Below are positions 1 to 64,000 of a DNA stretch of 64,000 nt, piece after piece. Source of the stretch: a bacterium (GTDB lineage Archaea > JAADDD01); contig JAADDD010000004.1 in assembly GCA_013154095.1 (NCBI GenBank), forward strand, positions 124,001 to 188,000, given 5' to 3'. A program made the position numbers and the translations under genes. The first letter of the stretch is position 1. Every line of letters begins with the position of its first letter. Below the pieces are notes generated by a model. That model was not told the origin of the DNA. It worked only from the letters and a program-made list of their open reading frames with translations, and made no database searches.

Positions 1-81
1 TGTCAACTTGCATCCAATCAGCTCGGCATTTCTCAGCGTTGAGAGCGCATTGTACGTTCCCCAGTCAAACAGCACTGCCAT
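1..81 (-). CDS. 5' end of an unidentified gene, cut by the window edge
   Basis: An ATG read leftwards from 81 opens a frame with no stop to the window edge, giving 27 residues that begin MAVLFDWGTYNALS. A TATA-like box (ctataaaat, around 106-116) lies about 30 nt upstream, which fits a leaderless start. Too little protein is visible to name a family. Confidence 0.5.
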   Translation of the reverse strand, partial: MAVLFDWGTYNALSTLRNAELIGCKLT

Positions 82-123
82 GATCTCTATATTTTTAAAA
101 TGTCCACTATAAAATAGTTTTAA
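82..123. promoter_or_regulatory. Divergent interleaved promoter region
   Basis: This 42-nt gap separates two divergent start codons. A T/A box at 91-100 sits about 28 nt before the rightward ATG at 124. A second box at 106-116 sits about 30 nt before the leftward ATG at 81. Each box is therefore closer to the other gene's start than to its own, so TBP binding at one may hinder the other. Positions are seen; function is inferred. Confidence 0.45.
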
Positions 124-1038
124 ATGGATGATTTAGTTGTCCTGCAGGTCGTTGGCCTAAAAAAGAAAATTTCTCGTAAATGGATACTAAGAAAGGTGGA
201 TTTTAGTGTGAAGAAAAACACCTGTCACCTTATTCTTGGACCTAACGGAGCAGGAAAGACAACCACTCTTAAGTGCATTCTTGGAATATACAAGAAATAT
301 TCGGGAAAAATAATATTTGAAGGAAAAGACATCAGGAAAGTAAAAACTACACTATCTATTGGATACGTTCCAGAAGTTCCATATCCTTTGCATGGATTTA
401 AGGTAAGAGAATTTCTAGAAATGCTAGCTCGTGCAGCCAAAAAGGACTGGAAATTTTGGCTAGAAGAATTTGGACTGTGGGAGCAGCGCAGCGAGCCTGT
501 GCACCGGCTAAGTAAAGGGCAGCGCAAGCGGCTGTATTTTGCTGCCGCGTTCTTGCTGGAACCAGAACTGCTCGTGCTCGACGAGCCGTTCTCTGGAATT
601 GACGTGGACAGCCTAGTGCAGGTCAAGGAATTAATAAAGCGCTGGCTCAAGGAGCGCAGGAGCACTTTTCTGCTCACTTCCCATTTGTTAGCAGAAGTAG
701 AAGAGCTGGTAGACGAAGTCACAGTCATCCTCAACGGAACTTCTGTAATTACAGTTTCGGTACAGAAGCTGCTATCTACGGTGCAGCTGCAGTACGAGCT
801 AGTATTCTCCCAGCCAATAAACAAGCAGCTGCTTGAGATGCTGGAAAGTAGGCTAGTAGTAAAGGATGTGCGCAGGCGCAGCGTGGTAGTCGAGGTGCCC
901 CGTGATCGCCTTCCTAGCCTCTACGAGCTGCTGGCCGAGCTCAGAGAGAGCTGTCCCGTGGAAGTTCGCCTGGTTTCTGGCAGTCTCTACCAATTATATA
1001 AAATCTTGCGAGAAAATGTTCGTAGCGCTGCTAGCTAA
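124..1038 (+). CDS. ABC transporter ATP-binding protein
   Basis: This is the nucleotide-binding subunit of an ABC transporter, powering the permease encoded directly downstream. The Walker A motif GPNGAGKTT is at about residues 39-47, the signature LSKGQ starts at about 129, Walker B LLVLDEP is at about 149-155 with catalytic Glu, and the TSH switch histidine is near 187. The roughly 100 residues after the ATPase domain resemble the C-terminal extension of DrrA/CcmA-type exporters (family resemblance). The next gene starts 23 nt before this one stops, so the two are probably translated together. The substrate cannot be read from the sequence. Confidence 0.9.
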   Translation: MDDLVVLQVVGLKKKISRKWILRKVDFSVKKNTCHLILGPNGAGKTTTLKCILGIYKKYSGKIIFEGKDIRKVKTTLSIGYVPEVPYPLHGFKVREFLEMLARAAKKDWKFWLEEFGLWEQRSEPVHRLSKGQRKRLYFAAAFLLEPELLVLDEPFSGIDVDSLVQVKELIKRWLKERRSTFLLTSHLLAEVEELVDEVTVILNGTSVITVSVQKLLSTVQLQYELVFSQPINKQLLEMLESRLVVKDVRRRSVVVEVPRDRLPSLYELLAELRESCPVEVRLVSGSLYQLYKILRENVRSAAS

Positions 1039-1939
1039 GTATCTTCGTCAAGTATTTCTTCGCCCGCTTTTTCTCTTCTTTTTGGCTTTTACTGTTGCGT
1101 TTGACGCGGGTATGAGCAGCTACGTGCTGCACGTCTCTTCTGTAATTTTTAAGTACTTGCACAAGTACTTACACATCTCTGCTCCTTTATTTTATGACTA
1201 TATATTTCTGGGATTTCTGTACTCTGTTTTTGTGTTTTCTTTTACCATGCTAGCAGTAGACTTACCGCTCGATTCTTTTTCGCGCGACCTGCAAACAAGA
1301 GCAGCAGAAATTTACGTCAAGTATTTTTCCCGCGCTAGGTATTTCTTTTCGCGCTTCCTTGCAATTATTATTATTTTATTTATTTACATTTTTATTCATG
1401 TTTTTATATCTTATTTGATATTCAGACCATTCATTGACCTTAACCTAGAGCAGGTGCTGCTGGTAGCTCTCGGAATGTTCTATGCTCTGTTAATAATCCT
1501 CTCCTGTGCCCTAGTGCTTGATCTGCTCTTGCGCAAGAGTAGTCTAGTTCCTACTTTCTTGGGCACACTAAACATGCTTGCAGGTTTTCTTGTGCTAGGA
1601 ACTGCCACTACTAATTTTTCTGCTTGCCTTGCAGGTTATCTTAGCATTGTGCCCGCTCATCTTCCTTCGGCATTAAAGAATATCTACGGAATTTTAGCAA
1701 GAATAGGTAAATATTCCCAGCTATTTGCAGGAATAGAAAAATTTGGGTTGCTGCTCTTCCCGTTCTATGAATACTTTAAGCTTACTTTATTTTTTGCCTT
1801 CTCTCCTCTCGTTCCTGCAGACAATTTTTCTTTCTTTTTTGGTCTCAGGTTAACGTTGCTTGATCTAGTGTTTCCTTTTCTTTGGACTGCAGCAGTTGTT
1901 GGCATGGCCTGGCTCTACTTCTACTACAAGGATATCTAG
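1016..1939 (+). CDS. ABC transporter permease (ABC-2-like), polytopic membrane protein
   Basis: This integral membrane partner of the preceding ATPase has about 307 residues. I chose the ATG at 1016 (MFVALLAKYLRQVFLRP), inside the end of the ATPase gene. A longer frame open from 902 would put a non-membrane, unlikely sequence in front. About six hydrophobic segments alternate with short loops, as in ABC-2 permeases that move lipids, glycans or drugs. The assignment rests on membrane topology and operon position, not a diagnostic motif. The stop overlaps the convergent taw3 stop by 4 nt (ctag). Confidence 0.75.
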   Translation: MFVALLAKYLRQVFLRPLFLFFLAFTVAFDAGMSSYVLHVSSVIFKYLHKYLHISAPLFYDYIFLGFLYSVFVFSFTMLAVDLPLDSFSRDLQTRAAEIYVKYFSRARYFFSRFLAIIIILFIYIFIHVFISYLIFRPFIDLNLEQVLLVALGMFYALLIILSCALVLDLLLRKSSLVPTFLGTLNMLAGFLVLGTATTNFSACLAGYLSIVPAHLPSALKNIYGILARIGKYSQLFAGIEKFGLLLFPFYEYFKLTLFFAFSPLVPADNFSFFFGLRLTLLDLVFPFLWTAAVVGMAWLYFYYKDI

Positions 1940-2529
1940 AGTAATTTCTGCAGGAGTGCCTCGAGTTGCTTGAGCCTTGCACGCATTCGCCTGAACTTGC
2001 GGTTTGCTGTCTCTACTAGCAGGCCAAGCTCTTCTTCTGTGCAGCAAACTTTTCCGTCCTTGCCCAGCAAGTGCTCAATGTTCTCTGTGCCAGTAATTGC
2101 TACGAGCACTCCGCTTGCAGTAACTGCTCTTATTCCAGAATTCCTGAGGCCAGCACCTCTTACTGCGTGCAGCAACGCAGCAGCATCTTCCAGTGTTCTT
2201 GCAACTATGTGCAAGATAAAGCTGTCGAGCTTGAACCACAAGTAGTCCTTGCTGTGCTGGCTTACTGCTTGCTTCACTTCTTCGAGCGTTACTTCTCTGT
2301 GCCACTTTCCGAGCACGCGCGTTTCTGGCTTACTCTCTGTTGGTGGCTTTTCCATTACCATTATTCTACCTGCGCAAGAAGAAGTAGTGAAAAAATTCTC
2401 GGATGAGTTAATTATCTGCAGTAACGGGAGAATGTCTTCGTCGACCTCGCCTCTCTGCAGCGCTTCTTGCAGACCAGCAAGCGCTCGCTGCTTCTTTTGC
2501 TGCCAGGCTCTTGGTAGCGGAAATGCCAT
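1936..2529 (-). CDS. taw3: TYW3-type tRNA-Phe wybutosine-pathway methyltransferase
   Basis: Archaeal Taw3/TYW3 methylates N4 of the tricyclic guanosine derivative at position 37 of tRNA-Phe. The protein has 197 residues, the usual length. The diagnostic TSSCAGRI segment is near residue 50, followed by the LWFKLDSFILHIVAR and GLRNSGIRA blocks typical of the family. The C-terminus is a helical, basic tail. It stands alone on its strand, convergent with the ABC permease. No other wybutosine gene is in the window. Confidence 0.92.
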   Translation of the reverse strand: MAFPLPRAWQQKKQRALAGLQEALQRGEVDEDILPLLQIINSSENFFTTSSCAGRIMVMEKPPTESKPETRVLGKWHREVTLEEVKQAVSQHSKDYLWFKLDSFILHIVARTLEDAAALLHAVRGAGLRNSGIRAVTASGVLVAITGTENIEHLLGKDGKVCCTEEELGLLVETANRKFRRMRARLKQLEALLQKLL

Positions 2530-2561
2530 GAAAAAGAACTGACAAGCAAAAAAGATAGGCT

Positions 2562-3023
2562 TTACTCCACAGAAATTTTCTTGCCTTTCGACTTTCCTGT
2601 TTTGTTTGCCGTGATTACTAATATACCGTTGTTGAACGAAGCTTTTATGCTGCCTTCATCGATTTCATAAGGAATAGTGATTCTCCTGTAAAGTTCTTCT
2701 TCTAGAGGGAATTCTGTATAGATAACTTTTTCTGACTCAAGTAAAGGAATCTGGCGCTTCTTTGCAGAGATCTCGATCGTGCTGCCGTAGGCCTCTACAT
2801 TAATGTCTTTCTTTTCTACGCCTGGCAGCAAGGCAACAATCTTCACGTAGTCCTTGCCCTCGATGATAGCTACTGGAATGTTACCTTCTAGATGCAAGCT
2901 GCCACCAGGAAAGCTGTATCTTATTCTTTTGCTAGTCTTGACTTGTACTGGTTCAATTTCGAAAAATCTCGCAATAAATCGATTTATTTCGTCAAAAAAT
3001 TCATCAAATGGGTCCTTTACCAT
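2562..3023 (-). CDS. Small heat-shock protein, Hsp20/alpha-crystallin family
   Basis: This cytoplasmic holdase chaperone binds unfolding proteins without ATP. It has about 153 residues with a central alpha-crystallin beta-sandwich; VALLPGVEKKDINVEAYG and the ITIPYEIDEGSIKASFNNGI block are typical. A short C-terminal tail ends in ISV, a variant of the I-x-I/V oligomerisation motif. The frame also opens at a GTG at 3032, but the ATG at 3023 has a strong Shine-Dalgarno (gaggtgat) just upstream, so I use it. It is one of few genes here with a clear ribosome binding site. Confidence 0.93.
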   Translation of the reverse strand: MVKDPFDEFFDEINRFIARFFEIEPVQVKTSKRIRYSFPGGSLHLEGNIPVAIIEGKDYVKIVALLPGVEKKDINVEAYGSTIEISAKKRQIPLLESEKVIYTEFPLEEELYRRITIPYEIDEGSIKASFNNGILVITANKTGKSKGKKISVE

Positions 3024-3028
3024 TTCTA

Positions 3029-3036
3029 TCACCTCT
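3029..3036 (-). promoter_or_regulatory. Shine-Dalgarno of the Hsp20 gene
   Basis: The leftward strand reads GAGGTGAT a few nt before the ATG at 3023. It matches the anti-Shine-Dalgarno end of the 16S rRNA in this same window (ATCACCTCCT). It favours the ATG at 3023 over the GTG at 3032, which lies inside the site. Confidence 0.7.
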
Positions 3037-3086
3037 TTATTGCTGTTCTATAATGCAATTATGCCAGCACTTCTATAAAACGATTA

Positions 3087-4064
3087 CTATTTAATTAAAT
3101 AAATTTTCCTTGCAAGCGCTGCCTGCAACGCGCGCAGGTATTCTTCTCGCGTTATTCTTCTTGCCAGTTCAGGAAACTCTCTTGCCCTGAAGCACGGATA
3201 GTACTGCTCCATGACATTAAGGCAGAAGCTGTCAAGCGAGAGCTGTTCTGCTAGCCAAGAAATTACTGGCAAGCTGCAGCACTCCACGTGGTTTGGCAGC
3301 ACTAAGTGCCTAACAAGAATGTCTCCTCTACCTTCTACAAACAACAAATTTCTTGTCACTGTTTCCCAGTATTTCTTAATTCCAGAGTATTTCTCTGCAC
3401 AGTGATTATTTCCGTACTTAAAGTCAGGTAGCCACAGATCTACTACTCCGTCAAGAATTTTCAAGGCCTTCTCTGAGAGGTACATGTTCGTGTTAAATAT
3501 TACTGGAACTGAAACGTCTAGGTTCAGCAAAACTTCTAGAATGTACGCTATGTGCGGAGTTGGCTCGCCTCCGACAAAGTTCACGTTCAGGATCTCGCCT
3601 GCTCTTCGCAGCCTGCTAATTCTTCTTGCGAGGATTGCAGGAGAAATTTCTGTGCCTACAATTTGCTGAGAAATGTCCCAGTTCTGGCAGTACACGCACC
3701 TAAAGTTGCAGCCAGAAAAGAAAACCGTGTATGATGGCACAAGCACGCTCTCTTCTCCCCAGTGCACGAACACCGAGGCAACCAGTGTCCTGCTGCAGCC
3801 GCAAGCTCCTGGCTGGCCTGCGAGCCTGCTTGCCTTGCAGCACAGCTCACAGAACTCGCAGGCAGCAAGCACTTTTCTTGCCTCGTCCAGCTTTCTTTCT
3901 AGCAGGCTATCTTTTACCGGTTCTGGCTCCCAGCGCTCTCCTTCCAGCAGCTCAGCAAAGAGGCAGTGCACTTCTTGGCTCTTTTCCTCGTAGCTCAAGG
4001 ACTTTGCCAGCAGAAACCTTGCAGGCGCTTGCCAGTCACGCACAGCAAGGTAACCGCGCAGCAT
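3087..4064 (-). CDS. Radical SAM protein, PflX/COG1313-like
   Basis: This is a radical SAM enzyme whose cluster motif CNFRCVYC (CxxxCxxC) lies near residue 119 and is followed by QNW, as in PflX/AmmeMemoRadiSam-type proteins related to pyruvate formate-lyase activase. A preceding cysteine-rich stretch (CEFCELCC, then CGC) matches the extra cysteines of COG1313. FVGGEPTPH is the glycine-rich SAM-contact motif. The frame extends to an ATG at 4118, but a TATA box at 4090-4098 sits about 30 nt before the ATG at 4064, so I take 4064 as a leaderless start (325 residues). The substrate is unknown. Confidence 0.85.
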   Translation of the reverse strand: MLRGYLAVRDWQAPARFLLAKSLSYEEKSQEVHCLFAELLEGERWEPEPVKDSLLERKLDEARKVLAACEFCELCCKASRLAGQPGACGCSRTLVASVFVHWGEESVLVPSYTVFFSGCNFRCVYCQNWDISQQIVGTEISPAILARRISRLRRAGEILNVNFVGGEPTPHIAYILEVLLNLDVSVPVIFNTNMYLSEKALKILDGVVDLWLPDFKYGNNHCAEKYSGIKKYWETVTRNLLFVEGRGDILVRHLVLPNHVECCSLPVISWLAEQLSLDSFCLNVMEQYYPCFRAREFPELARRITREEYLRALQAALARKIYLIK

Positions 4065-4098
4065 AGGATTAAATCCTAGAGCAGCCAGGCCTTTTAAT
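4065..4098. promoter_or_regulatory. Interleaved divergent promoters
   Basis: A box attaaatcc at 4068-4076 sits about 27 nt before the rightward ATG at 4099. A box ttttaatat at 4090-4098, read leftwards, sits about 30 nt before the leftward ATG at 4064. As at 82-123, each box lies close to the opposite gene's start. Both transcripts would be leaderless. Functional interference is inferred. Confidence 0.5.
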
Positions 4099-4572
4099 AT
4101 GCAGGAGCTGCTCGCCAAGAAAATAAAAGCTGTGCTCGACTACTGGTACGGTCCAGGCGTAGGAGAAGCTGTGCTGCGCGAGCCCTGGGAAGTAGAGTTC
4201 TCGCCGCAGGGAAGGCTGCGCAGACTCTATGTTCGCGGAGAGCTGGCATTCACTTTCAGGCCCAGAGATTTCTACCCTGTACCGCACGTGCTAGGCGCAA
4301 GGCTGCTGCACCAAGCTCTACCTTTCTGCCGCAGACGCGTAGTAGTCAACGAAGAACAGGAAAAGTTCGTGCTTGCAGGCAAGTCAGTGCTCTGCAAGTT
4401 CGTGCTAGAAGTCGATCCAGAGCTGCGCCCAGGAGACTACGTGCTAGTTGTCTCGCGCGACGACAGGCTGCTGGCTCTCGGCCAGCTCATTCTTCCTCCA
4501 GAAGTGATCAAGCAAGCACAGCGCGGATTCGCCGCAGAAATTTGCCGTGTTCTTGGAGGGTCCGGCCCTTAG
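4099..4572 (+). CDS. PUA-domain protein resembling the C-terminal half of archaeosine tRNA-guanine transglycosylase
   Basis: This RNA-binding protein of 157 residues resembles the C2 plus PUA domains of archaeal TGT. The FRPRDFYPVPHVLGARLL block is at about 54-71, and the PUA motif GKSVLCKFV...DPELRPGDYVLVV follows at about 94-117. The catalytic TIM barrel is absent, so it would act with a separately encoded enzyme or be an independent PUA protein. The stop codon (4570-4572) and last codons lie inside the 3' arm of the 16S rRNA processing stem on the other strand, so both gene products constrain the same DNA. Start is leaderless after the TATA box at 4068-4076. Confidence 0.8.
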   Translation: MQELLAKKIKAVLDYWYGPGVGEAVLREPWEVEFSPQGRLRRLYVRGELAFTFRPRDFYPVPHVLGARLLHQALPFCRRRVVVNEEQEKFVLAGKSVLCKFVLEVDPELRPGDYVLVVSRDDRLLALGQLILPPEVIKQAQRGFAAEICRVLGGSGP

Positions 4573-4598
4573 GAGCTGGCCTCAGCTAGGCTGTGCCG
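4556..4598 (-). other. 3' arm of the pre-16S processing stem with bulge-helix-bulge motif
   Basis: On the leftward strand this trailer pairs with the leader arm at 6161-6203. It gives 23 bp (4576-4598), a 3-nt bulge TAA (4569-4571), a 4-bp helix CTCC (4572-4575) and 13 bp (4556-4568). All pairs are perfect Watson-Crick. The geometry, with 3-nt bulges on opposite strands around a 4-bp helix, is the canonical substrate of the archaeal splicing endonuclease. It starts about 12 nt downstream of the 16S 3' end. Confidence 0.93.
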
Positions 4599-4609
4599 GA
4601 CCTGGGTGG

Positions 4610-6122
<1,513 letters not shown>

Positions 6123-6160
6123 TTAAAGAAGGAGTACGGCCGCAAGAGCCGCAGGGACCA

Positions 6161-6203
6161 CGGCACAGCCTAGCTGAGGCCAGTTTCTCCGGGCCGGACC
6201 CTC
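6161..6203 (-). other. 5' arm of the pre-16S processing stem with bulge-helix-bulge motif
   Basis: This leader arm begins about 39 nt upstream of the mature 16S 5' end. Read leftwards it gives 13 nt (6203-6191), the 4-nt central helix GGAG (6190-6187), the bulge AAA (6186-6184) and a 23-nt strand (6183-6161), all complementary to 4556-4598. Endonuclease cleavage in both bulges followed by ligation would release a circular pre-16S (known archaeal pathway). Confidence 0.93.
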
Positions 6204-6206
6204 CCT

Positions 6207-6237
6207 CAGCCCAGGGAAGGCAGGTTTCCCTGGGCTG
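6207..6237 (-). other. Stem-loop at the start of the pre-16S leader
   Basis: A perfect 12-bp hairpin (CAGCCCAGGGAA against TTCCCTGGGCTG) with a 7-nt loop lies between the predicted transcription start near 6255 and the processing stem. It may be a leader folding or processing element. It is followed by no T-run, so a terminator role is unlikely. Confidence 0.6.
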
Positions 6238-6277
6238 CATCTACTAGAGAGACTATACTGTTTGGTCTAGGCCGTGA

Positions 6278-6285
6278 TATTTAAA
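6278..6285 (-). promoter_or_regulatory. TATA box of the 16S rRNA gene
   Basis: Read leftwards, TTTAAATA is preceded by a purine-containing BRE-like stretch. Transcription would start near 6255, giving about 130 nt of leader. The box lies just outside the stop codon of the upstream PIN-domain gene (6288-6290), so the promoter's upstream part is inside that gene's 3' end. Confidence 0.65.
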
Positions 6286-6287
6286 GG

Positions 6288-6677
6288 CTACTCTATTTCT
6301 AGCCGTTTCTTTGCCCGCACGTAGACCACGCGGGCTCCTAGTTCTGCGCAGAGCTTGCGGAGACGTGCATCGCCCGAGACTACTACTACTTGTTCGTTCC
6401 GCAGCCGCAGGCGCTTGACCAGCTCAAGGATAGCTTCGTCTGCACTGCGTCCAGGAACGTTTACTACGCTAAACTTTTGCCGAGAAATATATTCCCGTAC
6501 AGGCTTGCTTCCTGGAATTTTTTCTAGCTCTTCTAGAACTGCTGCAGGTAAGATGTATTCTTTTTTGCCCTCAATTAAATACTCTAGTTCCTTAAAGATA
6601 TCTATTTTAAAGTAGAACGGAATGAACAGCGCGCTGGTATCAATTATTACCTTGACTGTCTGTTTGTTTTCTTCCAT
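6288..6677 (-). CDS. PIN-domain ribonuclease, Fcf1/Utp24-like
   Basis: This small single-domain PIN protein has 129 residues. VIIDTSAL near residues 10-17 carries the first metal-binding Asp, the glutamate is in VLEELEKIPGS, SADEAIL supplies a central acidic residue, and VVSGDARLRKL the last Asp with the D-x-x-L pattern of the FCF1 family (archaeal COG1412). Eukaryotic Fcf1/Utp24 cuts pre-18S rRNA. Here the gene sits directly upstream of the 16S gene on the same strand, which suits rRNA processing but does not prove it. The frame extends to 6845, but only the ATG at 6677 gives a family-like N-terminus. Confidence 0.8.
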   Translation of the reverse strand: MEENKQTVKVIIDTSALFIPFYFKIDIFKELEYLIEGKKEYILPAAVLEELEKIPGSKPVREYISRQKFSVVNVPGRSADEAILELVKRLRLRNEQVVVVSGDARLRKLCAELGARVVYVRAKKRLEIE

Positions 6678-6712
6678 AAGATAATATAATTCATAAATAA
6701 TATAACGAAAAT

Positions 6713-7759
6713 ATGCTCTCGAGGCGCGAGAGCTGGAAGAGGGTGCTGCGGGTGGTGCGCAGGGCAGACGTAGTGGTAGAAGTGTTAGACGCACGCGCAC
6801 CCGACGAGTCCAGGATCCCGCGCCTCGAGGAGCTAGTAGAGGCAAACCAGAAACAGCTGATCTTGGCTATAAATAAAGTAGATTTAGTTCCTTATTCATA
6901 TATAAAGTATTATTATAAGCAGTTCTCGCGCGAGTATCCTACAGTGCTGCTCAGCGTAAAGAACCGGTGGGGCAGCAAGAAGCTGCGGAGGAAAATTCTC
7001 GAGTGCACAGAAAAGCGGCCTGTAGTAGTCGGAATAGTTGGCTACCCGAACGTGGGCAAGTCAAGCATTATTAACATGCTGCGCGGCAGGCGCGTTGCTG
7101 CTGTTTCCTCGCGGCCAGGATTTACTCGAGGAGAGCAGCTGGTAAAAGTCAGCTCTAACATTTACATCTACGACACGCCTGGTGTAATAATACCTGAGAG
7201 CCCAGAAAAGCTGGCACTCCTAGGAGCTTATCCGATAGAGAAGCTGCGCGAACCAGAGAAAGTTGCTGAAAAAATCCTAGAAAAAATTCCGAAAGAGCTG
7301 CTCCTGCAAGTCTATGGCTCCAGCACTCTTGATGAGCTAGCAAGTAAGTGGAACATGACCAGAGAAGCTGCTGCAAGAAAAGTTTTGCAGGACTGGTACA
7401 GGGGAAGACTTGGACTAGACTTCCAGCGAGCAGCTGCGTGGAAGAAAATCCGTGCACTCTTCCATCCTGCACGGCACGACATTGAGCAGCTCTTGCTAGA
7501 CTACAAGGGTCCGCTGCTCGCGCGCGAAATATATTATTACTTGCTGCCAAGAGTACCGAGCAATCTAGCAGAAATTATTGCCTATGTGCAGCTAGGAGAC
7601 TACATAGTTGCGGTGCTAGTTAAGCCTAGGTTCTTGTTAGAGATGAAGAAATGGCTAGAGCAGGAACTGGAAAAGCTGGGAAAATACAGCAAAGTTGAGG
7701 AGTTCGGCGACAAGCAGAAGTTCATTGTGCTGGTGTACAAGAAGGCTGGAGCATGGTAG
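6713..7759 (+). CDS. Circularly permuted GTPase, YlqF/YawG (ribosome assembly) family
   Basis: The G motifs occur in permuted order: G4 NKVD near residue 55, then G1 GYPNVGKSS near 109, then G3 DTPG near 154. Relatives act in large-subunit ribosome assembly (RbgA, Nog2, Lsg1). After the GTPase comes a helical segment and about 100 C-terminal residues (from about 245) that I do not recognise, so this 348-residue protein carries more than the minimal domain. It heads an operon with rnhB (7-nt overlap), hef and a winged-helix gene, and diverges from the PIN gene across a 35-nt AT-rich gap. Confidence 0.88.
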   Translation: MLSRRESWKRVLRVVRRADVVVEVLDARAPDESRIPRLEELVEANQKQLILAINKVDLVPYSYIKYYYKQFSREYPTVLLSVKNRWGSKKLRRKILECTEKRPVVVGIVGYPNVGKSSIINMLRGRRVAAVSSRPGFTRGEQLVKVSSNIYIYDTPGVIIPESPEKLALLGAYPIEKLREPEKVAEKILEKIPKELLLQVYGSSTLDELASKWNMTREAAARKVLQDWYRGRLGLDFQRAAAWKKIRALFHPARHDIEQLLLDYKGPLLAREIYYYLLPRVPSNLAEIIAYVQLGDYIVAVLVKPRFLLEMKKWLEQELEKLGKYSKVEEFGDKQKFIVLVYKKAGAW

Positions 7760-8340
7760 TCGGCATCGACGAGGCAGGCCGAGGGCCAGTGCTAGGACCG
7801 ATGGTCGTTGCTGCAGTGCAGGTAGAAGAAAAGCAGTTGCCGATGATAGAGGACGTGAAAGAGTCAAAGCAGCTCCCGCCAGCAGTTCGCTGGAGAGTGC
7901 TGGCAGAAAAGTGGCAGTACGTAAATAGAGCTGCTCTCGCTATAATATATCCTTCATCGATCGATGCATACACAAGGAAAAAGCAACTTAATCACTTAGA
8001 GTACAAGGTTTTTTGCCTGCTGGCAAACATGTTCGCAGACAAAGTGATTGCAGACTTTCCTGAAAACCTTGGACAGCAAGGCCATATATTATTTGAGCAA
8101 GGAGCAGACGCAAAGTATCCTGTAGTTGCGCTAGCATCTATTCTCGCGAAGGTAGTGCGCGACTACCTTATCCATCTCTACCACTACGCCTACGGCGACT
8201 TTGGCTCAGGCTATCCTACAGATCCCAAAACACGCCAGTTTCTCGACCAACTGCTTGATCTTGACCTACCTATTATAAGAAAGTCCTGGAAAACTGTTAA
8301 ACGTCTAAAAAAGAGTAAACGTTTAGAGGATTTCCTATGA
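7753..8340 (+). CDS. rnhB: Ribonuclease HII
   Basis: RNase HII cuts RNA in RNA-DNA hybrids and at single ribonucleotides in DNA. The catalytic DEAGRGP motif is at residues 6-12, KESKQL near 36-41, and ALASILAKVVRD carries the family's Lys and Asp. At 195 residues it is slightly shorter than usual. The start overlaps the preceding stop by 7 nt, and its TGA shares ATGA with the start of hef. Association with Hef suggests genome-maintenance coupling. Confidence 0.95.
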   Translation: MVVGIDEAGRGPVLGPMVVAAVQVEEKQLPMIEDVKESKQLPPAVRWRVLAEKWQYVNRAALAIIYPSSIDAYTRKKQLNHLEYKVFCLLANMFADKVIADFPENLGQQGHILFEQGADAKYPVVALASILAKVVRDYLIHLYHYAYGDFGSGYPTDPKTRQFLDQLLDLDLPIIRKSWKTVKRLKKSKRLEDFL

Positions 8341-10457
8341 AGCTGCAAGGAATAGAAAAACGAGAGTACCAAGAAAAAATTGCTGAAACTTGCCTAAAGG
8401 GAAACACTTTAGTCGTGCTGCCGACTGGTCTAGGAAAAACAATAATTGCTCTGCTTGTTGCCGCAAGATTGCTGGAACAGAACCCAGGCAAGAAAGTCCT
8501 GATACTTGCACCCACAAAGCCACTAGTAGAGCAGCACCTGCAGGCCTGCAAAAAATTTCTCGGAGAAAATATTGCTGTAGCTGTTTCTGGTAAGCTTCGA
8601 CCAGAAAAGCGCCAGCAGCTGTACAGCAAGTACAGAATTATTGTTGCTACGCCGCAAACCGCAAGAAACGATTTGCTTGCTGGCAGGCTAAATCCTGCAG
8701 ATTTTTGTCTTGTTGTCTTCGATGAGTGCCACAGAGCTACAGGAAACTACCCTTATGTCTACATCGCCAGGCAGCTAGTGCTGGCGAACCCAGACATTAG
8801 AATAGTTGGACTGACAGCATCTCCGGCAGACTCTCCCGAAAAGCTCAGGGAGCTGCTGAAAAATCTCTGCATCCGCTACATCGAGTTCAGAACAGAAGAT
8901 TCTCCGGACGTCAAGAAATACATTAAAGGAGTTAAGGTTGAGTGGAAGTTTGTTGCCCTGCCTCAGCAACACAAACAGTGCATAGAGCTCTTGAAGGCAG
9001 TAGAGAAAGATCTAAAGGCTAAGCTGCGCGAGCTAGGTTACAGCGCAGAAAAACTGTCCAGTAAAGCCTTGCTCGAGCTGAAAAAACATATTCTCCGCGA
9101 TTTTGTGCAGCGACCCGGCGAAGCAAATAAAGCTCTATTATTAGTGCTTGCCCTGCTGAAACTGCTGCACCTTCGCCAGCTTCTTGAGTCGCAGGGTACT
9201 GCACAAGCTAGAGAGTACTTGCGCGGACTGCTACAACAAGAAAGGCTTGCAAGAGCAGTCCAGTACTTATTAACAGATGAACGCTTTAGGCAGGCGCATC
9301 AGCTCATGCAGCAGCTGCAGCTTGCAGGTTACATCCACCAGAAATTCTACGAGGTGCTCAACATTCTCAAAGAAAAAAATTTCAGGAAGGCTATAATATT
9401 TGCTCAGCTTAGAAGTACGGCTAAGCTGCTAAAAGAGTTCCTAGAAAAAGAAGGTTTCTCTGCTGTCTACTTTGCAGGTCACAGTGAGTACAGCCAAGAA
9501 CAGCAGCTAAAGCTTCTCCAAGAATTCAAGGACTCGGCCAGAGTACTCGTGGCAACTTCCGTAGCAGAAGAAGGTCTTGACATTCCTGAGGTTGATCTCG
9601 TGATTTTTTACGAGCCAGTACCTTCAGCGCTCAGGGCAATCCAGCGCAGGGGACGCACAGGCAGGAGAATTCCTGGTCAAGTCGTTGTGCTCGTGGCAGA
9701 GGGCATAGACAGCCAGTACTACTGGGCCTGCAAGGCAAAAGAAAAACGCCTGAAGCAGCTGTTGCAGCAGCTCAAGGAATTCTTGCCAAGCGAGGAAACA
9801 CAACAGCAGCAAGAATTTTCAGGAAAAATAATAATCGATGACAGAGAAGCGAGAAGTCCTGTTGCAGAAAGGCTAAAAGAGCTAGGCATACAAGTAGAAA
9901 TCCGCAGGCTAGAAGTCGGCGACTACGTGCTCGGAGACATTGTAGTAGAGAGGAAGCGTGCAGAGGACTTTGCCCGGTCATTGCTGGATGGCAGGCTCTT
10001 CGAGCAGACCAGGCAGCTAGTGGAAGGTGCTGTTAAGCCAGTAATTATAGTAGAGGGCGACGTGCTGGCTGCGGGCCTGCGCCCAGAACCGCTGTACGGC
10101 GCGCTGCTCTCGCTCTTGCTGGACTTTGGTATACCTGTGCTGTTTACCTCCTCGCCGGCAGAAACAGCGCTCTTGCTGGCCTTGCTAGCCCGCAGGCTAC
10201 AAAAAGAAAAAAGAGAAGAGCGCATTGTTGCGCGCAAGCCAAAATCGCTGCCATCTATCCAGGAAAGAGTACTTGCACAGTTCCCTGGAATAGGAATAAA
10301 GAAAGCAAGAGCCCTGCTCTCAAGGTTTGGCTGCCTCAAGAATGTATTTTTAGCAGACTATCCTGCGCTGGCAGAAATTCTAGGAGAGACTACAGCAAGG
10401 AAATTTAAAGAAGTGCTGGAGCATAAGTATAGTGAAAAGAAAAATGGTGAAAAGTAA
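8337..10457 (+). CDS. hef: Hef helicase-nuclease (XPF/FANCM-like fork repair protein)
   Basis: This 706-residue protein combines both halves of archaeal Hef. The N-terminal superfamily 2 helicase has Walker A LPTGLGKT at about 28-35, DECH at about 129-132, and QRRGRTGR as motif VI. The C-terminal ERCC4 nuclease has the catalytic GDYVLGDIVVERK around 528-540, followed by helix-hairpin-helix motifs (FPGIGIKKA). Hef handles stalled forks and branched DNA. The helicase-fused form is known from euryarchaea and some DPANN, whereas crenarchaea have only the nuclease. Both active sites look intact. Confidence 0.95.
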   Translation: MKLQGIEKREYQEKIAETCLKGNTLVVLPTGLGKTIIALLVAARLLEQNPGKKVLILAPTKPLVEQHLQACKKFLGENIAVAVSGKLRPEKRQQLYSKYRIIVATPQTARNDLLAGRLNPADFCLVVFDECHRATGNYPYVYIARQLVLANPDIRIVGLTASPADSPEKLRELLKNLCIRYIEFRTEDSPDVKKYIKGVKVEWKFVALPQQHKQCIELLKAVEKDLKAKLRELGYSAEKLSSKALLELKKHILRDFVQRPGEANKALLLVLALLKLLHLRQLLESQGTAQAREYLRGLLQQERLARAVQYLLTDERFRQAHQLMQQLQLAGYIHQKFYEVLNILKEKNFRKAIIFAQLRSTAKLLKEFLEKEGFSAVYFAGHSEYSQEQQLKLLQEFKDSARVLVATSVAEEGLDIPEVDLVIFYEPVPSALRAIQRRGRTGRRIPGQVVVLVAEGIDSQYYWACKAKEKRLKQLLQQLKEFLPSEETQQQQEFSGKIIIDDREARSPVAERLKELGIQVEIRRLEVGDYVLGDIVVERKRAEDFARSLLDGRLFEQTRQLVEGAVKPVIIVEGDVLAAGLRPEPLYGALLSLLLDFGIPVLFTSSPAETALLLALLARRLQKEKREERIVARKPKSLPSIQERVLAQFPGIGIKKARALLSRFGCLKNVFLADYPALAEILGETTARKFKEVLEHKYSEKKNGEK

Positions 10458-10822
10458 TGGTGCTTGCAGATATGCTGTTTTGGGCAACGCTAACTCTAGG
10501 ATTTATTTGTCTTATACTAGCAACTATTCTGCTTTTCATAGAGCTCAAAGAAGAGGAGAAGGTCGAAAAATCAGAGCAAGCTGCAAAGCAAGAGCATGCA
10601 GAGCAGCAAGAGCAGCGTGAGCAGAGAATTGAGTTAACCGAAGATGAGCTAAAAGTGTACAACTACATCAAGGAGAAGCAAGAAGTTCTGCAGTCAGACC
10701 TTGCCAAGGAGTTGGACATACCGAAGAACAGGCTAGCAGAGATCATCAAGAAGCTAGAAGAGCAAGGACTCATCGAGCGAGAAAAGACGGGCAGGACATA
10801 CAAGCTGCGGGCAAAGCAGTAA
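10457..10822 (+). CDS. Membrane-anchored winged-helix protein
   Basis: One N-terminal transmembrane helix (about residues 5-28) is followed by a charged Glu/Gln/Lys linker and a C-terminal winged-helix domain (about 60-118) resembling MarR/TrmB-type DNA-binding domains, with YNYIKEKQ, LAKELDIPKNRLAEIIKKL and the wing IEREKTGRTYKL. It starts within the hef stop (TAATG). It is the last gene before the pilus-like operon and could be a membrane-tethered regulator of it; that link is only positional. Confidence 0.75.
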   Translation: MVLADMLFWATLTLGFICLILATILLFIELKEEEKVEKSEQAAKQEHAEQQEQREQRIELTEDELKVYNYIKEKQEVLQSDLAKELDIPKNRLAEIIKKLEEQGLIEREKTGRTYKLRAKQ

Positions 10823-10938
10823 CTTTAAATATACATTCTTTTTTCTCGAACCTTCTTTTTCTGTCCTGAAACCTTCTTCGCCAAGTATTTCGCTCCAAGC
10901 CGTTTTGTAGCCTTAGCGCACCTACAAGGACTGGGAAC
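10823..10938 (+). promoter_or_regulatory. Promoter and about 85-nt leader of the pilus-like operon, with T-runs of the upstream operon end
   Basis: A TATA box (ctttaaatata, about 10823-10834) follows the hef operon stop directly. Transcription would start near 10855-10860, leaving a leader of about 80 nt, unusual among these mostly leaderless genes. T-runs at 10836-10842 and 10852-10857 could terminate the upstream operon. An AAGGA at 10926-10930 is a plausible Shine-Dalgarno for the ATG at 10939. No ORF was found in the leader. Confidence 0.45.
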
Positions 10939-11667
10939 ATGCGAGGCATAGAAGCTGTTGTTGCTATTGTACTATTGTTAATAATGACGATTGGTCTAAT
11001 TGCTATAGTCTGGATGATCTTTGGCCCAACGATGCGCCAGAGCTCCCAGAAGACAGGAAAAGAGATTGTAAAGACTACAGGAACGCAGGCAAGAGCCACA
11101 TATCTTCAGACACTTAAGTCAAACTGTGAAGGTAATGTTGGAGGACACTTTATTCCCACAGGATTAACGAAAGGTTCTACAATTACATTAGATGCTGCAG
11201 GAGTAAACGTGACAATTACTGCTATTAATGACTTGAGCAACTTCTCGCTGTGTGTGTATAGGGCAGGCACCGAGTCTGATGCGCCTGTAGTACTAGCCTA
11301 CTACTTCCTACCACAATTACAAACCAGCAACCCTACTCTTGCATGGCATACTGCTGCAATACAATCAGCAAATAACCAAAATGAGAACAAAGTTTACTGT
11401 TATTGTGTAAGTAATATAAGTGGTAAAACTACCGGAAAAATGATTTGCGGATGCGCATATGAACCATGTTCAGCACTAGGTAAAGATGCACAAATAAATT
11501 TCACAGATAATAAAACAAAAATTAATATAATTTTTACTAACGGTACATCTGTTTCAGTTAATAATGTACCAAAAGATGCGTTTATTTGTGCGTATTACAA
11601 TGGCTCATCAATTTGGTATTGTATACTGAAGGATGGAAAATGGGAAAACTGCAAAAGAGTAGCTTAA
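10939..11667 (+). CDS. Type IV pilin-like exported protein
   Basis: The N-terminus MRGIEAVVAIVLLLIM is a short basic leader followed by a glutamate and a long hydrophobic helix, the pattern of archaeal type IV pilins (compare RGVSPVVATVLL-type N-termini). The remaining roughly 210 residues are an extracellular domain with several N-x-S/T sequons and about ten cysteines, suggesting disulfides and glycosylation. It is the first gene of the pilus-like cluster and could be the major pilin or an initiator. It is more AT-rich toward its 3' end than its neighbours. Confidence 0.75.
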   Translation: MRGIEAVVAIVLLLIMTIGLIAIVWMIFGPTMRQSSQKTGKEIVKTTGTQARATYLQTLKSNCEGNVGGHFIPTGLTKGSTITLDAAGVNVTITAINDLSNFSLCVYRAGTESDAPVVLAYYFLPQLQTSNPTLAWHTAAIQSANNQNENKVYCYCVSNISGKTTGKMICGCAYEPCSALGKDAQINFTDNKTKINIIFTNGTSVSVNNVPKDAFICAYYNGSSIWYCILKDGKWENCKRVA

Positions 11668-11671
11668 AAAT

Positions 11672-11682
11672 CAATTTATTTT
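11672..11682 (+). promoter_or_regulatory. Internal promoter before the second pilin-like gene
   Basis: The 34-nt gap 11668-11701 is almost all A and T. The box caatttatttt lies about 25 nt before the ATG at 11702, so the rest of the operon may also be transcribed as a leaderless message separate from the first pilin gene. Confidence 0.45.
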
Positions 11683-11701
11683 AAAATAAAATTTTTAAAT
11701 A

Positions 11702-12166
11702 ATGCGAGCAATCTCTGAGCCTATTGCTTTTGTCCTACTACTAGTTTTTGTAGTATTTCTTATAGCAATCTGTGCTCCCTACTTTCTCAGTGCAGGTAAA
11801 TCCAGCGCTAAATATACTGCTTCCACTGCTAAGCCAGCAACCCAAGGTATTGGAACTAGTTTTACTATATTATTGGTCGAGAATGTTTCTGGTCATCCGT
11901 GCGTGCTGCTAAAAAACACCGGCATAAACGCGCTGCACAAGTTCATGTTCTACTTTATCGACTCAAAGGGACAGCTTCATATATTTAATTATACAATGAT
12001 TAATGTAACTAGTGCCTGCTCATGCAGCTACGGAGCACTCCAGCCGAGCCTGCCTCCTGGAGAATGCGGTTATGTTATTCTTCCGGTGAACTACAGCCTG
12101 CTCAAGGGACGCACACTCTACGCTCAAAGTGACTATAATGCACGCGCGGCCTACCTCGTGCCTTAG
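11702..12166 (+). CDS. Type IV pilin-like protein
   Basis: MRAISEPIAFVLLLVFVVF resembles the class of archaeal pilins starting RGISEP-IA, with the glutamate at the usual position of the mature helix. The 154-residue protein has a small ectodomain with a CSCSYG cysteine cluster and several sequons. The next gene starts 29 nt before its stop, so they are likely co-translated. Probable minor pilin or shaft subunit of the machine encoded downstream. Confidence 0.75.
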   Translation: MRAISEPIAFVLLLVFVVFLIAICAPYFLSAGKSSAKYTASTAKPATQGIGTSFTILLVENVSGHPCVLLKNTGINALHKFMFYFIDSKGQLHIFNYTMINVTSACSCSYGALQPSLPPGECGYVILPVNYSLLKGRTLYAQSDYNARAAYLVP

Positions 12167-14285
12167 AGCCCAGCTACTAACAGTCGAGCTTGTAGTGCTA
12201 GTTGCCATTTTTGTTTTTATTTTTGCCGTGCTCTATACTTATTACTGGGCTTTTCTGCGCCACACAGAAAACACCTTGAACAAGGTTACGCTTAGCCTGC
12301 TGCTGAAAAATCTCGGCAAGGAACTGGCCTACCTCTTTGCAAGTGGTAAGTCTGGCAGCTTGCAGCTGTACGTGCCTCCAGGAGACTTGCTCGAGACAGA
12401 CTACTACTCGCTGTACATTATTAACTCGGCTGCGCTCGGCCAGCAAGTCTACGTGAACTCTGTGCCAAACACTACTAAGGGAGGCATAGCCTTCGTGAAC
12501 GCTTCCCAGGTTAACCTTTCCGCTGCTCCTTGGCAAAAGTTTGTCGGTGCTGGCGGCGAGCTAGTACTGTACGTTCCGGACAGCGCAGTCAATGCTACTT
12601 ATTCCTTGCTGGTGAAGGCTGCACCAGAGCTCAAGCAAGCACTTGTAGCACTCGACCCGCCTAGAATTTCTGGCCTAGCAGTGCTCTCGCCAATATACTA
12701 TGCTCCTGGTATCTACCTCCAGCCTTTCAGGAACTATACCGGTCCTGTGTATTTCGCGCTGAACTCTTCTGCTCAGTGGAAAGGTATAGAAATAATAGAA
12801 TATGTAATATATAATAATACAATATATTTGCTGGCCTTCAAGGTCCCTTATGGCCTAGGCAGCATTCTTGTGGTAACCGATCCTTGGCTGTACAGGCAGC
12901 TTGCGCGCAAGCCAGTGCTAGCGGAGCTGCTCGGAGAGAACATCAAGTACGATCCGAGCACAGATCTATTTTATTCTAAATACAGAAAAATAATCAATCC
13001 GTACACTTATCCTTACAGCTACTTTATCTTTGCTTGCCACAACCTCCTGATCTTCACGCAGGGCTTTGCCAAGGTCGCGGTCTACAAGGTTCGGGGAGTC
13101 AGTTCTCGCGGACTTAATGCCAGCCTGTACTACCAAGCCTACACTGCAGGAGTGCTTGCAGTGCCTCTGCCAGGCTGTGGAGGCTACTACATCCGCAGCA
13201 CGGCGCCCGCGAAAGTTTTTGCCTTCTCTGGCGGTGGCTTTCTTGCTGTGACCACGCAGCACGCAGTGCTGCCTGCAAGCCATTATATTATTGTTTGCGG
13301 CAGAGGAGCTACAGTGACCATAAATTTCTTGGCGCACGGTGGCTCTGTTTATTTCCGTCTGCCTTCTGTCTTCGCGAAGTGCTACTGGATAAACATTTCT
13401 TCTGCGCTGCACAGCAACTATGCGCTTGCAGAAATCATTGCTAGTGCTCCTGTCACTGTTTACTTTGACCTAGGAGCCTTACAGTTTGACAGCATCTACG
13501 TGCCTCCAGTACCTGCAGGCAGCAAGGTAGTCTACTACGTCCCGCGGCTCAGGTTCTTCGAGCACGGCAAAGAATACTACTACTGGATGCTGGTATATTC
13601 GGTTATTGATAACCTTACTCGCAGCTACACGCTGATGGACGGCAGCGTAACTCCTGTAGGCGGAAAGAAAATTTTATTCTATGCCACCAAGAAAATAAAT
13701 TACACGGACCTCGACTTCTACTTGCCTCAAGGAAATGCAGTGCAGGTTGTTGCTAGTCCAGGAGTAAAAGTTCTTCTATTTCCTATAATTTATAATGCTA
13801 GTACTGGCAAGCTTGACGTGAACTCGAACATCGTCAACGGTTTTGGTGCTCTTTACCTGCTTGACAGCTTTATATTCCTGCCATTGCTCACCTCGAGCAA
13901 GCGCGCAGCTCAGCTATACTCGCTTGCTGTATATACTTCAGCGCCTAACCTTGAGCTGCTGTTCATGGCGTTCAACCTTTCGTACGTGCCGCTACTCGAT
14001 GTCTACAATCTTAGCGCCTCGCAACTAAGCAATTTCCTTGGTCATCCTAAAATCTACAGAGCGCATGTTGGCTTGCTGCTCTATTACTGTAAGTTCAACA
14101 ATGGCAACAAGCTGTTCTTGTTGATCAATAACAGCTTCCTTGCACAGCTAGAGCTGAAAGGATCCTGCAAGTGCTACAACGGCACAGGCTACTCTACTTG
14201 TAGCCTAGCAAAACAGCAGGTAGTGAGCCTGCGCTCTACTGCTGTTTATTATCTCACTGCTATAATTAAGGGTGCTACACTATGA
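12138..14285 (+). CDS. Large pilin-like surface protein with a 680-residue ectodomain
   Basis: The start is taken at the ATG at 12138 (715 residues); the frame opens 9 nt earlier. The N-terminus has a short leader ending LRAQ, then a long hydrophobic helix (LLTVELVVLVAIFVFIF) with the glutamate typical of pilins. A very large extracellular part rich in Tyr, Ser and N-x-S/T sequons follows. A pilin-like helix joined to such an ectodomain suits a tip or adhesin pilin (inference). No domain was recognised in the ectodomain. It ends in ATGA shared with the giant beta-helix gene. Confidence 0.7.
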   Translation: MHARPTSCLRAQLLTVELVVLVAIFVFIFAVLYTYYWAFLRHTENTLNKVTLSLLLKNLGKELAYLFASGKSGSLQLYVPPGDLLETDYYSLYIINSAALGQQVYVNSVPNTTKGGIAFVNASQVNLSAAPWQKFVGAGGELVLYVPDSAVNATYSLLVKAAPELKQALVALDPPRISGLAVLSPIYYAPGIYLQPFRNYTGPVYFALNSSAQWKGIEIIEYVIYNNTIYLLAFKVPYGLGSILVVTDPWLYRQLARKPVLAELLGENIKYDPSTDLFYSKYRKIINPYTYPYSYFIFACHNLLIFTQGFAKVAVYKVRGVSSRGLNASLYYQAYTAGVLAVPLPGCGGYYIRSTAPAKVFAFSGGGFLAVTTQHAVLPASHYIIVCGRGATVTINFLAHGGSVYFRLPSVFAKCYWINISSALHSNYALAEIIASAPVTVYFDLGALQFDSIYVPPVPAGSKVVYYVPRLRFFEHGKEYYYWMLVYSVIDNLTRSYTLMDGSVTPVGGKKILFYATKKINYTDLDFYLPQGNAVQVVASPGVKVLLFPIIYNASTGKLDVNSNIVNGFGALYLLDSFIFLPLLTSSKRAAQLYSLAVYTSAPNLELLFMAFNLSYVPLLDVYNLSASQLSNFLGHPKIYRAHVGLLLYYCKFNNGNKLFLLINNSFLAQLELKGSCKCYNGTGYSTCSLAKQQVVSLRSTAVYYLTAIIKGATL

Positions 14286-17200
14286 AGCGTTTACTTTTTC
14301 TGCTGTGCTTTTTGCTGCTTGCAGTCCCTGTGCACGCCTTGAAGCTCAGCTACAGCTATGTCCAGCAAGGAAACACGATTTACTTCACGGTTAACATCAC
14401 CAATGCCAGCTCTCCTGGCACGCTTGTTGTGGAGGCACAGCAGCTCTCAGGAACTTACCAAACAGTATATACAGCGCCCTACCCTGCAGGCAACACTAGC
14501 TTCAGCTTCACTGTTGTGCTGAACTCCCAGGATTCTGGTCAGCTAGTGCTCCAGGCAGGCAGCGTAACTAAAACAGTAACAGTCAAGGCCTACAAGGTGA
14601 CTCTCTGCGTTAAGAATGCTGACGGTGCTATAATAGAAAAACCTGTAAGCGTTGTAGTTTCTTTGCCTAGTGGAGCTGAGCTACCTCTAAGCTTTACTGG
14701 TTGCACAGAATTTAGCATATTCCAGCAAGGAAATCTTAGCCTGCTTTCTTATCCTCAGCAACTTGATGGAGCCAGCCTTTATGCTGTTGAGCCTGCAAGC
14801 ACAGTAAACATTAACGGCAACACTGAAATTGACATAGTATATAAAGTTATTCCTCGACCAGATATCGCTGTTAATATCGCTGGACAGAACTACACTAATC
14901 CTAGCACCCTTTACGTGCCTCCAGGAACTCCTGTGAAAATAACTCCAATATTCTATGATATATATTCTGGCAATGCGGTGCAGGGCACGGCCAAGATCTA
15001 CGTTAACGGCAAGTTGCTGAACCGATCTGTTTTTGTTTCCTCGAGTACTGGTAAGTTCACGGTCAAGGTAGTTTTCGTGCCAGGCTCTTCTAACTATAAT
15101 ATTACTTCATATACATTTACTATAATTTATACTAAACACTGGAAAGTTCTGAGCTCTGCGCTGCCAGAAATTTATTACAGCAAAGACGAGCTTACCTGCG
15201 CGTACATTTCCAGTCATGGCTGGCAGCCAGGCTACACTTACGTGCTTGAGCCAGGAGTGTACACGCGTGCAATCTGCGGCCAGAACTTCTTCTTGCTCAA
15301 CGCTTCCAGAGTTCACCTACTTGGTCAAGGAGCAGTAATTCAAGGATACTGGCAGCAAGTATACTTGCCGACACAGCAGCTGCTGTACTATGATTTCGTG
15401 GTTAGCGGGAGCGGTGTGCTGCTGGAAAACCTTACCTTTACTGGCCTAGCCCAAACCGCAGGCTCTATCCAAGAATACTTAGTCGTTGAAGGCAGCAATG
15501 CAGCAGTAAAGAACTGCTCGTTCTACTACTCTACTGGTCAAGTGTATGGCCTTGTGGTCAAAAATGCGCGCGATGTTTTGCTAGAAGGGCTAAAGTTCTA
15601 CAACATTTCTTTCTTTGACAGCGATGCAGTAGCAGTCAAGAATTCTAAAAATGTTTTGCTGACGAACTCCATGCTCTATAACTCGAACTTCTTGTTGGTT
15701 GGGCCTGCAGGAAGCTACAACTTCAGCAATTTCACTGCAGAAAACATTAAGGACATTGTTAACTACAGCACTTCCGGCATCGCCGCTCTTGTCGTGCACT
15801 TCTATGCAGTAGAGCCAGCAGCTCCGCAGTACATTAGTCAGCTGAAAGGGCTCAGCTTGCAGAATTTCTACGTGCAGTACTCTGCGAACTTTAACACGCC
15901 TTACCATGACTTTTCTGCTTCTGGCAGCGGTTACATTATTTTGCTAAAAAATGCTAGCACCGTTAAAATAACTAGAAACAAATATAATGGTTTGCCGATT
16001 TTTAAGCTGCTAGTGCTTCGCGCACAGAAAGTAATTGTTAACTCCAGCAAACTCACTGGAATGACTACAAAGCTTGTTGTAGGCAGCGCACAAAAAGTAG
16101 AAGTGCTTAGCAGCGAACTGAGCAGTTATGCAGGTCCACTACTATACTATAACATTTCTTCGCTCGAAATAAAAAACTCCAGTATTTACATTCGTGGACA
16201 GCGGAACCCGCAAGCAGTCAGGAACGTGCAGTTCGCAGTTATCAGTTCCAGTAATATTACTGCTGTTGGTCCTGCACTGCAAGTATACTACGACACAGCT
16301 ACTTCTACTCCAGCAATAATTATTCAAGCTTCAAGAATTGTAAGCTATGCAGCAGATGCTATCGTTGTCCAGGAAAACTTGCAGGCATTTCCGAACTCAG
16401 TGCTGCAGCTAAAACTGCTCCAAGTCTCTGTCTATGCTGCTAAGACAGGTCTGCACATACTTTCTGCGGCGGACCAGCTCGAAGTAGATGTAGTAAACAG
16501 CACTTTCTCTTCGCCAGGAAAAGGTACAGCAATCTACCTAGACTCGCTCAGCAGCTACCAGGCACTGCAGCTGTTCGTGAACAACTCGAGGTTTGTTTAC
16601 CTAGAAACAGCACTAAAACTCAAAGATATACTCTCTGCCAGCGCGCAAGTCACTGCGCTGAAGTTCTACAACTGCACGTTCAGGAACATAGCAGCTGTGT
16701 TTGCGTTTAGCGATGTGCAGGTTCCGCTGAGGTTTGTTGCTGCGGAAGGAAAGTACAGTAGCTGTAAGGTTGTGCTGCGTGCACAGGCTATGCTTGCCAC
16801 TGAGCCAGAAGAGCTTGAGCTTATTAACAGCACAGTAGTAGACAGCAACCTGGCAAACATCACCGCGAGCGACAGGTACGTGGAATACTACTTCGCGAAC
16901 ATCACGCTCAAAAATCCAGAATACGGTATAAGGGCAAGCGAAGCGTACAACATCTACTTAAATAATATATATGTAAATAGAATTTTAGGAAAAGACGACA
17001 TTTCCACATTTTATTTCTATGGCTGCAAGGATGTGCAAGTAAAGCAAGTTGTAGTTAACCTGAACTATTCTCAGTTCTTCGCTGTTTTTGGCTTTAATGC
17101 CTCCAGCAACTTCATTGTTCAAGGAATCACTGTCGTGCCTGGCGCACAAATTCTCGGATCTAAGCTCCCTTGTAAAGCACTGCTACTAGTAGAGAACTGC

Positions 17201-20200
17201 AGCGCTTTCGCTATTTCGCGCGTTTCTGTTAACTTCACTCCGCAGCTGTACGAGCCGTTCAATGGCAGCGTTATAGTAATCAACGACTCCCACAACTTCA
17301 CTCTCAGCGAGCTATCCTTTTCTCATCTTTACCGTATCATTAACGGCAACATCTGCCAAGACTCAGACTACGCGTACGACTTTTTCCCAATTACAGCAGT
17401 CACGATTTCCTCTTCCAGTGATTTTGCTGTGAATAAGGTGGCATGCGACGCGATTTCGCATGCTTGCCTGATCATTGACAGTTCTTCGCACTTCTTGGTC
17501 AAGAATATCAATACGCGCAATGCTTACATTCAGTACAGTCACTGTATCCTGTACCTGCTTTCGCGAACAGCACAGCTGCAGATTACTAGCAGCAGTTACG
17601 GAAAGCTCGAAAACGTTTACAGCAACAGATCACTGTTTTCCTTTCCTAGCGAAAGTGCACCAGTCTCGCTCTATAACGACCAGTATATAATTCTGGAAAA
17701 TGTCAGCATAGCTAACACAGACTCTGCAGGAATAAATATATCGAATTCTGCAAGCATTGAGCTGCTCAACTGCAGCATAGACCAAGTAGGAGTTCATGGA
17801 ATCTACGTGTCCAATTCTGAAAACGTTACGTTCAGCAGCTGCAGGCTAGAGAGTGCTCGGCACAGCGATATTTATGTAATTACTTCTAAACAGTTATTAG
17901 TGAAGAACAGCGCTCTCAGCGATGCAGGCTTCGCAGAAATTTTGCTGGATGGCTCGAGCGGCGCAAAACTGCTAGGCGATACTCTGCTTGGTGGCAAGTA
18001 CGGAATCTATGCAGAGCAGACAAGCAATGTCTACTTGCAGCAAGTAAACATTACAGGCACTCTAGATTCTGGAATTTACTTGCTGAATACCTCGCGCGTA
18101 ACCATTAACGGCACCTACATCTATGGTTCACGTGTTGGTCTGCACGTAGTTGAACTGCTCGGCAAGCTCTGCCTTGCAGGCCTGAAGCTAATTAATAACC
18201 GCTATGCTGCAGAAGTCGACGACCTTCTTTCTGTCACGCGAATCTATGAAACCAGCTGGACAAGCGTGCAGGCTATCTACGGAGCAAGTTCAGGCTATCT
18301 ACTCTTCGTCAATCCGCTCAGCAAAGTAGTGAACAGCGACACCATTACCGTTAAGGACAACATGCTTGTCCGGCCACCAATTAATATCAGAGTTTTTGCC
18401 ATCTATGCAGTAAACACCAGTAAAGTAGTGCTCGCTAACAGCACCCTCGAGCACAACTATCAGTTAGTCGCGCTAGTGAACACCAAGACTTGTAGCATCA
18501 ACGAATCAAGGCTGTACGATGCATATTATATTCTTGAAGGTTACAACGTTACGCTGATAGAAATAGGCAAATCGTTGCTTGGAGCTGCACGCTACCAGCT
18601 TTACCTTAAGCAAGGAGACAAGGTTATCGTGCAGGCAAGCAACTTTTCTGGCTGCACTAACAGCACATGCATCGCCAAGGCAGAGGCGCTAAAACTGCAG
18701 CAGCTAAAAGAACTGCAGGTCTCTGGTTCTAGGTTTAGCAACGAGAGCTGCGCGATTAACTGCTATCACTGCGCTGCGGCCCAAATATATAATAGCAGCT
18801 TTTCTGCAACAGCACTTTCAGTTAACTACACGTTTTCTTACAGCTTGCTCGTAAAGAATAGCAGCTTCGAGCATGACAGTCGAGGCATTAACATATTCAC
18901 TTCAAGAAACGACAGCGTTGTTGGCTGCACGTTTGTCGTGTCGGACAGCGCAGTTCAGTTTGTCAATGCTACTGATGTATATATAAGAAAAAATAATATT
19001 ACTGGTGCGCAGCTGGCCATTTTCGGCGCAGCGTCTTCCTACATCTATATTCTTGGAAATAATGTAACGAAAAATAATATAGGCGTAAAGTTCACTCTCG
19101 CGTACCAATATTATTTCGGGTACTTCAAAACAGACGAAGCCTACGTGCGCAACACAGAAATTGCAGACAACAGATTCGCCGATAATAGAATTGCACTGTT
19201 CTTCAATGGCTCGAGAAACTATACAATCAAGAACAACTGGTTCATTAACTGCAGCAAAGGAGTTGACATAATATATGCTCTACTTAGCTGTATGCCTGTT
19301 CCTCCTACATGTGTTGCTGTTACGGCATACAATATCAGCATTCTAAATAATGTTTTCTACAGTACGAGCGAAGCAATTACCGGATTACTGGCAGTGCACC
19401 ACGTGCTCCTTGCTCTTACCGGCACAAACACAACTTACGGATGCGGAGGAGATAGCTGCACATACGACTACTACAGCTGGCCAAATAACATTACCGTGGC
19501 CGGCAACGTAATCGTGGACAGCAACACAGCGATTAACTTCACGAATGTATATTTAATTAATGTAATAAATAATAAAATAATTAATGTGTCGCGCGCTTTG
19601 TATACTTACTGTGCCTTCGAGGAAAATGTTTCAGGCAACAAGATAATAAATGCGCGGCACGGCGCGGACCTTGCCTACATCAACGAGCTCTGGTTCCTGG
19701 ATAACACAGGAAGAAACATTTCTGCCGAATTGCTGGAAGTCTACTCTGTGAAAAACAACACATACATAGAAAAGAACAACTTCGTTGAACTTGGACTCGC
19801 AGTCAATGTCAGTGGAGCTAGCCTGGAAAAATTAATCATTGCAAACAATACGTTCTGCCGAGTAAATAGCTATTCTTTCCTTGTAGTTTCTCAGAAGCAC
19901 ATTACCAACCTTATAATCGAGCAAAACAATGTCTGTAAAGCAGGAGGAGCAGCAAAGTTCAGTGTTGCGAGCACAGAAGTTATTATTTTCGATAACAACA
20001 CATTTAACGTAAGCGGACCAATAGAGATTGCGTCGCACAACAGCGGATTCTTTGCTGCACTGTTCAACAAAATTTACAGCACTGCTAGCTTCTCGTACAC
20101 TGGCACAACTACTATCTTGTCCGTAGGCGACGATGTCTTCGACAACGTTTCTGGCGGCATCAGGCTGAACCTTTCTAACAGGCAGTACGGAGAGACGCTT

Positions 20201-21361
20201 GTGCGCCTGGTGGTCAAGCACTCTGGTCCGCTCGAGCTTACTTCTCCTGGAACAGGTAATGTACTCGCGGCTGATATATTATTGCAAGACAGCAAAGGCT
20301 TCAGCCTAGACTACACCGGCACTGCAGGCAAGGCAAACATCACTAACGTTTCCTGCAGCGATCTTAGCGGTTCCTGCGTTAAGCTGTCTGCTAGCACGAT
20401 TACTAACTGCACAGTAGTTAATGTGTCTGCCCAGCAGGTTCACAGCGGAGTAATAGTAAGTGCATTGTCTGTCCGACGGCTCAACGTATCTCACGTGCAG
20501 GTCTCAGGCTGCACTGTAGGTATAGAGCTAAACATTCCAGAACTAGGAAGTGGTGTGCTTGAGCACTTCAGCATCGTTGGCGCATCTTATCCTCTCACGC
20601 TAGTAACTTCTAACTTGCTGGTGAGCAAAGGAGGGGTTGCCTACAGCCCAGCAGTCTATGCAGCAGTTCAAGTCCTGCACTCAAGCAACGTTACTTTCAG
20701 CTTTGTGCAGGTCCAGCACTGCTCCGCGGCAGAAGGTGCAGTACTGATTAATGAAAGCAGCAATATACGCCTCTTCAACTGCAGCGTGGTCAATAACAGC
20801 GCAAGAGGTGTAGTTATTTACTACTCGACTGTTTACATCTACGGTGCAAGGATAGAAGGCAACGAGGAGTACGGCCTGTACGTTGGTGCGCTCGAGCCAT
20901 ACAACAAGAGCAAGCAGAAAGTTGTCGTCAACGAGTCCTTCATCTGCTACAACCCTCCTAATGTTAGCCTCGACGTGGCAAACGTTGAGTGGCAGCAAGC
21001 ATACCTGGCAATCTTTAACTCGTACTTTGGGCAGACGCTGCCAGCAAATCCATACCAGGTGTTCTTTGTCGCGAACCAGTACGTCAACACCTATCCAGAC
21101 AACAACCGCTTCTGCAACGGTACCCGCCGCGGACTGGTTGCTCCGCAGCAGCAGACACGCATCACGCAGAAAATTCCGAATATTATTGTGCCTTTTAGGC
21201 CAGTGGTAAATCTCTACGTTGTTACTGTCTTTGGCACCGACTGCGGCGCATATGCTGCCTCTAGAGTATTCAGCATTTTGCCTGTCTTTCCTCAGCCTAG
21301 AATTTACGGTCATGGCAGGTTCGTGCTAGTAATTAAGCATGGCCGCATCTACATCATCTGA
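14282..21361 (+). CDS. Giant secreted parallel beta-helix protein (2359 residues)
   Basis: A Sec signal peptide (MKRLLFLLCFLLLAVPVHA) is followed by about 250 residues of beta-sandwich-like sequence. Then comes a very long array, from about residue 300 to 2250, of short degenerate units such as NSKNVLLTNS and NSENVTFSSC. These are characteristic of right-handed parallel beta-helix (PbH1, pectate-lyase/NosD-like) proteins. It carries a great many N-x-S/T sequons. No C-terminal transmembrane anchor is visible; it ends GRIYII. Lying inside the pilus-like operon, it could be a fibre-like adhesin or a secreted cargo of the machine. No catalytic site was identified. Confidence 0.85.
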   Translation: MKRLLFLLCFLLLAVPVHALKLSYSYVQQGNTIYFTVNITNASSPGTLVVEAQQLSGTYQTVYTAPYPAGNTSFSFTVVLNSQDSGQLVLQAGSVTKTVTVKAYKVTLCVKNADGAIIEKPVSVVVSLPSGAELPLSFTGCTEFSIFQQGNLSLLSYPQQLDGASLYAVEPASTVNINGNTEIDIVYKVIPRPDIAVNIAGQNYTNPSTLYVPPGTPVKITPIFYDIYSGNAVQGTAKIYVNGKLLNRSVFVSSSTGKFTVKVVFVPGSSNYNITSYTFTIIYTKHWKVLSSALPEIYYSKDELTCAYISSHGWQPGYTYVLEPGVYTRAICGQNFFLLNASRVHLLGQGAVIQGYWQQVYLPTQQLLYYDFVVSGSGVLLENLTFTGLAQTAGSIQEYLVVEGSNAAVKNCSFYYSTGQVYGLVVKNARDVLLEGLKFYNISFFDSDAVAVKNSKNVLLTNSMLYNSNFLLVGPAGSYNFSNFTAENIKDIVNYSTSGIAALVVHFYAVEPAAPQYISQLKGLSLQNFYVQYSANFNTPYHDFSASGSGYIILLKNASTVKITRNKYNGLPIFKLLVLRAQKVIVNSSKLTGMTTKLVVGSAQKVEVLSSELSSYAGPLLYYNISSLEIKNSSIYIRGQRNPQAVRNVQFAVISSSNITAVGPALQVYYDTATSTPAIIIQASRIVSYAADAIVVQENLQAFPNSVLQLKLLQVSVYAAKTGLHILSAADQLEVDVVNSTFSSPGKGTAIYLDSLSSYQALQLFVNNSRFVYLETALKLKDILSASAQVTALKFYNCTFRNIAAVFAFSDVQVPLRFVAAEGKYSSCKVVLRAQAMLATEPEELELINSTVVDSNLANITASDRYVEYYFANITLKNPEYGIRASEAYNIYLNNIYVNRILGKDDISTFYFYGCKDVQVKQVVVNLNYSQFFAVFGFNASSNFIVQGITVVPGAQILGSKLPCKALLLVENCSAFAISRVSVNFTPQLYEPFNGSVIVINDSHNFTLSELSFSHLYRIINGNICQDSDYAYDFFPITAVTISSSSDFAVNKVACDAISHACLIIDSSSHFLVKNINTRNAYIQYSHCILYLLSRTAQLQITSSSYGKLENVYSNRSLFSFPSESAPVSLYNDQYIILENVSIANTDSAGINISNSASIELLNCSIDQVGVHGIYVSNSENVTFSSCRLESARHSDIYVITSKQLLVKNSALSDAGFAEILLDGSSGAKLLGDTLLGGKYGIYAEQTSNVYLQQVNITGTLDSGIYLLNTSRVTINGTYIYGSRVGLHVVELLGKLCLAGLKLINNRYAAEVDDLLSVTRIYETSWTSVQAIYGASSGYLLFVNPLSKVVNSDTITVKDNMLVRPPINIRVFAIYAVNTSKVVLANSTLEHNYQLVALVNTKTCSINESRLYDAYYILEGYNVTLIEIGKSLLGAARYQLYLKQGDKVIVQASNFSGCTNSTCIAKAEALKLQQLKELQVSGSRFSNESCAINCYHCAAAQIYNSSFSATALSVNYTFSYSLLVKNSSFEHDSRGINIFTSRNDSVVGCTFVVSDSAVQFVNATDVYIRKNNITGAQLAIFGAASSYIYILGNNVTKNNIGVKFTLAYQYYFGYFKTDEAYVRNTEIADNRFADNRIALFFNGSRNYTIKNNWFINCSKGVDIIYALLSCMPVPPTCVAVTAYNISILNNVFYSTSEAITGLLAVHHVLLALTGTNTTYGCGGDSCTYDYYSWPNNITVAGNVIVDSNTAINFTNVYLINVINNKIINVSRALYTYCAFEENVSGNKIINARHGADLAYINELWFLDNTGRNISAELLEVYSVKNNTYIEKNNFVELGLAVNVSGASLEKLIIANNTFCRVNSYSFLVVSQKHITNLIIEQNNVCKAGGAAKFSVASTEVIIFDNNTFNVSGPIEIASHNSGFFAALFNKIYSTASFSYTGTTTILSVGDDVFDNVSGGIRLNLSNRQYGETLVRLVVKHSGPLELTSPGTGNVLAADILLQDSKGFSLDYTGTAGKANITNVSCSDLSGSCVKLSASTITNCTVVNVSAQQVHSGVIVSALSVRRLNVSHVQVSGCTVGIELNIPELGSGVLEHFSIVGASYPLTLVTSNLLVSKGGVAYSPAVYAAVQVLHSSNVTFSFVQVQHCSAAEGAVLINESSNIRLFNCSVVNNSARGVVIYYSTVYIYGARIEGNEEYGLYVGALEPYNKSKQKVVVNESFICYNPPNVSLDVANVEWQQAYLAIFNSYFGQTLPANPYQVFFVANQYVNTYPDNNRFCNGTRRGLVAPQQQTRITQKIPNIIVPFRPVVNLYVVTVFGTDCGAYAASRVFSILPVFPQPRIYGHGRFVLVIKHGRIYII

Positions 21362-21363
21362 GC

Positions 21364-21786
21364 ATGCTCGAGCTGCTCACGCGAGTCTTTTTCCTGATCT
21401 TTGCTGTCTTCGTCTTTACTCTGTTCTCGCTCTACCTTATTCCTGCGCTGCATTCTTACCAGCACTACTACGGCAAGCAGGAAACCTACGCGCTTGCACG
21501 CAATTTTCACGCACTGCTAGCTTACTGCATAGTTTCTGCTCTTGTTTATGGCTACGCTAAGATCTCTTTTTCCATGCCAGCAACAATTCAACGTCACACT
21601 GTTATAATTTCATGCACGAAATACAATAACATTTCTCTACTCGTCATAACATCTCCTTTTCTTAAGTACACTATTCAGCTACCATCTTTTGTTAATTGCA
21701 ACTTTAAGCTAACTCTTGGAGCGCCGGAGTACTATCTTATCTGCAAAAAAATAAATAATGAAGTACAAGTAAGTATGGTAACATGA
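21364..21786 (+). CDS. Small membrane-anchored protein of the pilus-like operon, unrecognised
   Basis: This 140-residue protein has one strong N-terminal transmembrane segment (about residues 5-28). A short extracellular or periplasm-like domain follows with a few cysteines and sequons. It starts 2 nt after the beta-helix gene and shares ATGA with the ATPase gene. It could be a pseudopilin or an anchor for the beta-helix protein, but no family motif is visible. Confidence 0.6.
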   Translation: MLELLTRVFFLIFAVFVFTLFSLYLIPALHSYQHYYGKQETYALARNFHALLAYCIVSALVYGYAKISFSMPATIQRHTVIISCTKYNNISLLVITSPFLKYTIQLPSFVNCNFKLTLGAPEYYLICKKINNEVQVSMVT

Positions 21787-23675
21787 AACCTTCAGTGCTT
21801 AAACAGATCCTCTCAGAGCTTCGGCAAGTAAAGAAAAAAGAGAAAAAGAAGGAAACTTCTAGAGAAATAAAAATTGTGGAATATAAACCTCCTAGCGTGC
21901 TGCAAGAGCTGCAAAAAGAAATTCAGCAGCAGCTACCAGAAAAACTGGAGCTGCCAAAACAAGAAGTTCCTGAACTTAAAATCCAGAAGAAAAAGAAAAA
22001 GAAGGAAAAAGAAGAGGAAGAAAAGGCAAGAAAAGAAACTGCTGCAGGACTAGAAAAGCTGTTCAAAAAAGGCGAACAGCTGCGCTCTGCTGCTCTTCGT
22101 CTTAGCAGTTTCCGCTTTCTTGGTAGCTCAGAAGACTACGTGCACGTCGAGGAATACTACGTTATTCCTCCGCTGGTCAAGGTAGTGATAGTCTACAACA
22201 AGAAGCAGGCTAGGTACGAGTACATCGTAGTGGAACCGGAAATTTCTGTAAAAGAAAAAGAGCTGATAGACAAACTCGAAGAAATGATAGTAGAAGAAAT
22301 GGAAGTGAGCTACTTTGATTTTTCTGATCTCAAGGAAGCCGAAGCATTTGTAGAAAAGAAACTAAAGGAGATCCTCGAAAAACGAAAATGGTTCATTAAA
22401 GAATTCGAGATGCTGAACAAATACGGTAGCATTTCTCAGGTTGCTGCCAAGATCCGCTACTATGTGGTGCGCGACTTAGTATACTTAGGAAAAATTGAAC
22501 CAATAATGCGCGATCCACACATTGAGGACATCTCGATGGACGGAATAAACATTCCAGTATATGTTTACCACAGGAAGTATGGCTCGATTCCTACTAATAT
22601 AGTGTTCACTTCCCTGGAAGAGGCAAATGCCTTTATCATTAAGCTGGCCCAGAAGTGCCGCAGGCATGTGTCACTGGCAGAGCCAAGGCTCGATGGCCGC
22701 TTGCCGGATGGTTCGCGTGTGCAGGCAACTTATGGCAAGGAAATAACTCTCCGTGGACCCACGTTCACCATCCGTAAGTTCCGCGAGAAGCCATACACGC
22801 CAGCGCATCTCATCTTCTTTGGCACTTTTTCTGCAGAGCTCATGGCCTACATGTGGTTCTTGATCGAGCACCAACGCACCTTTCTAGTAGCAGGTGGCAC
22901 GGCTTCAGGAAAAACAACCACGCTCAACGCTCTTACTTTCTTTATTCCTCCTAACTCAAAGATAATTACTATCGAAGACACTCCTGAGATCCGCATACCA
23001 CACGAAAACTGGATCGAGGCAGTTGCTCGTCCAGGTGTTCGTGTCGGCCAGTATGTTTACGGAGAAGTGACAATGGAGGACTTGCTGAAGGATGCCTTGC
23101 GCCAGCGTCCAGATTACCTTATAGTAGGAGAGATTCGTGGCCGCGAGGCTAACGTGCTCTTCCAGGCAGTGGCTACCGGACATGCTGGCGCAGGCACAAT
23201 GCACGCTGACTCTATCGAGGCAGTGATTCATCGACTGCTCATCAGGCCAATTGAGCTGCCTCCATCACTGCTCGAGCACCTCGACTGTATAATAGTCCAG
23301 TCGCGCCTGCGCAGAGGAGAAAAATTCTTCAGGCGCGTGATGCAGGTAGCCGAGATAAAGGGTATAGATATTGAGCGCGAGTATCCTATTTACGATATAG
23401 TTTACCGCTGGGATCCTAAACAAGACAAAATTGTGCAGATAAAAAAGAGCTACTTGCTCTACGAAAAGCTCGCTGAAATTTACGGCTACGAAGAGGAAGA
23501 AATCAAGGAAGAACTAGACAAGAAAATATATTTCCTCGAGTGGACGGTAAGGAAAAGAATATTCGACTACAAGGACTTCTACCACTATGTATGTAAATAC
23601 TACACTGACAAGGAGAGGTTGCTGAAGGAAATAGGATACTATGAAAGCAGAGAAAGAGCTGCGGCTAGAGTCTAG
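21783..23675 (+). CDS. Type II/IV secretion ATPase (FlaI/TadA/PilB-like)
   Basis: This cytoplasmic hexameric ATPase powers pilus assembly or secretion. About 110 residues of Lys/Glu-rich, probably coiled sequence come first. Then an N-terminal domain is followed by the core: Walker A GGTASGKTTT at about 371-380, Asp box ITIEDTPEIRIP, Walker B-like DYLIVGEIRG at about 444-453, and the His box ATGHAGAGTMHAD. All motifs are intact. It is linked by overlaps to two TadC-type membrane genes, the usual partners. At 630 residues it is longer than most FlaI because of the charged N-terminal extension. Confidence 0.95.
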   Translation: MKPSVLKQILSELRQVKKKEKKKETSREIKIVEYKPPSVLQELQKEIQQQLPEKLELPKQEVPELKIQKKKKKKEKEEEEKARKETAAGLEKLFKKGEQLRSAALRLSSFRFLGSSEDYVHVEEYYVIPPLVKVVIVYNKKQARYEYIVVEPEISVKEKELIDKLEEMIVEEMEVSYFDFSDLKEAEAFVEKKLKEILEKRKWFIKEFEMLNKYGSISQVAAKIRYYVVRDLVYLGKIEPIMRDPHIEDISMDGINIPVYVYHRKYGSIPTNIVFTSLEEANAFIIKLAQKCRRHVSLAEPRLDGRLPDGSRVQATYGKEITLRGPTFTIRKFREKPYTPAHLIFFGTFSAELMAYMWFLIEHQRTFLVAGGTASGKTTTLNALTFFIPPNSKIITIEDTPEIRIPHENWIEAVARPGVRVGQYVYGEVTMEDLLKDALRQRPDYLIVGEIRGREANVLFQAVATGHAGAGTMHADSIEAVIHRLLIRPIELPPSLLEHLDCIIVQSRLRRGEKFFRRVMQVAEIKGIDIEREYPIYDIVYRWDPKQDKIVQIKKSYLLYEKLAEIYGYEEEEIKEELDKKIYFLEWTVRKRIFDYKDFYHYVCKYYTDKERLLKEIGYYESRERAAARV

Positions 23676-24585
23676 GAGCTGGGAGGAGTTTTTCTACCGG
23701 CTAGTTGGTCGCAGGTTCGAGAAATTATTCGAGAAGAACAAAAAATTCAAAATAGCGTTGCGGGCTGCCTATATCCAGAAAACTCCTGGACAATACTTCG
23801 CTGAAGCGTTCAGCAAGGCAGTGCTGCTAGGAGTTGCACTCGGGGTTAACCTAGCCTTTCTTTTTTCTTTCCTGTATTATATTACTACAAAGAATGCCTA
23901 CCTTGTGCCCCTGCTTTTTCTCACGCTTGCTGTTCCGTTCACTATTCTTGGCACACTGGCAATACTAGTGCTTTATTACATAAACCCATTTTTGGCAGCT
24001 TCCTCTAGAAAGGAAAGGCTAAACAAAGAATATCCTTTTGTTATGCGCTATCTTGAAGCTCTTTCTGCTACAGGACTCCCTCCCGCTGCACTTTTTCAGA
24101 TGCTTGCAGAATCTAAGGTTTATCCTGAGAGCGCAAAAGAGGCAAGAAGAATAACTGCTATGCTGAACTCTGGCTATGATATTATTACTGCACTGCTGCG
24201 CGCGGCAGAGTACTGCCCCTCGCCAATGTACCGCAGATTCTATATTTCCCTTGCCTCGACTATCCAGGCAGGTGGCAGCCTAGAAATGTTCTTCAAGCTA
24301 GAAGCTGAGCGCGCACAAAAACTCATCGAGCTTCGCTACAAAGACTTCGAGAATACTCTTGCTCTAGTAGTGCAGATGCTGATAATGGTTGTGATAGTCT
24401 TTCCCTTGCTTACTTTTTCTGTTATGCTACCGATAAAAATGTTCCAGAATGTTCCTGCTGTGCAGCAGTTCCTTAAACTATCGCTACCGATTGACCCAGG
24501 AATGCTGATTCTTTTCATGAGCTATGTGCTCACTCCAATGATGATTGCACTGTTTGTGGTGCTTATACGTTCCAGTGCACCATGA
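23641..24585 (+). CDS. TadC/FlaJ-type membrane platform protein, first of two
   Basis: This 314-residue membrane protein has a basic N-terminal cytoplasmic part, two hydrophobic segments, a T2SSF-like helical domain (RYLEALSATGLPPAALFQML, then STIQAGGSLEMFFKLEAE) and further membrane helices at the C-terminus. This is the TadC/FlaJ platform pattern. It begins 35 nt before the ATPase stop and shares ATGA with the second platform gene. Two half-size platform genes in tandem resemble TadB-TadC more than the single large archaellum FlaJ. Confidence 0.85.
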   Translation: MKAEKELRLESRSWEEFFYRLVGRRFEKLFEKNKKFKIALRAAYIQKTPGQYFAEAFSKAVLLGVALGVNLAFLFSFLYYITTKNAYLVPLLFLTLAVPFTILGTLAILVLYYINPFLAASSRKERLNKEYPFVMRYLEALSATGLPPAALFQMLAESKVYPESAKEARRITAMLNSGYDIITALLRAAEYCPSPMYRRFYISLASTIQAGGSLEMFFKLEAERAQKLIELRYKDFENTLALVVQMLIMVVIVFPLLTFSVMLPIKMFQNVPAVQQFLKLSLPIDPGMLILFMSYVLTPMMIALFVVLIRSSAP

Positions 24586-25529
24586 GATGCATGGCAGAAA
24601 AAGGCTATGCAAGATTAACGCTGCTTTCCGCGATTCCGCTAAAAAAGAGAATAGTAGTTGCAGCAATCATTACTGCTGCAGCTGCTGGCATTCTTTTTTA
24701 TCATTTCTTCACGGCCAAACTAAATTACATAGATAAGGTCAAAATAATTACTATATTTCTTTATGTACTTGCAGGTAGCATACTTTTTGTTGTGCTGCCT
24801 GAAGCTGTCGAGGAGGCGAAAAGAGAACGGATAGAAAAGATATTTCCTGACTACCTTCGCGACCTAGTGAAGGCGCTGCGCACAGGCTATCCAATGGCTC
24901 TTGCACTAGACTACGTAGTCAAGACAAACGACTACGGCGACTTTCAGCCGTACGCAAAAAAGCTAGCAGTGAGAGTTTCTTGGGGAAAGAAGTTCGAGGA
25001 AGAGATACTCGAGATTGCCAGAAGAATAAAAAGCAAAATAATTTACCTCTGCGCAGAAATAATTTCTAGCGCAGCCCGCGCAGGAGGAAAACTTGTAGAG
25101 ATCCTTAGCGCTGTCAGCGACCTAGTCTCTACGGTAACTGAACTAGAGATGCGCCGTAGAGTAACGCTTAAGTCGCACACGTACATAGTTCTAGTAGTTT
25201 TCGGAGCCTACCTTGCAGCAATTTATATTATTCTCTACACTTTTATTCCATCTTTTGTGAAGGCCTACGCCAACTATTACATTATCCTTATTTATTTAGC
25301 AGTGATAGGTCAGGCCATCTGGTCAGGCTTTCTTGCTGGACAAATAGAAAGGCTGTCACTGCTAGCCTCACTGAAATGGGTGGCCATTTTCTTGCTGATA
25401 GTTGCCAGCGCCTATGGTCTACTAGTAGTGCTTAAGCCACCTATCTCGCCTAAAGCTATTCAGAAAGCTAAGCAGCAGCTGCAGAAGTTCGAGCAGACGG
25501 CAAACTTTACTAATTTTACGCTGCTCTGA
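24582..25529 (+). CDS. TadC/FlaJ-type membrane platform protein, second of two
   Basis: This 315-residue protein has two N-terminal membrane helices, then a cytoplasmic helical domain with LRDLVKALRTGYPMALAL and EIISSAARAGGKLVEILS. The last motif is the conserved glycine-containing turn of T2SSF domains. Two or three C-terminal membrane helices and a short tail with sequons follow. It is the tandem partner of the previous gene and likely forms a heteromeric inner-membrane platform with it. Confidence 0.85.
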   Translation: MRCMAEKGYARLTLLSAIPLKKRIVVAAIITAAAAGILFYHFFTAKLNYIDKVKIITIFLYVLAGSILFVVLPEAVEEAKRERIEKIFPDYLRDLVKALRTGYPMALALDYVVKTNDYGDFQPYAKKLAVRVSWGKKFEEEILEIARRIKSKIIYLCAEIISSAARAGGKLVEILSAVSDLVSTVTELEMRRRVTLKSHTYIVLVVFGAYLAAIYIILYTFIPSFVKAYANYYIILIYLAVIGQAIWSGFLAGQIERLSLLASLKWVAIFLLIVASAYGLLVVLKPPISPKAIQKAKQQLQKFEQTANFTNFTLL

Positions 25530-25534
25530 GCGCC

Positions 25535-26560
25535 ATGAACATCGTTAGCCTTGCTTTCTTTTTGCTCATTTTTGCCATGTTCATCACGTTCATTACTTAT
25601 ATTCTGCATAGACTGATTCTGCTATACTATCCGCAGACAACTTATGCTGCTGGCTTCCGCTCTGGCCTGTATCCGCTTCTTCGACGAACGTTTTACTTGC
25701 TGCTGCCAAAAAACTACACTTGCAAAGTAGTTGCCGGACCTGCACCAAAGATACCTTGGTGCAAGTATTCTGTTCTGGCAGATATTTGCATCATAAACAC
25801 AAAATCTGGTAGCATCCCTGCAGCCAACTGCACTGTGCTGCTGTACAACTTGGATCCAGCAACTCTCAGCCTGTTAAGAGAAGAACATATAGAACTGGCA
25901 AACATTTCCGGTGTATTGTTTGCTGTTGTTAACCATCACCTAGTACTCGTGGCAAACTTTTCTGCTCTTCCTCTGCGCACACTCCACCACTTGATCAACG
26001 ATTTTTACTTTGCTACTTATGCTATAAGTATTTACCAGTACTATTATTTTCTGCAGCATTCAGAAAACATTGGCAAAAGGCTGTACCTTGCTGCCGAAAT
26101 GGTGCTTGGCGCAGCTCCATGCTTGAAATACATTGATGCGCGCAAAGGCCTGCAAGTAAAAATTGTTTTCTCTAACTTTTCCTGCAACTCTAGTTATGTG
26201 CAGCAAGTTCTGGTAGGTGCTACTAAATATATTAAACAGCTGGAAAATTTTGACAAAGATACATACATTTACGACTATCTCTTTCCTTTACCAGGAGAAG
26301 AGTACAACTTGCCGCTACTTCTCCAGAGTTATTTTTACCAGAAATTTTCGTCCTGTGCTGCAATAGAAAATGTCGAGCTAAACTACTCTTTTGCTGCAGT
26401 GGGCAACTGCAGACAAGCTTGCTGGCACTGCTACTTCGCTGCGCGAGTACCGGGAGCTCCTGTACTAGTAACTTATAGCCAGACAGTAAAAGCAGGCAAG
26501 CTGGTCCTGGAAGCTAATTATACACTGCCAGTAATATATTATACTGTGGCTGTATGCTAG
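25535..26560 (+). CDS. Membrane-anchored exported protein of the pilus-like operon, unrecognised
   Basis: This 341-residue protein begins with a hydrophobic N-terminal helix (about residues 4-28, FFLLIFAMFITFITYILH). A large outer domain follows with about a dozen cysteines and several sequons. The anchor lacks a typical pilin leader, so it may be a simple signal-anchored protein. It starts 5 nt after the second platform gene and overlaps the next gene by 7 nt (ATGCTAG). Its function is unknown; position suggests a structural or assembly component. Confidence 0.6.
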   Translation: MNIVSLAFFLLIFAMFITFITYILHRLILLYYPQTTYAAGFRSGLYPLLRRTFYLLLPKNYTCKVVAGPAPKIPWCKYSVLADICIINTKSGSIPAANCTVLLYNLDPATLSLLREEHIELANISGVLFAVVNHHLVLVANFSALPLRTLHHLINDFYFATYAISIYQYYYFLQHSENIGKRLYLAAEMVLGAAPCLKYIDARKGLQVKIVFSNFSCNSSYVQQVLVGATKYIKQLENFDKDTYIYDYLFPLPGEEYNLPLLLQSYFYQKFSSCAAIENVELNYSFAAVGNCRQACWHCYFAARVPGAPVLVTYSQTVKAGKLVLEANYTLPVIYYTVAVC

Positions 26561-26892
26561 AGTACATCGACCTCGCACTCTCGCTCGTGCTTGTTTTCAG
26601 CCTGCTGTACTTCGTGTTTTCGCAGTACAAACTTCTCGGTAATTTTCCTGTGCTGCAGCTCTACCAGAACTACCAGGCAGTCAACGAAGTTTACCACATT
26701 TTCCAGACACACGTAGTCCAGCAATTTTCGCCGAGCTCCAAGTTCAGCATTATATTCTACAACAACGGCAGCCTTTTCTCGCTTATTCCTAGCATTACCC
26801 AAGGAGGAAAGAACTGCTTTAACGTTACTCTTATCACCAAAAATTCACGAGGAGTTGCTCCAGGCAACCTAACGGTAGAAATATGCTACTAA
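26554..26892 (+). CDS. Small pseudopilin-like protein
   Basis: This 112-residue protein starts MLEYIDLALSLVLVFSLLYFVF: an acidic residue near the start of a long hydrophobic helix, as in pilins but without a basic leader. A small ectodomain with two cysteines and two sequons follows. It overlaps the next gene by 10 nt. Probably a minor pilin or membrane-anchored accessory protein; no family was recognised. Confidence 0.6.
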   Translation: MLEYIDLALSLVLVFSLLYFVFSQYKLLGNFPVLQLYQNYQAVNEVYHIFQTHVVQQFSPSSKFSIIFYNNGSLFSLIPSITQGGKNCFNVTLITKNSRGVAPGNLTVEICY

Positions 26893-27437
26893 GAGGCCAA
26901 ACATTTTTGATGCTCACACTTGTAGTGCTAGTGTTTGCTCTAGTTCTTACTTATTTTTATTATAATTATGTTGGCGAATACAAGCAAATAAAAGATGTGC
27001 TGCAGCTAGGAGGAGCAACAAAGCTAGATCCTAGAGTTTTCCTTGGCCTGAAAGTGCTGCAGCTCTCGGTGCTTAACCTGCAGTACTGGTGCTACTCGCA
27101 CTACTACATTTACAGACAGTGTCCAAACATTTCTTCGCCTGTTTGCTCTACCTATCCTAAATACTGTTTATTTGTACCTACTGCTAGAGGAACGCTGCCT
27201 ACTACTGGTTTCTACGGTGCGCTTGCTAGCTACTTTCGCCGTTTTTACGCAGAAACAGGCTGCAGAATAGCTTACTTTAGCGTGCAGGCGCTAGGCACTA
27301 GTGATCCTTTTTATGCGGTACATTACATTATTTCCGTGCAGTGCTACAACGGAGAGCAGTTCCTGCTAGATTTTGTTGGTGTGATCGACAATGAAACAGG
27401 AGAAGTCTACGCGCTGCCTGGATCATTTAAAGTTTGA
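26883..27437 (+). CDS. Type IV pilin-like protein with RGQ leader
   Basis: MLLRGQTFLMLTLVVLVFALVL has a short leader ending RGQ before the hydrophobic helix. This resembles class III archaeal signal peptides, where processing occurs near a Gly-Gln or Ala-Gln. The 184-residue protein carries a cysteine-rich ectodomain. It is the last exported protein of the cluster; the following ASCH gene starts 47 nt before its stop. Confidence 0.65.
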   Translation: MLLRGQTFLMLTLVVLVFALVLTYFYYNYVGEYKQIKDVLQLGGATKLDPRVFLGLKVLQLSVLNLQYWCYSHYYIYRQCPNISSPVCSTYPKYCLFVPTARGTLPTTGFYGALASYFRRFYAETGCRIAYFSVQALGTSDPFYAVHYIISVQCYNGEQFLLDFVGVIDNETGEVYALPGSFKV

Positions 27438-27975
27438 TCCTATTTTCCTTGAGGAAGTCCTTGCTGGCAGGAAGCTCTCAACTGTGAGGCTCGGAAAGGC
27501 AAAGTATATTCCCGGCAGCGAGGTATACCTTGTCTGCCGTAATTTAGTATACGGGGTGCTGGTAATAGAAGGAGTAGAAGAAAAAAAGGTAGGAGAGCTG
27601 AAAGAGCAGGACGCTGTGCGCGACGGGTTCAAGAACCTAGAAGAGCTGCTCAAGTTCCTTTTCATGCTGTATCCCAATCTCGACCTTGACTCTACGGTAA
27701 GCATTATTAAATTCAAGCTAAAGAAACGGTACAGCGAGCCAGTGCCCCTTTTTTATGCTAGGCTATATGGCCAGAAGGACACGCGCGAGGCAGCACAAGA
27801 AATTCTCGCAAGCGGAGTAAGGCTAAAAGAGTACGACAAGAAAATTCTCGAGACAGTTGCAAGACAAGGTATCTATACAGCAAAGCGTAAGTTCGGTACA
27901 GACTTTTCCACAATTCATGGCATAATCAAAAAATACTGGCAGCGCATTAAAGGAACATGCTCGAAGAAACTATAA
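27391..27975 (+). CDS. ASCH-domain protein with C-terminal helix-turn-helix-like segment
   Basis: The N-terminal 110 residues form an ASCH (PUA-like) domain: FDPIFLEEVLAGRKLSTVR, then GSEVYLVCR, then VGELKEQDAVRDGFKNLEEL. ASCH proteins are small RNA- or nucleotide-related binders. The C-terminal 80 residues include YDKKILETVARQGIYTA and a helical continuation that could be a helix-turn-helix. The start lies 47 nt inside the preceding gene; no better start follows before the domain. It is the first cytoplasmic protein after the pilus-like set and may simply be read through from it. Confidence 0.75.
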   Translation: MKQEKSTRCLDHLKFDPIFLEEVLAGRKLSTVRLGKAKYIPGSEVYLVCRNLVYGVLVIEGVEEKKVGELKEQDAVRDGFKNLEELLKFLFMLYPNLDLDSTVSIIKFKLKKRYSEPVPLFYARLYGQKDTREAAQEILASGVRLKEYDKKILETVARQGIYTAKRKFGTDFSTIHGIIKKYWQRIKGTCSKKL

Positions 27976-28142
27976 AGAAGCTAAAAGAAAACTACCAGCA
28001 CATCGATTCTTTGCTGGTAACTGCAGGAGTCTACTTGCAGCAGGCAGAAAAGGAGCTAGCAGAGCTGCAAGAACAGTTCATTATCCGCTATTCTGATGAT
28101 CCTTTTGCTAGGCTAAAAATACTGGCAAAAAAGCTACGGTGA
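27957..28142 (+). CDS. Small helical protein, unrecognised
   Basis: This 61-residue frame is predicted almost wholly helical, with heptad-like spacing (KKLKENYQHIDSLL, QAEKELAELQEQF). It overlaps the ASCH gene by 19 nt and ends 7 nt before the next frame. The tight operon fit and reasonable composition support a real gene. A PIN-like gene follows, so a small partner or antitoxin role is possible, but no DNA-binding motif is visible. Confidence 0.55.
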   Translation: MLEETIKKLKENYQHIDSLLVTAGVYLQQAEKELAELQEQFIIRYSDDPFARLKILAKKLR

Positions 28143-28149
28143 GTGAACA

Positions 28150-28551
28150 TTGCGCGTCCTTATCGACGAAACAATTCTGCACTCAGCTCTCTTTGACAAA
28201 GACTACTACTGCGAGAAAATAATGGTAGCAGGAAAAGAGGGAAAGCTAGAGCTGTACCTTTCTTCTTATTCTTTGGCTGTGTTTGCCCAGCAGCTGCCTC
28301 CAAAATCTAGCTACTCGCTGGAATTTTTTGAGCTACTAGTAAATTACCCTAATTTAACTATTCTTGATATAGACGCAAAAACAATGGTAAATGCATGCAA
28401 GAAAAGCATCGCTGCAGGAAGAGCACTTTCATACACAGTTAACGTAGAGCTACTGCGCACCTATTCCTTTAATTTCTATGTTACACAAGTAGCGAAATAC
28501 AACGATGAGCGTGTTATTTCTCCGAAGTCCTTCGTCGTCTCCTACCTCTAG
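28150..28551 (+). CDS. Divergent PIN-like protein, possibly catalytically incomplete
   Basis: This 133-residue protein starts at TTG. RVLIDETILHSALFD resembles the first strand and metal-binding Asp of PIN domains, and the alternating helix/strand pattern fits a VapC-like fold. In the second half, where PIN proteins have conserved acidic residues in YDAL- and TAD-like motifs, this protein reads SYTVNVELL and AKYNDERV, so the active site looks altered. It overlaps the convergent DUF655 gene by 38 nt. Confidence 0.5.
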   Translation: MRVLIDETILHSALFDKDYYCEKIMVAGKEGKLELYLSSYSLAVFAQQLPPKSSYSLEFFELLVNYPNLTILDIDAKTMVNACKKSIAAGRALSYTVNVELLRTYSFNFYVTQVAKYNDERVISPKSFVVSYL

Positions 28552-29125
28552 CTGCCTGAGGCTTGACGAAAAGGTAGTGCTTGTCCTTGCCCATTAGTTC
28601 AATTATAATTCTCTTTGCCAGCGCATCAGCAACGTTTTTTATTCCTGTGCGCTTTTCGATGTCCTCAAAGCTCTTGAAGGGCTCTTTTTCTCTCTCTTCA
28701 AGAATTCTTTGCATCAATCTTTTACCAATTCCAGGTATTAGTTCTAGTTCATGTCTTCTAGGCGTAATTGGCTTTGCTTTGTTGAAAAATTCCACAAATT
28801 CCTGTTCCCTCTGCTTTATTATTTCTTTTATTGCATACTCTAGTTCTGCCTTTGCGCTCTCAGAAATGTCCGAGAGTCTGAGTCTTCGACGGATAAAGCG
28901 CACCTTGTCGCGCTTTCCTGGACCAATGTACAGCCTGTCCTGTATTGCAACAAACTCGCCTTCTCTTAGCACTACTTCAAGGATGCTGAAGGTTTTTTCT
29001 CCTACAACAATCGCTATAGGCTCGCCGTTGCTGGTAATTCCAGGAGCAATATAGTCTATAACTATACCGTATTCGTCCTTCACCTCTTTTTGCCGCTCCT
29101 GCTTCTCTACAGGCTCTTCTGGCAT
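28514..29125 (-). CDS. DUF655 RNA/DNA-binding protein with HhH region
   Basis: This conserved archaeal DUF655 protein has 203 residues. EYGIVIDYIAPG opens an OB-like domain. LIPGIGKRLMQRILEEREK and FEDIEKRTGIKNV form helix-hairpin-helix elements. The C-terminus is Arg-rich (GRRRRRTSEK). The gene order rpl21e-rpoF-DUF655 is a widespread archaeal operon, seen here in the same order. The molecular role is not established. Confidence 0.92.
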   Translation of the reverse strand: MPEEPVEKQERQKEVKDEYGIVIDYIAPGITSNGEPIAIVVGEKTFSILEVVLREGEFVAIQDRLYIGPGKRDKVRFIRRRLRLSDISESAKAELEYAIKEIIKQREQEFVEFFNKAKPITPRRHELELIPGIGKRLMQRILEEREKEPFKSFEDIEKRTGIKNVADALAKRIIIELMGKDKHYLFVKPQAARGRRRRRTSEK

Positions 29126-29130
29126 AGTTC

Positions 29131-29469
29131 TCAGCTCCTGTATTTACTCAAAATTTCGAGAATTTTCTTTGCCTCTTCTTCAGTAAATTCTATGGCTTCT
29201 TCTTTTGTTATCTGATAGAGCTGTTCGTACTTTTCTGGCAAAATGTCAATTATTTTTACAATAATTTTTTCTGGAGCTCTTGGAACTGCTTGCTTGAGCT
29301 CTTGCTTGAGCTGCTCTGCTTGTTCCTTGCTCAGCACAGCAAACACTTCGCAGTACTTTTGCGTAAGAGCCTGCTCGAGAATTTTTGGCTCGCCGCGCTC
29401 TTTAATGTATTGATCTACCAGTTCCTTTACCTCGTGCACACTAATGTACTTTTCAGAAAGCTTCTTCAT
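29131..29469 (-). CDS. rpoF: DNA-directed RNA polymerase subunit F (Rpb4)
   Basis: RpoF pairs with RpoE to form the stalk of archaeal RNA polymerase. It is an all-helical protein of 112 residues, the usual length, with the HRDC-like C-terminal motif LPEKYEQLYQITKEEAIEF and EEAKKILEIL. It lies between rpl21e and DUF655 with short gaps (5 and 19 nt), as in most archaea. Confidence 0.93.
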   Translation of the reverse strand: MKKLSEKYISVHEVKELVDQYIKERGEPKILEQALTQKYCEVFAVLSKEQAEQLKQELKQAVPRAPEKIIVKIIDILPEKYEQLYQITKEEAIEFTEEEAKKILEILSKYRS

Positions 29470-29488
29470 GCCTACCAGCGCAGAAAAC

Positions 29489-29782
29489 TTATGCTGGCCA
29501 GAGATGTATAGGATGAGAAATGATTATTTTTGGCTTTTTTCCGTCATATACTTTTACTAAATAGCACCTTCCTCTCTTTCCCACAACTTCTCCGACTTTT
29601 CCGTAGAACTTAGGGTGCGGCATAGCAACGTGCACGCTTGGCACAATTTTTATTACCACTTTTTGTCCCACACTAAACTCCTTGAGCCACCAGGTTACAG
29701 GCACCTTACCGCGCATTCTTGGATGGAGAGAGAGCTTGTCGCGTGTTTTGTGGCGAGGACCGTAGGACTTCGAGCCAGTCAT
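29489..29782 (-). CDS. rpl21e: Ribosomal protein L21e
   Basis: This large-subunit protein of 97 residues matches the family length. It starts MTGSKSYGPRHKTRDKLS and contains GQKVVIKIVPSVHVAMPHP, both typical of L21e. It is the first gene of the rpl21e-rpoF-DUF655 operon. A bidirectional AT-rich box at about 29802-29814 lies 20-28 nt before its start and the divergent start at 29831. Confidence 0.96.
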   Translation of the reverse strand: MTGSKSYGPRHKTRDKLSLHPRMRGKVPVTWWLKEFSVGQKVVIKIVPSVHVAMPHPKFYGKVGEVVGKRGRCYLVKVYDGKKPKIIISHPIHLWPA

Positions 29783-29830
29783 ATTACCAAGTAAGGCAAG
29801 GTTATTATTTAAAAATGCTTAGATTGCGAC

Positions 29831-31372
29831 ATGGCCTACTCTTCCAAGTACAGTGCCGCTTACCTTGCAGCGCTAGTTTCTCTCTGTACTGCAGCCATTG
29901 CTGCACTATTAGCGCAGGTTACCTGCTTCCAGCAGCTCAGGTTTTTCGAGCAAACAGGACTAAGGCTAGAGCTTCCAGCATTTTGTAAAATACTTGCAGC
30001 TCTAGGTTTTGCTGGTGCCTATATCCTATTCTCGTGGAAAAGAAGAAAAAGAATAGAAGAAGCGCTGCTTGCAGCTATACTTTCTGTGCTTATTTTTTAT
30101 GCTTTTCGTTTTTCGCTAAACTCTCCAGTTTTTCTTGCAGTGCTAGTATTTTTGCTAGTTATGCTTGTTAGTAATTGCATATATGCAATTCTTGGTGCAC
30201 TAGCAGTGCTTGTTTTTCTTTGCTGGAAACTTGCGCTGGTTTTCTGGCCGCTGCTTTGTCTTGCCTACAAACAGAGAGCTTCGCCTAGAGCAAAAAGGTT
30301 GTTGCCTCTAGCTGCAGCATTGTTTGCTGCTGGCAGTGCCTGGAAGCTGCCCTTGCCTATTAATATAACGGTGCCGCTGCTAGCAGCACTCTTTGCTGTG
30401 CTCGCACTTGCAGCAGCTACAAGAATCCTCGCAGTAGCATATATTGCCTTGCTAGCAGTGCTCGCTTCCTTGGCCCGGCCTGCTTGCAGCTTACCAATTT
30501 CTTATCTAATTATAATATGTATTTTGATAATATCATATATTATATATTTAATAGATGCTTGCAAGCAGAAAACTCTGAGCGCTCTGCCGGCATTTTTCTT
30601 GCTTGCAGAACTAGCGCTGCTAGCAATTAGTCCAGCAGCTGCTGTTCTGCTAATTCCTGCACTCTGCAGCAACCTTTCAGCAGACCGTAGACTGCTCTTT
30701 TTCCAGCTTCTTCTGCTTTTTGGCTCCTCTCTCTCACTTTACTTGTTGGCTAGACTAACGGGCCCCGCAATAATTTACAGGCAGCTGCTCTTTTCCGCTA
30801 GTCTGCCAAAAAATATTACACAAATTTATGCAAGCAGAAAAACTTGCTGGCTCTTCCGCTTCTTCTTCCCCAAACTCCGCTGTATATCTGTTAGTTTGCA
30901 GCACTTGCCTGCACATGGATTACTGCTGGTAGACTTTGCTGACATCAACGTTTCTGTCCTTGCATTCTATTATCCAGTGCTGAGAAGAGGCTACCTGCTG
31001 TACTTTTATTCGCCTGCTACAGGCAGCATGCTAGTCTACGATGAGCGCTACCAGGAACTGTACTACCCTAGCCTAGCTGGTAGGCTGCCTGTAGCCTGCT
31101 TCTACTACAACGGCAGTAAGGTCATCAGCTCTCCTAGCGCCACCTGCTATGTGCTAGTTCCAGGAGCAATCCTGGAGGTGCCTGCGGCAGCACTCAATAA
31201 TCGACTTTTCCTTGCCTTGCTCGGCGTTCCAAGTGCTGGAATGCGGCCAGTCTACGTGCACTTTCCCAACTTCTATCTCCTAGCACTGAACAGAAGCAGC
31301 CTGTACAACTGGTATGTAATCGTTAGTCTTGCAAAACCTGCTGCAAGAACTCTTCCAGTTTTCGCGGGCTAA
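29831..31372 (+). CDS. Polytopic membrane protein with C-terminal outer domain, unrecognised
   Basis: The first 320 or so residues form about ten closely spaced hydrophobic helices rich in Leu and Ala. The last 190 form a soluble domain with cysteines and a few N-x-S/T sequons. The arrangement resembles polytopic glycosyltransferases or polymer-handling proteins, but no motif such as DxD or WWDYG is visible, so I give no function. The 3' end overlaps the convergent exosome-associated gene by 50 nt. Its own AT-rich box is about 20-26 nt before the ATG. Confidence 0.7.
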   Translation: MAYSSKYSAAYLAALVSLCTAAIAALLAQVTCFQQLRFFEQTGLRLELPAFCKILAALGFAGAYILFSWKRRKRIEEALLAAILSVLIFYAFRFSLNSPVFLAVLVFLLVMLVSNCIYAILGALAVLVFLCWKLALVFWPLLCLAYKQRASPRAKRLLPLAAALFAAGSAWKLPLPINITVPLLAALFAVLALAAATRILAVAYIALLAVLASLARPACSLPISYLIIICILIISYIIYLIDACKQKTLSALPAFFLLAELALLAISPAAAVLLIPALCSNLSADRRLLFFQLLLLFGSSLSLYLLARLTGPAIIYRQLLFSASLPKNITQIYASRKTCWLFRFFFPKLRCISVSLQHLPAHGLLLVDFADINVSVLAFYYPVLRRGYLLYFYSPATGSMLVYDERYQELYYPSLAGRLPVACFYYNGSKVISSPSATCYVLVPGAILEVPAAALNNRLFLALLGVPSAGMRPVYVHFPNFYLLALNRSSLYNWYVIVSLAKPAARTLPVFAG

Positions 31373-31736
31373 CAAATTTTATTTTTATGTGCACTACATC
31401 TCCGTGAGAAACTAGTTTTGCTTTTCTGTACTTGAACAGTTCTTGTTTATCTAGCCGCAAATAACATGCACCTCCTTTTTCGTCGTAGAAATCTTTTAGT
31501 CTTTCTAAGAATGCTTGCTTGTCTTCTGCCAGTTCTAGAATTTTTTTGAGTAACTCTTTCACTTTTTTGCCGCTTGAGCTGCTAGCAGAAAATATATACA
31601 TTGGCAGACCAAATGCCTCTTCTACTTGCTGCACAGTATAATCTTCTATGCCAAGAATTTCCAGTAATTTCTTGACCTTTTCCGGATCTTCGGTAGGATA
31701 GCAAAATAGTCGAAGAAAATAATTAGCGCGCAGCAT
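31323..31736 (-). CDS. Predicted exosome-associated RNA-binding protein (COG1325-like)
   Basis: This 137-residue protein is encoded directly after rpl15e with a TAATG overlap. That is the conserved place of the COG1325 RNA-binding family, predicted to work with the archaeal exosome. Sequence features fit: an N-terminal strand (ANYFLRLFCYPTEDPEKV), a middle helical region and a final VVHIKIKFVSPRKLEEF block. The assignment leans partly on gene context. Confidence 0.75.
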   Translation of the reverse strand: MLRANYFLRLFCYPTEDPEKVKKLLEILGIEDYTVQQVEEAFGLPMYIFSASSSSGKKVKELLKKILELAEDKQAFLERLKDFYDEKGGACYLRLDKQELFKYRKAKLVSHGDVVHIKIKFVSPRKLEEFLQQVLQD

Positions 31737-32284
31737 TATTCAGGACGCTTCTGCGGACTCCTGTTCTTCAGCCCACGAGATTTCTTGCCAGCAGGAGTAA
31801 GGCCTCGGAAAACTCTTCGTCTGTGGGTTTTTAGGCAGATCCATGCGTATTCAGGTCTTGCCTTTATCTGTGGATGGTACGGGTCAACGAGAATTACCTC
31901 AAACCACTTGTAGTTGCCGTCCTCTGTTATATAATACGAGGCCAGCACCTCCATGTTAGGGAACTTCCTGGCAGCTCGCTGCTCCGCGATCACCTGGTCA
32001 GAAATGTGCCGCGTAATCTTGTTCACTCCTTGCGTTTTTGGCTTCCTTCCAGCTCTTGGCCTTGTCTTGTACGCTGCACCCTTGCGCACACGAACACGCA
32101 CAACTATAATACCAGGAATAGGTTTCCAGCCAAGCCTGCGCGCTCTGTCTAGCCGCGTGGGTCGCTCGATGCGCACTACTGCTGGCTGCTCGCGCCACTC
32201 TACTAGTCGCTGTTTCATCAATTCTGCCACGTATGATTCTGCGCGGTCACGGTACGCCTCAGAGATGTATTTATAAAAGCCCAT
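31736..32284 (-). CDS. rpl15e: Ribosomal protein L15e
   Basis: This large-subunit protein has 182 residues. [11 protein letters not shown], the [17 protein letters not shown] core and the [14 protein letters not shown] basic tail are typical of L15e, which binds deep within 23S rRNA. It is cotranscribed with the exosome-associated gene. A TATA-like box (about 32317-32329, leftward) would give a short leader. Confidence 0.95.
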
Positions 32285-32368
32285 GGTCTAGCACCAGCAA
32301 CATAGCTTGCAGACAGCTAAAAATATATCTTGCTCCTGCAGCAGCTATATATTATTTTTCAATGCAAT

Positions 32369-32692
32369 ATGTATTATATATTTGGTGGGAGCATCCCGCT
32401 CTACAGCTCTACTGGCAGAAAGCTCAGACTGCAGGACATCTGGACGCGTGAAGACCTGCGCAACAAAGTCATTAACCAAGGCTACTACCGCTGGCTGCAA
32501 ATGCTCAGTAAGATGCAGGAAGAGATAAAGAAAGAACAGGAAGTGCTGGCAAAACCTCTAGAAGAGGCTATCGAAGAAGCAAAAAAGAGGAAGAAAGAAA
32601 GAAAAAAGATAGAGAGGCAAGTACAGAAAGCAAGCAAGAAGAAAGCAGAGAGCAAAAAGAAGCGCAGAAAGAAAAAGAAGCAGGAAGAGTAA
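32369..32692 (+). CDS. Small protein with a highly charged Lys/Glu C-terminal half, upstream of LonB
   Basis: I take the ATG at 32369 (107 residues); the frame is open from a TTG at 32330. The first 45 residues (FGGSIPLYSSTGRKLRLQDI) look folded. From about residue 50 on the sequence is Lys/Glu/Arg-rich and predicted to be a long helix ending KKRRKKKKQEE. It stops 3 nt before lonB, so the two genes form an operon. It might be a nucleic-acid binder or a LonB partner; neither is supported by a known motif. Confidence 0.6.
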   Translation: MYYIFGGSIPLYSSTGRKLRLQDIWTREDLRNKVINQGYYRWLQMLSKMQEEIKKEQEVLAKPLEEAIEEAKKRKKERKKIERQVQKASKKKAESKKKRRKKKKQEE

Positions 32693-32695
32693 AGC

Positions 32696-34585
32696 ATGCA
32701 GGAACTCGACGAGCTAGTTCCTCTTCAATTTACCACTACCAAAGAAATTAAGGTTCCAAGTAGACTGATAGAACAAATAATTGGCCAAGAGCATGCGGTA
32801 CAGATAGCCAAGAAAGTTGCTGTGCAGCGCAGGCACTTGCTGCTTGTGGGTCCTCCAGGTGTTGGCAAGTCAATGCTGGCAAAGGCAATCGCTGAACTGC
32901 TTCCTGCTACAGATTTAGTGGACGTGCTTGTGCTCCCTAATCCAGAAGACGAGAACAATCCTAAGATCCTTGTGCTGCCTGCTGGCGAGGGAAAAAAGTA
33001 CATTGAACGAGAACGGGCAAGGCTCAGACTGCAAACAGAAACAAGAAAGCGCTCGCGGGACAAGTACGTGCCGATTTTACTTATTCTTTCAATTGTTTTG
33101 TTGCTTGCTTTCTCTAAATATTTAGGAGAAGCTCTAGCCTCTACGCTACTACTTTTCATTTTGATGGTTTTCTTCTTTTACATGCTATCTTCTTTTATGA
33201 TAAATCCTGAGATGTTTTTCCGCCAAGACTACAATTTACCTAAACTCTTAATAGATAACAGTAACAGGAAGACAGCTCCATTTGTTGATGCTACTGGAGC
33301 AACTGCAGCTTCCTTGCTCGGCGATGTGGCCCACGATCCTTACCAGAGCGGACCATTGAGGATTCCGCCGCACCTCAGGGTAATGCCGGGCCTGATCCAC
33401 AAGGCACACAAAGGAGTGCTGTTCATCGACGAAATTGGAACTATACCCTATGATGTGCAGGAACAGCTGCTCACTGCCCTACAAGAAAAGAAATACCCTA
33501 TTTACGGCAAGCACCAGGGTTCTGCTGGAGCAATTGTGCGCACAGACCCTGTTCCCTGCGACTTCATTCTTGTAGTTGCAGGCACGCCAGAGGATGTAGC
33601 CAAGATGCATCCAGCACTGCGTTCTCGTATTCGTGGAGACGGCTACGAGGTCTACATGAACGAAACCATGGACGACACTCCAGAAAACAGAATCAAGCTT
33701 GTCCAGTTTGTTGCGCAGGAAGTACAGAAGGACGGCAGGATTCCGCACTTTACTCGAGAAGCTGTAGCAGAAGTGATAAAGGAGGCAAGATACAGGGCAG
33801 GAGAAAAAGGAAAACTTACTCTTAGGTTAAGGGAACTCGCTGGTCTAGTAAAGCTTGCAGGAGATATCGCAAAAGAAAAGGGACATGAATATGTGCTTCC
33901 AGAAGATGTGGTAGAAGCAAAGAAGTACGCGAAAACCTACGAGCAGCAGTTTCTTGAGCGCTCGATTCAGCGGCTCAAAAAATACATGCTTGTGTTTACT
34001 GAAGGAGCGCGCATTGGCAGAGTTAACGGACTTGCAGTTTTCCTTGATCCTATTTCTAAGATGCCTGTTGCAGGCACGGTACTGCCAATAGAGGTAGAAG
34101 TTTATGGACCAGTTAAAGGAAGAAGAGGCAGCATTGCTGCTACAGGCAATCTTGGTAAGATAGCAAAAGAAATGATCAAGAACGCTGAACCAGTGATAAG
34201 CAGAATTACCGGCAAGGACATCAAGCAGTATGATATTACTATCCAGTTTCTCCACGGCGAATCATTCGGCGGAGTAGAGGGCACATCTGCAGGAGCAGCA
34301 GTTGTTTGCGCAGTCATTTCTGCGCTGCTCAAGATTCCTGTAAGGCAGGACACCGCGGTCACTGGAGCGATTTCTGTGCGCGGAGAAATCTTGCCCGTTG
34401 GCGGAATAAACAAAAAGATTGAAGCTGCAATAGAAGCAGGAATAAAAAGAATAATTATTCCTGAACAGAACAAGGATGAAGTGATTTTTTCTCGGGAAGA
34501 GCTGCAGCAGCGCGGCATAGAAATTATTCCAGCAAGCAGCATTGAGGACGTGCTACGCTGCCTGCTGCTCACGCATCCCACATAA
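32696..34585 (+). CDS. lonB: LonB, membrane-anchored ATP-dependent protease
   Basis: Archaeal LonB degrades misfolded and regulatory proteins at the membrane. Walker A GPPGVGKS is near residues 52-59. Two transmembrane helices inserted into the AAA+ domain (about 123-168) are typical of LonB. GVLFIDEIG is Walker B. The C-terminal protease domain has the catalytic Ser in GTSAGAA (about S531) and Lys in GGINKKIEAA (about K574), with the normal 43-residue spacing. All key residues are present, and 629 residues is the usual size. Confidence 0.96.
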   Translation: MQELDELVPLQFTTTKEIKVPSRLIEQIIGQEHAVQIAKKVAVQRRHLLLVGPPGVGKSMLAKAIAELLPATDLVDVLVLPNPEDENNPKILVLPAGEGKKYIERERARLRLQTETRKRSRDKYVPILLILSIVLLLAFSKYLGEALASTLLLFILMVFFFYMLSSFMINPEMFFRQDYNLPKLLIDNSNRKTAPFVDATGATAASLLGDVAHDPYQSGPLRIPPHLRVMPGLIHKAHKGVLFIDEIGTIPYDVQEQLLTALQEKKYPIYGKHQGSAGAIVRTDPVPCDFILVVAGTPEDVAKMHPALRSRIRGDGYEVYMNETMDDTPENRIKLVQFVAQEVQKDGRIPHFTREAVAEVIKEARYRAGEKGKLTLRLRELAGLVKLAGDIAKEKGHEYVLPEDVVEAKKYAKTYEQQFLERSIQRLKKYMLVFTEGARIGRVNGLAVFLDPISKMPVAGTVLPIEVEVYGPVKGRRGSIAATGNLGKIAKEMIKNAEPVISRITGKDIKQYDITIQFLHGESFGGVEGTSAGAAVVCAVISALLKIPVRQDTAVTGAISVRGEILPVGGINKKIEAAIEAGIKRIIIPEQNKDEVIFSREELQQRGIEIIPASSIEDVLRCLLLTHPT

Positions 34586-34596
34586 CATTTTAATTT
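34586..34596 (+). promoter_or_regulatory. TATA box of the 2391-residue surface protein gene
   Basis: The box cattttaattt lies directly after the lonB stop and about 29 nt before the ATG at 34620, so the giant gene is probably an independent leaderless transcript. Confidence 0.5.
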
Positions 34597-34619
34597 TCTT
34601 TTCCTGAACTGTATTTTTA

Positions 34620-37600
34620 ATGCATAGAATAGTTGTTTGCTTGCTTCTTTCTGCTCTTATAGTAATTAGTGCAGCTTACGCACAGACAGCAGTGCCTACT
34701 ACGTTTAACGAGTCAACATGGAACTACCAAGTAATTTATATTTATAATATAACAAATAGTTCAAACCTCAGCAGAACAGTCCAAGTACTATATTCTCAGC
34801 CGCTGTTTAGCAGCAATACTAATACTACTAATTCTTCTAATGTTTCCAGTTTCCATTATCTTAAAGTGTATTTTGGCAACAAGCCTACTTCTATTATCAA
34901 AGACGTAGCAGTCACAAACATCAGCACTTATATAGGCGTGTTTTGGGCCTGCATTAACATCACTCCGAACTTAACGAAGTACAAGCTAAATGCCAGCGGT
35001 AACCAGTACATTTTTTGCTTAGTGCCTGTTGGTCTCGGTACATGCAATCTTCGCTTCGTGAACGGTAGGCCGCTCAAGCTCTGCAAGATCAACTTGTCGC
35101 CTACTATCTATTCTATTTATCCTTGGATTAATATTACGATTGAAGATGTGGAGTACCAGCCAAACAGCACAACACTTGAATTGAACTATTCTTGGCTTGC
35201 TCACAAGCAGCTAGATACGCAGCATCTCTGGATAATTCCGCTCTACAGCAATTCGAACATTAATTCTTCTCTGGAGAGGCACATAACTTTAATCCTGAAC
35301 ATTTCTCCTTTGCAGGCAATCAAGTTTAACAGTTCCGTGTTTGCCCAGTCGGATCTTGTTCTTCGCAGAGGATTCAGCACAACAGAAATAACAGTACATT
35401 ACGGTTATGGATTCCCAGTATTTCCTCACATAGGCAAAAAACTGCTGGTTTATCCTGTTCCTGTACGCTTCAAGCAGCTCTATCCTAAACATATAGTGCT
35501 GGTAGTGCCAAACGGGAGCTACAGACAAGGATTAATCAATCACACGGTTTACAATGTTACGTTTAACATTACAATAGCTGCCTATAATCCGCTTTACGCT
35601 AAATCAAGGCTACTAAGTAATCACGTTCCAGTGATTTTTACTAGCAAAATCACTGATAGAACAAGGTTGCCTTTTAAGACAGGACTTAAGAATCGCTTGC
35701 TCGAGCTAGTTTTCCAGAACTTCACTCTATATAATATAACATTGAATATTATATTTAATGAAAGTTACAGCCAGTGCAACTTCACCCTCAACGGCACAGT
35801 TTATATTGTGGATAACGCTACGAACAAAACCCTTGCTACGCTCACCCCAATAATACATTATAAGCAAAGAATTTTCACGGTAGGTGGAGTGCACATTAAA
35901 GTCTACTACTACAACGTGACCATTCCTTACTTGCCTAAGTTCAGCGCTTACACTTTAATTAAGCTGCCAGTGCACTTAACTTGCATTAACCTAGAGCCGC
36001 CGCAACTTTACGTTAACTTCACTGTGGGTGGTCTGGCATCCCAGTTCTCGTTTAGTTATTTAGGACGCTTAAACTACAGAGCGGATCTAGTCTACGCATT
36101 TACTCGGCCACACTTTAACCACACTACTTTGTTCTATGCAAACTTGAGCACAGATCTGTTCTTGATCGACAAGAACCAGACAAAAACTGAAAGCGAGCGC
36201 ACAAACAGTACCGTGGTTTATCTCTACAAGGCGTACGAGGCGCCTACACACCAGCAGTGGTTCAAGCTGATTATCCACTACGTTGCTCCGCCTCGTTCCC
36301 TCCAGCACATCTACGTATACTACTACAATGCGAGCTCCGGCAAGAAAACACTGATTAACAGGTACTGCCAAATAAGTACGGGCGGCAGCGAAGTAACCAT
36401 TACCTGCAACATCACCGGCTTCAATATCACACTCTACAGGGACAGGATTATAGTAAAGATTCCTGGCACAGGCAAAACACCGTTCTGCGCGTACGTTTAC
36501 GAGAAAATCTTCGTGCCCACGCATTCAGGCTACACTACTGTTACCAGCCTAAAGGACAAGTACTGCACGCCTTCCTGTATTATAAAAATATTAGACATCA
36601 TTTATAATAACCGCGTGCACTCTGACACGCACAAAAAACTATTCTTTGCGCTAGGTGACTGGGTAACAGTGCACTTTGTGAGCACCTGTCCTGCAATTAA
36701 AGTGTTCAAGAACTGCAGCCAGAATGGCTGCTACCCGCTCTCGCGCCAAGAAAAGCTGAACTGCAGCCGTTCTGGAACTTGGTGGTACTGCAACTTAACA
36801 GCCAACATTACAACAATTCCTGAATTTTTCACGAAAAACTACTACATTTTTGGCTCCACGAACGTCAGTGCTCTCAACCGCACTAATCCGCGCAACATTA
36901 ACATCGAGAACTTACCAGATTATATTACAAGAGAAGGAGCCTACGTTGCGCTGCCAGTCTACAGGCTGGTTCCGCGCAAAATTTTCATGTACGTGCCTTA
37001 CTACGCAAAGCTGAACGGCAGCGGCGGAGTGTACACCACTTCTTATTATATTAATTATACCTATGTACTGCCTAGAGTCTGCACCGCGGTATGTTCGCGC
37101 ATTCCTGTTTACGCGAAATTAATTGATCCGTTCAACTTCAGCAAGAACGTTAATGTAATCAGTTCTGTGCAGATCACAGCTACCACAAGAGAGCCAAACG
37201 TTACAATAATTCTGCAGCCTCAAGGTAGTGGCAATATCATCCCTTACAGGTTTATCCTTGACTATGCTAGTGCTCCGCTTAAGTCGCTCCGCGTCTTGCT
37301 CCACGTGCGCCTCACTGGCCAGCTCGACTGGCCAATGATATATTACAGCCCTAACGCTACGTTAGAGTACTACGTGCCCGGATCCTCTGTGCACTATAAT
37401 TTCCGCTACGTTTACGGCAAGAACCTTAGCCTTACGTACAACTACACCATCTTGCCTGTGCGCTGGGTAATTCCTTATTATATTTCCTATGCAGGCGTCT
37501 TTCCAGACTCGCCTATCTTTGTGCTAGTAGTAATACCGTTCTACATTATAACGAACGAGACTGTACCGAGAGTAGTTATAACAGTGCAGGGAACTCACGG

Positions 37601-40600
37601 TCACGTTGTTGCGCACCTGCTCAATGTCACTGTATTTCCTCCTGCAAACGTAACCGTTGTGCAGAACGAGATCTTCATCCGCAACTGGCAGATTCCGCTA
37701 ATTACTGGCTATCGTCTATTTCCTGCAGTGTCATTTATCGCAGAAATAGTGCCGGCAGCGATAAGACCGCCAGGCACAATCACGCTTAATGTGCCGAAGC
37801 AGATTAACCTTACTAGTCAACCAACTCCTGTAGCAGTGCACGGTGCATACCGCGGCGGCATTGCAGGATCTTTTGTGCACGTTTTCTGCTTCCCTAATAA
37901 TACTTTTGACTTTTACGCTGTACCTGAGCACTACAGCCAGAGTGGAGTAGGTTCAGGCAGTTACGGATTTGTGCTCAACATTTACAGGCATGCAAGGACA
38001 ATCTTTGCCAACAGGCTGTTCTGCGGAGCATTCCTCACGCTGCCACACTACACTGTGCCAATACGAGTCACTCTGGCAATATATTCGCCTACAATGATCA
38101 AGCACAGGCAAGTGCTGCCGTTCAACGGCTCAGCTGCAGACGCAAAGTATCCTCAAGTAATTTTCCAGCCGTTTAACTTCACGAACAACGGAGTCTGTAT
38201 AGGTTACGACGTGAAGAACGTTTCAATTATTATTAACAACACGCTTAATGCTACAATAAATAATGTAAGCTTTATTTTCCGTATAGATAATGGTACTCGC
38301 CAGTTCTATGGAGCACGCATTCTCAAGCAAGTAAACGCTAGCTGCAGGATAACTGTGCACGTGCAGCAAAAAGAGTTCGTGCTGAACTGCAGCAGGTTCG
38401 GCCCGCATGGCTCTGTAGTAGTTCAAGTACAGGCAACACAAGACGACAGGTACGAGTTCACTTTCTTTAACATCACTGTGCGTGCAGGAATTTTCAGCTT
38501 TAACTACACGTACGCCGTACCGAACTGCGGTAGACCAATAATTTACTTCTTTCCATCTGCTTGCCACACAAGCGTTAACAGCACAAACCTTACTCTTGCC
38601 GTGCTGCTTGTTCCGGAGTATGGCTATCCTTGGGCACACAACGTAACTGCAACCGTGCAGGTCTGTGGCCAGGTTTACAGAGCACTGTTCGATAATGCAC
38701 AGGTAGGGCACGTCTTCGCTTTCCGTGCTCCTGGTAGAGGAAGCTGCAGTGTAAGTCTTGTAAGCTTGACCGAGCACAGCAGAACAATTCCTGCTAGCCA
38801 GTACAGAGTAATCTATAAGTGCGGAGTTGTTGGTCCTGGAAGCGTAGAGCTGCGCTCAATGTTTCCGGCATTTGTTTTGCCACACGATACTGCTAGCCTA
38901 GACTTGGCGCTGCTAGGAAACACTAGAGCTGCAGTTCAAGTTGTTCGAGTGCAGCCGCTAGCACCGCATGCTCAGTACAAAGAACTTCTTGGTGCTAGAC
39001 TTAATCCAGCAGAGCTGCACATCCTTGGCTTAGTTAACCTGCCAAAGCCAGCAAACGGTTCGCAGGCAATAGCAGAAGCTGACGCTGTCTACGGAGAAAC
39101 TACACTTGCCAGGTACTATTATGTAGTCGGCCAAGTGCACTCCAAGCATCCAGTGAGCTGCACAGTGTTCTTGCGGATGCCGCATGAGCGTCGGGCCTGC
39201 AACCTTTCCTTCGAGGTAGTTGCCAGAGAAGTCTGCAGCGACAACCATCCTCATCCGTTTGCTCTCATGTATTCGGTCTACAGCTATAACGGAACAATCA
39301 GGATCCTTTCTGTGTCCCGTCCACTTATCTGCGATAACTTCACGTGCATCTATACATTTAGAATAAATGTTACACCTTACGGCACTTTTGGCTACATTTT
39401 CTTCCAGGTTGTTCCTGTTGACTGGTACGAGCTAAAGTACTCCTGCAGCACCAGCTTCTGCCAGGTACTCGTCAACACCAGCGGCGCCATTAACATTACT
39501 GTGGTGAACTTCACTACGCGAATTAACTCCAGCACAGTCTACCAGTGGTGCTACTGTCCTGGCATCAACAGCACAATTGTTGCTAACATCACTAACTTGT
39601 GGCCAGTAAACTTCTACCACTCTGTAGTAAACTTTAGCTTCTTGCATGCAGGAGTGCTGCTCTCAAACAAGACAAAGATAGAAAACCTGCTTGCTTGCAG
39701 CAGGCTGCGAGTAAATACTACGTTTATACCAACTTACCAGTTCTATCCTGCAATTTACCTTAATGTTTCTGTGCTCTATAATCATCAGCTTCTCGGCTAC
39801 AAGGTCTACAGAATTCCGCAGTGCCCTCACTGCGCTACTTGCTTCAAGGTTAACGGCAGCGTGCATGGCACGCTTGGCTGCAGCGACTGGAGCCTTGCAC
39901 CGAACTACCTTTACTACGTTAGTCGGCCAATCGAGATAGTAGTTCACGTAAACGTGTCGAAGAACCCTGCATGTCCTGCGTTCAGACCTTACATTTACGT
40001 AGTTCCTACAGACAGCCACTTCAAGGATGCTTACAGAATTGTTTGCAGGATAGTCAGCGAGCAGCACTATACTAATAGAACAATGACATATATTAATTAT
40101 ACAATAATATATTCTTGCAGGCTGTACAGGCTCGTCAAGCCAGCAACAATCGAGCAGCCAAGAAGCGTGGTCCTGCTCGTGTTCTTTAGGCCGAGCAAAT
40201 ACAGCAGGAGCTGGCTGCTGGGCAGGATAGTCGATGCTTGTCCGCACTTCTACAGGCTCTGCTACTACCACAACCAGCGCTGGCTGTACGACGCGATGGA
40301 CGTAGCAGAGAAATTCGTCGGGCAAGGAGTGCATGTAAGTCTAGTGAAATATATCTGCGGTTTCCCTCAAAGGTTTGTTCCATTCTTGTACCACGAGTGC
40401 TTCGTGGACACTCCAGGAGGCTGGATAGACCTGCACTACTACCGCAACTGCACGTACTCGATTCCATTGGCAGAAGTAGAGTACGTGCACCCACAGTATG
40501 CGCAGTACATCCAGCGCGCTATTAGCCGTGTCTGGTTCAGGGGAGGTATAGAGTTTCCTTGGACGCTTAGCAGTGCTGGATTTGCCGGCGCTAGCTGCTC

Positions 40601-41795
40601 AAACCTCTCAAACATTTACTGCCTTCACGCAATCTTGACAGACAATAAATTCTATCGGCCAACAGTAGGCACCTGCTGCGGAAACTGCGGAGGCAGCGGA
40701 GCATGCAGCTTAGTGCACGGCTACTGCATGTGCATTCCTCACGTGATCAATCCTTGCTTCAAGGCAGCAGTGCTAGTCTGTGCTTATCGTGTGCTTTCAG
40801 GACAAGTAGGCAGCTGTGCTGAGGCCTGCAGGCTAGTAGTAAATCCTACGAAGGCCATTTCCTTGTGCTACAAAATAGTGAGCCAGCTGCGCAGCATAAA
40901 CAAGCAAGGCGAAGAAGTGCGAACAGTGCTCCAGCTCTTCTCTCACATGTTCGTGCTCATGCCTAACGGCAGGCCATGGGCAGACATGTACTGCGATGTC
41001 GGCTACATCTGCAAGCTCATAGCCACGAGGAACGGTATAGCCTTCAGGGCAGGCTTCAGGGCAGGACAGTGCGTGCCTGCAGCCCTGCAGTTTGGCGTAA
41101 CGTGTCCTGCACCAGCCTTCGAGTACTACGTGTCCTACCAGAACTTCACCTCTCGCTGCGAGCAGTGGTTCAACGAGCATAATCTAGCAGTGCTCTACGA
41201 GGTAGCTCCTCGCGTCTGCCAGTACATCCGCACTGGCTGTAACATCCACGCGGGCGGCACGTACGTGATTGCCTACAACCTTACTCATAGAGGTACCAGC
41301 GGCAGCTTCGGCTACGCTGCGAGCTGCGGAGGCTATCCTTGCAGCACGCTGAACTACGTCGAGCAGCTGTACATAGTCTACTTTAACGGCAGCGGCTGGA
41401 TGTGGTGCAGGGTGAACACTAGCCAGGTTCCTCCTGCTGGTCAGTGCACGCAGCTGGCCTCGATCATTGGACACTACGGTGGTCTCGAGCAAGCAATAGA
41501 CAACAACAGCAACATTAAGCTAATCAAGGTCAAGGTGCCTATCTCTATGCGCAACCAGGTAGTGATCAGTTTCAGTGGAACGAACATTTACTTGCTGGGC
41601 CAGGTAAAGCTGCCTAGCGCTGCTACAAAGGTATTTGCGGTGATCACGCCTAACCACAAAATCTTGCTGCAGTGGGTGCTGCTCCGCAAACCGCGCTACA
41701 TTCCTGCAGTTCCAGAAACAGGAAACTTTGCTCTCTTTGCTCTTGCAGTTATTCTGCTTTCAGTAATACTTTACAGGAAGAAATTGCAGGCCTAA
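34620..41795 (+). CDS. Giant cysteine-rich surface protein with C-terminal sorting-like anchor (2391 residues)
   Basis: A signal peptide (MHRIVVCLLLSALIVISAAYA) leads into a very long extracellular protein. It is built largely of beta-rich segments with dense N-x-S/T sequons (NITN, NVSS, NISTY and many more). Cysteine content rises in the last 700 residues, where clusters such as TCCGNCGG and CMCIPH suggest disulfide-bonded modules. The C-terminus at about 2364-2391 is VPETG, a hydrophobic stretch and RKKLQA. This matches the tripartite layout of sortase or archaeosortase sorting signals. No enzymatic domain was recognised. A possible S-layer-associated or adhesive role is inferred. Confidence 0.85.
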   Translation: MHRIVVCLLLSALIVISAAYAQTAVPTTFNESTWNYQVIYIYNITNSSNLSRTVQVLYSQPLFSSNTNTTNSSNVSSFHYLKVYFGNKPTSIIKDVAVTNISTYIGVFWACINITPNLTKYKLNASGNQYIFCLVPVGLGTCNLRFVNGRPLKLCKINLSPTIYSIYPWINITIEDVEYQPNSTTLELNYSWLAHKQLDTQHLWIIPLYSNSNINSSLERHITLILNISPLQAIKFNSSVFAQSDLVLRRGFSTTEITVHYGYGFPVFPHIGKKLLVYPVPVRFKQLYPKHIVLVVPNGSYRQGLINHTVYNVTFNITIAAYNPLYAKSRLLSNHVPVIFTSKITDRTRLPFKTGLKNRLLELVFQNFTLYNITLNIIFNESYSQCNFTLNGTVYIVDNATNKTLATLTPIIHYKQRIFTVGGVHIKVYYYNVTIPYLPKFSAYTLIKLPVHLTCINLEPPQLYVNFTVGGLASQFSFSYLGRLNYRADLVYAFTRPHFNHTTLFYANLSTDLFLIDKNQTKTESERTNSTVVYLYKAYEAPTHQQWFKLIIHYVAPPRSLQHIYVYYYNASSGKKTLINRYCQISTGGSEVTITCNITGFNITLYRDRIIVKIPGTGKTPFCAYVYEKIFVPTHSGYTTVTSLKDKYCTPSCIIKILDIIYNNRVHSDTHKKLFFALGDWVTVHFVSTCPAIKVFKNCSQNGCYPLSRQEKLNCSRSGTWWYCNLTANITTIPEFFTKNYYIFGSTNVSALNRTNPRNINIENLPDYITREGAYVALPVYRLVPRKIFMYVPYYAKLNGSGGVYTTSYYINYTYVLPRVCTAVCSRIPVYAKLIDPFNFSKNVNVISSVQITATTREPNVTIILQPQGSGNIIPYRFILDYASAPLKSLRVLLHVRLTGQLDWPMIYYSPNATLEYYVPGSSVHYNFRYVYGKNLSLTYNYTILPVRWVIPYYISYAGVFPDSPIFVLVVIPFYIITNETVPRVVITVQGTHGHVVAHLLNVTVFPPANVTVVQNEIFIRNWQIPLITGYRLFPAVSFIAEIVPAAIRPPGTITLNVPKQINLTSQPTPVAVHGAYRGGIAGSFVHVFCFPNNTFDFYAVPEHYSQSGVGSGSYGFVLNIYRHARTIFANRLFCGAFLTLPHYTVPIRVTLAIYSPTMIKHRQVLPFNGSAADAKYPQVIFQPFNFTNNGVCIGYDVKNVSIIINNTLNATINNVSFIFRIDNGTRQFYGARILKQVNASCRITVHVQQKEFVLNCSRFGPHGSVVVQVQATQDDRYEFTFFNITVRAGIFSFNYTYAVPNCGRPIIYFFPSACHTSVNSTNLTLAVLLVPEYGYPWAHNVTATVQVCGQVYRALFDNAQVGHVFAFRAPGRGSCSVSLVSLTEHSRTIPASQYRVIYKCGVVGPGSVELRSMFPAFVLPHDTASLDLALLGNTRAAVQVVRVQPLAPHAQYKELLGARLNPAELHILGLVNLPKPANGSQAIAEADAVYGETTLARYYYVVGQVHSKHPVSCTVFLRMPHERRACNLSFEVVAREVCSDNHPHPFALMYSVYSYNGTIRILSVSRPLICDNFTCIYTFRINVTPYGTFGYIFFQVVPVDWYELKYSCSTSFCQVLVNTSGAINITVVNFTTRINSSTVYQWCYCPGINSTIVANITNLWPVNFYHSVVNFSFLHAGVLLSNKTKIENLLACSRLRVNTTFIPTYQFYPAIYLNVSVLYNHQLLGYKVYRIPQCPHCATCFKVNGSVHGTLGCSDWSLAPNYLYYVSRPIEIVVHVNVSKNPACPAFRPYIYVVPTDSHFKDAYRIVCRIVSEQHYTNRTMTYINYTIIYSCRLYRLVKPATIEQPRSVVLLVFFRPSKYSRSWLLGRIVDACPHFYRLCYYHNQRWLYDAMDVAEKFVGQGVHVSLVKYICGFPQRFVPFLYHECFVDTPGGWIDLHYYRNCTYSIPLAEVEYVHPQYAQYIQRAISRVWFRGGIEFPWTLSSAGFAGASCSNLSNIYCLHAILTDNKFYRPTVGTCCGNCGGSGACSLVHGYCMCIPHVINPCFKAAVLVCAYRVLSGQVGSCAEACRLVVNPTKAISLCYKIVSQLRSINKQGEEVRTVLQLFSHMFVLMPNGRPWADMYCDVGYICKLIATRNGIAFRAGFRAGQCVPAALQFGVTCPAPAFEYYVSYQNFTSRCEQWFNEHNLAVLYEVAPRVCQYIRTGCNIHAGGTYVIAYNLTHRGTSGSFGYAASCGGYPCSTLNYVEQLYIVYFNGSGWMWCRVNTSQVPPAGQCTQLASIIGHYGGLEQAIDNNSNIKLIKVKVPISMRNQVVISFSGTNIYLLGQVKLPSAATKVFAVITPNHKILLQWVLLRKPRYIPAVPETGNFALFALAVILLSVILYRKKLQA

Positions 41796-43207
41796 AAGAA
41801 ATCAAGCAATGACTTTGTCTTTTCTTCTTTTTTCTCTTCCTTTTTTGCTGGTTTAGGTTTTAGCTCTTGCGCGAGCCTAGCAATAACTTCTACTGTTCTG
41901 CGCAGCTGTTCTTGTCTGTATTTCTCGACAAAACTAACTATTTTCTGGAGCAACTGGCCTTCCCTTCCTCCAAGTAAGTACTTAATCTCTTCTCTCGATA
42001 GCTCAAAGTAAGCTGCCAAGTACTTGCCATATTCTGGATTGAACTTAAAGATCAGTTTTAGCCAAGGAACAAACTCTCTGGCTGCTAGTTTTCGCGAAAC
42101 ATGCACCTTTGAAGCAATTTTCCCTGCAATTCTCTGCACTAGTTCTCGCTCACTCTTTGTTCTTGCCAGTATTTGTATATAGCTCGGATAGTGGTAGCCG
42201 ACAAATTTCTTCGGTGTGCTCTTTCTGGCAAGCGCGGCAGCACCGACCATTAATGCAGTGTAGTATTTCAGGAAGCTCCAGTCGCCTGTTCTAAATATTC
42301 TGCCATAGAACATGTCTGCTCGAGAAAGGTAGTCGTAGGCATACCAGATCTCGCTAGGGTTACCGTACTCTCTAGGCACATTCTCTGCGATCCAGAACAG
42401 CAGCTCCTCGTAGTCGACATCATAAGCAGAGCTGTAGGCGAGCAGTGCAGCCTTTAGGCTGTCTGCCTTGAATATTCTGCCAAGAGTAACAAAAATGCTG
42501 TAGTCTTTCTTCTCTCTTGGTCCTAGATTTTCTACGTCCTGAACTGTTAGTCTTCTAGAAGCCTTAGCCAGCGCTTCTAGGTCATTGATTGCCGCGCGCA
42601 CGTCGCCTTTGCAGCGCTCTGCCAGTAAGTACAATGCCTGGTCCTCGTATTCTATTCCTTCTTTTTCGCAGATTCGCCTAAGAACCTCCACGATTTCTCT
42701 GGTAGTCGGAGGCTTAAACTCTATTACTTTGATTCTTTTTTCTCTTGCATACTGTTTTATTTTCTTTACCGGTTCCGCGTAAGGATCGTTCGCTATCATG
42801 ATAATGGGTTGGGTAGCTTTTTCCACGATTTCTGCAATAGCTTTTGCTCCGCCAATATCTTCTCTAGAATGGAGACCGTCAACTTCGTCGAGCAGAATAA
42901 GTCGGTACTTGCCAGTGAAGCTGGCAGAAGTTGCGGCAGCACCGACGATCCTTCTAATAATTCTCCAGGTACGCGAGTCAGAAGCGTTCAGCTCAACAAC
43001 TTCTAGGCCAAACTCGTTGGCAAGAGCATAGGCAGCAGTAGTTTTTCCTATACCTGGCGGACCAACAATTAGCACAGCCTTAGCTGTTGGCCTACCTTCA
43101 AGAAAACTCTTTAGCCAGGCTCTTAGCTCAGCTTTTGCCTGTTTATTGCCCACGATTTCGTCGAGAGTTTTCGGCCTGTACTTCTCGACCCAGGGAAGTT
43201 CTGTCAT
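41792..43207 (-). CDS. rfcL: Replication factor C large subunit
   Basis: This clamp-loader subunit opens PCNA at primer ends. From the ATG at 43207 it has 471 residues and starts TELPWVEKYRPKTLDEIVG, a classic RFC box. Walker A GPPGIGKTT is at about 49-57, LILLDEVDGL is Walker B, and NDLEAL is within the sensor 2 region. The C-terminus KSLLDFF is a PCNA-interacting (PIP-like) motif after a Lys/Glu-rich tail. The frame extends upstream to 43258 but that adds no conserved sequence. It ends with a 4-nt convergent overlap with the giant surface gene. Confidence 0.95.
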   Translation of the reverse strand: MTELPWVEKYRPKTLDEIVGNKQAKAELRAWLKSFLEGRPTAKAVLIVGPPGIGKTTAAYALANEFGLEVVELNASDSRTWRIIRRIVGAAATSASFTGKYRLILLDEVDGLHSREDIGGAKAIAEIVEKATQPIIMIANDPYAEPVKKIKQYAREKRIKVIEFKPPTTREIVEVLRRICEKEGIEYEDQALYLLAERCKGDVRAAINDLEALAKASRRLTVQDVENLGPREKKDYSIFVTLGRIFKADSLKAALLAYSSAYDVDYEELLFWIAENVPREYGNPSEIWYAYDYLSRADMFYGRIFRTGDWSFLKYYTALMVGAAALARKSTPKKFVGYHYPSYIQILARTKSERELVQRIAGKIASKVHVSRKLAAREFVPWLKLIFKFNPEYGKYLAAYFELSREEIKYLLGGREGQLLQKIVSFVEKYRQEQLRRTVEVIARLAQELKPKPAKKEEKKEEKTKSLLDFF

Positions 43208-43275
43208 ATACAGGTAATTCTTGCGGCAGCGAAATAAAAATACTAAATATTTTGCCAAAACTACATATACTGTTT

Positions 43276-43596
43276 ATGCACGAACAAGAACTCTACAACT
43301 ACCTGCGCTACTGCTGTCGGCTCAAAACAGTCCGGTTTTACATAGCAGGCAGGTTTCTGCTGCAGGTAGAACTTGAATTCTACAGCAGCCCGGGACGCGG
43401 AATTGTGCGCTTCCTTGAAATATATCTTTCTGGTTATAAATTAAGAAGGATACACACCAATTTTGGCGATCCTAACTGCCTAGTGCTCTGCTTCGACAAA
43501 TATACACACAGAAATACTAGCTTTGCCGTACTTGATGCTCTTTCAAAATTTATTGATACAAACACTAAAATAGAAATATGCTACTCTAGAGGGTAA
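43276..43596 (+). CDS. Small unrecognised protein coupled to ftsY
   Basis: This 106-residue frame begins at the ATG at 43276 (MHEQELYNYLRYCCRLK), about 29 nt after a TATA-like box at 43243-43250. It ends in TAATG shared with ftsY. The sequence alternates strands and helices, has five cysteines, and lacks a membrane segment. In many archaea the gene before ftsY is prefoldin alpha; this protein is not coiled-coil and does not resemble it. Function unknown. Confidence 0.65.
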   Translation: MHEQELYNYLRYCCRLKTVRFYIAGRFLLQVELEFYSSPGRGIVRFLEIYLSGYKLRRIHTNFGDPNCLVLCFDKYTHRNTSFAVLDALSKFIDTNTKIEICYSRG

Positions 43597-44468
43597 TGGG
43601 TCTATTAAACAAGCTAGCATTCAATCTCAAGAAAGCTGTCTTTGGAAAAGCTAAAATCTCTCAAGAGCTGCTAGACGAGCATCTCCAGGAATTGTTGCAG
43701 GAACTAATAGAGCAGGACGTTGACCTTGAAGTAGCAGAGCAGCTTCTAGAGAACATAAAGAAAAAGCTTGCTGGAGCAGAGATTACCAGGCACGAGGATC
43801 TAGAAGAGCGTGTCAGGGAGGCAGCGCTAGAGCTGGTGCCAGTAGAATTACTGCACTGGTCTATCTTTTCCTGGGAACCGAAAAAGAAGCCTAGTTTGCT
43901 GCTTTTCTTTGGCATAAATGGCAGCGGAAAAACAACTGCACTTGCAAAGGCAGGAAAAATCCTAGCAGAAAGAGGATTCAGAGTCTTGCTAGTAGCCGGA
44001 GACACGTTCAGGGCAGCCAGCATAGAGCAGCTGGAGCAGCACGCAAAGCAGCTGAAACTGCCGCTGTTTAAGGGCCAGTATGGTCAAGATCCTGCAGCGG
44101 TGATATATTCTGCGCTGCAGCACGCAGAAAAGAGGCTGTACGACATTGTTCTCGCAGACACTTCTGGCAGAATGCCGACCAACGAGAACCTTGTAAGAGA
44201 ACTGCAGAAAGTGGTGCGAGTGAACGAGCCAGAGCTTAAACTGCTGGTGCTCGACTTGAGCCAAGGAAGAGATGTCTACCAGCAGCTAGAGCTCTACGAG
44301 CAAGCAGTAGGCATTGATGCACTTATCCTTACAAAATATGACGTAGATCCTAAACCAGGAGTTTTGCTGAGCCTACTTTCCCACTATAAAAAACCTGTAT
44401 TTTTTGTTTCTTGCGGACAAGACTACACTGCAGTGCTGCCTGTTAGCAAAGCATTGGCGCAACTTTAA
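43596..44468 (+). CDS. ftsY: Signal recognition particle receptor FtsY
   Basis: FtsY docks SRP-ribosome complexes at the membrane. The 290-residue protein has an N domain (about 20-85) and a G domain with G1 GINGSGKTT at about 106-114, AGDTFRAASIEQLE, and DTSGRM as G3. The G4/G5 region reads TKYDVDPKPG, where relatives usually have TKxDxxxKGG, so one glycine is replaced by proline. The N-terminus MGLLNKLAFNLKKAVFGK could be an amphipathic membrane-binding helix. The acidic A domain is absent, as usual in archaea. Confidence 0.94.
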   Translation: MGLLNKLAFNLKKAVFGKAKISQELLDEHLQELLQELIEQDVDLEVAEQLLENIKKKLAGAEITRHEDLEERVREAALELVPVELLHWSIFSWEPKKKPSLLLFFGINGSGKTTALAKAGKILAERGFRVLLVAGDTFRAASIEQLEQHAKQLKLPLFKGQYGQDPAAVIYSALQHAEKRLYDIVLADTSGRMPTNENLVRELQKVVRVNEPELKLLVLDLSQGRDVYQQLELYEQAVGIDALILTKYDVDPKPGVLLSLLSHYKKPVFFVSCGQDYTAVLPVSKALAQL

Positions 44469-44497
44469 ATAATTATTAACTAACAAAATACTTTGGT

Positions 44498-45427
44498 ATG
44501 AACAAGAAATTCCTTCCTCTAGTTTTTGTAGGAATTGCTGTTGCGTGCTTTGCCTGTGCTGCATACTTGCTGTGGCACAAAGCATATTCTACCACGAAAA
44601 TAGTCAATGAAAGCTTAGTCAATACTTCGCTGTTCAGCTTGCAGGCTCCTGAAGCAGCAAAGATCACAGCAACCGTGGAAATCCTGCAGATTAACCCTAA
44701 CTGGACGTATAAACTGGCAATGGAAGGTTCTGGATATTACTATAGGAAAGGCAAAGAAGTGCTAGCACTAATGAATTGCACGCTTACAGGACTTTACAAA
44801 TTTGCTGAAGGATTCCTCGCGGTGCTAGTTAACCGTACATTGATTGTCTGCACAAAAGTTATGTCGAACGTTACTTGTATTAAGCAGCAGCTTACAACAA
44901 TTCCTAGCAGCTACGTGAACTACTCGTACTTGGTACAGCAGATCAAGCAGATAATTAAGAAATACAACAATAAATTGAAGAACATCCGCATTGAGAAAGA
45001 GATCAAGCCAAACGGAGAAGTTATCTACGTGCTCAAGCTCAACAAGACACAGCTCGAGGAAATGCTAGGAGTGCTCATTGACATGTACGCTGACCTAGCA
45101 AAGCAGGGATTCTTCTTCAAGAACAAGTCCATCGAGCACTATGCCGAGTTCTTGAAGAACAACAAGCAGTTCTTTATGCAGCTATTCAAGAACTTGTCTG
45201 CTAGCTTCTACATGAAAGTTGTTGCGAAAGACAATAAGCTTGAAAGCCTCTACCTTAACTTCACGCTTGCTAACAAGCCAAAGCACAAAGAACTGCAGTT
45301 CATTGCAGAGCTTAAAATCTATCCAGAATCCTACAACGAGATCCTGCACGCTGTGTTGCCGGTCTACGAAAAGTACTCCAAGAAAGCTCTTCCGCTATCT
45401 CACTACCTTACAGCACAATCTTTATAA
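44498..45427 (+). CDS. Signal-anchored exported protein, unrecognised
   Basis: This 309-residue protein has an N-terminal transmembrane helix (about 6-27) followed by an outer domain with about ten sequons and a Lys-rich, mixed alpha/beta sequence. The region around 150-240 is strongly helical (IKQIIKKYNNKLKNIRIEKE). It could be a lipoprotein-like or extracytoplasmic chaperone-type domain, but no motif supports this. It follows ftsY after 29 nt and ends just before the tRNA-Pro promoter. Confidence 0.65.
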   Translation: MNKKFLPLVFVGIAVACFACAAYLLWHKAYSTTKIVNESLVNTSLFSLQAPEAAKITATVEILQINPNWTYKLAMEGSGYYYRKGKEVLALMNCTLTGLYKFAEGFLAVLVNRTLIVCTKVMSNVTCIKQQLTTIPSSYVNYSYLVQQIKQIIKKYNNKLKNIRIEKEIKPNGEVIYVLKLNKTQLEEMLGVLIDMYADLAKQGFFFKNKSIEHYAEFLKNNKQFFMQLFKNLSASFYMKVVAKDNKLESLYLNFTLANKPKHKELQFIAELKIYPESYNEILHAVLPVYEKYSKKALPLSHYLTAQSL

Positions 45428-45429
45428 AT
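45421..45429 (+). promoter_or_regulatory. TATA box of tRNA-Pro(AGG)
   Basis: The box tttataaat overlaps the stop codon of the preceding gene. Its downstream edge is 25 nt from the mature tRNA start at 45455, so transcription would begin within about 1-4 nt of the tRNA 5' end. Confidence 0.5.
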
Positions 45430-45454
45430 TCTTTTTTATAGTTTTTCTTTGCGC

Positions 45455-45527
45455 GGGGCCGTGGGGTAGCCAGGTATCCTTTCGGACTAGGGATCCGAAG
45501 ACCCGGGTTCGAATCCCGGCGGCCCCA
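45455..45527 (+). tRNA. tRNA-Pro with anticodon AGG, CCA encoded
   Basis: It folds as a standard cloverleaf: acceptor GGGGCCG with CGGCCCC, discriminator A, a T-arm with GTTCGAATC, and a 5-bp anticodon stem TCGGA/TCCGA around the loop CTAGGGA. The anticodon is therefore AGG (A at wobble position 34). CCA follows at 45528-45530. It is identical to the tRNA-Pro at 60442-60514 apart from position 34. A34 proline tRNAs are not expected in archaea, so this base deserves checking. No intron. Confidence 0.9.
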
Positions 45528-45562
45528 CCACTTTAATTTCTTGGCTGAAGTATAGCCTTTGT

Positions 45563-45958
45563 ATGGACTGCGTGTTTTGCCGGATAGTTCGCGGCGAGCT
45601 GCCCTGCTACAAGGTATACGAGGACGAGCACTGCGTAGCTTTTCTGGACATCAATCCTGTCAGCAAAGGGCACTTGCTGGTTGTACCAAAAGTGCACGCG
45701 ACAAAAATCACAGAACTTTCCCCTCAGCAGCTTTGCTCGCTGCTTGCTGCGGTGCAGTTGCTAGCAAAGAAAATAGAAGAGAAGCTGACACAGCACTATA
45801 ACATTGTGATTAATCAAGGAAAGTTGGCTGGCCAAGAAATAGAGCACTTGCACATCCATCTAATTCCACGCTATGGCCAAGAACAAATTTTTTCGTGGAA
45901 AACTCATAAATTAACAGAAGAAGAAGCAAAAGAAGTGCTAGAAAAACTCAAGGAATAA
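45563..45958 (+). CDS. HIT-family nucleotide hydrolase
   Basis: This 131-residue histidine-triad protein resembles Hint/AP4A hydrolases that cleave nucleotide-phosphoramidates or dinucleoside polyphosphates. CVFCRIVRGE at the N-terminus carries the C-x-x-C of zinc-containing Hint proteins. The catalytic triad HLHIHLIP is at about 95-102. A TATA box at 45531-45539 lies about 27 nt before the ATG. The next gene starts 1 nt after the stop. Confidence 0.94.
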   Translation: MDCVFCRIVRGELPCYKVYEDEHCVAFLDINPVSKGHLLVVPKVHATKITELSPQQLCSLLAAVQLLAKKIEEKLTQHYNIVINQGKLAGQEIEHLHIHLIPRYGQEQIFSWKTHKLTEEEAKEVLEKLKE

Positions 45959-45959
45959 A

Positions 45960-47576
45960 ATGCAGCCACTGCAAGAAATTGCAGCTCTTCTAGTTCTTGC
46001 AGCTGTTTTTTCTCTGCTTTTCCGTTTCCTGAAGCAGCCAAGCGTTATAGCCTACATTGTGCTTGGCTGGCTGCTGGGAACATTCTTCCTGAAGCTTAGT
46101 CCTGTGCTGCAGCTGCTAGGTAGTTTAGGCATTGCTAGCCTGCTGTTCATTACTGGCCTGCACCTTAAACCAAGAGAGCTGCTAGCAGATAGGCAAGTAG
46201 TCGCTGTCGGCACTCTCCAGTTCCTCCTGCTCACCCTACTCTATGTCCCATTGTTTTACTTCCTGCAGCATTCTCTTCCTGCAGCACTTTTCCTTGCAGC
46301 ATCGTCTAGCTTTGCAAGTACTGTGATCGCCACTAAGCTGCTCTCAGACACAAAAGAACTGGATACTTTTCACGGAAGGAAAGCCCTGGGAATCCTTGTG
46401 CTGCAAGACATTTTTGCAGCAGTGCTCATTTTCTTTGCTGGTGTGGGCAAGCTAAACTTTCCTGTGCTTGCAGGTCTAGTAGCGCTGCTCGTATTTTTTA
46501 ATACTGAGAGAGTAAGAAAACTGCTCGACAAGCTACTGGCCTACATGGCAAGGTTTCCGGAAGAGCTGTTCTTGCTTGGCTTTGGCTGGTTCCTTGGCAT
46601 AGGCTTGCTCTTTTCCTGGGCTGGGCTGTCGCTTGATCTAGGAGCGCTTGTTGCGGGCATGCTGCTAGGAGAAGTTCTCTACAAAGAACACCTTGAAGCA
46701 AGGCTAAGACCTCTCAGAGACTTCTTCCTTTTGTTTTTCTTTGTTTACCTAGGTGCGCAAATTCACGGATTTCCGGCATTTAAGCAGCTCGTGTTTTTGC
46801 TGCTAGCTGCAGCTTTTCTTGTCTCCAGCAAGCTAGGAATTACCTACTTGCTGGGCAGAAGGTACTGGTCCAGGAAAACCTCGCTACAGGTAGCACTGTA
46901 CCTTTCTACCGCGAGCGAATTTTCCTTCATTCTCGCCTATCTAGCAGAACCTCTACTGCAAATCAACCTTGCCCAGTACTACCTGCTCTTGTTGTTCTCT
47001 ATCTTTTTTGCTGTTGGCCTTATCCAGGCAAAGAAACTGCTGCTCAAAGTAGCCAGAGAACAGCCTCCGAGGCTCAGCCATTCCTACAGAATAATTCTCC
47101 TGGGCTGTGACCGCCTTGGCAGCAAGATTGCCTGGAAGCTGCGCGAGCTAGGTCTACAAGACGAGCTGCTTGTAGTCGACATTAATCCGCAGATCGTGCG
47201 CGATCTTCTCCGTCAGGGTTACCGTGCAATCTACGCAGACGCTGCAGATGCCTACTTCCTGGAATCGCTGAGCCTGGACAAAACAGAGCTGCTCGTATCT
47301 ACGCTGCCCTCTCCGGACGACAATGCTCTTATCATAAAGCACGTGAAGTTCAGGAAACCAGAACTCACTGTAGTCGTTGTTGCTAGCACAGTAAGGGATG
47401 CGCTCCAGCTCTACAAGGCAGGAGCAGACTATGTAGTCTTGCCCTACTTCCTTGCAGCAGAAGTACTCGCAGAAATGGTAGAGCAGTTTTGCCGCGAAAA
47501 GCAGCTACCAAATACAAAACTAGAAGAACTAGTGAAAAGGCTGTGCGCGCACCAGGAGCACCCAGAAAAGCTCTGA
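45960..47576 (+). CDS. Kef-type cation/proton antiporter with TrkA-N domain
   Basis: About twelve transmembrane helices in the first 365 residues form a CPA2-type exchanger; LGIASLLFITGLHLKPREL and SSSFASTVIATKLLSD match family motifs. From about residue 375 a TrkA-N (RCK) Rossmann domain begins (SYRIILLGCDRLGSK) that binds NAD(H) or nucleotides and gates transport. At 538 residues this is a normal size. It likely exports K+ or Na+ against protons. It is probably cotranscribed with the HIT gene. Confidence 0.92.
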   Translation: MQPLQEIAALLVLAAVFSLLFRFLKQPSVIAYIVLGWLLGTFFLKLSPVLQLLGSLGIASLLFITGLHLKPRELLADRQVVAVGTLQFLLLTLLYVPLFYFLQHSLPAALFLAASSSFASTVIATKLLSDTKELDTFHGRKALGILVLQDIFAAVLIFFAGVGKLNFPVLAGLVALLVFFNTERVRKLLDKLLAYMARFPEELFLLGFGWFLGIGLLFSWAGLSLDLGALVAGMLLGEVLYKEHLEARLRPLRDFFLLFFFVYLGAQIHGFPAFKQLVFLLLAAAFLVSSKLGITYLLGRRYWSRKTSLQVALYLSTASEFSFILAYLAEPLLQINLAQYYLLLLFSIFFAVGLIQAKKLLLKVAREQPPRLSHSYRIILLGCDRLGSKIAWKLRELGLQDELLVVDINPQIVRDLLRQGYRAIYADAADAYFLESLSLDKTELLVSTLPSPDDNALIIKHVKFRKPELTVVVVASTVRDALQLYKAGADYVVLPYFLAAEVLAEMVEQFCREKQLPNTKLEELVKRLCAHQEHPEKL

Positions 47577-47653
47577 GTGCAGCTTTTAAAAACATGCTAG
47601 ATTTTCCCTTGAGCCAAACTTCTAATTATGCGCGCGCAGATTAATGTTTGGCT

Positions 47654-48247
47654 ATGAAGATCATTCCTGACGACATTGCTGGAAGAATAGAACAGCTCGA
47701 AGAAAAACCTGCACTCAAGGTGCTGCGGACCGAGCATCCTGCACTTCCTTTGCTCGAAGAATTTCTGCAAGAGCTGGCTTCTCTCAGTGTGCAGCTCCAA
47801 GAAGGCGAGCTGCCGGCAGAACTTCAGCCAGTGCTCCGCTTTCTCGGCATCCGTAACCCTATAGGTTATTTTTGCGAAAGACTGGTTTTTCTAGGTGTTC
47901 CTGCAGCGCTAGAAAGCCAGGTGCTGTTGGCAGATCTCGAGCTGCTAGCAAGGAAGCAGCAGCCAATAAGCCTGCAGCTCTCGGGAACTATCGTAGTGCT
48001 GAGCACATCTTACTGTCCTTACTGCCCTTACATGGCAGTGCTCGCGCACAAAATAGCTGCAGGTAGCCCAGGAATTTATGGCGTAGTAGTCTCGCTGCAA
48101 GAATATCCTGAAGTGGCCGAGCGCCTCTGCTTGCAGGCAGTACCCTGCACGCTTGTCTTCAAGAACGGAGAGCTTGTCGCTGAGTTTTACGGCATAAGAC
48201 CCGAAAGGCTGTTCCTCAAGGAGCTCGAGGAATGGCTGAAAAAATGA
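47654..48247 (+). CDS. Thioredoxin/glutaredoxin-like protein disulfide oxidoreductase
   Basis: This 197-residue protein starts at the ATG at 47654; a TTG two codons earlier is also possible. The second half has a thioredoxin fold: IVVLSTSYCPYCPY with redox cysteines at about 121 and 124, then the cis-Pro motif in AVPCTLVF. The N-terminal half lacks a second CxxC, unlike two-site PDO proteins, but the size matches that family with a degenerate first domain. The reductase gene follows at once, giving an electron-transfer pair. Cytoplasmic; no signal peptide. Confidence 0.88.
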   Translation: MKIIPDDIAGRIEQLEEKPALKVLRTEHPALPLLEEFLQELASLSVQLQEGELPAELQPVLRFLGIRNPIGYFCERLVFLGVPAALESQVLLADLELLARKQQPISLQLSGTIVVLSTSYCPYCPYMAVLAHKIAAGSPGIYGVVVSLQEYPEVAERLCLQAVPCTLVFKNGELVAEFYGIRPERLFLKELEEWLKK

Positions 48248-49113
48248 AAGTTCTAATTATTGGCTGCGGACCAGCAGGCATTACTGCAGCCATCTTTGCC
48301 AGCAGGCTAGGCCTGGAACCTGTGCTGGTCTGCAAGGAACCCTGCGGGCAGCTACCGGTAATTGCCAGGATCGAGAACTATCCCGCGCTCCCGGGAATTG
48401 CTGGCACGGAACTCTGCAGCAGGCTGCTCGAGCACCTTAATTTCTGCGGCATTGAGCCACTGCACGACGAGGTTGTTTCCTTAGAGAGAACCGAACAGTT
48501 TGCTGCCCGCACTGCTAATGGAGCAGTCCTAGAAGCGCCTGCAGTTATTCTGGCCACAGGTTCTAGACGAAAAAGGCTAGACATTCCTGGAGCACAGCTG
48601 CCAGGAGTGCACTACTGTGCGCTGTGTGACGGCGCGCTCTATGCAGGCAAAAAAGTGGCAGTGATTGGCTGCGGCGCAGGAGCAGCGCACGATGCACAAG
48701 TTCTCCTAAACTTAGGAGCAGAAGTCTACATTATCTGCAGGAGCAGGCCAAGAGCAAGAATGCCTCCAGGAGCCAGGATAGTTTACGGTAGGCCCACAAG
48801 AGTCCTGGGTTCGCGGAGAGTAGAAGCAGTAGAGATCGAGCACGCAGGAAAAAAGCAGGTACTAGAAGTTGCTGCAGTGTTCGTTGCCATAGGCCAAGAA
48901 CCCTGCAGCGAGCTTGCGCGGCAAGTAGGCGCACAGCTCGACGAGCAGGGAAGGGTAGTCGTTGACTGGCGCATGCGCACAACAGTGCCTGGGCTGTTTG
49001 CTGCAGGAGATGTCTGCTCTCTAGGAGCCAAGCAAATAATAGTTGCGGCAGCGCAGGGCGCACAGGCAGCGATCTCTGCAGCAGAATTTCTTGGAGCCCC
49101 GGGCGGGATTTGA
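48244..49113 (+). CDS. trxB: Thioredoxin reductase-like FAD/NAD(P) oxidoreductase
   Basis: This protein reduces a thioredoxin-like partner, here likely the disulfide oxidoreductase encoded upstream. The FAD-binding GCGPAG is at about 7-12, ILATGSRRKRL near 103, redox CALC at about 125-128 (family usually CATC), a second GxGxxA-type motif VIGCGAGAA, and the FAD-contact LFAAGDV near the end. I choose the ATG at 48244, which shares ATGA with the preceding stop; an ATG at 48232 is the alternative. The final 22 nt, counted with CCA, overlap the tRNA-Thr gene on the other strand. Confidence 0.92.
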   Translation: MKVLIIGCGPAGITAAIFASRLGLEPVLVCKEPCGQLPVIARIENYPALPGIAGTELCSRLLEHLNFCGIEPLHDEVVSLERTEQFAARTANGAVLEAPAVILATGSRRKRLDIPGAQLPGVHYCALCDGALYAGKKVAVIGCGAGAAHDAQVLLNLGAEVYIICRSRPRARMPPGARIVYGRPTRVLGSRRVEAVEIEHAGKKQVLEVAAVFVAIGQEPCSELARQVGAQLDEQGRVVVDWRMRTTVPGLFAAGDVCSLGAKQIIVAAAQGAQAAISAAEFLGAPGGI

Positions 49114-49168
49114 ACCCGCGACCTCCCGCTTACGAGGCGGGCGCTCTGCCAGGCTGAGCTACCGGGGC
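49095..49168 (-). tRNA. tRNA-Thr with anticodon CGT, CCA encoded
   Basis: The leftward strand folds as a cloverleaf: acceptor GCCCCGG with CCGGGGC, discriminator T, D-arm AGCTCAGCCTGGCAGAGC, anticodon stem CCCGC/GCGGG around loop CTCGTAA, and T-arm GGTTCAAATCC. The anticodon CGT reads ACG (Thr). CCA is encoded at 49092-49094. Its 3' end and CCA lie within the 3' end of trxB on the opposite strand. No intron. Confidence 0.95.
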
Positions 49169-49192
49169 GCACTCTGTTTTTCTTGCGCAGCT

Positions 49193-49202
49193 CAATAAAA
49201 AG
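49193..49202 (-). promoter_or_regulatory. TATA-like box of tRNA-Thr
   Basis: Read leftwards, CTTTTTATTG is centred about 29 nt before the tRNA 5' end at 49168, placing transcription start within a few nt of the mature end. It is weaker than the boxes of the two tRNA-Pro genes. Confidence 0.4.
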
Positions 49203-49206
49203 AATT

Positions 49207-52200
49207 TTAGAGGTTAACGTCTGCCAGCAGCATTACTGTGCAGTTCCTGTAGTGCAGCCTGCACCAGTGCCACCAGTGCATGAACTGGGTCTGCTTCACT
49301 GCAACAGTCACGCTGAAGATCGCAGAGTAAGGTGCAGGATAGCGCGTGATGCTGTAAGGCGTTGACCAGGCATCGCTGTCAATGATGTTTATTCCTGTGG
49401 CCTGGCCAACTATTCTCGAACCTAGGCCAAATATCCAGTACATAGGGTCAATTACCTGCAGGATACCTGCAGGCTTAGGTGCTGGCTGGAAGTCAGAATA
49501 GATAATGTATGGCTTGTAGACAAGGAATGCCCATCCATGGCTCGTGTTTACCAGGATAACCCTTTCTGGTGTAAAGTAGATACTCTGCTTTGTCCATGGA
49601 TAATAATAGCTCTCCGGCTCGAAGATCGAGGTTCCTAGTGCGCTGTCAATTGGTGCAAGGATCTTCTGGAACAGCACCATGTTAATGTTGCTCGTGTCTA
49701 GTGCTGCAGGAAAGATCAGCTTTGAGGTTATCCACCATGTTGTCAGCCACTCGTAGGCTAGTGCAAGAAGGTAGAAAGGTCCACCAACGAAGAACAGGAT
49801 CCAGCCAAGTGGTATTGTTACCTGTATCTGGTAAGATGCTGTCCTGCTGGAGAATGCTTTCTCGAACTTGCTGTAGTTGGCAATGTAGTAGAAGTTGCGC
49901 GCGTTAAGGAAGAACACTGGCTTCGAGATGAATTCTAGGTTCTTTGTGGAATAGCCCGCGATCAGCGAAAGCGTTGCAGGATAGATTCCTGCGTGCCAGA
50001 ACCAGATGTATGCAGAGGTGTTTGCCACAATGATGCTGATGTTCTTCCTTGCTTTGATGCTGTGGTTGAGCAGCCACTTAATGGCAGAAAGTGTTGCATT
50101 GTACTGGGTTTCTGCTAGCTCGTAGTAGCCTAGGCCAGGATAGGCTGGAGCGACAGAGAACACGCGTGCAGGCAGCGCGTGCACCAGCCTATAAATTGTC
50201 ACAGTATGGTTGTAGCTCTTTTCTTCGCCAAGAATGGCCACGTAGAACTTGAGCGGATAGCTGATGTAGAATGGATAGTAGTTGAACTTTATGCTGTAAA
50301 GCGTTATTGGGCCGAAAGTTTTGCTGTACTCTACGTGCAAGTAAATGTTTGTTAGAGGCGTGGTTGCGTAGCCTAGAGGAACTGCCAGCGTAGAGGTGAA
50401 CAGCAAGCTGTCGTTGTACGCTGTGATGTATACTCCGCTGGTAAACATTGCCTTGCGGAGCTCCCTGTCTAGGCCAACAGAGTAGCCTACAGGACTGATG
50501 CCAAGGCCAGTAAAGACTGGCTCGTAGCCTGCAAGCGCCCTGGTAATGTATAGCTGATAAAGATTAGCGTAGCCTTTGCCTGCTGCCTTTGCCAGCGCAG
50601 AACAGAACTTGTTTAAGTAGTCTAGCACTGCAGTGTGCTCGTAGTAGTGGTAATACTGCGGTAATCTCGTCAAGAACGAGTAGCACGTGTAGAATGCAAG
50701 TTTCTCTGCTTCTTTCTGCTCTCCGTTTGTCGCTAGCTCGTAGATTACCGGTATTTGTGGCAGCTTCCAGAACAGTGCAGGGTCATTCTCGACAGCCTCC
50801 ATGAACTGGCTGAACAGGTTGGTGAAATCAATGTGCAGCTTGCCTTGCTCGATAGCATTCCAGATACCCTCAAGCAGCCTAACTAGCTCGACGCTGCCCA
50901 TGCTAGAAACTACTACAGTATAGGCAGGATAGTAGTCAAAGAGCTGGTAGCGGTCGACCACTGCAGGATAGACTGGGAACGTGCCTGCTATCTGGGCGAG
51001 CTGAGGGAAGTCCCTCAGTGCTTTATATAACCAGTAGAGTACATAGCACTGCCCGTTCTCGTACTTGCCGAAGTACAAGTAAATGCAGGCAGCCTTGTAG
51101 AAGGCGTTAGTGTTCTTGATTACGTACACAACCTTGCCGGTGTGCAGCACAAAGAGCTGGAGCAGCTGCTCGGTAGTAAGGTTGTTTGCAGGATATCCGT
51201 TGTTCTTTGCCCATTCTTTGATCAGCTTCACTACATTATCGTAGTGCGAGAAGACGTTGGTTGCTGCCTGCCTTGCAATTCTAGGAACGTTTACAGTAAT
51301 GGCAAATCCGAGGTCGCTGAACGGAGGATAGTTAGGCATGACATAAGTAAAGCCAAGGATAGCTGTGGCAATGATGTTCAGCGCGGCAATGACTGCGGCT
51401 GCACCTATTCCTAGAGTAAACATGGCAAGCAGCGCAATTCCGATAGCGATTAGAAGTATTCCTAGAATTTCTCTAAAGATGTGCGCTGGAATGCCGAAGA
51501 TCCTCTGTTCTTCTTTCCAGATTAGCTTGCCTATAGGGTTGAGCAGCGGCGAGCCGCCTGCAACGTCGAACGGAGGCACTGCCACGTACACAAAGTTCAC
51601 AGTATCTGACCATACATAGCAAGAGTATGTATGATGCAAGATCCATGACTTGAGCGGAGAAATCATCGGACAGAAAGGCGAGGTGCAGAAACCAGACTCG
51701 ATGTTGTAAGTAATCATGTAGCCGGTGTTTTCTGGGTTAGTTGCCTGCATGTAGCTCGAGTACTCGATGCCAGACATGATGAAGTTGATGCCTGCAAAGA
51801 TGTACAGTATAGGCATTAGCCTGTCAAGGAACTCGAGCGCGCACCTGAAACAGCCAATGAACCGCGCAAATGCCTCGATGTCAGTTCTCCTGAGCAAGTA
51901 GCTCATTTCTAGCAGAGGAGCGAAATACTTGCGAGCAGCAAGTATTATCCTGTCTAGTCCGCCGAGAGTGTCTGCCTCGTCTGCCAGTGCAGACATTACG
52001 CTGAGAAAGTCGCCGCGCAAAAGATTACCATAGTTTAGAGGGAGCCCGAATTTTTGCCTAAGAGTAATAATAAATACATCTATTATCTCTTTTTCTGTTT
52101 GAGAAAGGTCTCTGTAGAAGTTAGCTCCGCAGGCAAGTTTACCGAGCGCAGTAACGAGTGTCTTGATGTTGTCGAACGTAACAGTGCTCACCTCTTTCAT

Positions 52201-55200
52201 GCCTTCTGTTGCCTCATCGATTGTTTGCAAAATATCTTGCACAGACTGAGAACTGATAGTAGATCCTGGCGTGAGCTGTTGCTTTAGCTGATCTAGCTTG
52301 TTCATTAACTTGTCTAGAACAGCTATTTCATCGTCTATCACTTTTTTACCTTTAGGAAACTTCTGCAAAGTTTCAGACAGAGCATCCTCGATTGTTCGGA
52401 TTATTCTATCTTTAGGTATTTTGCCGCCAAATCTTTGCCATAGCACCTCAGCGTACCTATCTAGTAGCCTGCTAGAGGCAACGTACAGTGCTCTGCTTAC
52501 ACCGCCTTTCGTGGTGAGCGCTAGGTGCTCCAAACTTTCAAATACATCGTCTGCTAGCCTAGCCTTGAAAGCGTTCAGCGAATTCCTGTAAGTGTTTATG
52601 TCCTCCTTTATGTCATTTATTAGCTCGCTTAGATCCTTTGCAAGGCTTTCTGTTACTTTGTAGTTGTTGTTCTTTAATTCATCTAGCAGTTCTTCGCATT
52701 CAGCCAGACTATTTCTTAGCTTTCTGCCGCCTTTTATGTAGTAGTAGATCTGCAGAAACGACTGAAGAGCAACAAACTCTCGCTGTATTGCGGAATCTTT
52801 TCCTTTAATCAAGAATTTCTCTAGCTTTTCTTTAGGAACACCAAATTGAACTAATGTCTCTAGGACCTTTTGTTCAATATTTACATAATTCTGTACAATA
52901 AAATTCTCGATGTCAGCCTTTAGCCCATCTATTGGTGTTGCGATAGACTGCAAGTAATTCTTTGTGTCTTTCAGCACAATTCTTATGTCTTTCAGATCCT
53001 TTTCTGCAGACACTAAACTTTTGATGATGTCTTCTGATTTCTCTATTTTCTTAATTAACTTCTCTAGATCATTTATTTTTTCATCGCTCTTTTCTAAGTA
53101 GCTAATAGCATTTTTTAGCACTTGAGATACTTTTTTCAGACAGTCGCGCAGCTTGCCGATGTCTTGTTTATCGAGTACATTGCTTAGGCTGATTGTGCTG
53201 GTCACAAAAATGTTATAGTTTTTGTCTAGATAGTCGAGAAGCTCGTCGTACGCAGAATACATGTTTATGGCTGCAGAAATCTTTTTTTCTACTTCGTCTA
53301 TACTATAAATCCTTTGTTCAAGCTTATCCAGATCCTCAAGAATAGTATTAAATGTTTTTAGAATATCTTCTTTCTTTACAGTCCCGCCGTTCTTGATTTT
53401 ATTAATATAATCAAGCAGAGTATTTATGTTGGATGAAATTCTTCCAAAATAATCATCAATAATAGCTATGTCTTGCTCGAAGAAGCTTTTTGATACCTTA
53501 GGTAGGCTTGAGCTGAATTTATAGAATTCCTCGAGCAACCTAGCAACAACGTACTCTGCAACTTTTCCGACATTGCCCTTCTTCATTTCTGCAATTACAC
53601 TCGCAGGAAATTCCATTCCTAAAATATACTTTTTGACGTCTTCTGTATCTACGGTCTTTTGCAGTTCAGGGAATATTTTATACCAGAACTGCCAGGCCAG
53701 CTTTGTGCGTTGAGGCAATTTTTCGTAAACGTTTAGTTCAATGAGCGGCCAAACAAGCTTCATTATTTGCTGCTTTTCTGGTTCGGCGATCGCGTCTAGC
53801 AGCTCTTTGAGCGCTCTCTGCGTTAGGCCAAAGCGCTCAAAGGTGGTATATACATAGGCTTTCTTGACGTCAAAGGTCAACGAAGCAGCCAAGTCGTTTT
53901 CGAGCACTTGGTAGCGTTTTAGTGTTTCGTACCTGAGTTTTCCTAGTCTCCATTCTGGAGTGAATATTTTCATCCTAATGAACTTTCTAAATGCAGGCAA
54001 GGAAATGTACAGCCTGAGCAGTTTATTGTAGAAGCGCAGCGCTAAGTTAGAGTCTTCGATTTTTCCTCCTATTAGCGCAATTAGACGAACAGCAGGTTCG
54101 GAGTACAGTACTCTCTCTGCTAGGCCATATATTATACGCTCTGCTAGGTCTGTTGTGACCCAAGCAGTGTCTAGCATGTCAGTAATAGTACGGGGAGCCT
54201 GCATCGCAACGGCAACTTTCTCGGCGTTTTCTACTGCCTGAAGGTATGCTGGTCCGCGCTGCCTGATCACTAGCAGCATTTTGTAGGTGTAGTACGGCGA
54301 TGCAGTGAACATTCTGTGCACAGCATCCAGCGAGGCAAAAATGCCAATTACAGGAGCTATGGTGTCAAACACTTTCCTGTACTTTTTCGAGCTCTTTAGG
54401 TTCTCGAGAGCAGTAGTCAAGTTTTCTAGAGTTGCTGCAAGCTGCCTGACACCAATAATATATTCTTCGAGCGACGGCACAGCTTCAGGAATATTGGCTG
54501 CAAGTGCCTTTAGCTGCGCTGCTAGCAGCTTACCGTACTCTGTTGGCAGGCTATCAGGAGATGGCAGCTGTTCTGTGCACTGCTCTAGCTTTTCTAGATC
54601 TTCGCGTAGCCTATTCTCGCTGCTCTTAAGCATAGAGACTATTTCTTCCAGATGTTTCTCCACGCCCTTAAGGTTGTCTGCTGCGGCCTCTACCCACGAC
54701 TTGTATCCGCTAGGAGGTGCAAGCGTCCTGCTTATCTCCAGCAAATCATTCCATACTTTTGCAGCAGCAGCAATCAAGCTAGTGTATTTTTTGAACAATG
54801 TATCTGAGTCTTGCAGGGCAGCAACAAGATCCTTGGCTCCGTAAACATATAGCAGGGCAGCAGTACCAATGATAGCATACACTTTTGCAAGAGTTAGTAC
54901 AAGCGGATTGCCTCCGAGTCTTGTAATAATAAGATTTTCGTAGATTGGCTTGAGCGGTGATGCATCGATGTAAATAGGCGGCAGTACTTCTCCGCCGCCA
55001 GACTTTGGCACAGGAGAAAAGACGATAAAGATTGCAGGACTTGCGTCCCACTGACCAGTAACATATTCGCCTGTTGCAGGACGCTCGTAGATTAATGTCT
55101 GGTAAGTAGGCAGCAAGATTGACTGCTGCTCGATGCGGTAGCTCGAAAAGTATAGTGCGTCTGCCCACGGAGAATTAGTGTACACTAGGCCAGAAACTTC

Positions 55201-56652
55201 GTAAGGAATTATGCTGCCCTTGCCAAGAGCTATCCGAAAGACCGCAAAGCTGTAAGTATACTTGCCAACGTGCAGTGTTACAAGTGGATCAAGGTTAAGG
55301 ACTGTGCTCCAGTATCCAAGCGCTAGATTGACGATTCCCTGTTTAAGTCTAGTGTTTGCTGCTAATGTATCTGCTTGCTCGTAAAGAGAGACTATATCGC
55401 CTGCTCCAGGTATTGCTGTGAGGCTGCTAAGACCTGGACTTATTTGGAGTTCTCGCGTGAGCTTACCGTGTGCTGTCAGCTCGACTACTTTAATTCCTGC
55501 CTCTCCATTGCTCGGTCTAGCTACAACTACAAGCGCAAGACGAGGAACTACCTGAGTCGGAGCAAGTGTACTGTAAACCACAAGTGTTCCAGGAAGCTCG
55601 CCTCCACCTACAGGAATGCCTGATAGCTGCTCTACAACCACATGTTCTGCGCTCGAGAATAGTTGCTGCACATCTTTGTCTACTCCGCTGCCAGCAAGAC
55701 AAGTGTACTGTTCAATGTTGCCACCAAGAGATGGCGGCAGCAGCGCAATTCTTGTTGTGCCGTTAGTGCACTGAGTGATTAGGAGCGTGCCAACGTAGCC
55801 TGTTGTTGGTAGCTGATTGTCAAAAATGTAAACTGTGTTGTTTGCTGCAGCAACCATCGCTCCTAGTGCTGGTACTAGAGCAACAAACTTACTAGAATTT
55901 GATCTAAATACACGGAAAGCAACTGCAAGCACTTTTAGTTTGTTGGCTCCTGGAACATAATAGGTATTATAATTCGGCAATAATACATAACAAACAGTGC
56001 CAGTGTATTCATTTCCTCTAAACTCATAGAAGCAGCTTTCAGCGCCATACTGTAATAAGCCTTGACCATTTACATGTAGACGAAATTCAATAATTACTTG
56101 TACTTGACCAGACAAAGAAAAGCGCTTGTAGTTTTTGCTTAAACTCACATATTCATTAGTGTAGTTTACATAACACGTAATTATTCTATGCTCTGCCAAA
56201 TACTTTATTGCCTCGCCAGAAATGTAAAGATTAATTTGCGGTGCAATGACAAGGTTATTTGATGATAAAATTCCTGAAACAGTAAATCTAGGAGTGTATT
56301 GTTTACTACCAAAATAACAAACTACTTGTATACTGTTTTTATCTGTGCCTAGATATCCTAATAACAATTTGCCGACTGCTTTTTTAAAATCGCTGCTACT
56401 CGAAACTTGTTGTGATTTTATTCTCGGGACTAGCGGCAAATAGAAGCTAACGACAAATGCCTGTGTTTGCGGCAAGTGATAATAGCTAGGATTAAGGTAT
56501 AAATTTCTAATCGGTAGAAGAGGATAGAAAGAGACAGCCATTAGCTTGCTGCCGCCAGCTCCAATCACGGCTGGTAGCGGTTTTATTGCAGAAGCTGTGC
56601 CTGCCAGAAGCGCAGCAACTATAAGAAGAAGTACAAGAGACTTGTGCTGCAT
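49207..56652 (-). CDS. Giant secreted/membrane-associated protein with long helical core (2481 residues)
   Basis: A signal peptide (SLVLLLIVAALLAGTASA) is followed by a beta-rich N-terminal region (to about 600) with sequons. A long, mostly helical region follows (about 650-1560) with heptad-like, Lys/Glu-rich coiled-coil stretches. A strongly hydrophobic segment at about 1727-1775 may hold two membrane helices. The rest is a Tyr-rich beta region with another hydrophobic segment at about 2277-2307. It has no C-terminal sorting motif. No enzyme domain was recognised. It may bridge the envelope; the layout also recalls large contact or fusion proteins, but that is only an analogy. Confidence 0.85.
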   Translation of the reverse strand: MQHKSLVLLLIVAALLAGTASAIKPLPAVIGAGGSKLMAVSFYPLLPIRNLYLNPSYYHLPQTQAFVVSFYLPLVPRIKSQQVSSSSDFKKAVGKLLLGYLGTDKNSIQVVCYFGSKQYTPRFTVSGILSSNNLVIAPQINLYISGEAIKYLAEHRIITCYVNYTNEYVSLSKNYKRFSLSGQVQVIIEFRLHVNGQGLLQYGAESCFYEFRGNEYTGTVCYVLLPNYNTYYVPGANKLKVLAVAFRVFRSNSSKFVALVPALGAMVAAANNTVYIFDNQLPTTGYVGTLLITQCTNGTTRIALLPPSLGGNIEQYTCLAGSGVDKDVQQLFSSAEHVVVEQLSGIPVGGGELPGTLVVYSTLAPTQVVPRLALVVVARPSNGEAGIKVVELTAHGKLTRELQISPGLSSLTAIPGAGDIVSLYEQADTLAANTRLKQGIVNLALGYWSTVLNLDPLVTLHVGKYTYSFAVFRIALGKGSIIPYEVSGLVYTNSPWADALYFSSYRIEQQSILLPTYQTLIYERPATGEYVTGQWDASPAIFIVFSPVPKSGGGEVLPPIYIDASPLKPIYENLIITRLGGNPLVLTLAKVYAIIGTAALLYVYGAKDLVAALQDSDTLFKKYTSLIAAAAKVWNDLLEISRTLAPPSGYKSWVEAAADNLKGVEKHLEEIVSMLKSSENRLREDLEKLEQCTEQLPSPDSLPTEYGKLLAAQLKALAANIPEAVPSLEEYIIGVRQLAATLENLTTALENLKSSKKYRKVFDTIAPVIGIFASLDAVHRMFTASPYYTYKMLLVIRQRGPAYLQAVENAEKVAVAMQAPRTITDMLDTAWVTTDLAERIIYGLAERVLYSEPAVRLIALIGGKIEDSNLALRFYNKLLRLYISLPAFRKFIRMKIFTPEWRLGKLRYETLKRYQVLENDLAASLTFDVKKAYVYTTFERFGLTQRALKELLDAIAEPEKQQIMKLVWPLIELNVYEKLPQRTKLAWQFWYKIFPELQKTVDTEDVKKYILGMEFPASVIAEMKKGNVGKVAEYVVARLLEEFYKFSSSLPKVSKSFFEQDIAIIDDYFGRISSNINTLLDYINKIKNGGTVKKEDILKTFNTILEDLDKLEQRIYSIDEVEKKISAAINMYSAYDELLDYLDKNYNIFVTSTISLSNVLDKQDIGKLRDCLKKVSQVLKNAISYLEKSDEKINDLEKLIKKIEKSEDIIKSLVSAEKDLKDIRIVLKDTKNYLQSIATPIDGLKADIENFIVQNYVNIEQKVLETLVQFGVPKEKLEKFLIKGKDSAIQREFVALQSFLQIYYYIKGGRKLRNSLAECEELLDELKNNNYKVTESLAKDLSELINDIKEDINTYRNSLNAFKARLADDVFESLEHLALTTKGGVSRALYVASSRLLDRYAEVLWQRFGGKIPKDRIIRTIEDALSETLQKFPKGKKVIDDEIAVLDKLMNKLDQLKQQLTPGSTISSQSVQDILQTIDEATEGMKEVSTVTFDNIKTLVTALGKLACGANFYRDLSQTEKEIIDVFIITLRQKFGLPLNYGNLLRGDFLSVMSALADEADTLGGLDRIILAARKYFAPLLEMSYLLRRTDIEAFARFIGCFRCALEFLDRLMPILYIFAGINFIMSGIEYSSYMQATNPENTGYMITYNIESGFCTSPFCPMISPLKSWILHHTYSCYVWSDTVNFVYVAVPPFDVAGGSPLLNPIGKLIWKEEQRIFGIPAHIFREILGILLIAIGIALLAMFTLGIGAAAVIAALNIIATAILGFTYVMPNYPPFSDLGFAITVNVPRIARQAATNVFSHYDNVVKLIKEWAKNNGYPANNLTTEQLLQLFVLHTGKVVYVIKNTNAFYKAACIYLYFGKYENGQCYVLYWLYKALRDFPQLAQIAGTFPVYPAVVDRYQLFDYYPAYTVVVSSMGSVELVRLLEGIWNAIEQGKLHIDFTNLFSQFMEAVENDPALFWKLPQIPVIYELATNGEQKEAEKLAFYTCYSFLTRLPQYYHYYEHTAVLDYLNKFCSALAKAAGKGYANLYQLYITRALAGYEPVFTGLGISPVGYSVGLDRELRKAMFTSGVYITAYNDSLLFTSTLAVPLGYATTPLTNIYLHVEYSKTFGPITLYSIKFNYYPFYISYPLKFYVAILGEEKSYNHTVTIYRLVHALPARVFSVAPAYPGLGYYELAETQYNATLSAIKWLLNHSIKARKNISIIVANTSAYIWFWHAGIYPATLSLIAGYSTKNLEFISKPVFFLNARNFYYIANYSKFEKAFSSRTASYQIQVTIPLGWILFFVGGPFYLLALAYEWLTTWWITSKLIFPAALDTSNINMVLFQKILAPIDSALGTSIFEPESYYYPWTKQSIYFTPERVILVNTSHGWAFLVYKPYIIYSDFQPAPKPAGILQVIDPMYWIFGLGSRIVGQATGINIIDSDAWSTPYSITRYPAPYSAIFSVTVAVKQTQFMHWWHWCRLHYRNCTVMLLADVNL

Positions 56653-56729
56653 AAAATATTTTTAAAGAAGGCGCTATAAAAGCATGCTTTCCGCGCGCAT
56701 TTATAATTATATATTATATATTTATTGCA
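56653..56729. promoter_or_regulatory. Divergent promoters of the giant protein gene and dphB
   Basis: Read leftwards, a TATA box at 56674-56682 (ctataaaag on the plus strand) lies about 26 nt before the giant gene's ATG at 56652. Rightwards, tttataat at about 56699-56706 lies about 27 nt before the dphB ATG. Both genes would be leaderless. Additional TATA-like sequence (56707-56721) fills the rest. Confidence 0.5.
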
Positions 56730-57464
56730 ATGTTATATATTATAGGAGCTGGACTCGGCAGCCCAGCTTTTCTCACGCGCAAAGCAGAAGAATGCCTGCG
56801 CGCCAGCGATGTAGTCTTCGTTGACGGCTACACAGGTCTGCTTTCTTTGGAGCTGCTAGACCATGTCAGGCAGCTCTGTCCACAGGTAGTTGTGCTGCGA
56901 AGAGAGCAGTGCGAGCTAGAAGACTACCAGCCAGTACTAGGGGCTGCAAAGCACGGAACGGTCAGCTTTTTGGTGCCAGGCGATCCGTTCACGGCAACTA
57001 CTCATCACTGTCTAATACTGCGCTGTGCAGAGCTCGGAATAAAGTACGAAATTGTGCCAGGCGTTTCTATAGTAACTGCTGCGCTCGGCATAGCAGGACT
57101 GCAAATATATAAACTAGGGCTGGTAGCAACCTTTCCGCTAGACTATTCTAGGATTTATTCGCTGAAGGAACGTGTCCTGAAGGCACTGCAGCAAGGAAGA
57201 CATGTGCTGCTTCTCACCGAACTAAACATAGAATCCGGAAAGTGTCCGCAACCAGAAGATATGGCCAGGTACTTTTCTGAGCTGCGAGACAGGTGGGTTG
57301 TCGTGCTCTCTAGGCTCGGGTTTCCCGAACAGCAGATTGCAGCGTGCAAGATAGAAGAGCTGCGGAAAATTAAGGCAAGACCTCCATGGTGCGCCGTGCT
57401 TCCAGGAGATTTGCACCCTGTAGAAGAAGAATGTCTCAAACTCTTGGCAAAAAATAAGTTTTAG
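56730..57464 (+). CDS. dphB: Diphthine synthase
   Basis: DphB/Dph5 adds methyl groups to the modified histidine of translation elongation factor 2 on the way to diphthamide. MLYIIGAGLGSPAFLTRKAEE is the family's N-terminal block, FLVPGDPFTATTH carries the GDP motif, and YEIVPGVSIVTAALGIAGLQIYK is the SAM-site block of this methyltransferase class. It has 244 residues, slightly short. The gene converges on the next with a 4-nt overlap. Confidence 0.95.
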   Translation: MLYIIGAGLGSPAFLTRKAEECLRASDVVFVDGYTGLLSLELLDHVRQLCPQVVVLRREQCELEDYQPVLGAAKHGTVSFLVPGDPFTATTHHCLILRCAELGIKYEIVPGVSIVTAALGIAGLQIYKLGLVATFPLDYSRIYSLKERVLKALQQGRHVLLLTELNIESGKCPQPEDMARYFSELRDRWVVVLSRLGFPEQQIAACKIEELRKIKARPPWCAVLPGDLHPVEEECLKLLAKNKF

Positions 57465-59389
57465 CCGCGGGTCGTGCGCACAGCAAGTTGTTTCTTGAAC
57501 TTTTCTACCCGGTTTTTGATCTCCTTGTAGTCAACCGAAACATCTAGTATGCCTAGCTCAATCAAGTACTTCATTACTGGCAAGAAGTACTTGTTAAATA
57601 AATCAACAAAATACACGGCATGAGAAAAGCAATCGTCTACTCGAATATCTTCTACTGGCTTGCTGTCAGGAGTTTCTTTCCTAGCTAGTTTTGTTTTATC
57701 CGTTTCTCTGTAGTGCACGATGCTGAACAATTTCCAGTAAAATTCTGTTCCGTCGAGCCACTGCGCTCTCTTGAAGCCAGCTATGTGTGCTTTAATTGCA
57801 TAGTTAGGAAAGTTAGGATTGTGCAGCAGTATGTGGATTGTTAGTTCTAGCTGTTTAGCGATTTCTACTACTCGACGCTTAAAGCTCTCTGCTCTTTTTT
57901 CGAACTCCTCTTTGGTGTATACATTAAGTGCACGATGAAGCATGAATTCTTCAATTTCAGTTCCGTGATCAAAAACGCGAGGAGCAACCTCGTTCAAGTA
58001 CTCCATGCATGCATAAACATATATTTTTCGCAAGAACTCGTTTAGTTTTGCCAAGTAGTTTATGCTTTTCTTTGCTTTTTCGAGCGCTGATTCATTTATT
58101 TTTACCATTAATATTTTATCGATGAACGGATCGTGCTTGTACTCGACCTCTACAAATATAGCATCGCCGACAACAGGACAATCATCTGCAGTTATAATTT
58201 TAACTGTGAGCTTAATCTTGTCTGTCTCTAGGGTTATTTTCTTGCGGTAGAGCGACGTAAATGCAGGATATATTTCATTAATCTTTGGATGAAGAGTATT
58301 CCAGAGTTCAGGTTGCAGTACTGCTTTAATTATAGTTGCTAGCGCAGAGTAAGAATCACCACGAAGCAGTTTTTCTATCACTGGCTGCCTTGCAAGCATT
58401 TTAGCTAGTTCTTTTAGCGATGCCTCAATTTCTTTGTCGCTGCGCTCCTCTACCTGAGCACCGAACTTCTCTGGATTTTGGGTCACTTCGTCTGCAAGCT
58501 CTGACAATGTGTTGTACAGCTCGAACACAAACTGCTTCGGTAATACTATTAAGCGCATTGCAGGTTTGAAGAATAAGTTAGACTCTAGTGCCCATACCCC
58601 GCTTTCCTTGTACCTGAGCAATTGCATTAATGTAGGACATTTATCACTCTTTCCTCTTATATAATCAACTAGCTCTTTGTAGATTAACTTCTTGAAAAAC
58701 TTCACCCATGGTTCATGTACAGGACCGACATGTCTTGCTATATTTTTCCAGACCCTTGCTGTTTCCGCGAAACAGTTGAGAACTTCCTTGTCTCCTTTTT
58801 CACCAGCATACCAAACACCTTTTCTCAAGAGCACAAGCTCCATTTTAGTTGCATTATATTTTTCTAAATCTTCTATTATATCTACTAGTTCTAGTCTCTT
58901 TATGGCACGCGCTCCGTGGCGCTTTACGTAATTTCTCCATTCTTCGTAATCAGTGATGCTCGAAATCTCGTTAAGGATTGCTGTAATGATAAGTAAGTCG
59001 GCCAGTTCAGGAAGAATGTAGCCTAAACAGAAAGGCGCAGTCTTCATTACTCGACCGTACTCTGTTACTTCCTCTTTACTGCTTCTTATTTTATCGAAAC
59101 TGTAGAACTGCTTTATGTCAAAAACATCAGCAGCATAAGGCAAGAACAACTTAAGGTAATCTTGGAAATCTGCATAAGTTCTATAAGCAACTCTTATAAC
59201 CTCGTATTTTCCGTTAAGGAAATATTCTGCTGCTTTGAGCGCAACTTCTTCTGGCGTTCTCTTATCGAAGTTTGGTGGAATAATACCTATTTCTATTAAT
59301 TTTTTCCTAAACTCGTTAATTATTACATGGTACTGCTCAAGAAGTTTCAGTAAACGCTTTTCTACAGGAGATGCAGCAGCCACCTGCAT
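57461..59389 (-). CDS. Unrecognised 642-residue cytoplasmic protein
   Basis: No signal peptide or membrane helix is visible. The protein is mainly helical with a charged composition like cytosolic proteins of thermophiles. Possible landmarks are HVGPVHEPWVKFF near 218-230, a likely beta-rich insert around 390-425 (ITADDCPVVGDAIFVEVEYK) and a C-terminal Lys/Arg-rich end. I could not match it to a family. It stands alone between dphB and the deoxyhypusine synthase gene. A weak TATA-like ctatag lies about 26 nt before the ATG. Confidence 0.75.
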   Translation of the reverse strand: MQVAAASPVEKRLLKLLEQYHVIINEFRKKLIEIGIIPPNFDKRTPEEVALKAAEYFLNGKYEVIRVAYRTYADFQDYLKLFLPYAADVFDIKQFYSFDKIRSSKEEVTEYGRVMKTAPFCLGYILPELADLLIITAILNEISSITDYEEWRNYVKRHGARAIKRLELVDIIEDLEKYNATKMELVLLRKGVWYAGEKGDKEVLNCFAETARVWKNIARHVGPVHEPWVKFFKKLIYKELVDYIRGKSDKCPTLMQLLRYKESGVWALESNLFFKPAMRLIVLPKQFVFELYNTLSELADEVTQNPEKFGAQVEERSDKEIEASLKELAKMLARQPVIEKLLRGDSYSALATIIKAVLQPELWNTLHPKINEIYPAFTSLYRKKITLETDKIKLTVKIITADDCPVVGDAIFVEVEYKHDPFIDKILMVKINESALEKAKKSINYLAKLNEFLRKIYVYACMEYLNEVAPRVFDHGTEIEEFMLHRALNVYTKEEFEKRAESFKRRVVEIAKQLELTIHILLHNPNFPNYAIKAHIAGFKRAQWLDGTEFYWKLFSIVHYRETDKTKLARKETPDSKPVEDIRVDDCFSHAVYFVDLFNKYFLPVMKYLIELGILDVSVDYKEIKNRVEKFKKQLAVRTTRG

Positions 59390-59523
59390 GGTTTCTACTC
59401 TTGCTCATGTGGCTATAGTCTATCCTATGGGACACTATATAAAAGTTTCTCTATAAAGCGATTTTATTTATTTAATTATGGCATCAGAGAACTTTAACCT
59501 CTTCTTCTAGCAAAAGAAAGGTC

Positions 59524-60441
59524 ATGATTCCTGAAGGCATACCTACAGTGCAGGATATTGTTCTCGATAGCTCTATGACAGTAAAAGCACTTATAGAACA
59601 ACTATATGCCGCTGGAGGATTCACTGCAAAAAAATTAGCAGAAGCAGCAAAAATACTAAAAGAAATGATAGGCGACAAAAACTGTATTAAGTTTTTCTCT
59701 TTTCCTGCCTGCATTGTTGCTACAGGATGTCGCGGAGTAATAAAAGAACTGGCAAGAAGAAAGCTTGTTGATGTAATTATAACAACGTGTGGCTCCTGGG
59801 ACCACGACATTGCCCGAAGTCTTGGCAATTACTACCACGGCAGCTTCGAACTGGACGACTACGAGCTGCGCGAGAAAAACTTGTTCCGTTTAGGCAATGT
59901 GCTTGTTCCTCAAGAAGTCTATGGTCTAGCAGTTGAGCGTTTCATGCAAGGATTATTGCAAGAACTAAATAAAGAAAGCATTTCTACGTACGAACTTTCC
60001 TGGGAAATAGGGAAAAGGTTAGATGAAAGTTCTTTCTTGTATTGGTGCTGGAAGAACAAAATTCCTGTCATTGTGCCTGGACCGTACGATGGAGCTGTTG
60101 GCTTTCAGCTGTTCATGTACCAGCAAACACACAAACTACAGCTAGATCTTTATAAGGACGAGAAACTGCTCTGCGACATTATTTTCTCTGCTAAAAGAAC
60201 AGGAGCACTGATAATTGGCGGAGGGATATCAAAGCATCACACAATCTGGTGGAACCAGTTCAAGGACGGACTCGACTATTCAATTTATATTACTACTGCA
60301 GTAGAATGGGACGGCTCGCTTTCTGGCGCGCGCACACGCGAGGCTGTTTCTTGGAAGAAAATTGCCGCGCACGCTAAGCACATCACAGTAGAAGGCGATG
60401 CCACGGTCCTGCTTCCGCTGCTCGTAGCCTATATTATATAA
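59524..60441 (+). CDS. dys: Deoxyhypusine synthase
   Basis: This NAD-dependent enzyme transfers the aminobutyl group of spermidine (or a related amine) to a lysine of initiation factor aIF5A. DVIITTCGSWDHDIAR contains the family's DHD segment, VIVPGPYDGAVGFQ and VEWDGSLSGA are conserved, and GGGISKHH carries the catalytic Lys (about K237). At 305 residues it is near normal. Its stop codon abuts the tRNA-Pro 3' end on the opposite strand with no gap. Confidence 0.94.
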   Translation: MIPEGIPTVQDIVLDSSMTVKALIEQLYAAGGFTAKKLAEAAKILKEMIGDKNCIKFFSFPACIVATGCRGVIKELARRKLVDVIITTCGSWDHDIARSLGNYYHGSFELDDYELREKNLFRLGNVLVPQEVYGLAVERFMQGLLQELNKESISTYELSWEIGKRLDESSFLYWCWKNKIPVIVPGPYDGAVGFQLFMYQQTHKLQLDLYKDEKLLCDIIFSAKRTGALIIGGGISKHHTIWWNQFKDGLDYSIYITTAVEWDGSLSGARTREAVSWKKIAAHAKHITVEGDATVLLPLLVAYII

Positions 60442-60514
60442 TGGGGCCGCCGGGATTCGAACCCGGGTCTTCGGATCCCAAGTCCGAAAGGATACCTGGC
60501 TACCCCACGGCCCC
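60442..60514 (-). tRNA. tRNA-Pro with anticodon TGG, CCA not encoded
   Basis: The leftward strand gives the same cloverleaf as the tRNA at 45455-45527, with the anticodon loop CTTGGGA (anticodon TGG, reading CCA/CCG). Discriminator A is followed by TTATATAATA, so CCA must be added after transcription. The 3' end directly abuts the stop codon of the convergent deoxyhypusine synthase gene. No intron. Confidence 0.96.
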
Positions 60515-60535
60515 TCCTGTCTTGCTTTATCAGCC

Positions 60536-60545
60536 ATAATATAAT
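60536..60545 (-). promoter_or_regulatory. TATA box of tRNA-Pro(TGG)
   Basis: Read leftwards, ATTATATTAT is centred about 26 nt before the mature tRNA 5' end at 60514. This spacing predicts transcription starting at the first tRNA nucleotide or within one or two bases of it. Confidence 0.6.
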
Positions 60546-60559
60546 TCTTTGCTGGGAGC

Positions 60560-61279
60560 ATGCGCGTAGTGATCGACCCTGAAAGAGGGAAAAAATACCT
60601 GGTGAATGGCCGGCTAGAAACAGACAAAGGAATTGTCCCAACAGACAAACTAGGCAGAGTTTACGTGCGCGGAAAAAAATACATCGTGCTAGATCCTTGG
60701 TTCGTTGATTTCTGGGACGCCAAAAAACGTGGTCCTCAGGCTATGCTGAAAAAAGATATTGGACTAATTATTGCTTACACTGGTGTAGGCCCTGGATGGA
60801 GAGTTGCTGAGCTAGGCTGTGGCAGCGGCTCGCTATTATTATATTTGGCCAACCTTGTTAGACCATCTGGCAAGGTTTATGCCTATGACAAGAATGAACT
60901 TTACTTAAACATCGCTAGACAGAACATCTGTCAGGCCAGGCTAGAGGAGTTCGTAGAGTTCAAGCAGCGAGACTTGTACGAGCAGGACATTGATGAAGCC
61001 GGGCTAGACCTAGTAGTGCTCGATCTACCAGAACCCTGGAGAGTCGTTCCTCGGCTCAGAAATAAGCTAAAGCAAGGAGCTTTTCTTGTAGCCTTTGTAC
61101 TGCACATGGAAAAGCTAAGAAAGCTACATGATTGCTTGCTAGAGCATGGATTCGATGATATACAAATGCTAGAGTGCATAGAAAGAAAAATAATTGTTAC
61201 AAATAATGGCACAAGACCAGAAATCTCTGGTATCTTGCATACAGGATATGTTGTCATTTCCAGACTTGTTGAGCCGTAG
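60560..61279 (+). CDS. trmI: tRNA (adenine-57/58-N1) methyltransferase TrmI
   Basis: Archaeal TrmI makes m1A at positions 57 and 58 in the T-loop, which stabilises tRNA at high temperature. An N-terminal beta domain (to about 70) is followed by a Rossmann methyltransferase with VAELGCGSGSLLLYLA (motif I, about 81-96), VYAYDKNE (motif II) and DLVVLDLPEPW (motif IV). PQAMLKKDIGLII is the family's conserved linker. It has 239 residues. The divergent tRNA-Pro gene shares its short upstream region, and its 3' end overlaps a small reverse-strand ORF. Confidence 0.94.
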   Translation: MRVVIDPERGKKYLVNGRLETDKGIVPTDKLGRVYVRGKKYIVLDPWFVDFWDAKKRGPQAMLKKDIGLIIAYTGVGPGWRVAELGCGSGSLLLYLANLVRPSGKVYAYDKNELYLNIARQNICQARLEEFVEFKQRDLYEQDIDEAGLDLVVLDLPEPWRVVPRLRNKLKQGAFLVAFVLHMEKLRKLHDCLLEHGFDDIQMLECIERKIIVTNNGTRPEISGILHTGYVVISRLVEP

Positions 61280-61409
61280 AATTTACTACTGAGAGCTCTT
61301 GCTGGTAAGGAGCTAGCCGCAAAAAGTGCAGTCCAAGCATTAGTCCTATGATTGCTAGTATTATTACAATTATTAGCTTGAACACGTCGAACGCCTGTGC
61401 TCTAGCCAT
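61254..61409 (-). CDS. Tiny pilin-like membrane protein (51 residues)
   Basis: A frame from the ATG at 61409 to TGA at 61254 encodes MARAQAFDVFKLIIVIILAI and onward. It has a short leader ending RAQ, an acidic residue four positions after the Q, a hydrophobic helix of about 18 residues (to about 30) and a small polar tail with one N-x-S/T sequon. This mirrors the RAQ/RGQ N-termini of the pilin-like proteins at 12138 and 26883. It overlaps the TiaS 3' end by 37 nt, like other coupled genes here, and the trmI 3' end by 26 nt. Confidence 0.6.
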   Translation of the reverse strand: MARAQAFDVFKLIIVIILAIIGLMLGLHFLRLAPYQQELSVVNSTAQQVWK

Positions 61410-62737
61410 TTTTCTCTGCCAAACCTCAGCACCGGTTTACTAATGTGTCTGCGTGCATCAGGAGCAACATCATAGAAACCTTCTGCTATTTCTCTTTGCA
61501 GCTCAATTCTCTCTTTCTCTAGCTTAGCGGTGTATCCACAATTTCTGCACTTAAATCCTTTGTTTTTTCCTAAAGAGTGCATGCGAGCACCGCATTTTGG
61601 GCAGCGAGGATTCTGCTCTTTATATATTTTTGCTAACCGGAGAACTTTCAGCTTTTCCAGGTTTACTGTTCCTGGATAAGAGGCAACTGAGCCGTACACT
61701 TCAACTATGTCTCCTGGTCCCAGTGCCTGCACGATTTTCCTGAACTTTTTTCCTGTTTCTCTGTAAGCTATGCACGCTATTTTTCCTGTACCATCCTCTA
61801 GCTCGAAGAGCACGTGACCGCCTGGCAGCACTCTCGGCCAGCTAGCTACTCTGCCCACTAAAATAACATTGTCATACTGCCGCACGTCCTTGATTTGCTT
61901 GCGCACAAGATGGTGGTCTGTAGCCTGGTTAGTGCGGAAAATTATCCAGCCTTCCACAGGTTCATGGAACTCGAGCAAGGCGAATGCTTGTTGCAGCACT
62001 TCAGGCTCTTCGCCTCTAATTCCGCAGAGCACAGGATCTGGACCACGCGGTGCAATGAGCACAGTGCCGTGCTCGTAGTCTATATTATCGAATGTCTGCG
62101 GAAAAGTCGCTGCATCCATGCGGTAAACAGACAGAGGAGAAATCCTTCTTGGGCGTTTTCCGTCCTTGAGAGCTCTGTAAACAAGCAGCTCATATGTCCA
62201 GTCATCTAGCACTGCTCCTACAGCTGCCAATGCCCCAATAATCCCTCGTCCAAGCTTCCAGCAATAATATTCTATTCCTAGCTGCTCGCAAAGCCTTATA
62301 GCGTCTTCAATAGATACAACTTCTCGTACAGCTTTCCAGTAAAATTCATGCAGCTCTCGAGGAATATTGCCTTCAAGGAACACTACTCCAGGGTGTGTTT
62401 GTTCGTCTTCGAGTACAGCTAATTGCTCTATTTTATCTATTATTATTTCCTTAATTTTATTTATATTACTTTTGCAGCGCAGGTGCAGCGCTACTGCACC
62501 GTTGCCCCGTGTCTTTGCCGGAATGTTCGGATTGAGACGGATAAGCCAAGGATAGTCTAGCAGTTCTGCAAGACCTTGCTGCTCCAGTTCCGTGATTATT
62601 CTGTAAGCTAGGTAAGTAGTGCACATTCCGCGCTCTCTGGAATCTGTATCGTCAATGCCTACATGGAGAACAGAGCAAGCCGTGCAAGCTCCAGGATTTC
62701 CTCGACAGTGTTTATTAGCGTGCTCAGCCGAGCGCAT
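61373..62737 (-). CDS. tiaS: tRNA(Ile2) 2-agmatinylcytidine synthetase TiaS
   Basis: TiaS joins agmatine to C34 of the minor isoleucine tRNA so that it reads AUA only. The N-terminal motif LHVGIDDTDSRERGMCTTYL starts near residue 24, RLNPNIPAKTRGNG near 67, an OB-fold follows around 285-370 and a zinc ribbon CPKCGAR...CRNCGY near 390-415. The only in-frame start before the core is the ATG at 62737, which makes it overlap pcc1 by 79 nt. At 454 residues this is the usual size. Confidence 0.94.
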   Translation of the reverse strand: MRSAEHANKHCRGNPGACTACSVLHVGIDDTDSRERGMCTTYLAYRIITELEQQGLAELLDYPWLIRLNPNIPAKTRGNGAVALHLRCKSNINKIKEIIIDKIEQLAVLEDEQTHPGVVFLEGNIPRELHEFYWKAVREVVSIEDAIRLCEQLGIEYYCWKLGRGIIGALAAVGAVLDDWTYELLVYRALKDGKRPRRISPLSVYRMDAATFPQTFDNIDYEHGTVLIAPRGPDPVLCGIRGEEPEVLQQAFALLEFHEPVEGWIIFRTNQATDHHLVRKQIKDVRQYDNVILVGRVASWPRVLPGGHVLFELEDGTGKIACIAYRETGKKFRKIVQALGPGDIVEVYGSVASYPGTVNLEKLKVLRLAKIYKEQNPRCPKCGARMHSLGKNKGFKCRNCGYTAKLEKERIELQREIAEGFYDVAPDARRHISKPVLRFGREKWLEHRRSTCSS

Positions 62738-62868
62738 TCTATTTCCGTGATTACCCAGCCCTTTTTATAATAACTACGGATCGCGAGTCCAGGAGGAGCA
62801 GTCTTGTTGTCTACTTCAAGCGCGGCTGCCAGTTCTTTAGGAGCCCTGATGCAGATTTTTGCTCTCAT
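62659..62868 (-). CDS. pcc1: KEOPS subunit Pcc1-like protein
   Basis: Pcc1 is the small dimerisation subunit of the KEOPS complex that makes t6A37 in tRNAs decoding ANN codons. The 69-residue protein reads MRAKICIRAPKELAAALEVD, then a two-strand segment and LSTLINTVEEILELARLAL, the family's C-terminal helix. The DHH nuclease-pcc1 neighbourhood is a common archaeal arrangement and supports the call. It overlaps the DHH gene by 32 nt and TiaS by 79 nt. Confidence 0.82.
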   Translation of the reverse strand: MRAKICIRAPKELAAALEVDNKTAPPGLAIRSYYKKGWVITEIECARLSTLINTVEEILELARLALFSM

Positions 62869-64000
62869 TTTTCAGTGCCTCCTTAAAGTAGGTAATGAAA
62901 TCAGTAATTTTGTCTTGAGGAATCAGTGCTCCTGCTGCCTGTGCATGTCCTCCTCCAAATCCTCCACAGCGCTTTGCTGCTTCGCGAACAAGAATGCTTA
63001 GATCTATTTCTGGATCGCGTGCTCTCACAGAAATTTTTGCGTAGCCGTTCAGCTGCGCGACTCCTATTGCTACTTTTAGGTTCTGCTGTGCCTGCAAGAA
63101 CAGGCCAGTTACTGCACCTATTATTCCTGGGTGACAGCAGCCACGTAAGTCTAGTACAGCAATGCTGCTCTCTACGAGACAGCGTTTTCTCGCAATTTCC
63201 AAACTTTTCTTGATGTTTTCTTTATGCTTTTCCCTGAACCTTTCTAGTGTTTTTCTGTCTATTTTTCCGTCAAGAAATCTCAAAGCTTCTTCTACAAAAC
63301 CGTACTTACTCATAGAGTTAATTATTGTTGCAAGCCTTCTACACTCATCTCTTAGCCTTTTGGAATAATAGTGTTCTTTCACCAAGCGAAATACGTTGTC
63401 GAACTCTCCGTATTCTAGCAGCAATACTGCCAAGTAATTAATGATTTTTTGCTTTTCTTCGTAGTCTAGATCAATCCAGCGTAGCTGGCGCCTAGAAAGC
63501 GGAATGCCTACTTCTTGCAGCAGCTTAAACGCAGCAACAGGATTACCAGAAATTTCAGGAATATAGGGATCTTCTAGGCTTGCTAAGCACTTTGCTATGC
63601 TCTGCTCTTTATAGTAAACTGCAAGATCCAAGTAACGAGTTATGCAACCGTGTTTTTCTGCCTCTTTGACAATTTCTGCGTTGAGGTACAGCAATTTTCC
63701 TGCACGCAAATCCTGTAAATCTCCGAGTGCTCCTATAATCGCTGCATCTAACTTGCGCGTTTCCAGCTCTTCTAGCAGCATGTAAGCAACTATAGTAGCA
63801 GCAGAAGCGTACTCGTCTCCTTTGAGCCCAAACACTTCTGGATTGATGTGTGCTCCTGGAGCAGCAACTCCTGCTGGCTGAGGCTTGTGGTGGTCTATAA
63901 TAAATATATTCTTTTCGTAGTTTAGTTCGTTGAGTAGGTCAAGATAACCGCTACCAATATCAAGAAATACAACATTTTTTATCCTAGTTTTCAGCAGTTC
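62837..64000 (-). CDS. DHH-family phosphoesterase/nuclease (RecJ/GAN-like), 5' part outside the window
   Basis: The leftward frame is open from the window edge to 62837, so the N-terminus is missing. VFLDIGSGYLDLL is followed by the metal-binding IIDHHKPQPAG (DHH codons at 63887-63895) and GDEYASAATIVAYMLLEE. The C-terminal DHHA1 domain has CGGFGGGHAQAAGALI. Archaeal members include the Gins-associated nuclease and tRNA- or nanoRNA-acting exonucleases; the window does not decide between them. A GTG at 63835 is internal, not the start. It heads the pcc1-tiaS-pilin-like operon. Confidence 0.92.
   Translation of the reverse strand, partial: ELLKTRIKNVVFLDIGSGYLDLLNELNYEKNIFIIDHHKPQPAGVAAPGAHINPEVFGLKGDEYASAATIVAYMLLEELETRKLDAAIIGALGDLQDLRAGKLLYLNAEIVKEAEKHGCITRYLDLAVYYKEQSIAKCLASLEDPYIPEISGNPVAAFKLLQEVGIPLSRRQLRWIDLDYEEKQKIINYLAVLLLEYGEFDNVFRLVKEHYYSKRLRDECRRLATIINSMSKYGFVEEALRFLDGKIDRKTLERFREKHKENIKKSLEIARKRCLVESSIAVLDLRGCCHPGIIGAVTGLFLQAQQNLKVAIGVAQLNGYAKISVRARDPEIDLSILVREAAKRCGGFGGGHAQAAGALIPQDKITDFITYFKEALKNESKNLHQGS

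Follow-up and report, generated by a model that had tools for sequence, protein, structure and literature searches.

What does a 2359-residue β-helix protein do in the middle of an archaeal pilus operon? The protein is encoded in the window, the 64,000-nucleotide stretch of contig JAADDD010000004.1 analysed here, where eleven + strand genes of the window's ORF list (10939–27437) run in one uninterrupted direction, with all junctions between −38 and +34 nt. The giant gene (14282–21361) overlaps the preceding gene by 4 nt and lies 2 nt from the next; because the probability of a 2359-codon frame, estimated from base composition, has a log10 of about −55, the frame is not a product of chance. A sequence-only reading had described eleven exported or machine genes with overlaps or tiny gaps, a giant β-helix protein among them, and a pilus or Tad-like machine with recognisable ATPase and platform families. 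These points held up: all eleven genes are in place, and Pfam matched T2SSE (E = 3.4e-36), two T2SSF genes (E = 6.2e-15 and 6.4e-11) and, on the giant, Beta_helix (E = 3.2e-39), the ATPase and platform families placing the machine in the type IV pilus/Tad superfamily.

The ATPase, of the VirB11/PilB type (21783–23675; 630 aa, extended at its N-terminus by a charged stretch), scored 401 bits with PDB 2oap and 316 bits with FlaI. The next two genes encode a FlaJ/TadC platform. The protein from 23641–24585 (314 aa) covers positions 21–224 of 555 in the ArlJ model NF004704 and aligns to residues 95–284 of a 591-aa two-domain TadC, while that from 24582–25529 (315 aa) covers positions 194–423 of 465 in ArlJ NF004705 and aligns to residues 384–569 of the same TadC. 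The two proteins thus fall on different halves, N-terminal and C-terminal, of one FlaJ/TadC, and the earlier description of two separate half-size platforms is rejected; split platforms should not be taken for double machines. Nor is a single platform gene the rule, as had been supposed. Of the 72 archaeal loci examined, 64 have an ATPase with two TadC genes, and under a stricter test 70 of 91 loci have two TadC genes, the loci scored without the pair including cut loci in both counts; two tadC genes are likewise common in archaea according to PMC4858521.

In a tree of 95 ATPase sequences, the window ATPase falls within a clade (support 0.983) of 50 ATPases from one archaeal phylum and 6 database proteins, inside which its nearest grouping has a support of only 0.422. 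Archaeoglobus GspE joins this clade at a support of 0.889, and a node with a support of 0.966 leaves archaellum FlaI outside. Three other assignments were rejected: an archaellum (440.5 bits against the FlaI equivalog cut-off of 550, FlaI falling outside the window's clade), a bacterial Tad pilus (174 of 373 bits for the TadA-type model TIGR03819) and a type II secretion system (56 of 630 bits for GspE, TIGR02533). In profile searches of the operon, no further arl family passed its threshold, and Pfam matched no secretin family there. The VirB11/PilB-type ATPase, the two T2SSF genes that jointly make one platform, and class III signal peptides on the pilin-like proteins (with Pilin_N under its cut-off) are those of an archaeal type IV pilus. 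It is well supported that the run is such an operon; operons of this kind are widespread in one archaeal phylum whose genomes are mostly small.

Lineage markers of the window were also compared with this phylum and a second one. For 16S, the best near-full-length match reached 75% among 60 first-phylum genomes, 74% in an 18-genome order of that phylum and 81% among 101 second-phylum genomes, short partial matches running higher than near-full-length ones. LonB was matched in 134 of the 148 first-phylum genomes (best near-full-length 50–55%) but in only 3 of 101 second-phylum ones (37–38%), and the window therefore falls on the LonB-bearing side. Judging from genome sizes, the first phylum may correspond to DPANN archaea.

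The ATPase would drive one platform made of the two half-proteins, and the filament would be assembled from class III pilin-like proteins. A FlaFind-like class III signal-peptide pattern matches three N-termini, those at 11702, 12129 and 26883. The first protein of the run (10939–11667; 242 aa, N-terminus MRGIEAVVAIVLLLI) fits the pattern in another register only and is pilin-like by eye; its best match among seven slots of the relatives is the PilA-like slot A (hhalign P 66.8%), and it probably fills the major-pilin slot. It is followed by a 154-aa pilin-like protein (11702–12166) with the class III-like motif RAIS and a Pilin_N match (E = 0.008, 17.5 bits) under the gathering threshold of 25.2. 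The 718-aa protein that precedes the giant (12129–14285), entered in the protein database as 715 aa, has a class III-like N-terminus (RAQL) and may be a large minor pilin. It has no Pfam family and slot C as its best slot, weakly; of 7996 candidates that share short words with it, drawn from 5.8 billion proteins, it matched none but itself at E ≤ 0.01. Beyond the giant, a 140-aa protein without the class III motif (21364–21786) occupies the place of a ~150-aa pilin-like gene in relatives, and a 341-aa protein (25535–26560) that of a 272–360-aa gene in many relative loci, both by position. Each of these has an N-terminal transmembrane segment, as does a 112-aa protein (26554–26892; best of seven slots F, weakly), and the run closes with a 184-aa pilin-like protein (26883–27437; motif RGQT; best of seven slots G, weakly). 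Counting slot C as the right one for the 718-aa protein, five of seven accessory proteins fell in their expected slot, with all but one of these slot matches individually insignificant. Against the neighbourhood ORFs, phmmer gave best E-values of 4e-4 and 0.01 for two pilins and nothing convincing for the other accessory proteins.

Just 5′ of the run, and outside the eleven, a + strand gene (10457–10822) encodes a 121-aa membrane protein with one N-terminal transmembrane segment and a winged-helix domain (Pfam TrmB, E = 8.7e-10, and MarR). It is a possible regulator, and its weak ArlX match (E = 0.012) is under the cut-off. An AT-rich, TATA-like stretch, read by eye, lies immediately 5′ of 11702–12166. 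At the other end, an ASCH-domain gene (27391–27975) comes next and overlaps the last gene by 47 nt, and the operon transcript may therefore extend further. No prepilin peptidase family was among the matches listed for 40 window proteins in Pfam searches with E limits from 0.1 to 0.001.

The giant carries what by eye is a Sec-type signal peptide, 84 N-glycosylation sequons and no C-terminal transmembrane segment. It belongs to the right-handed β-helix family, with eight stretches matching Beta_helix PF13229 (134.5 bits against a gathering threshold of 25.9) and a match to NosD (E = 3e-21). When the protein was searched in seven pieces, four gave matches, at about residues 402–488, 1062–1290, 1466–1606 and 2126–2203. 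By arithmetic alone, a β-helix rod could span up to ~1800 residues of the giant, which would give ~80 coils if each took up 22 residues. No relative was found at 1e-5 among ~8000 candidates sharing short words from 5.8 billion proteins, no solved structure was matched by sequence at E ≤ 0.01, and prediction without an alignment gave no confident fold (mean pLDDT 44.6 for residues 1–673 and 50.5 for residues 1040–1300). The window encodes two further proteins of more than 2300 aa, apart from the pilus genes (34620–41795 and 49207–56652), and giants are therefore not special to the pilus locus.

Among archaeal genomes, the gene order of the run recurs in part: the ATPase with two TadC genes and a near-identical order were found, and the giant was missing from the loci with that order. 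In the order of G255, which comprises 18 genomes, four loci (L080, L094, L144 and L145) share the arrangement p p P X s [ATPase] TadN TadC s s p, with a split platform and nearly the same order and sizes around the ATPase. They differ from the window in lacking the giant and, by position, have an extra ~200-aa pilin-like gene there. The remaining loci of this order are more varied, or cut. The idea that the run might belong to a known pilus clade that always carries this gene set largely holds for the ATPase and platforms, by tree and gene order, and not for the giant.

Large proteins do recur beside these ATPases. Among 91 loci of the ATPase's phylum, picked without regard to giants though from the best ATPase scorers rather than at random, with some short-flanked ones passed over and G148 and G434 contributing two each, 14 contain a gene whose product has a C-terminal module common to them all; seven of these loci served in building the module model. 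The module gene precedes the ATPase and shares its strand in all 14, the nearest copy 2.2–3.7 kb away; by mechanical ORF calling, it is within the ATPase's unbroken run in 11 and has a hydrophobic N-terminus as called in eight, the run reaching the end of the fetched stretch in 33 of the 91 loci. An "exported" protein of at least 700 aa, by a crude hydropathy test, occurs in 19 of the 91, including one (L167) that we take to resemble a P-type ATPase by its N-terminus. Five module genes of 1232–2165 aa (L165, L176, L196, L197 and L198) lie in the run yet fail this test as called, and a figure of 7 of 91 is for that reason not an upper bound. The parts ahead of the module differ, being β-helix in L115 and lectin-like in L101. 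The module was also found in L156 (3140 aa, lectin and β-helix) and L160 (4103 aa, lectin and Ig), which were fetched for their nearby β-helix matches and excluded from the 91. Like the giant, the module proteins (for example in L090, L099, L101, L115, L165, L169 and L177) are large and encoded 5′ of the ATPase on the same strand; however, they come first or almost first in the gene run, which is broken in L115 and L156, whereas the giant is mid-operon. The giant also lacks their C-terminal module, by hmmsearch --max and hhalign, and the relatives' proteins are therefore an analogy and not homologs. A variable front on a constant tail is the look to be expected of a docked adhesin.

We think it probable that the run encodes an archaeal type IV pilus together with a giant surface adhesin, made in step with the pilus; the gene set, order, overlaps, split platform and β-helix family are observed. 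The giant would leave the cell by Sec, a route suggested by the signal peptide read by eye, and it has no membrane anchor of its own. An N-terminally anchored partner, for which the 718-aa pilin-like protein (12129–14285) is the best candidate, would hold it on the cell surface or filament tip. There it would most likely serve as an adhesin, perhaps towards a partner or host cell, and translational coupling would keep its output in step with the pilus. More tentatively, the giant may be the business end of the pilus, a β-helix rod fixed through the 718-aa protein, with the relatives' module proteins as its equivalents.

It is rather unlikely that the giant is instead a general surface or S-layer-associated glycoprotein, cotranscribed with the pilus genes and without contact to the filament. 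Its 84 sequons and the two other giants of the window would fit such a protein, as would the commonness of β-helix matches in the phylum: at E ≤ 1e-12 they occur in 97 of 279 genomes, mostly with no listed pilus ATPase nearby. Pairing of a β-helix gene with the ATPase as an enriched combination was rejected, with 3 cases within 10 kb against 1.1 expected in 30 hand-compiled genomes (P ~0.10, not significant). Against the glycoprotein stand the coupling at both ends of the giant gene, its place between a pilin-like gene and the ATPase, and the repeated occurrence of large proteins in pilus operons elsewhere. We consider a machine like that of type II secretion, with a pseudopilus exporting the giant, already folded, across the envelope, very improbable. 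T2SSE and T2SSF are common to type IV pili and type II secretion, and the giant would still need to cross any S-layer, but beyond these two families no type II part, such as a secretin, was matched in the operon, and the ATPase is far under the GspE cut-off. T2SSK, the only other type II name matched in the window, is under its cut-off in a DUF655 protein (28514–29125; 21.8 of 24.2 bits). To our knowledge, no outer membrane is to be expected in an archaeon, which also counts against such a machine. Right-handed β-helices are often carbohydrate-active, a property also stated in PMC11532034, and the NosD and Beta_helix matches would suit a polysaccharide-degrading enzyme delivered with the pilus. 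However, Pfam matched no lyase or hydrolase family on the giant and the search of solved structures gave no match, and we regard the enzyme as the least probable reading of all.

If the giant does form the business end of the pilus, it would belong to a general class of pilus-mounted modular adhesins with which small-genome archaea choose a partner cell, and exchangeable lectin or β-helix fronts on a constant module would be the same solution reached with different parts. Little is known of how small archaea recognise other cells and hold on to them; were giant lectin and β-helix proteins to ride on pili, pilus operons would directly list candidate binding proteins.

Large right-handed β-helix domains are also found in the adhesin-like proteins of gut methanogens (PMC11532034), which are archaeal too; almost all of these have membrane-anchoring domains, whereas none is seen in the giant, and the word pilus is absent from the main text of that paper. 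Comparable, too, are the two-tadC archaeal type IV pili, which PMC4858521 assigns to clade 1 (Methanococci), many clade 2 euryarchaea and clade 4B (Thermoproteales). Like the window, these have a VirB11-type ATPase, two tadC genes, class III pilins and extra secreted components, possibly adhesins. Large secreted proteins of archaeal pilus loci are modelled there as possible adhesins, some at the tip, and, with the relatives described here, they overturn the supposition that such loci, as a rule, carry no giant cargo. Pfam found no DUF2341, the domain of the clade 1 adhesins, in the window's operon, whose large protein is instead a mid-operon β-helix of 2359 aa. The pilus cluster itself looks to be of a known sort, with a split platform as in many relatives, and it additionally carries an unusually large β-helix surface protein, probably an adhesin, for which no relatives are known.

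The eleven pilus genes (10939–27437, + strand) lie exactly where the sequence-only reading had placed them, with junctions of −38 to +34 nt, and they make up an archaeal type IV pilus operon that is real and well formed. The gene for the 2359-residue beta-helix protein (14282–21361), hereafter the giant, overlaps the preceding gene for a pilin-like protein of 718 residues (12129–14285) by 4 nt and is separated from the next gene by 2 nt. Because an ASCH-domain gene after the run overlaps the last pilus gene by 47 nt, the transcription unit may be longer than eleven genes. AT-rich, TATA-like stretches, read by eye, are located directly 5′ of the second pilin gene and 3′ of the upstream winged-helix gene. 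The latter (10457–10822, + strand), directly 5′ of the pilus genes, encodes a membrane protein with a weak ArlX match below the cut-off and is a possible, sequence-predicted pilus regulator.

The ATPase (21783–23675, 630 aa) matches the VirB11/PilB-type secretion ATPase family, its best solved relative being archaeal GspE (2oap, 401 bits), followed by FlaI (316) and CpaF (155). A CpaF-rooted tree of 95 sequences places it within a clade made up of 50 ATPases of a single phylum and 6 database proteins (support 0.983), inside which its nearest grouping has a support of only 0.422. Archaeal GspE joins this clade at 0.889. FlaI is placed outside a 90-sequence node (support 0.966) that includes the window ATPase. 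An archaellum ATPase was considered and rejected, the model score being 440.5 versus a cut-off of 550. On the model score, the tree and the structural-relative scores, the predicted enzyme is a pilus-type ATPase and not that of an archaellum or a bacterial Tad system. The ATPase and LonB link the organism with the small-genome phylum's side; over near-full length, its archaeal 16S rRNA gene (4611–6123, − strand) matches that phylum at 75% at best and the other phylum searched at 81%. No 23S rRNA match was found within the window.

The two TadC genes that follow (23641–24585, 314 aa, and 24582–25529, 315 aa) had been taken for two separate half-size platforms. The first resembles the front of one archaellum platform model (positions 21–224 of 555) and the second the back of another (194–423 of 465), and the two align at 95–284 and 384–569 of a two-domain TadC (591 aa) of another archaeon; by these alignments they are the N and C parts of one platform. 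The same order of ATPase, TadC-N and TadC-C is found in a 700-kb archaeal genome (L002). Nor do known loci usually have one platform gene, as had been supposed: an ATPase and then two TadC genes occur in 64 of 72 neighbourhoods of high-scoring ATPases and, under a stricter test demanding an unbroken run, in 70 of 91 neighbourhoods of one phylum, and passages of Makarova and co-workers (PMC4858521) describe several archaeal pilus clades with two tadC genes.

The gene order has counterparts among relatives. A near-identical arrangement, the giant apart, occurs in four loci (L080, L094, L144 and L145) within one order of 18 genomes, where other loci vary more or are incomplete. These four encode two small pilins, a 518–620-aa pilin-like protein, a ~200-aa pilin-like protein, a ~150-aa protein, the ATPase, TadC-N, TadC-C and proteins of 331–360, 124–153 and 201–242 aa. 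The window order is 242 (10939–11667), 154 (11702–12166), 718, giant, 140 (21364–21786), ATPase, 314, 315, 341 (25535–26560), 112 (26554–26892) and 184 aa (26883–27437), the giant standing, by position, in place of the ~200-aa pilin-like protein. When profiles of seven window accessory proteins were compared with seven gene positions (slots) in relatives' pilus loci, five of the seven fell on the expected slot, provided that slot B or C counts for the 718-aa protein; the 242-aa pilin alone is notable by itself (67%, the other proteins <12%), and the best slots of the 140-aa and 341-aa proteins differ from those expected. Residues 1–400 of the giant matched none of the seven slots. The 140-, 341- and 112-aa pilin-slot genes lack a class III motif, even when read in frame upstream, whereas most relatives' genes in these slots have one.

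By eye, the giant's N-terminal signal peptide is of the ordinary Sec type rather than class III; the protein has no C-terminal TM segment and contains 84 glycosylation sequons. Pfam matches are to Beta_helix (134.5 bits across eight stretches) and NosD (76). When scanned as seven overlapping pieces (E ≤ 0.01), four gave beta-helix matches, spanning approximately residues 402 to 2203, and pieces 1–330, 651–1050 and 1701–2100 gave none. Hydropathy shows a weak 22-residue period, and the Asn period peaks at 26, then 22. Two alignment-free structure predictions were too poor for use. Searches of 5.8 billion proteins, with candidates preselected by shared 5-residue words and ~8000 scored for each query, returned no relatives of the giant at E ≤ 1e-5 or of the 718-aa protein at 0.01. 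The locus owes its mild interest to this giant, a beta-helix protein for which no relative is known. Elsewhere in the window, a second giant (34620–41795, + strand, 2391 aa) has a signal-like N-terminus, a C-terminal TM segment, 75 Cys and 96 sequons and no Pfam match; a third (49207–56652, − strand, 2481 aa) has a signal-like N-terminus and no convincing family; and a 513-aa protein (29831–31372, + strand) has numerous TM segments and matches no Pfam family.

Known loci had been said usually to carry no giant cargo, yet large proteins recur in the ATPase run among the 91 neighbourhoods, which were not selected for giants. Proteins with a hydrophobic N-terminus are found there at lengths of at least 700 aa in 19 of 91 loci and at least 1000 aa in 7, some beginning like pilins and one of the 19 resembling a P-type ATPase. 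Giants in pilus operons are less unusual than the sequence-only reading assumed. A Pfam scan of 14 large neighbour proteins detected beta-helix in L115 (1588 aa, 147.6 bits) and, weakly and under the cut-off, in L113, which is cut by a contig end, and Laminin_G_3 (lectin-like) in L101 and L077. Others had domains of the Ig, PKD or beta-propeller type, and five proteins (from L099, L139, L078 and L081, and one of the two from L077) had no match. A shared C-terminal module of about 530–730 aa, searched for with a profile (E < 1e-50), is present in 14 of the 91 loci (L090, L099, L101, L115, L165, L169, L177, L194, L201, L176, L198, L196, L193 and L197), 7 of which contributed to building the profile, as did L156 and L160. 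All 14 module genes lie upstream on the ATPase strand, the nearest copy 2.2–3.7 kb away; 11 are inside the unbroken ATPase run and 8 have a hydrophobic N-terminus as called. L156 and L160, selected after a beta-helix scan had flagged their contigs, also carry the module. In L156 it belongs to a 3140-aa protein with lectin and beta-helix parts, whose gene ends 30 nt short of the next pilus-locus gene; in L160 it belongs to a protein with lectin and Ig parts (4103 aa if the most distant start is used), whose gene shares 4 nt with the first pilin-like gene. Module protein fronts, where scanned, vary among beta-helix, lectin-like and other parts, and these proteins may possibly form a family of pilus-linked modular adhesins, as judged from sequence; such large proteins beside relatives' pilus genes are of broader interest. 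The module was not found in the giant or its 718-aa neighbour. In a hand-made count among the matches listed for 30 genomes, 3 beta-helix proteins lay at most 10 kb from an ATPase, against 1.1 expected (P ≈ 0.10), and hence we claim no enrichment of beta-helices.

In the T4P/Tad superfamily, an ATPase and a platform assemble pilins into a filament, and those of the window would do the same. Judged by its secretion signal and fold family, by its coupling to the pilus genes and by the giants seen in parallel loci, the giant would most likely act as an adhesin, possibly one carried by the filament, held on the envelope or released, and host contact by the organism is possible. Among the literature matches listed, titles and abstract openings described no archaeal pilus operon with a giant beta-helix protein, and no paper was found that combines DPANN, type IV pili and beta-helix. 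PMC12206443 reports a contributing role for a pilus in the host binding of a parasitic bacterium, which provides an analogy only, and PMC9563170 describes clusters of the Tad type, with TadB and TadC, in one Nanohaloarchaeota group. Passages of PMC4858521 also record predicted adhesins and large signal-peptide proteins accompanying archaeal pilus loci with two tadC genes; the contrast drawn earlier with known loci thus does not hold.
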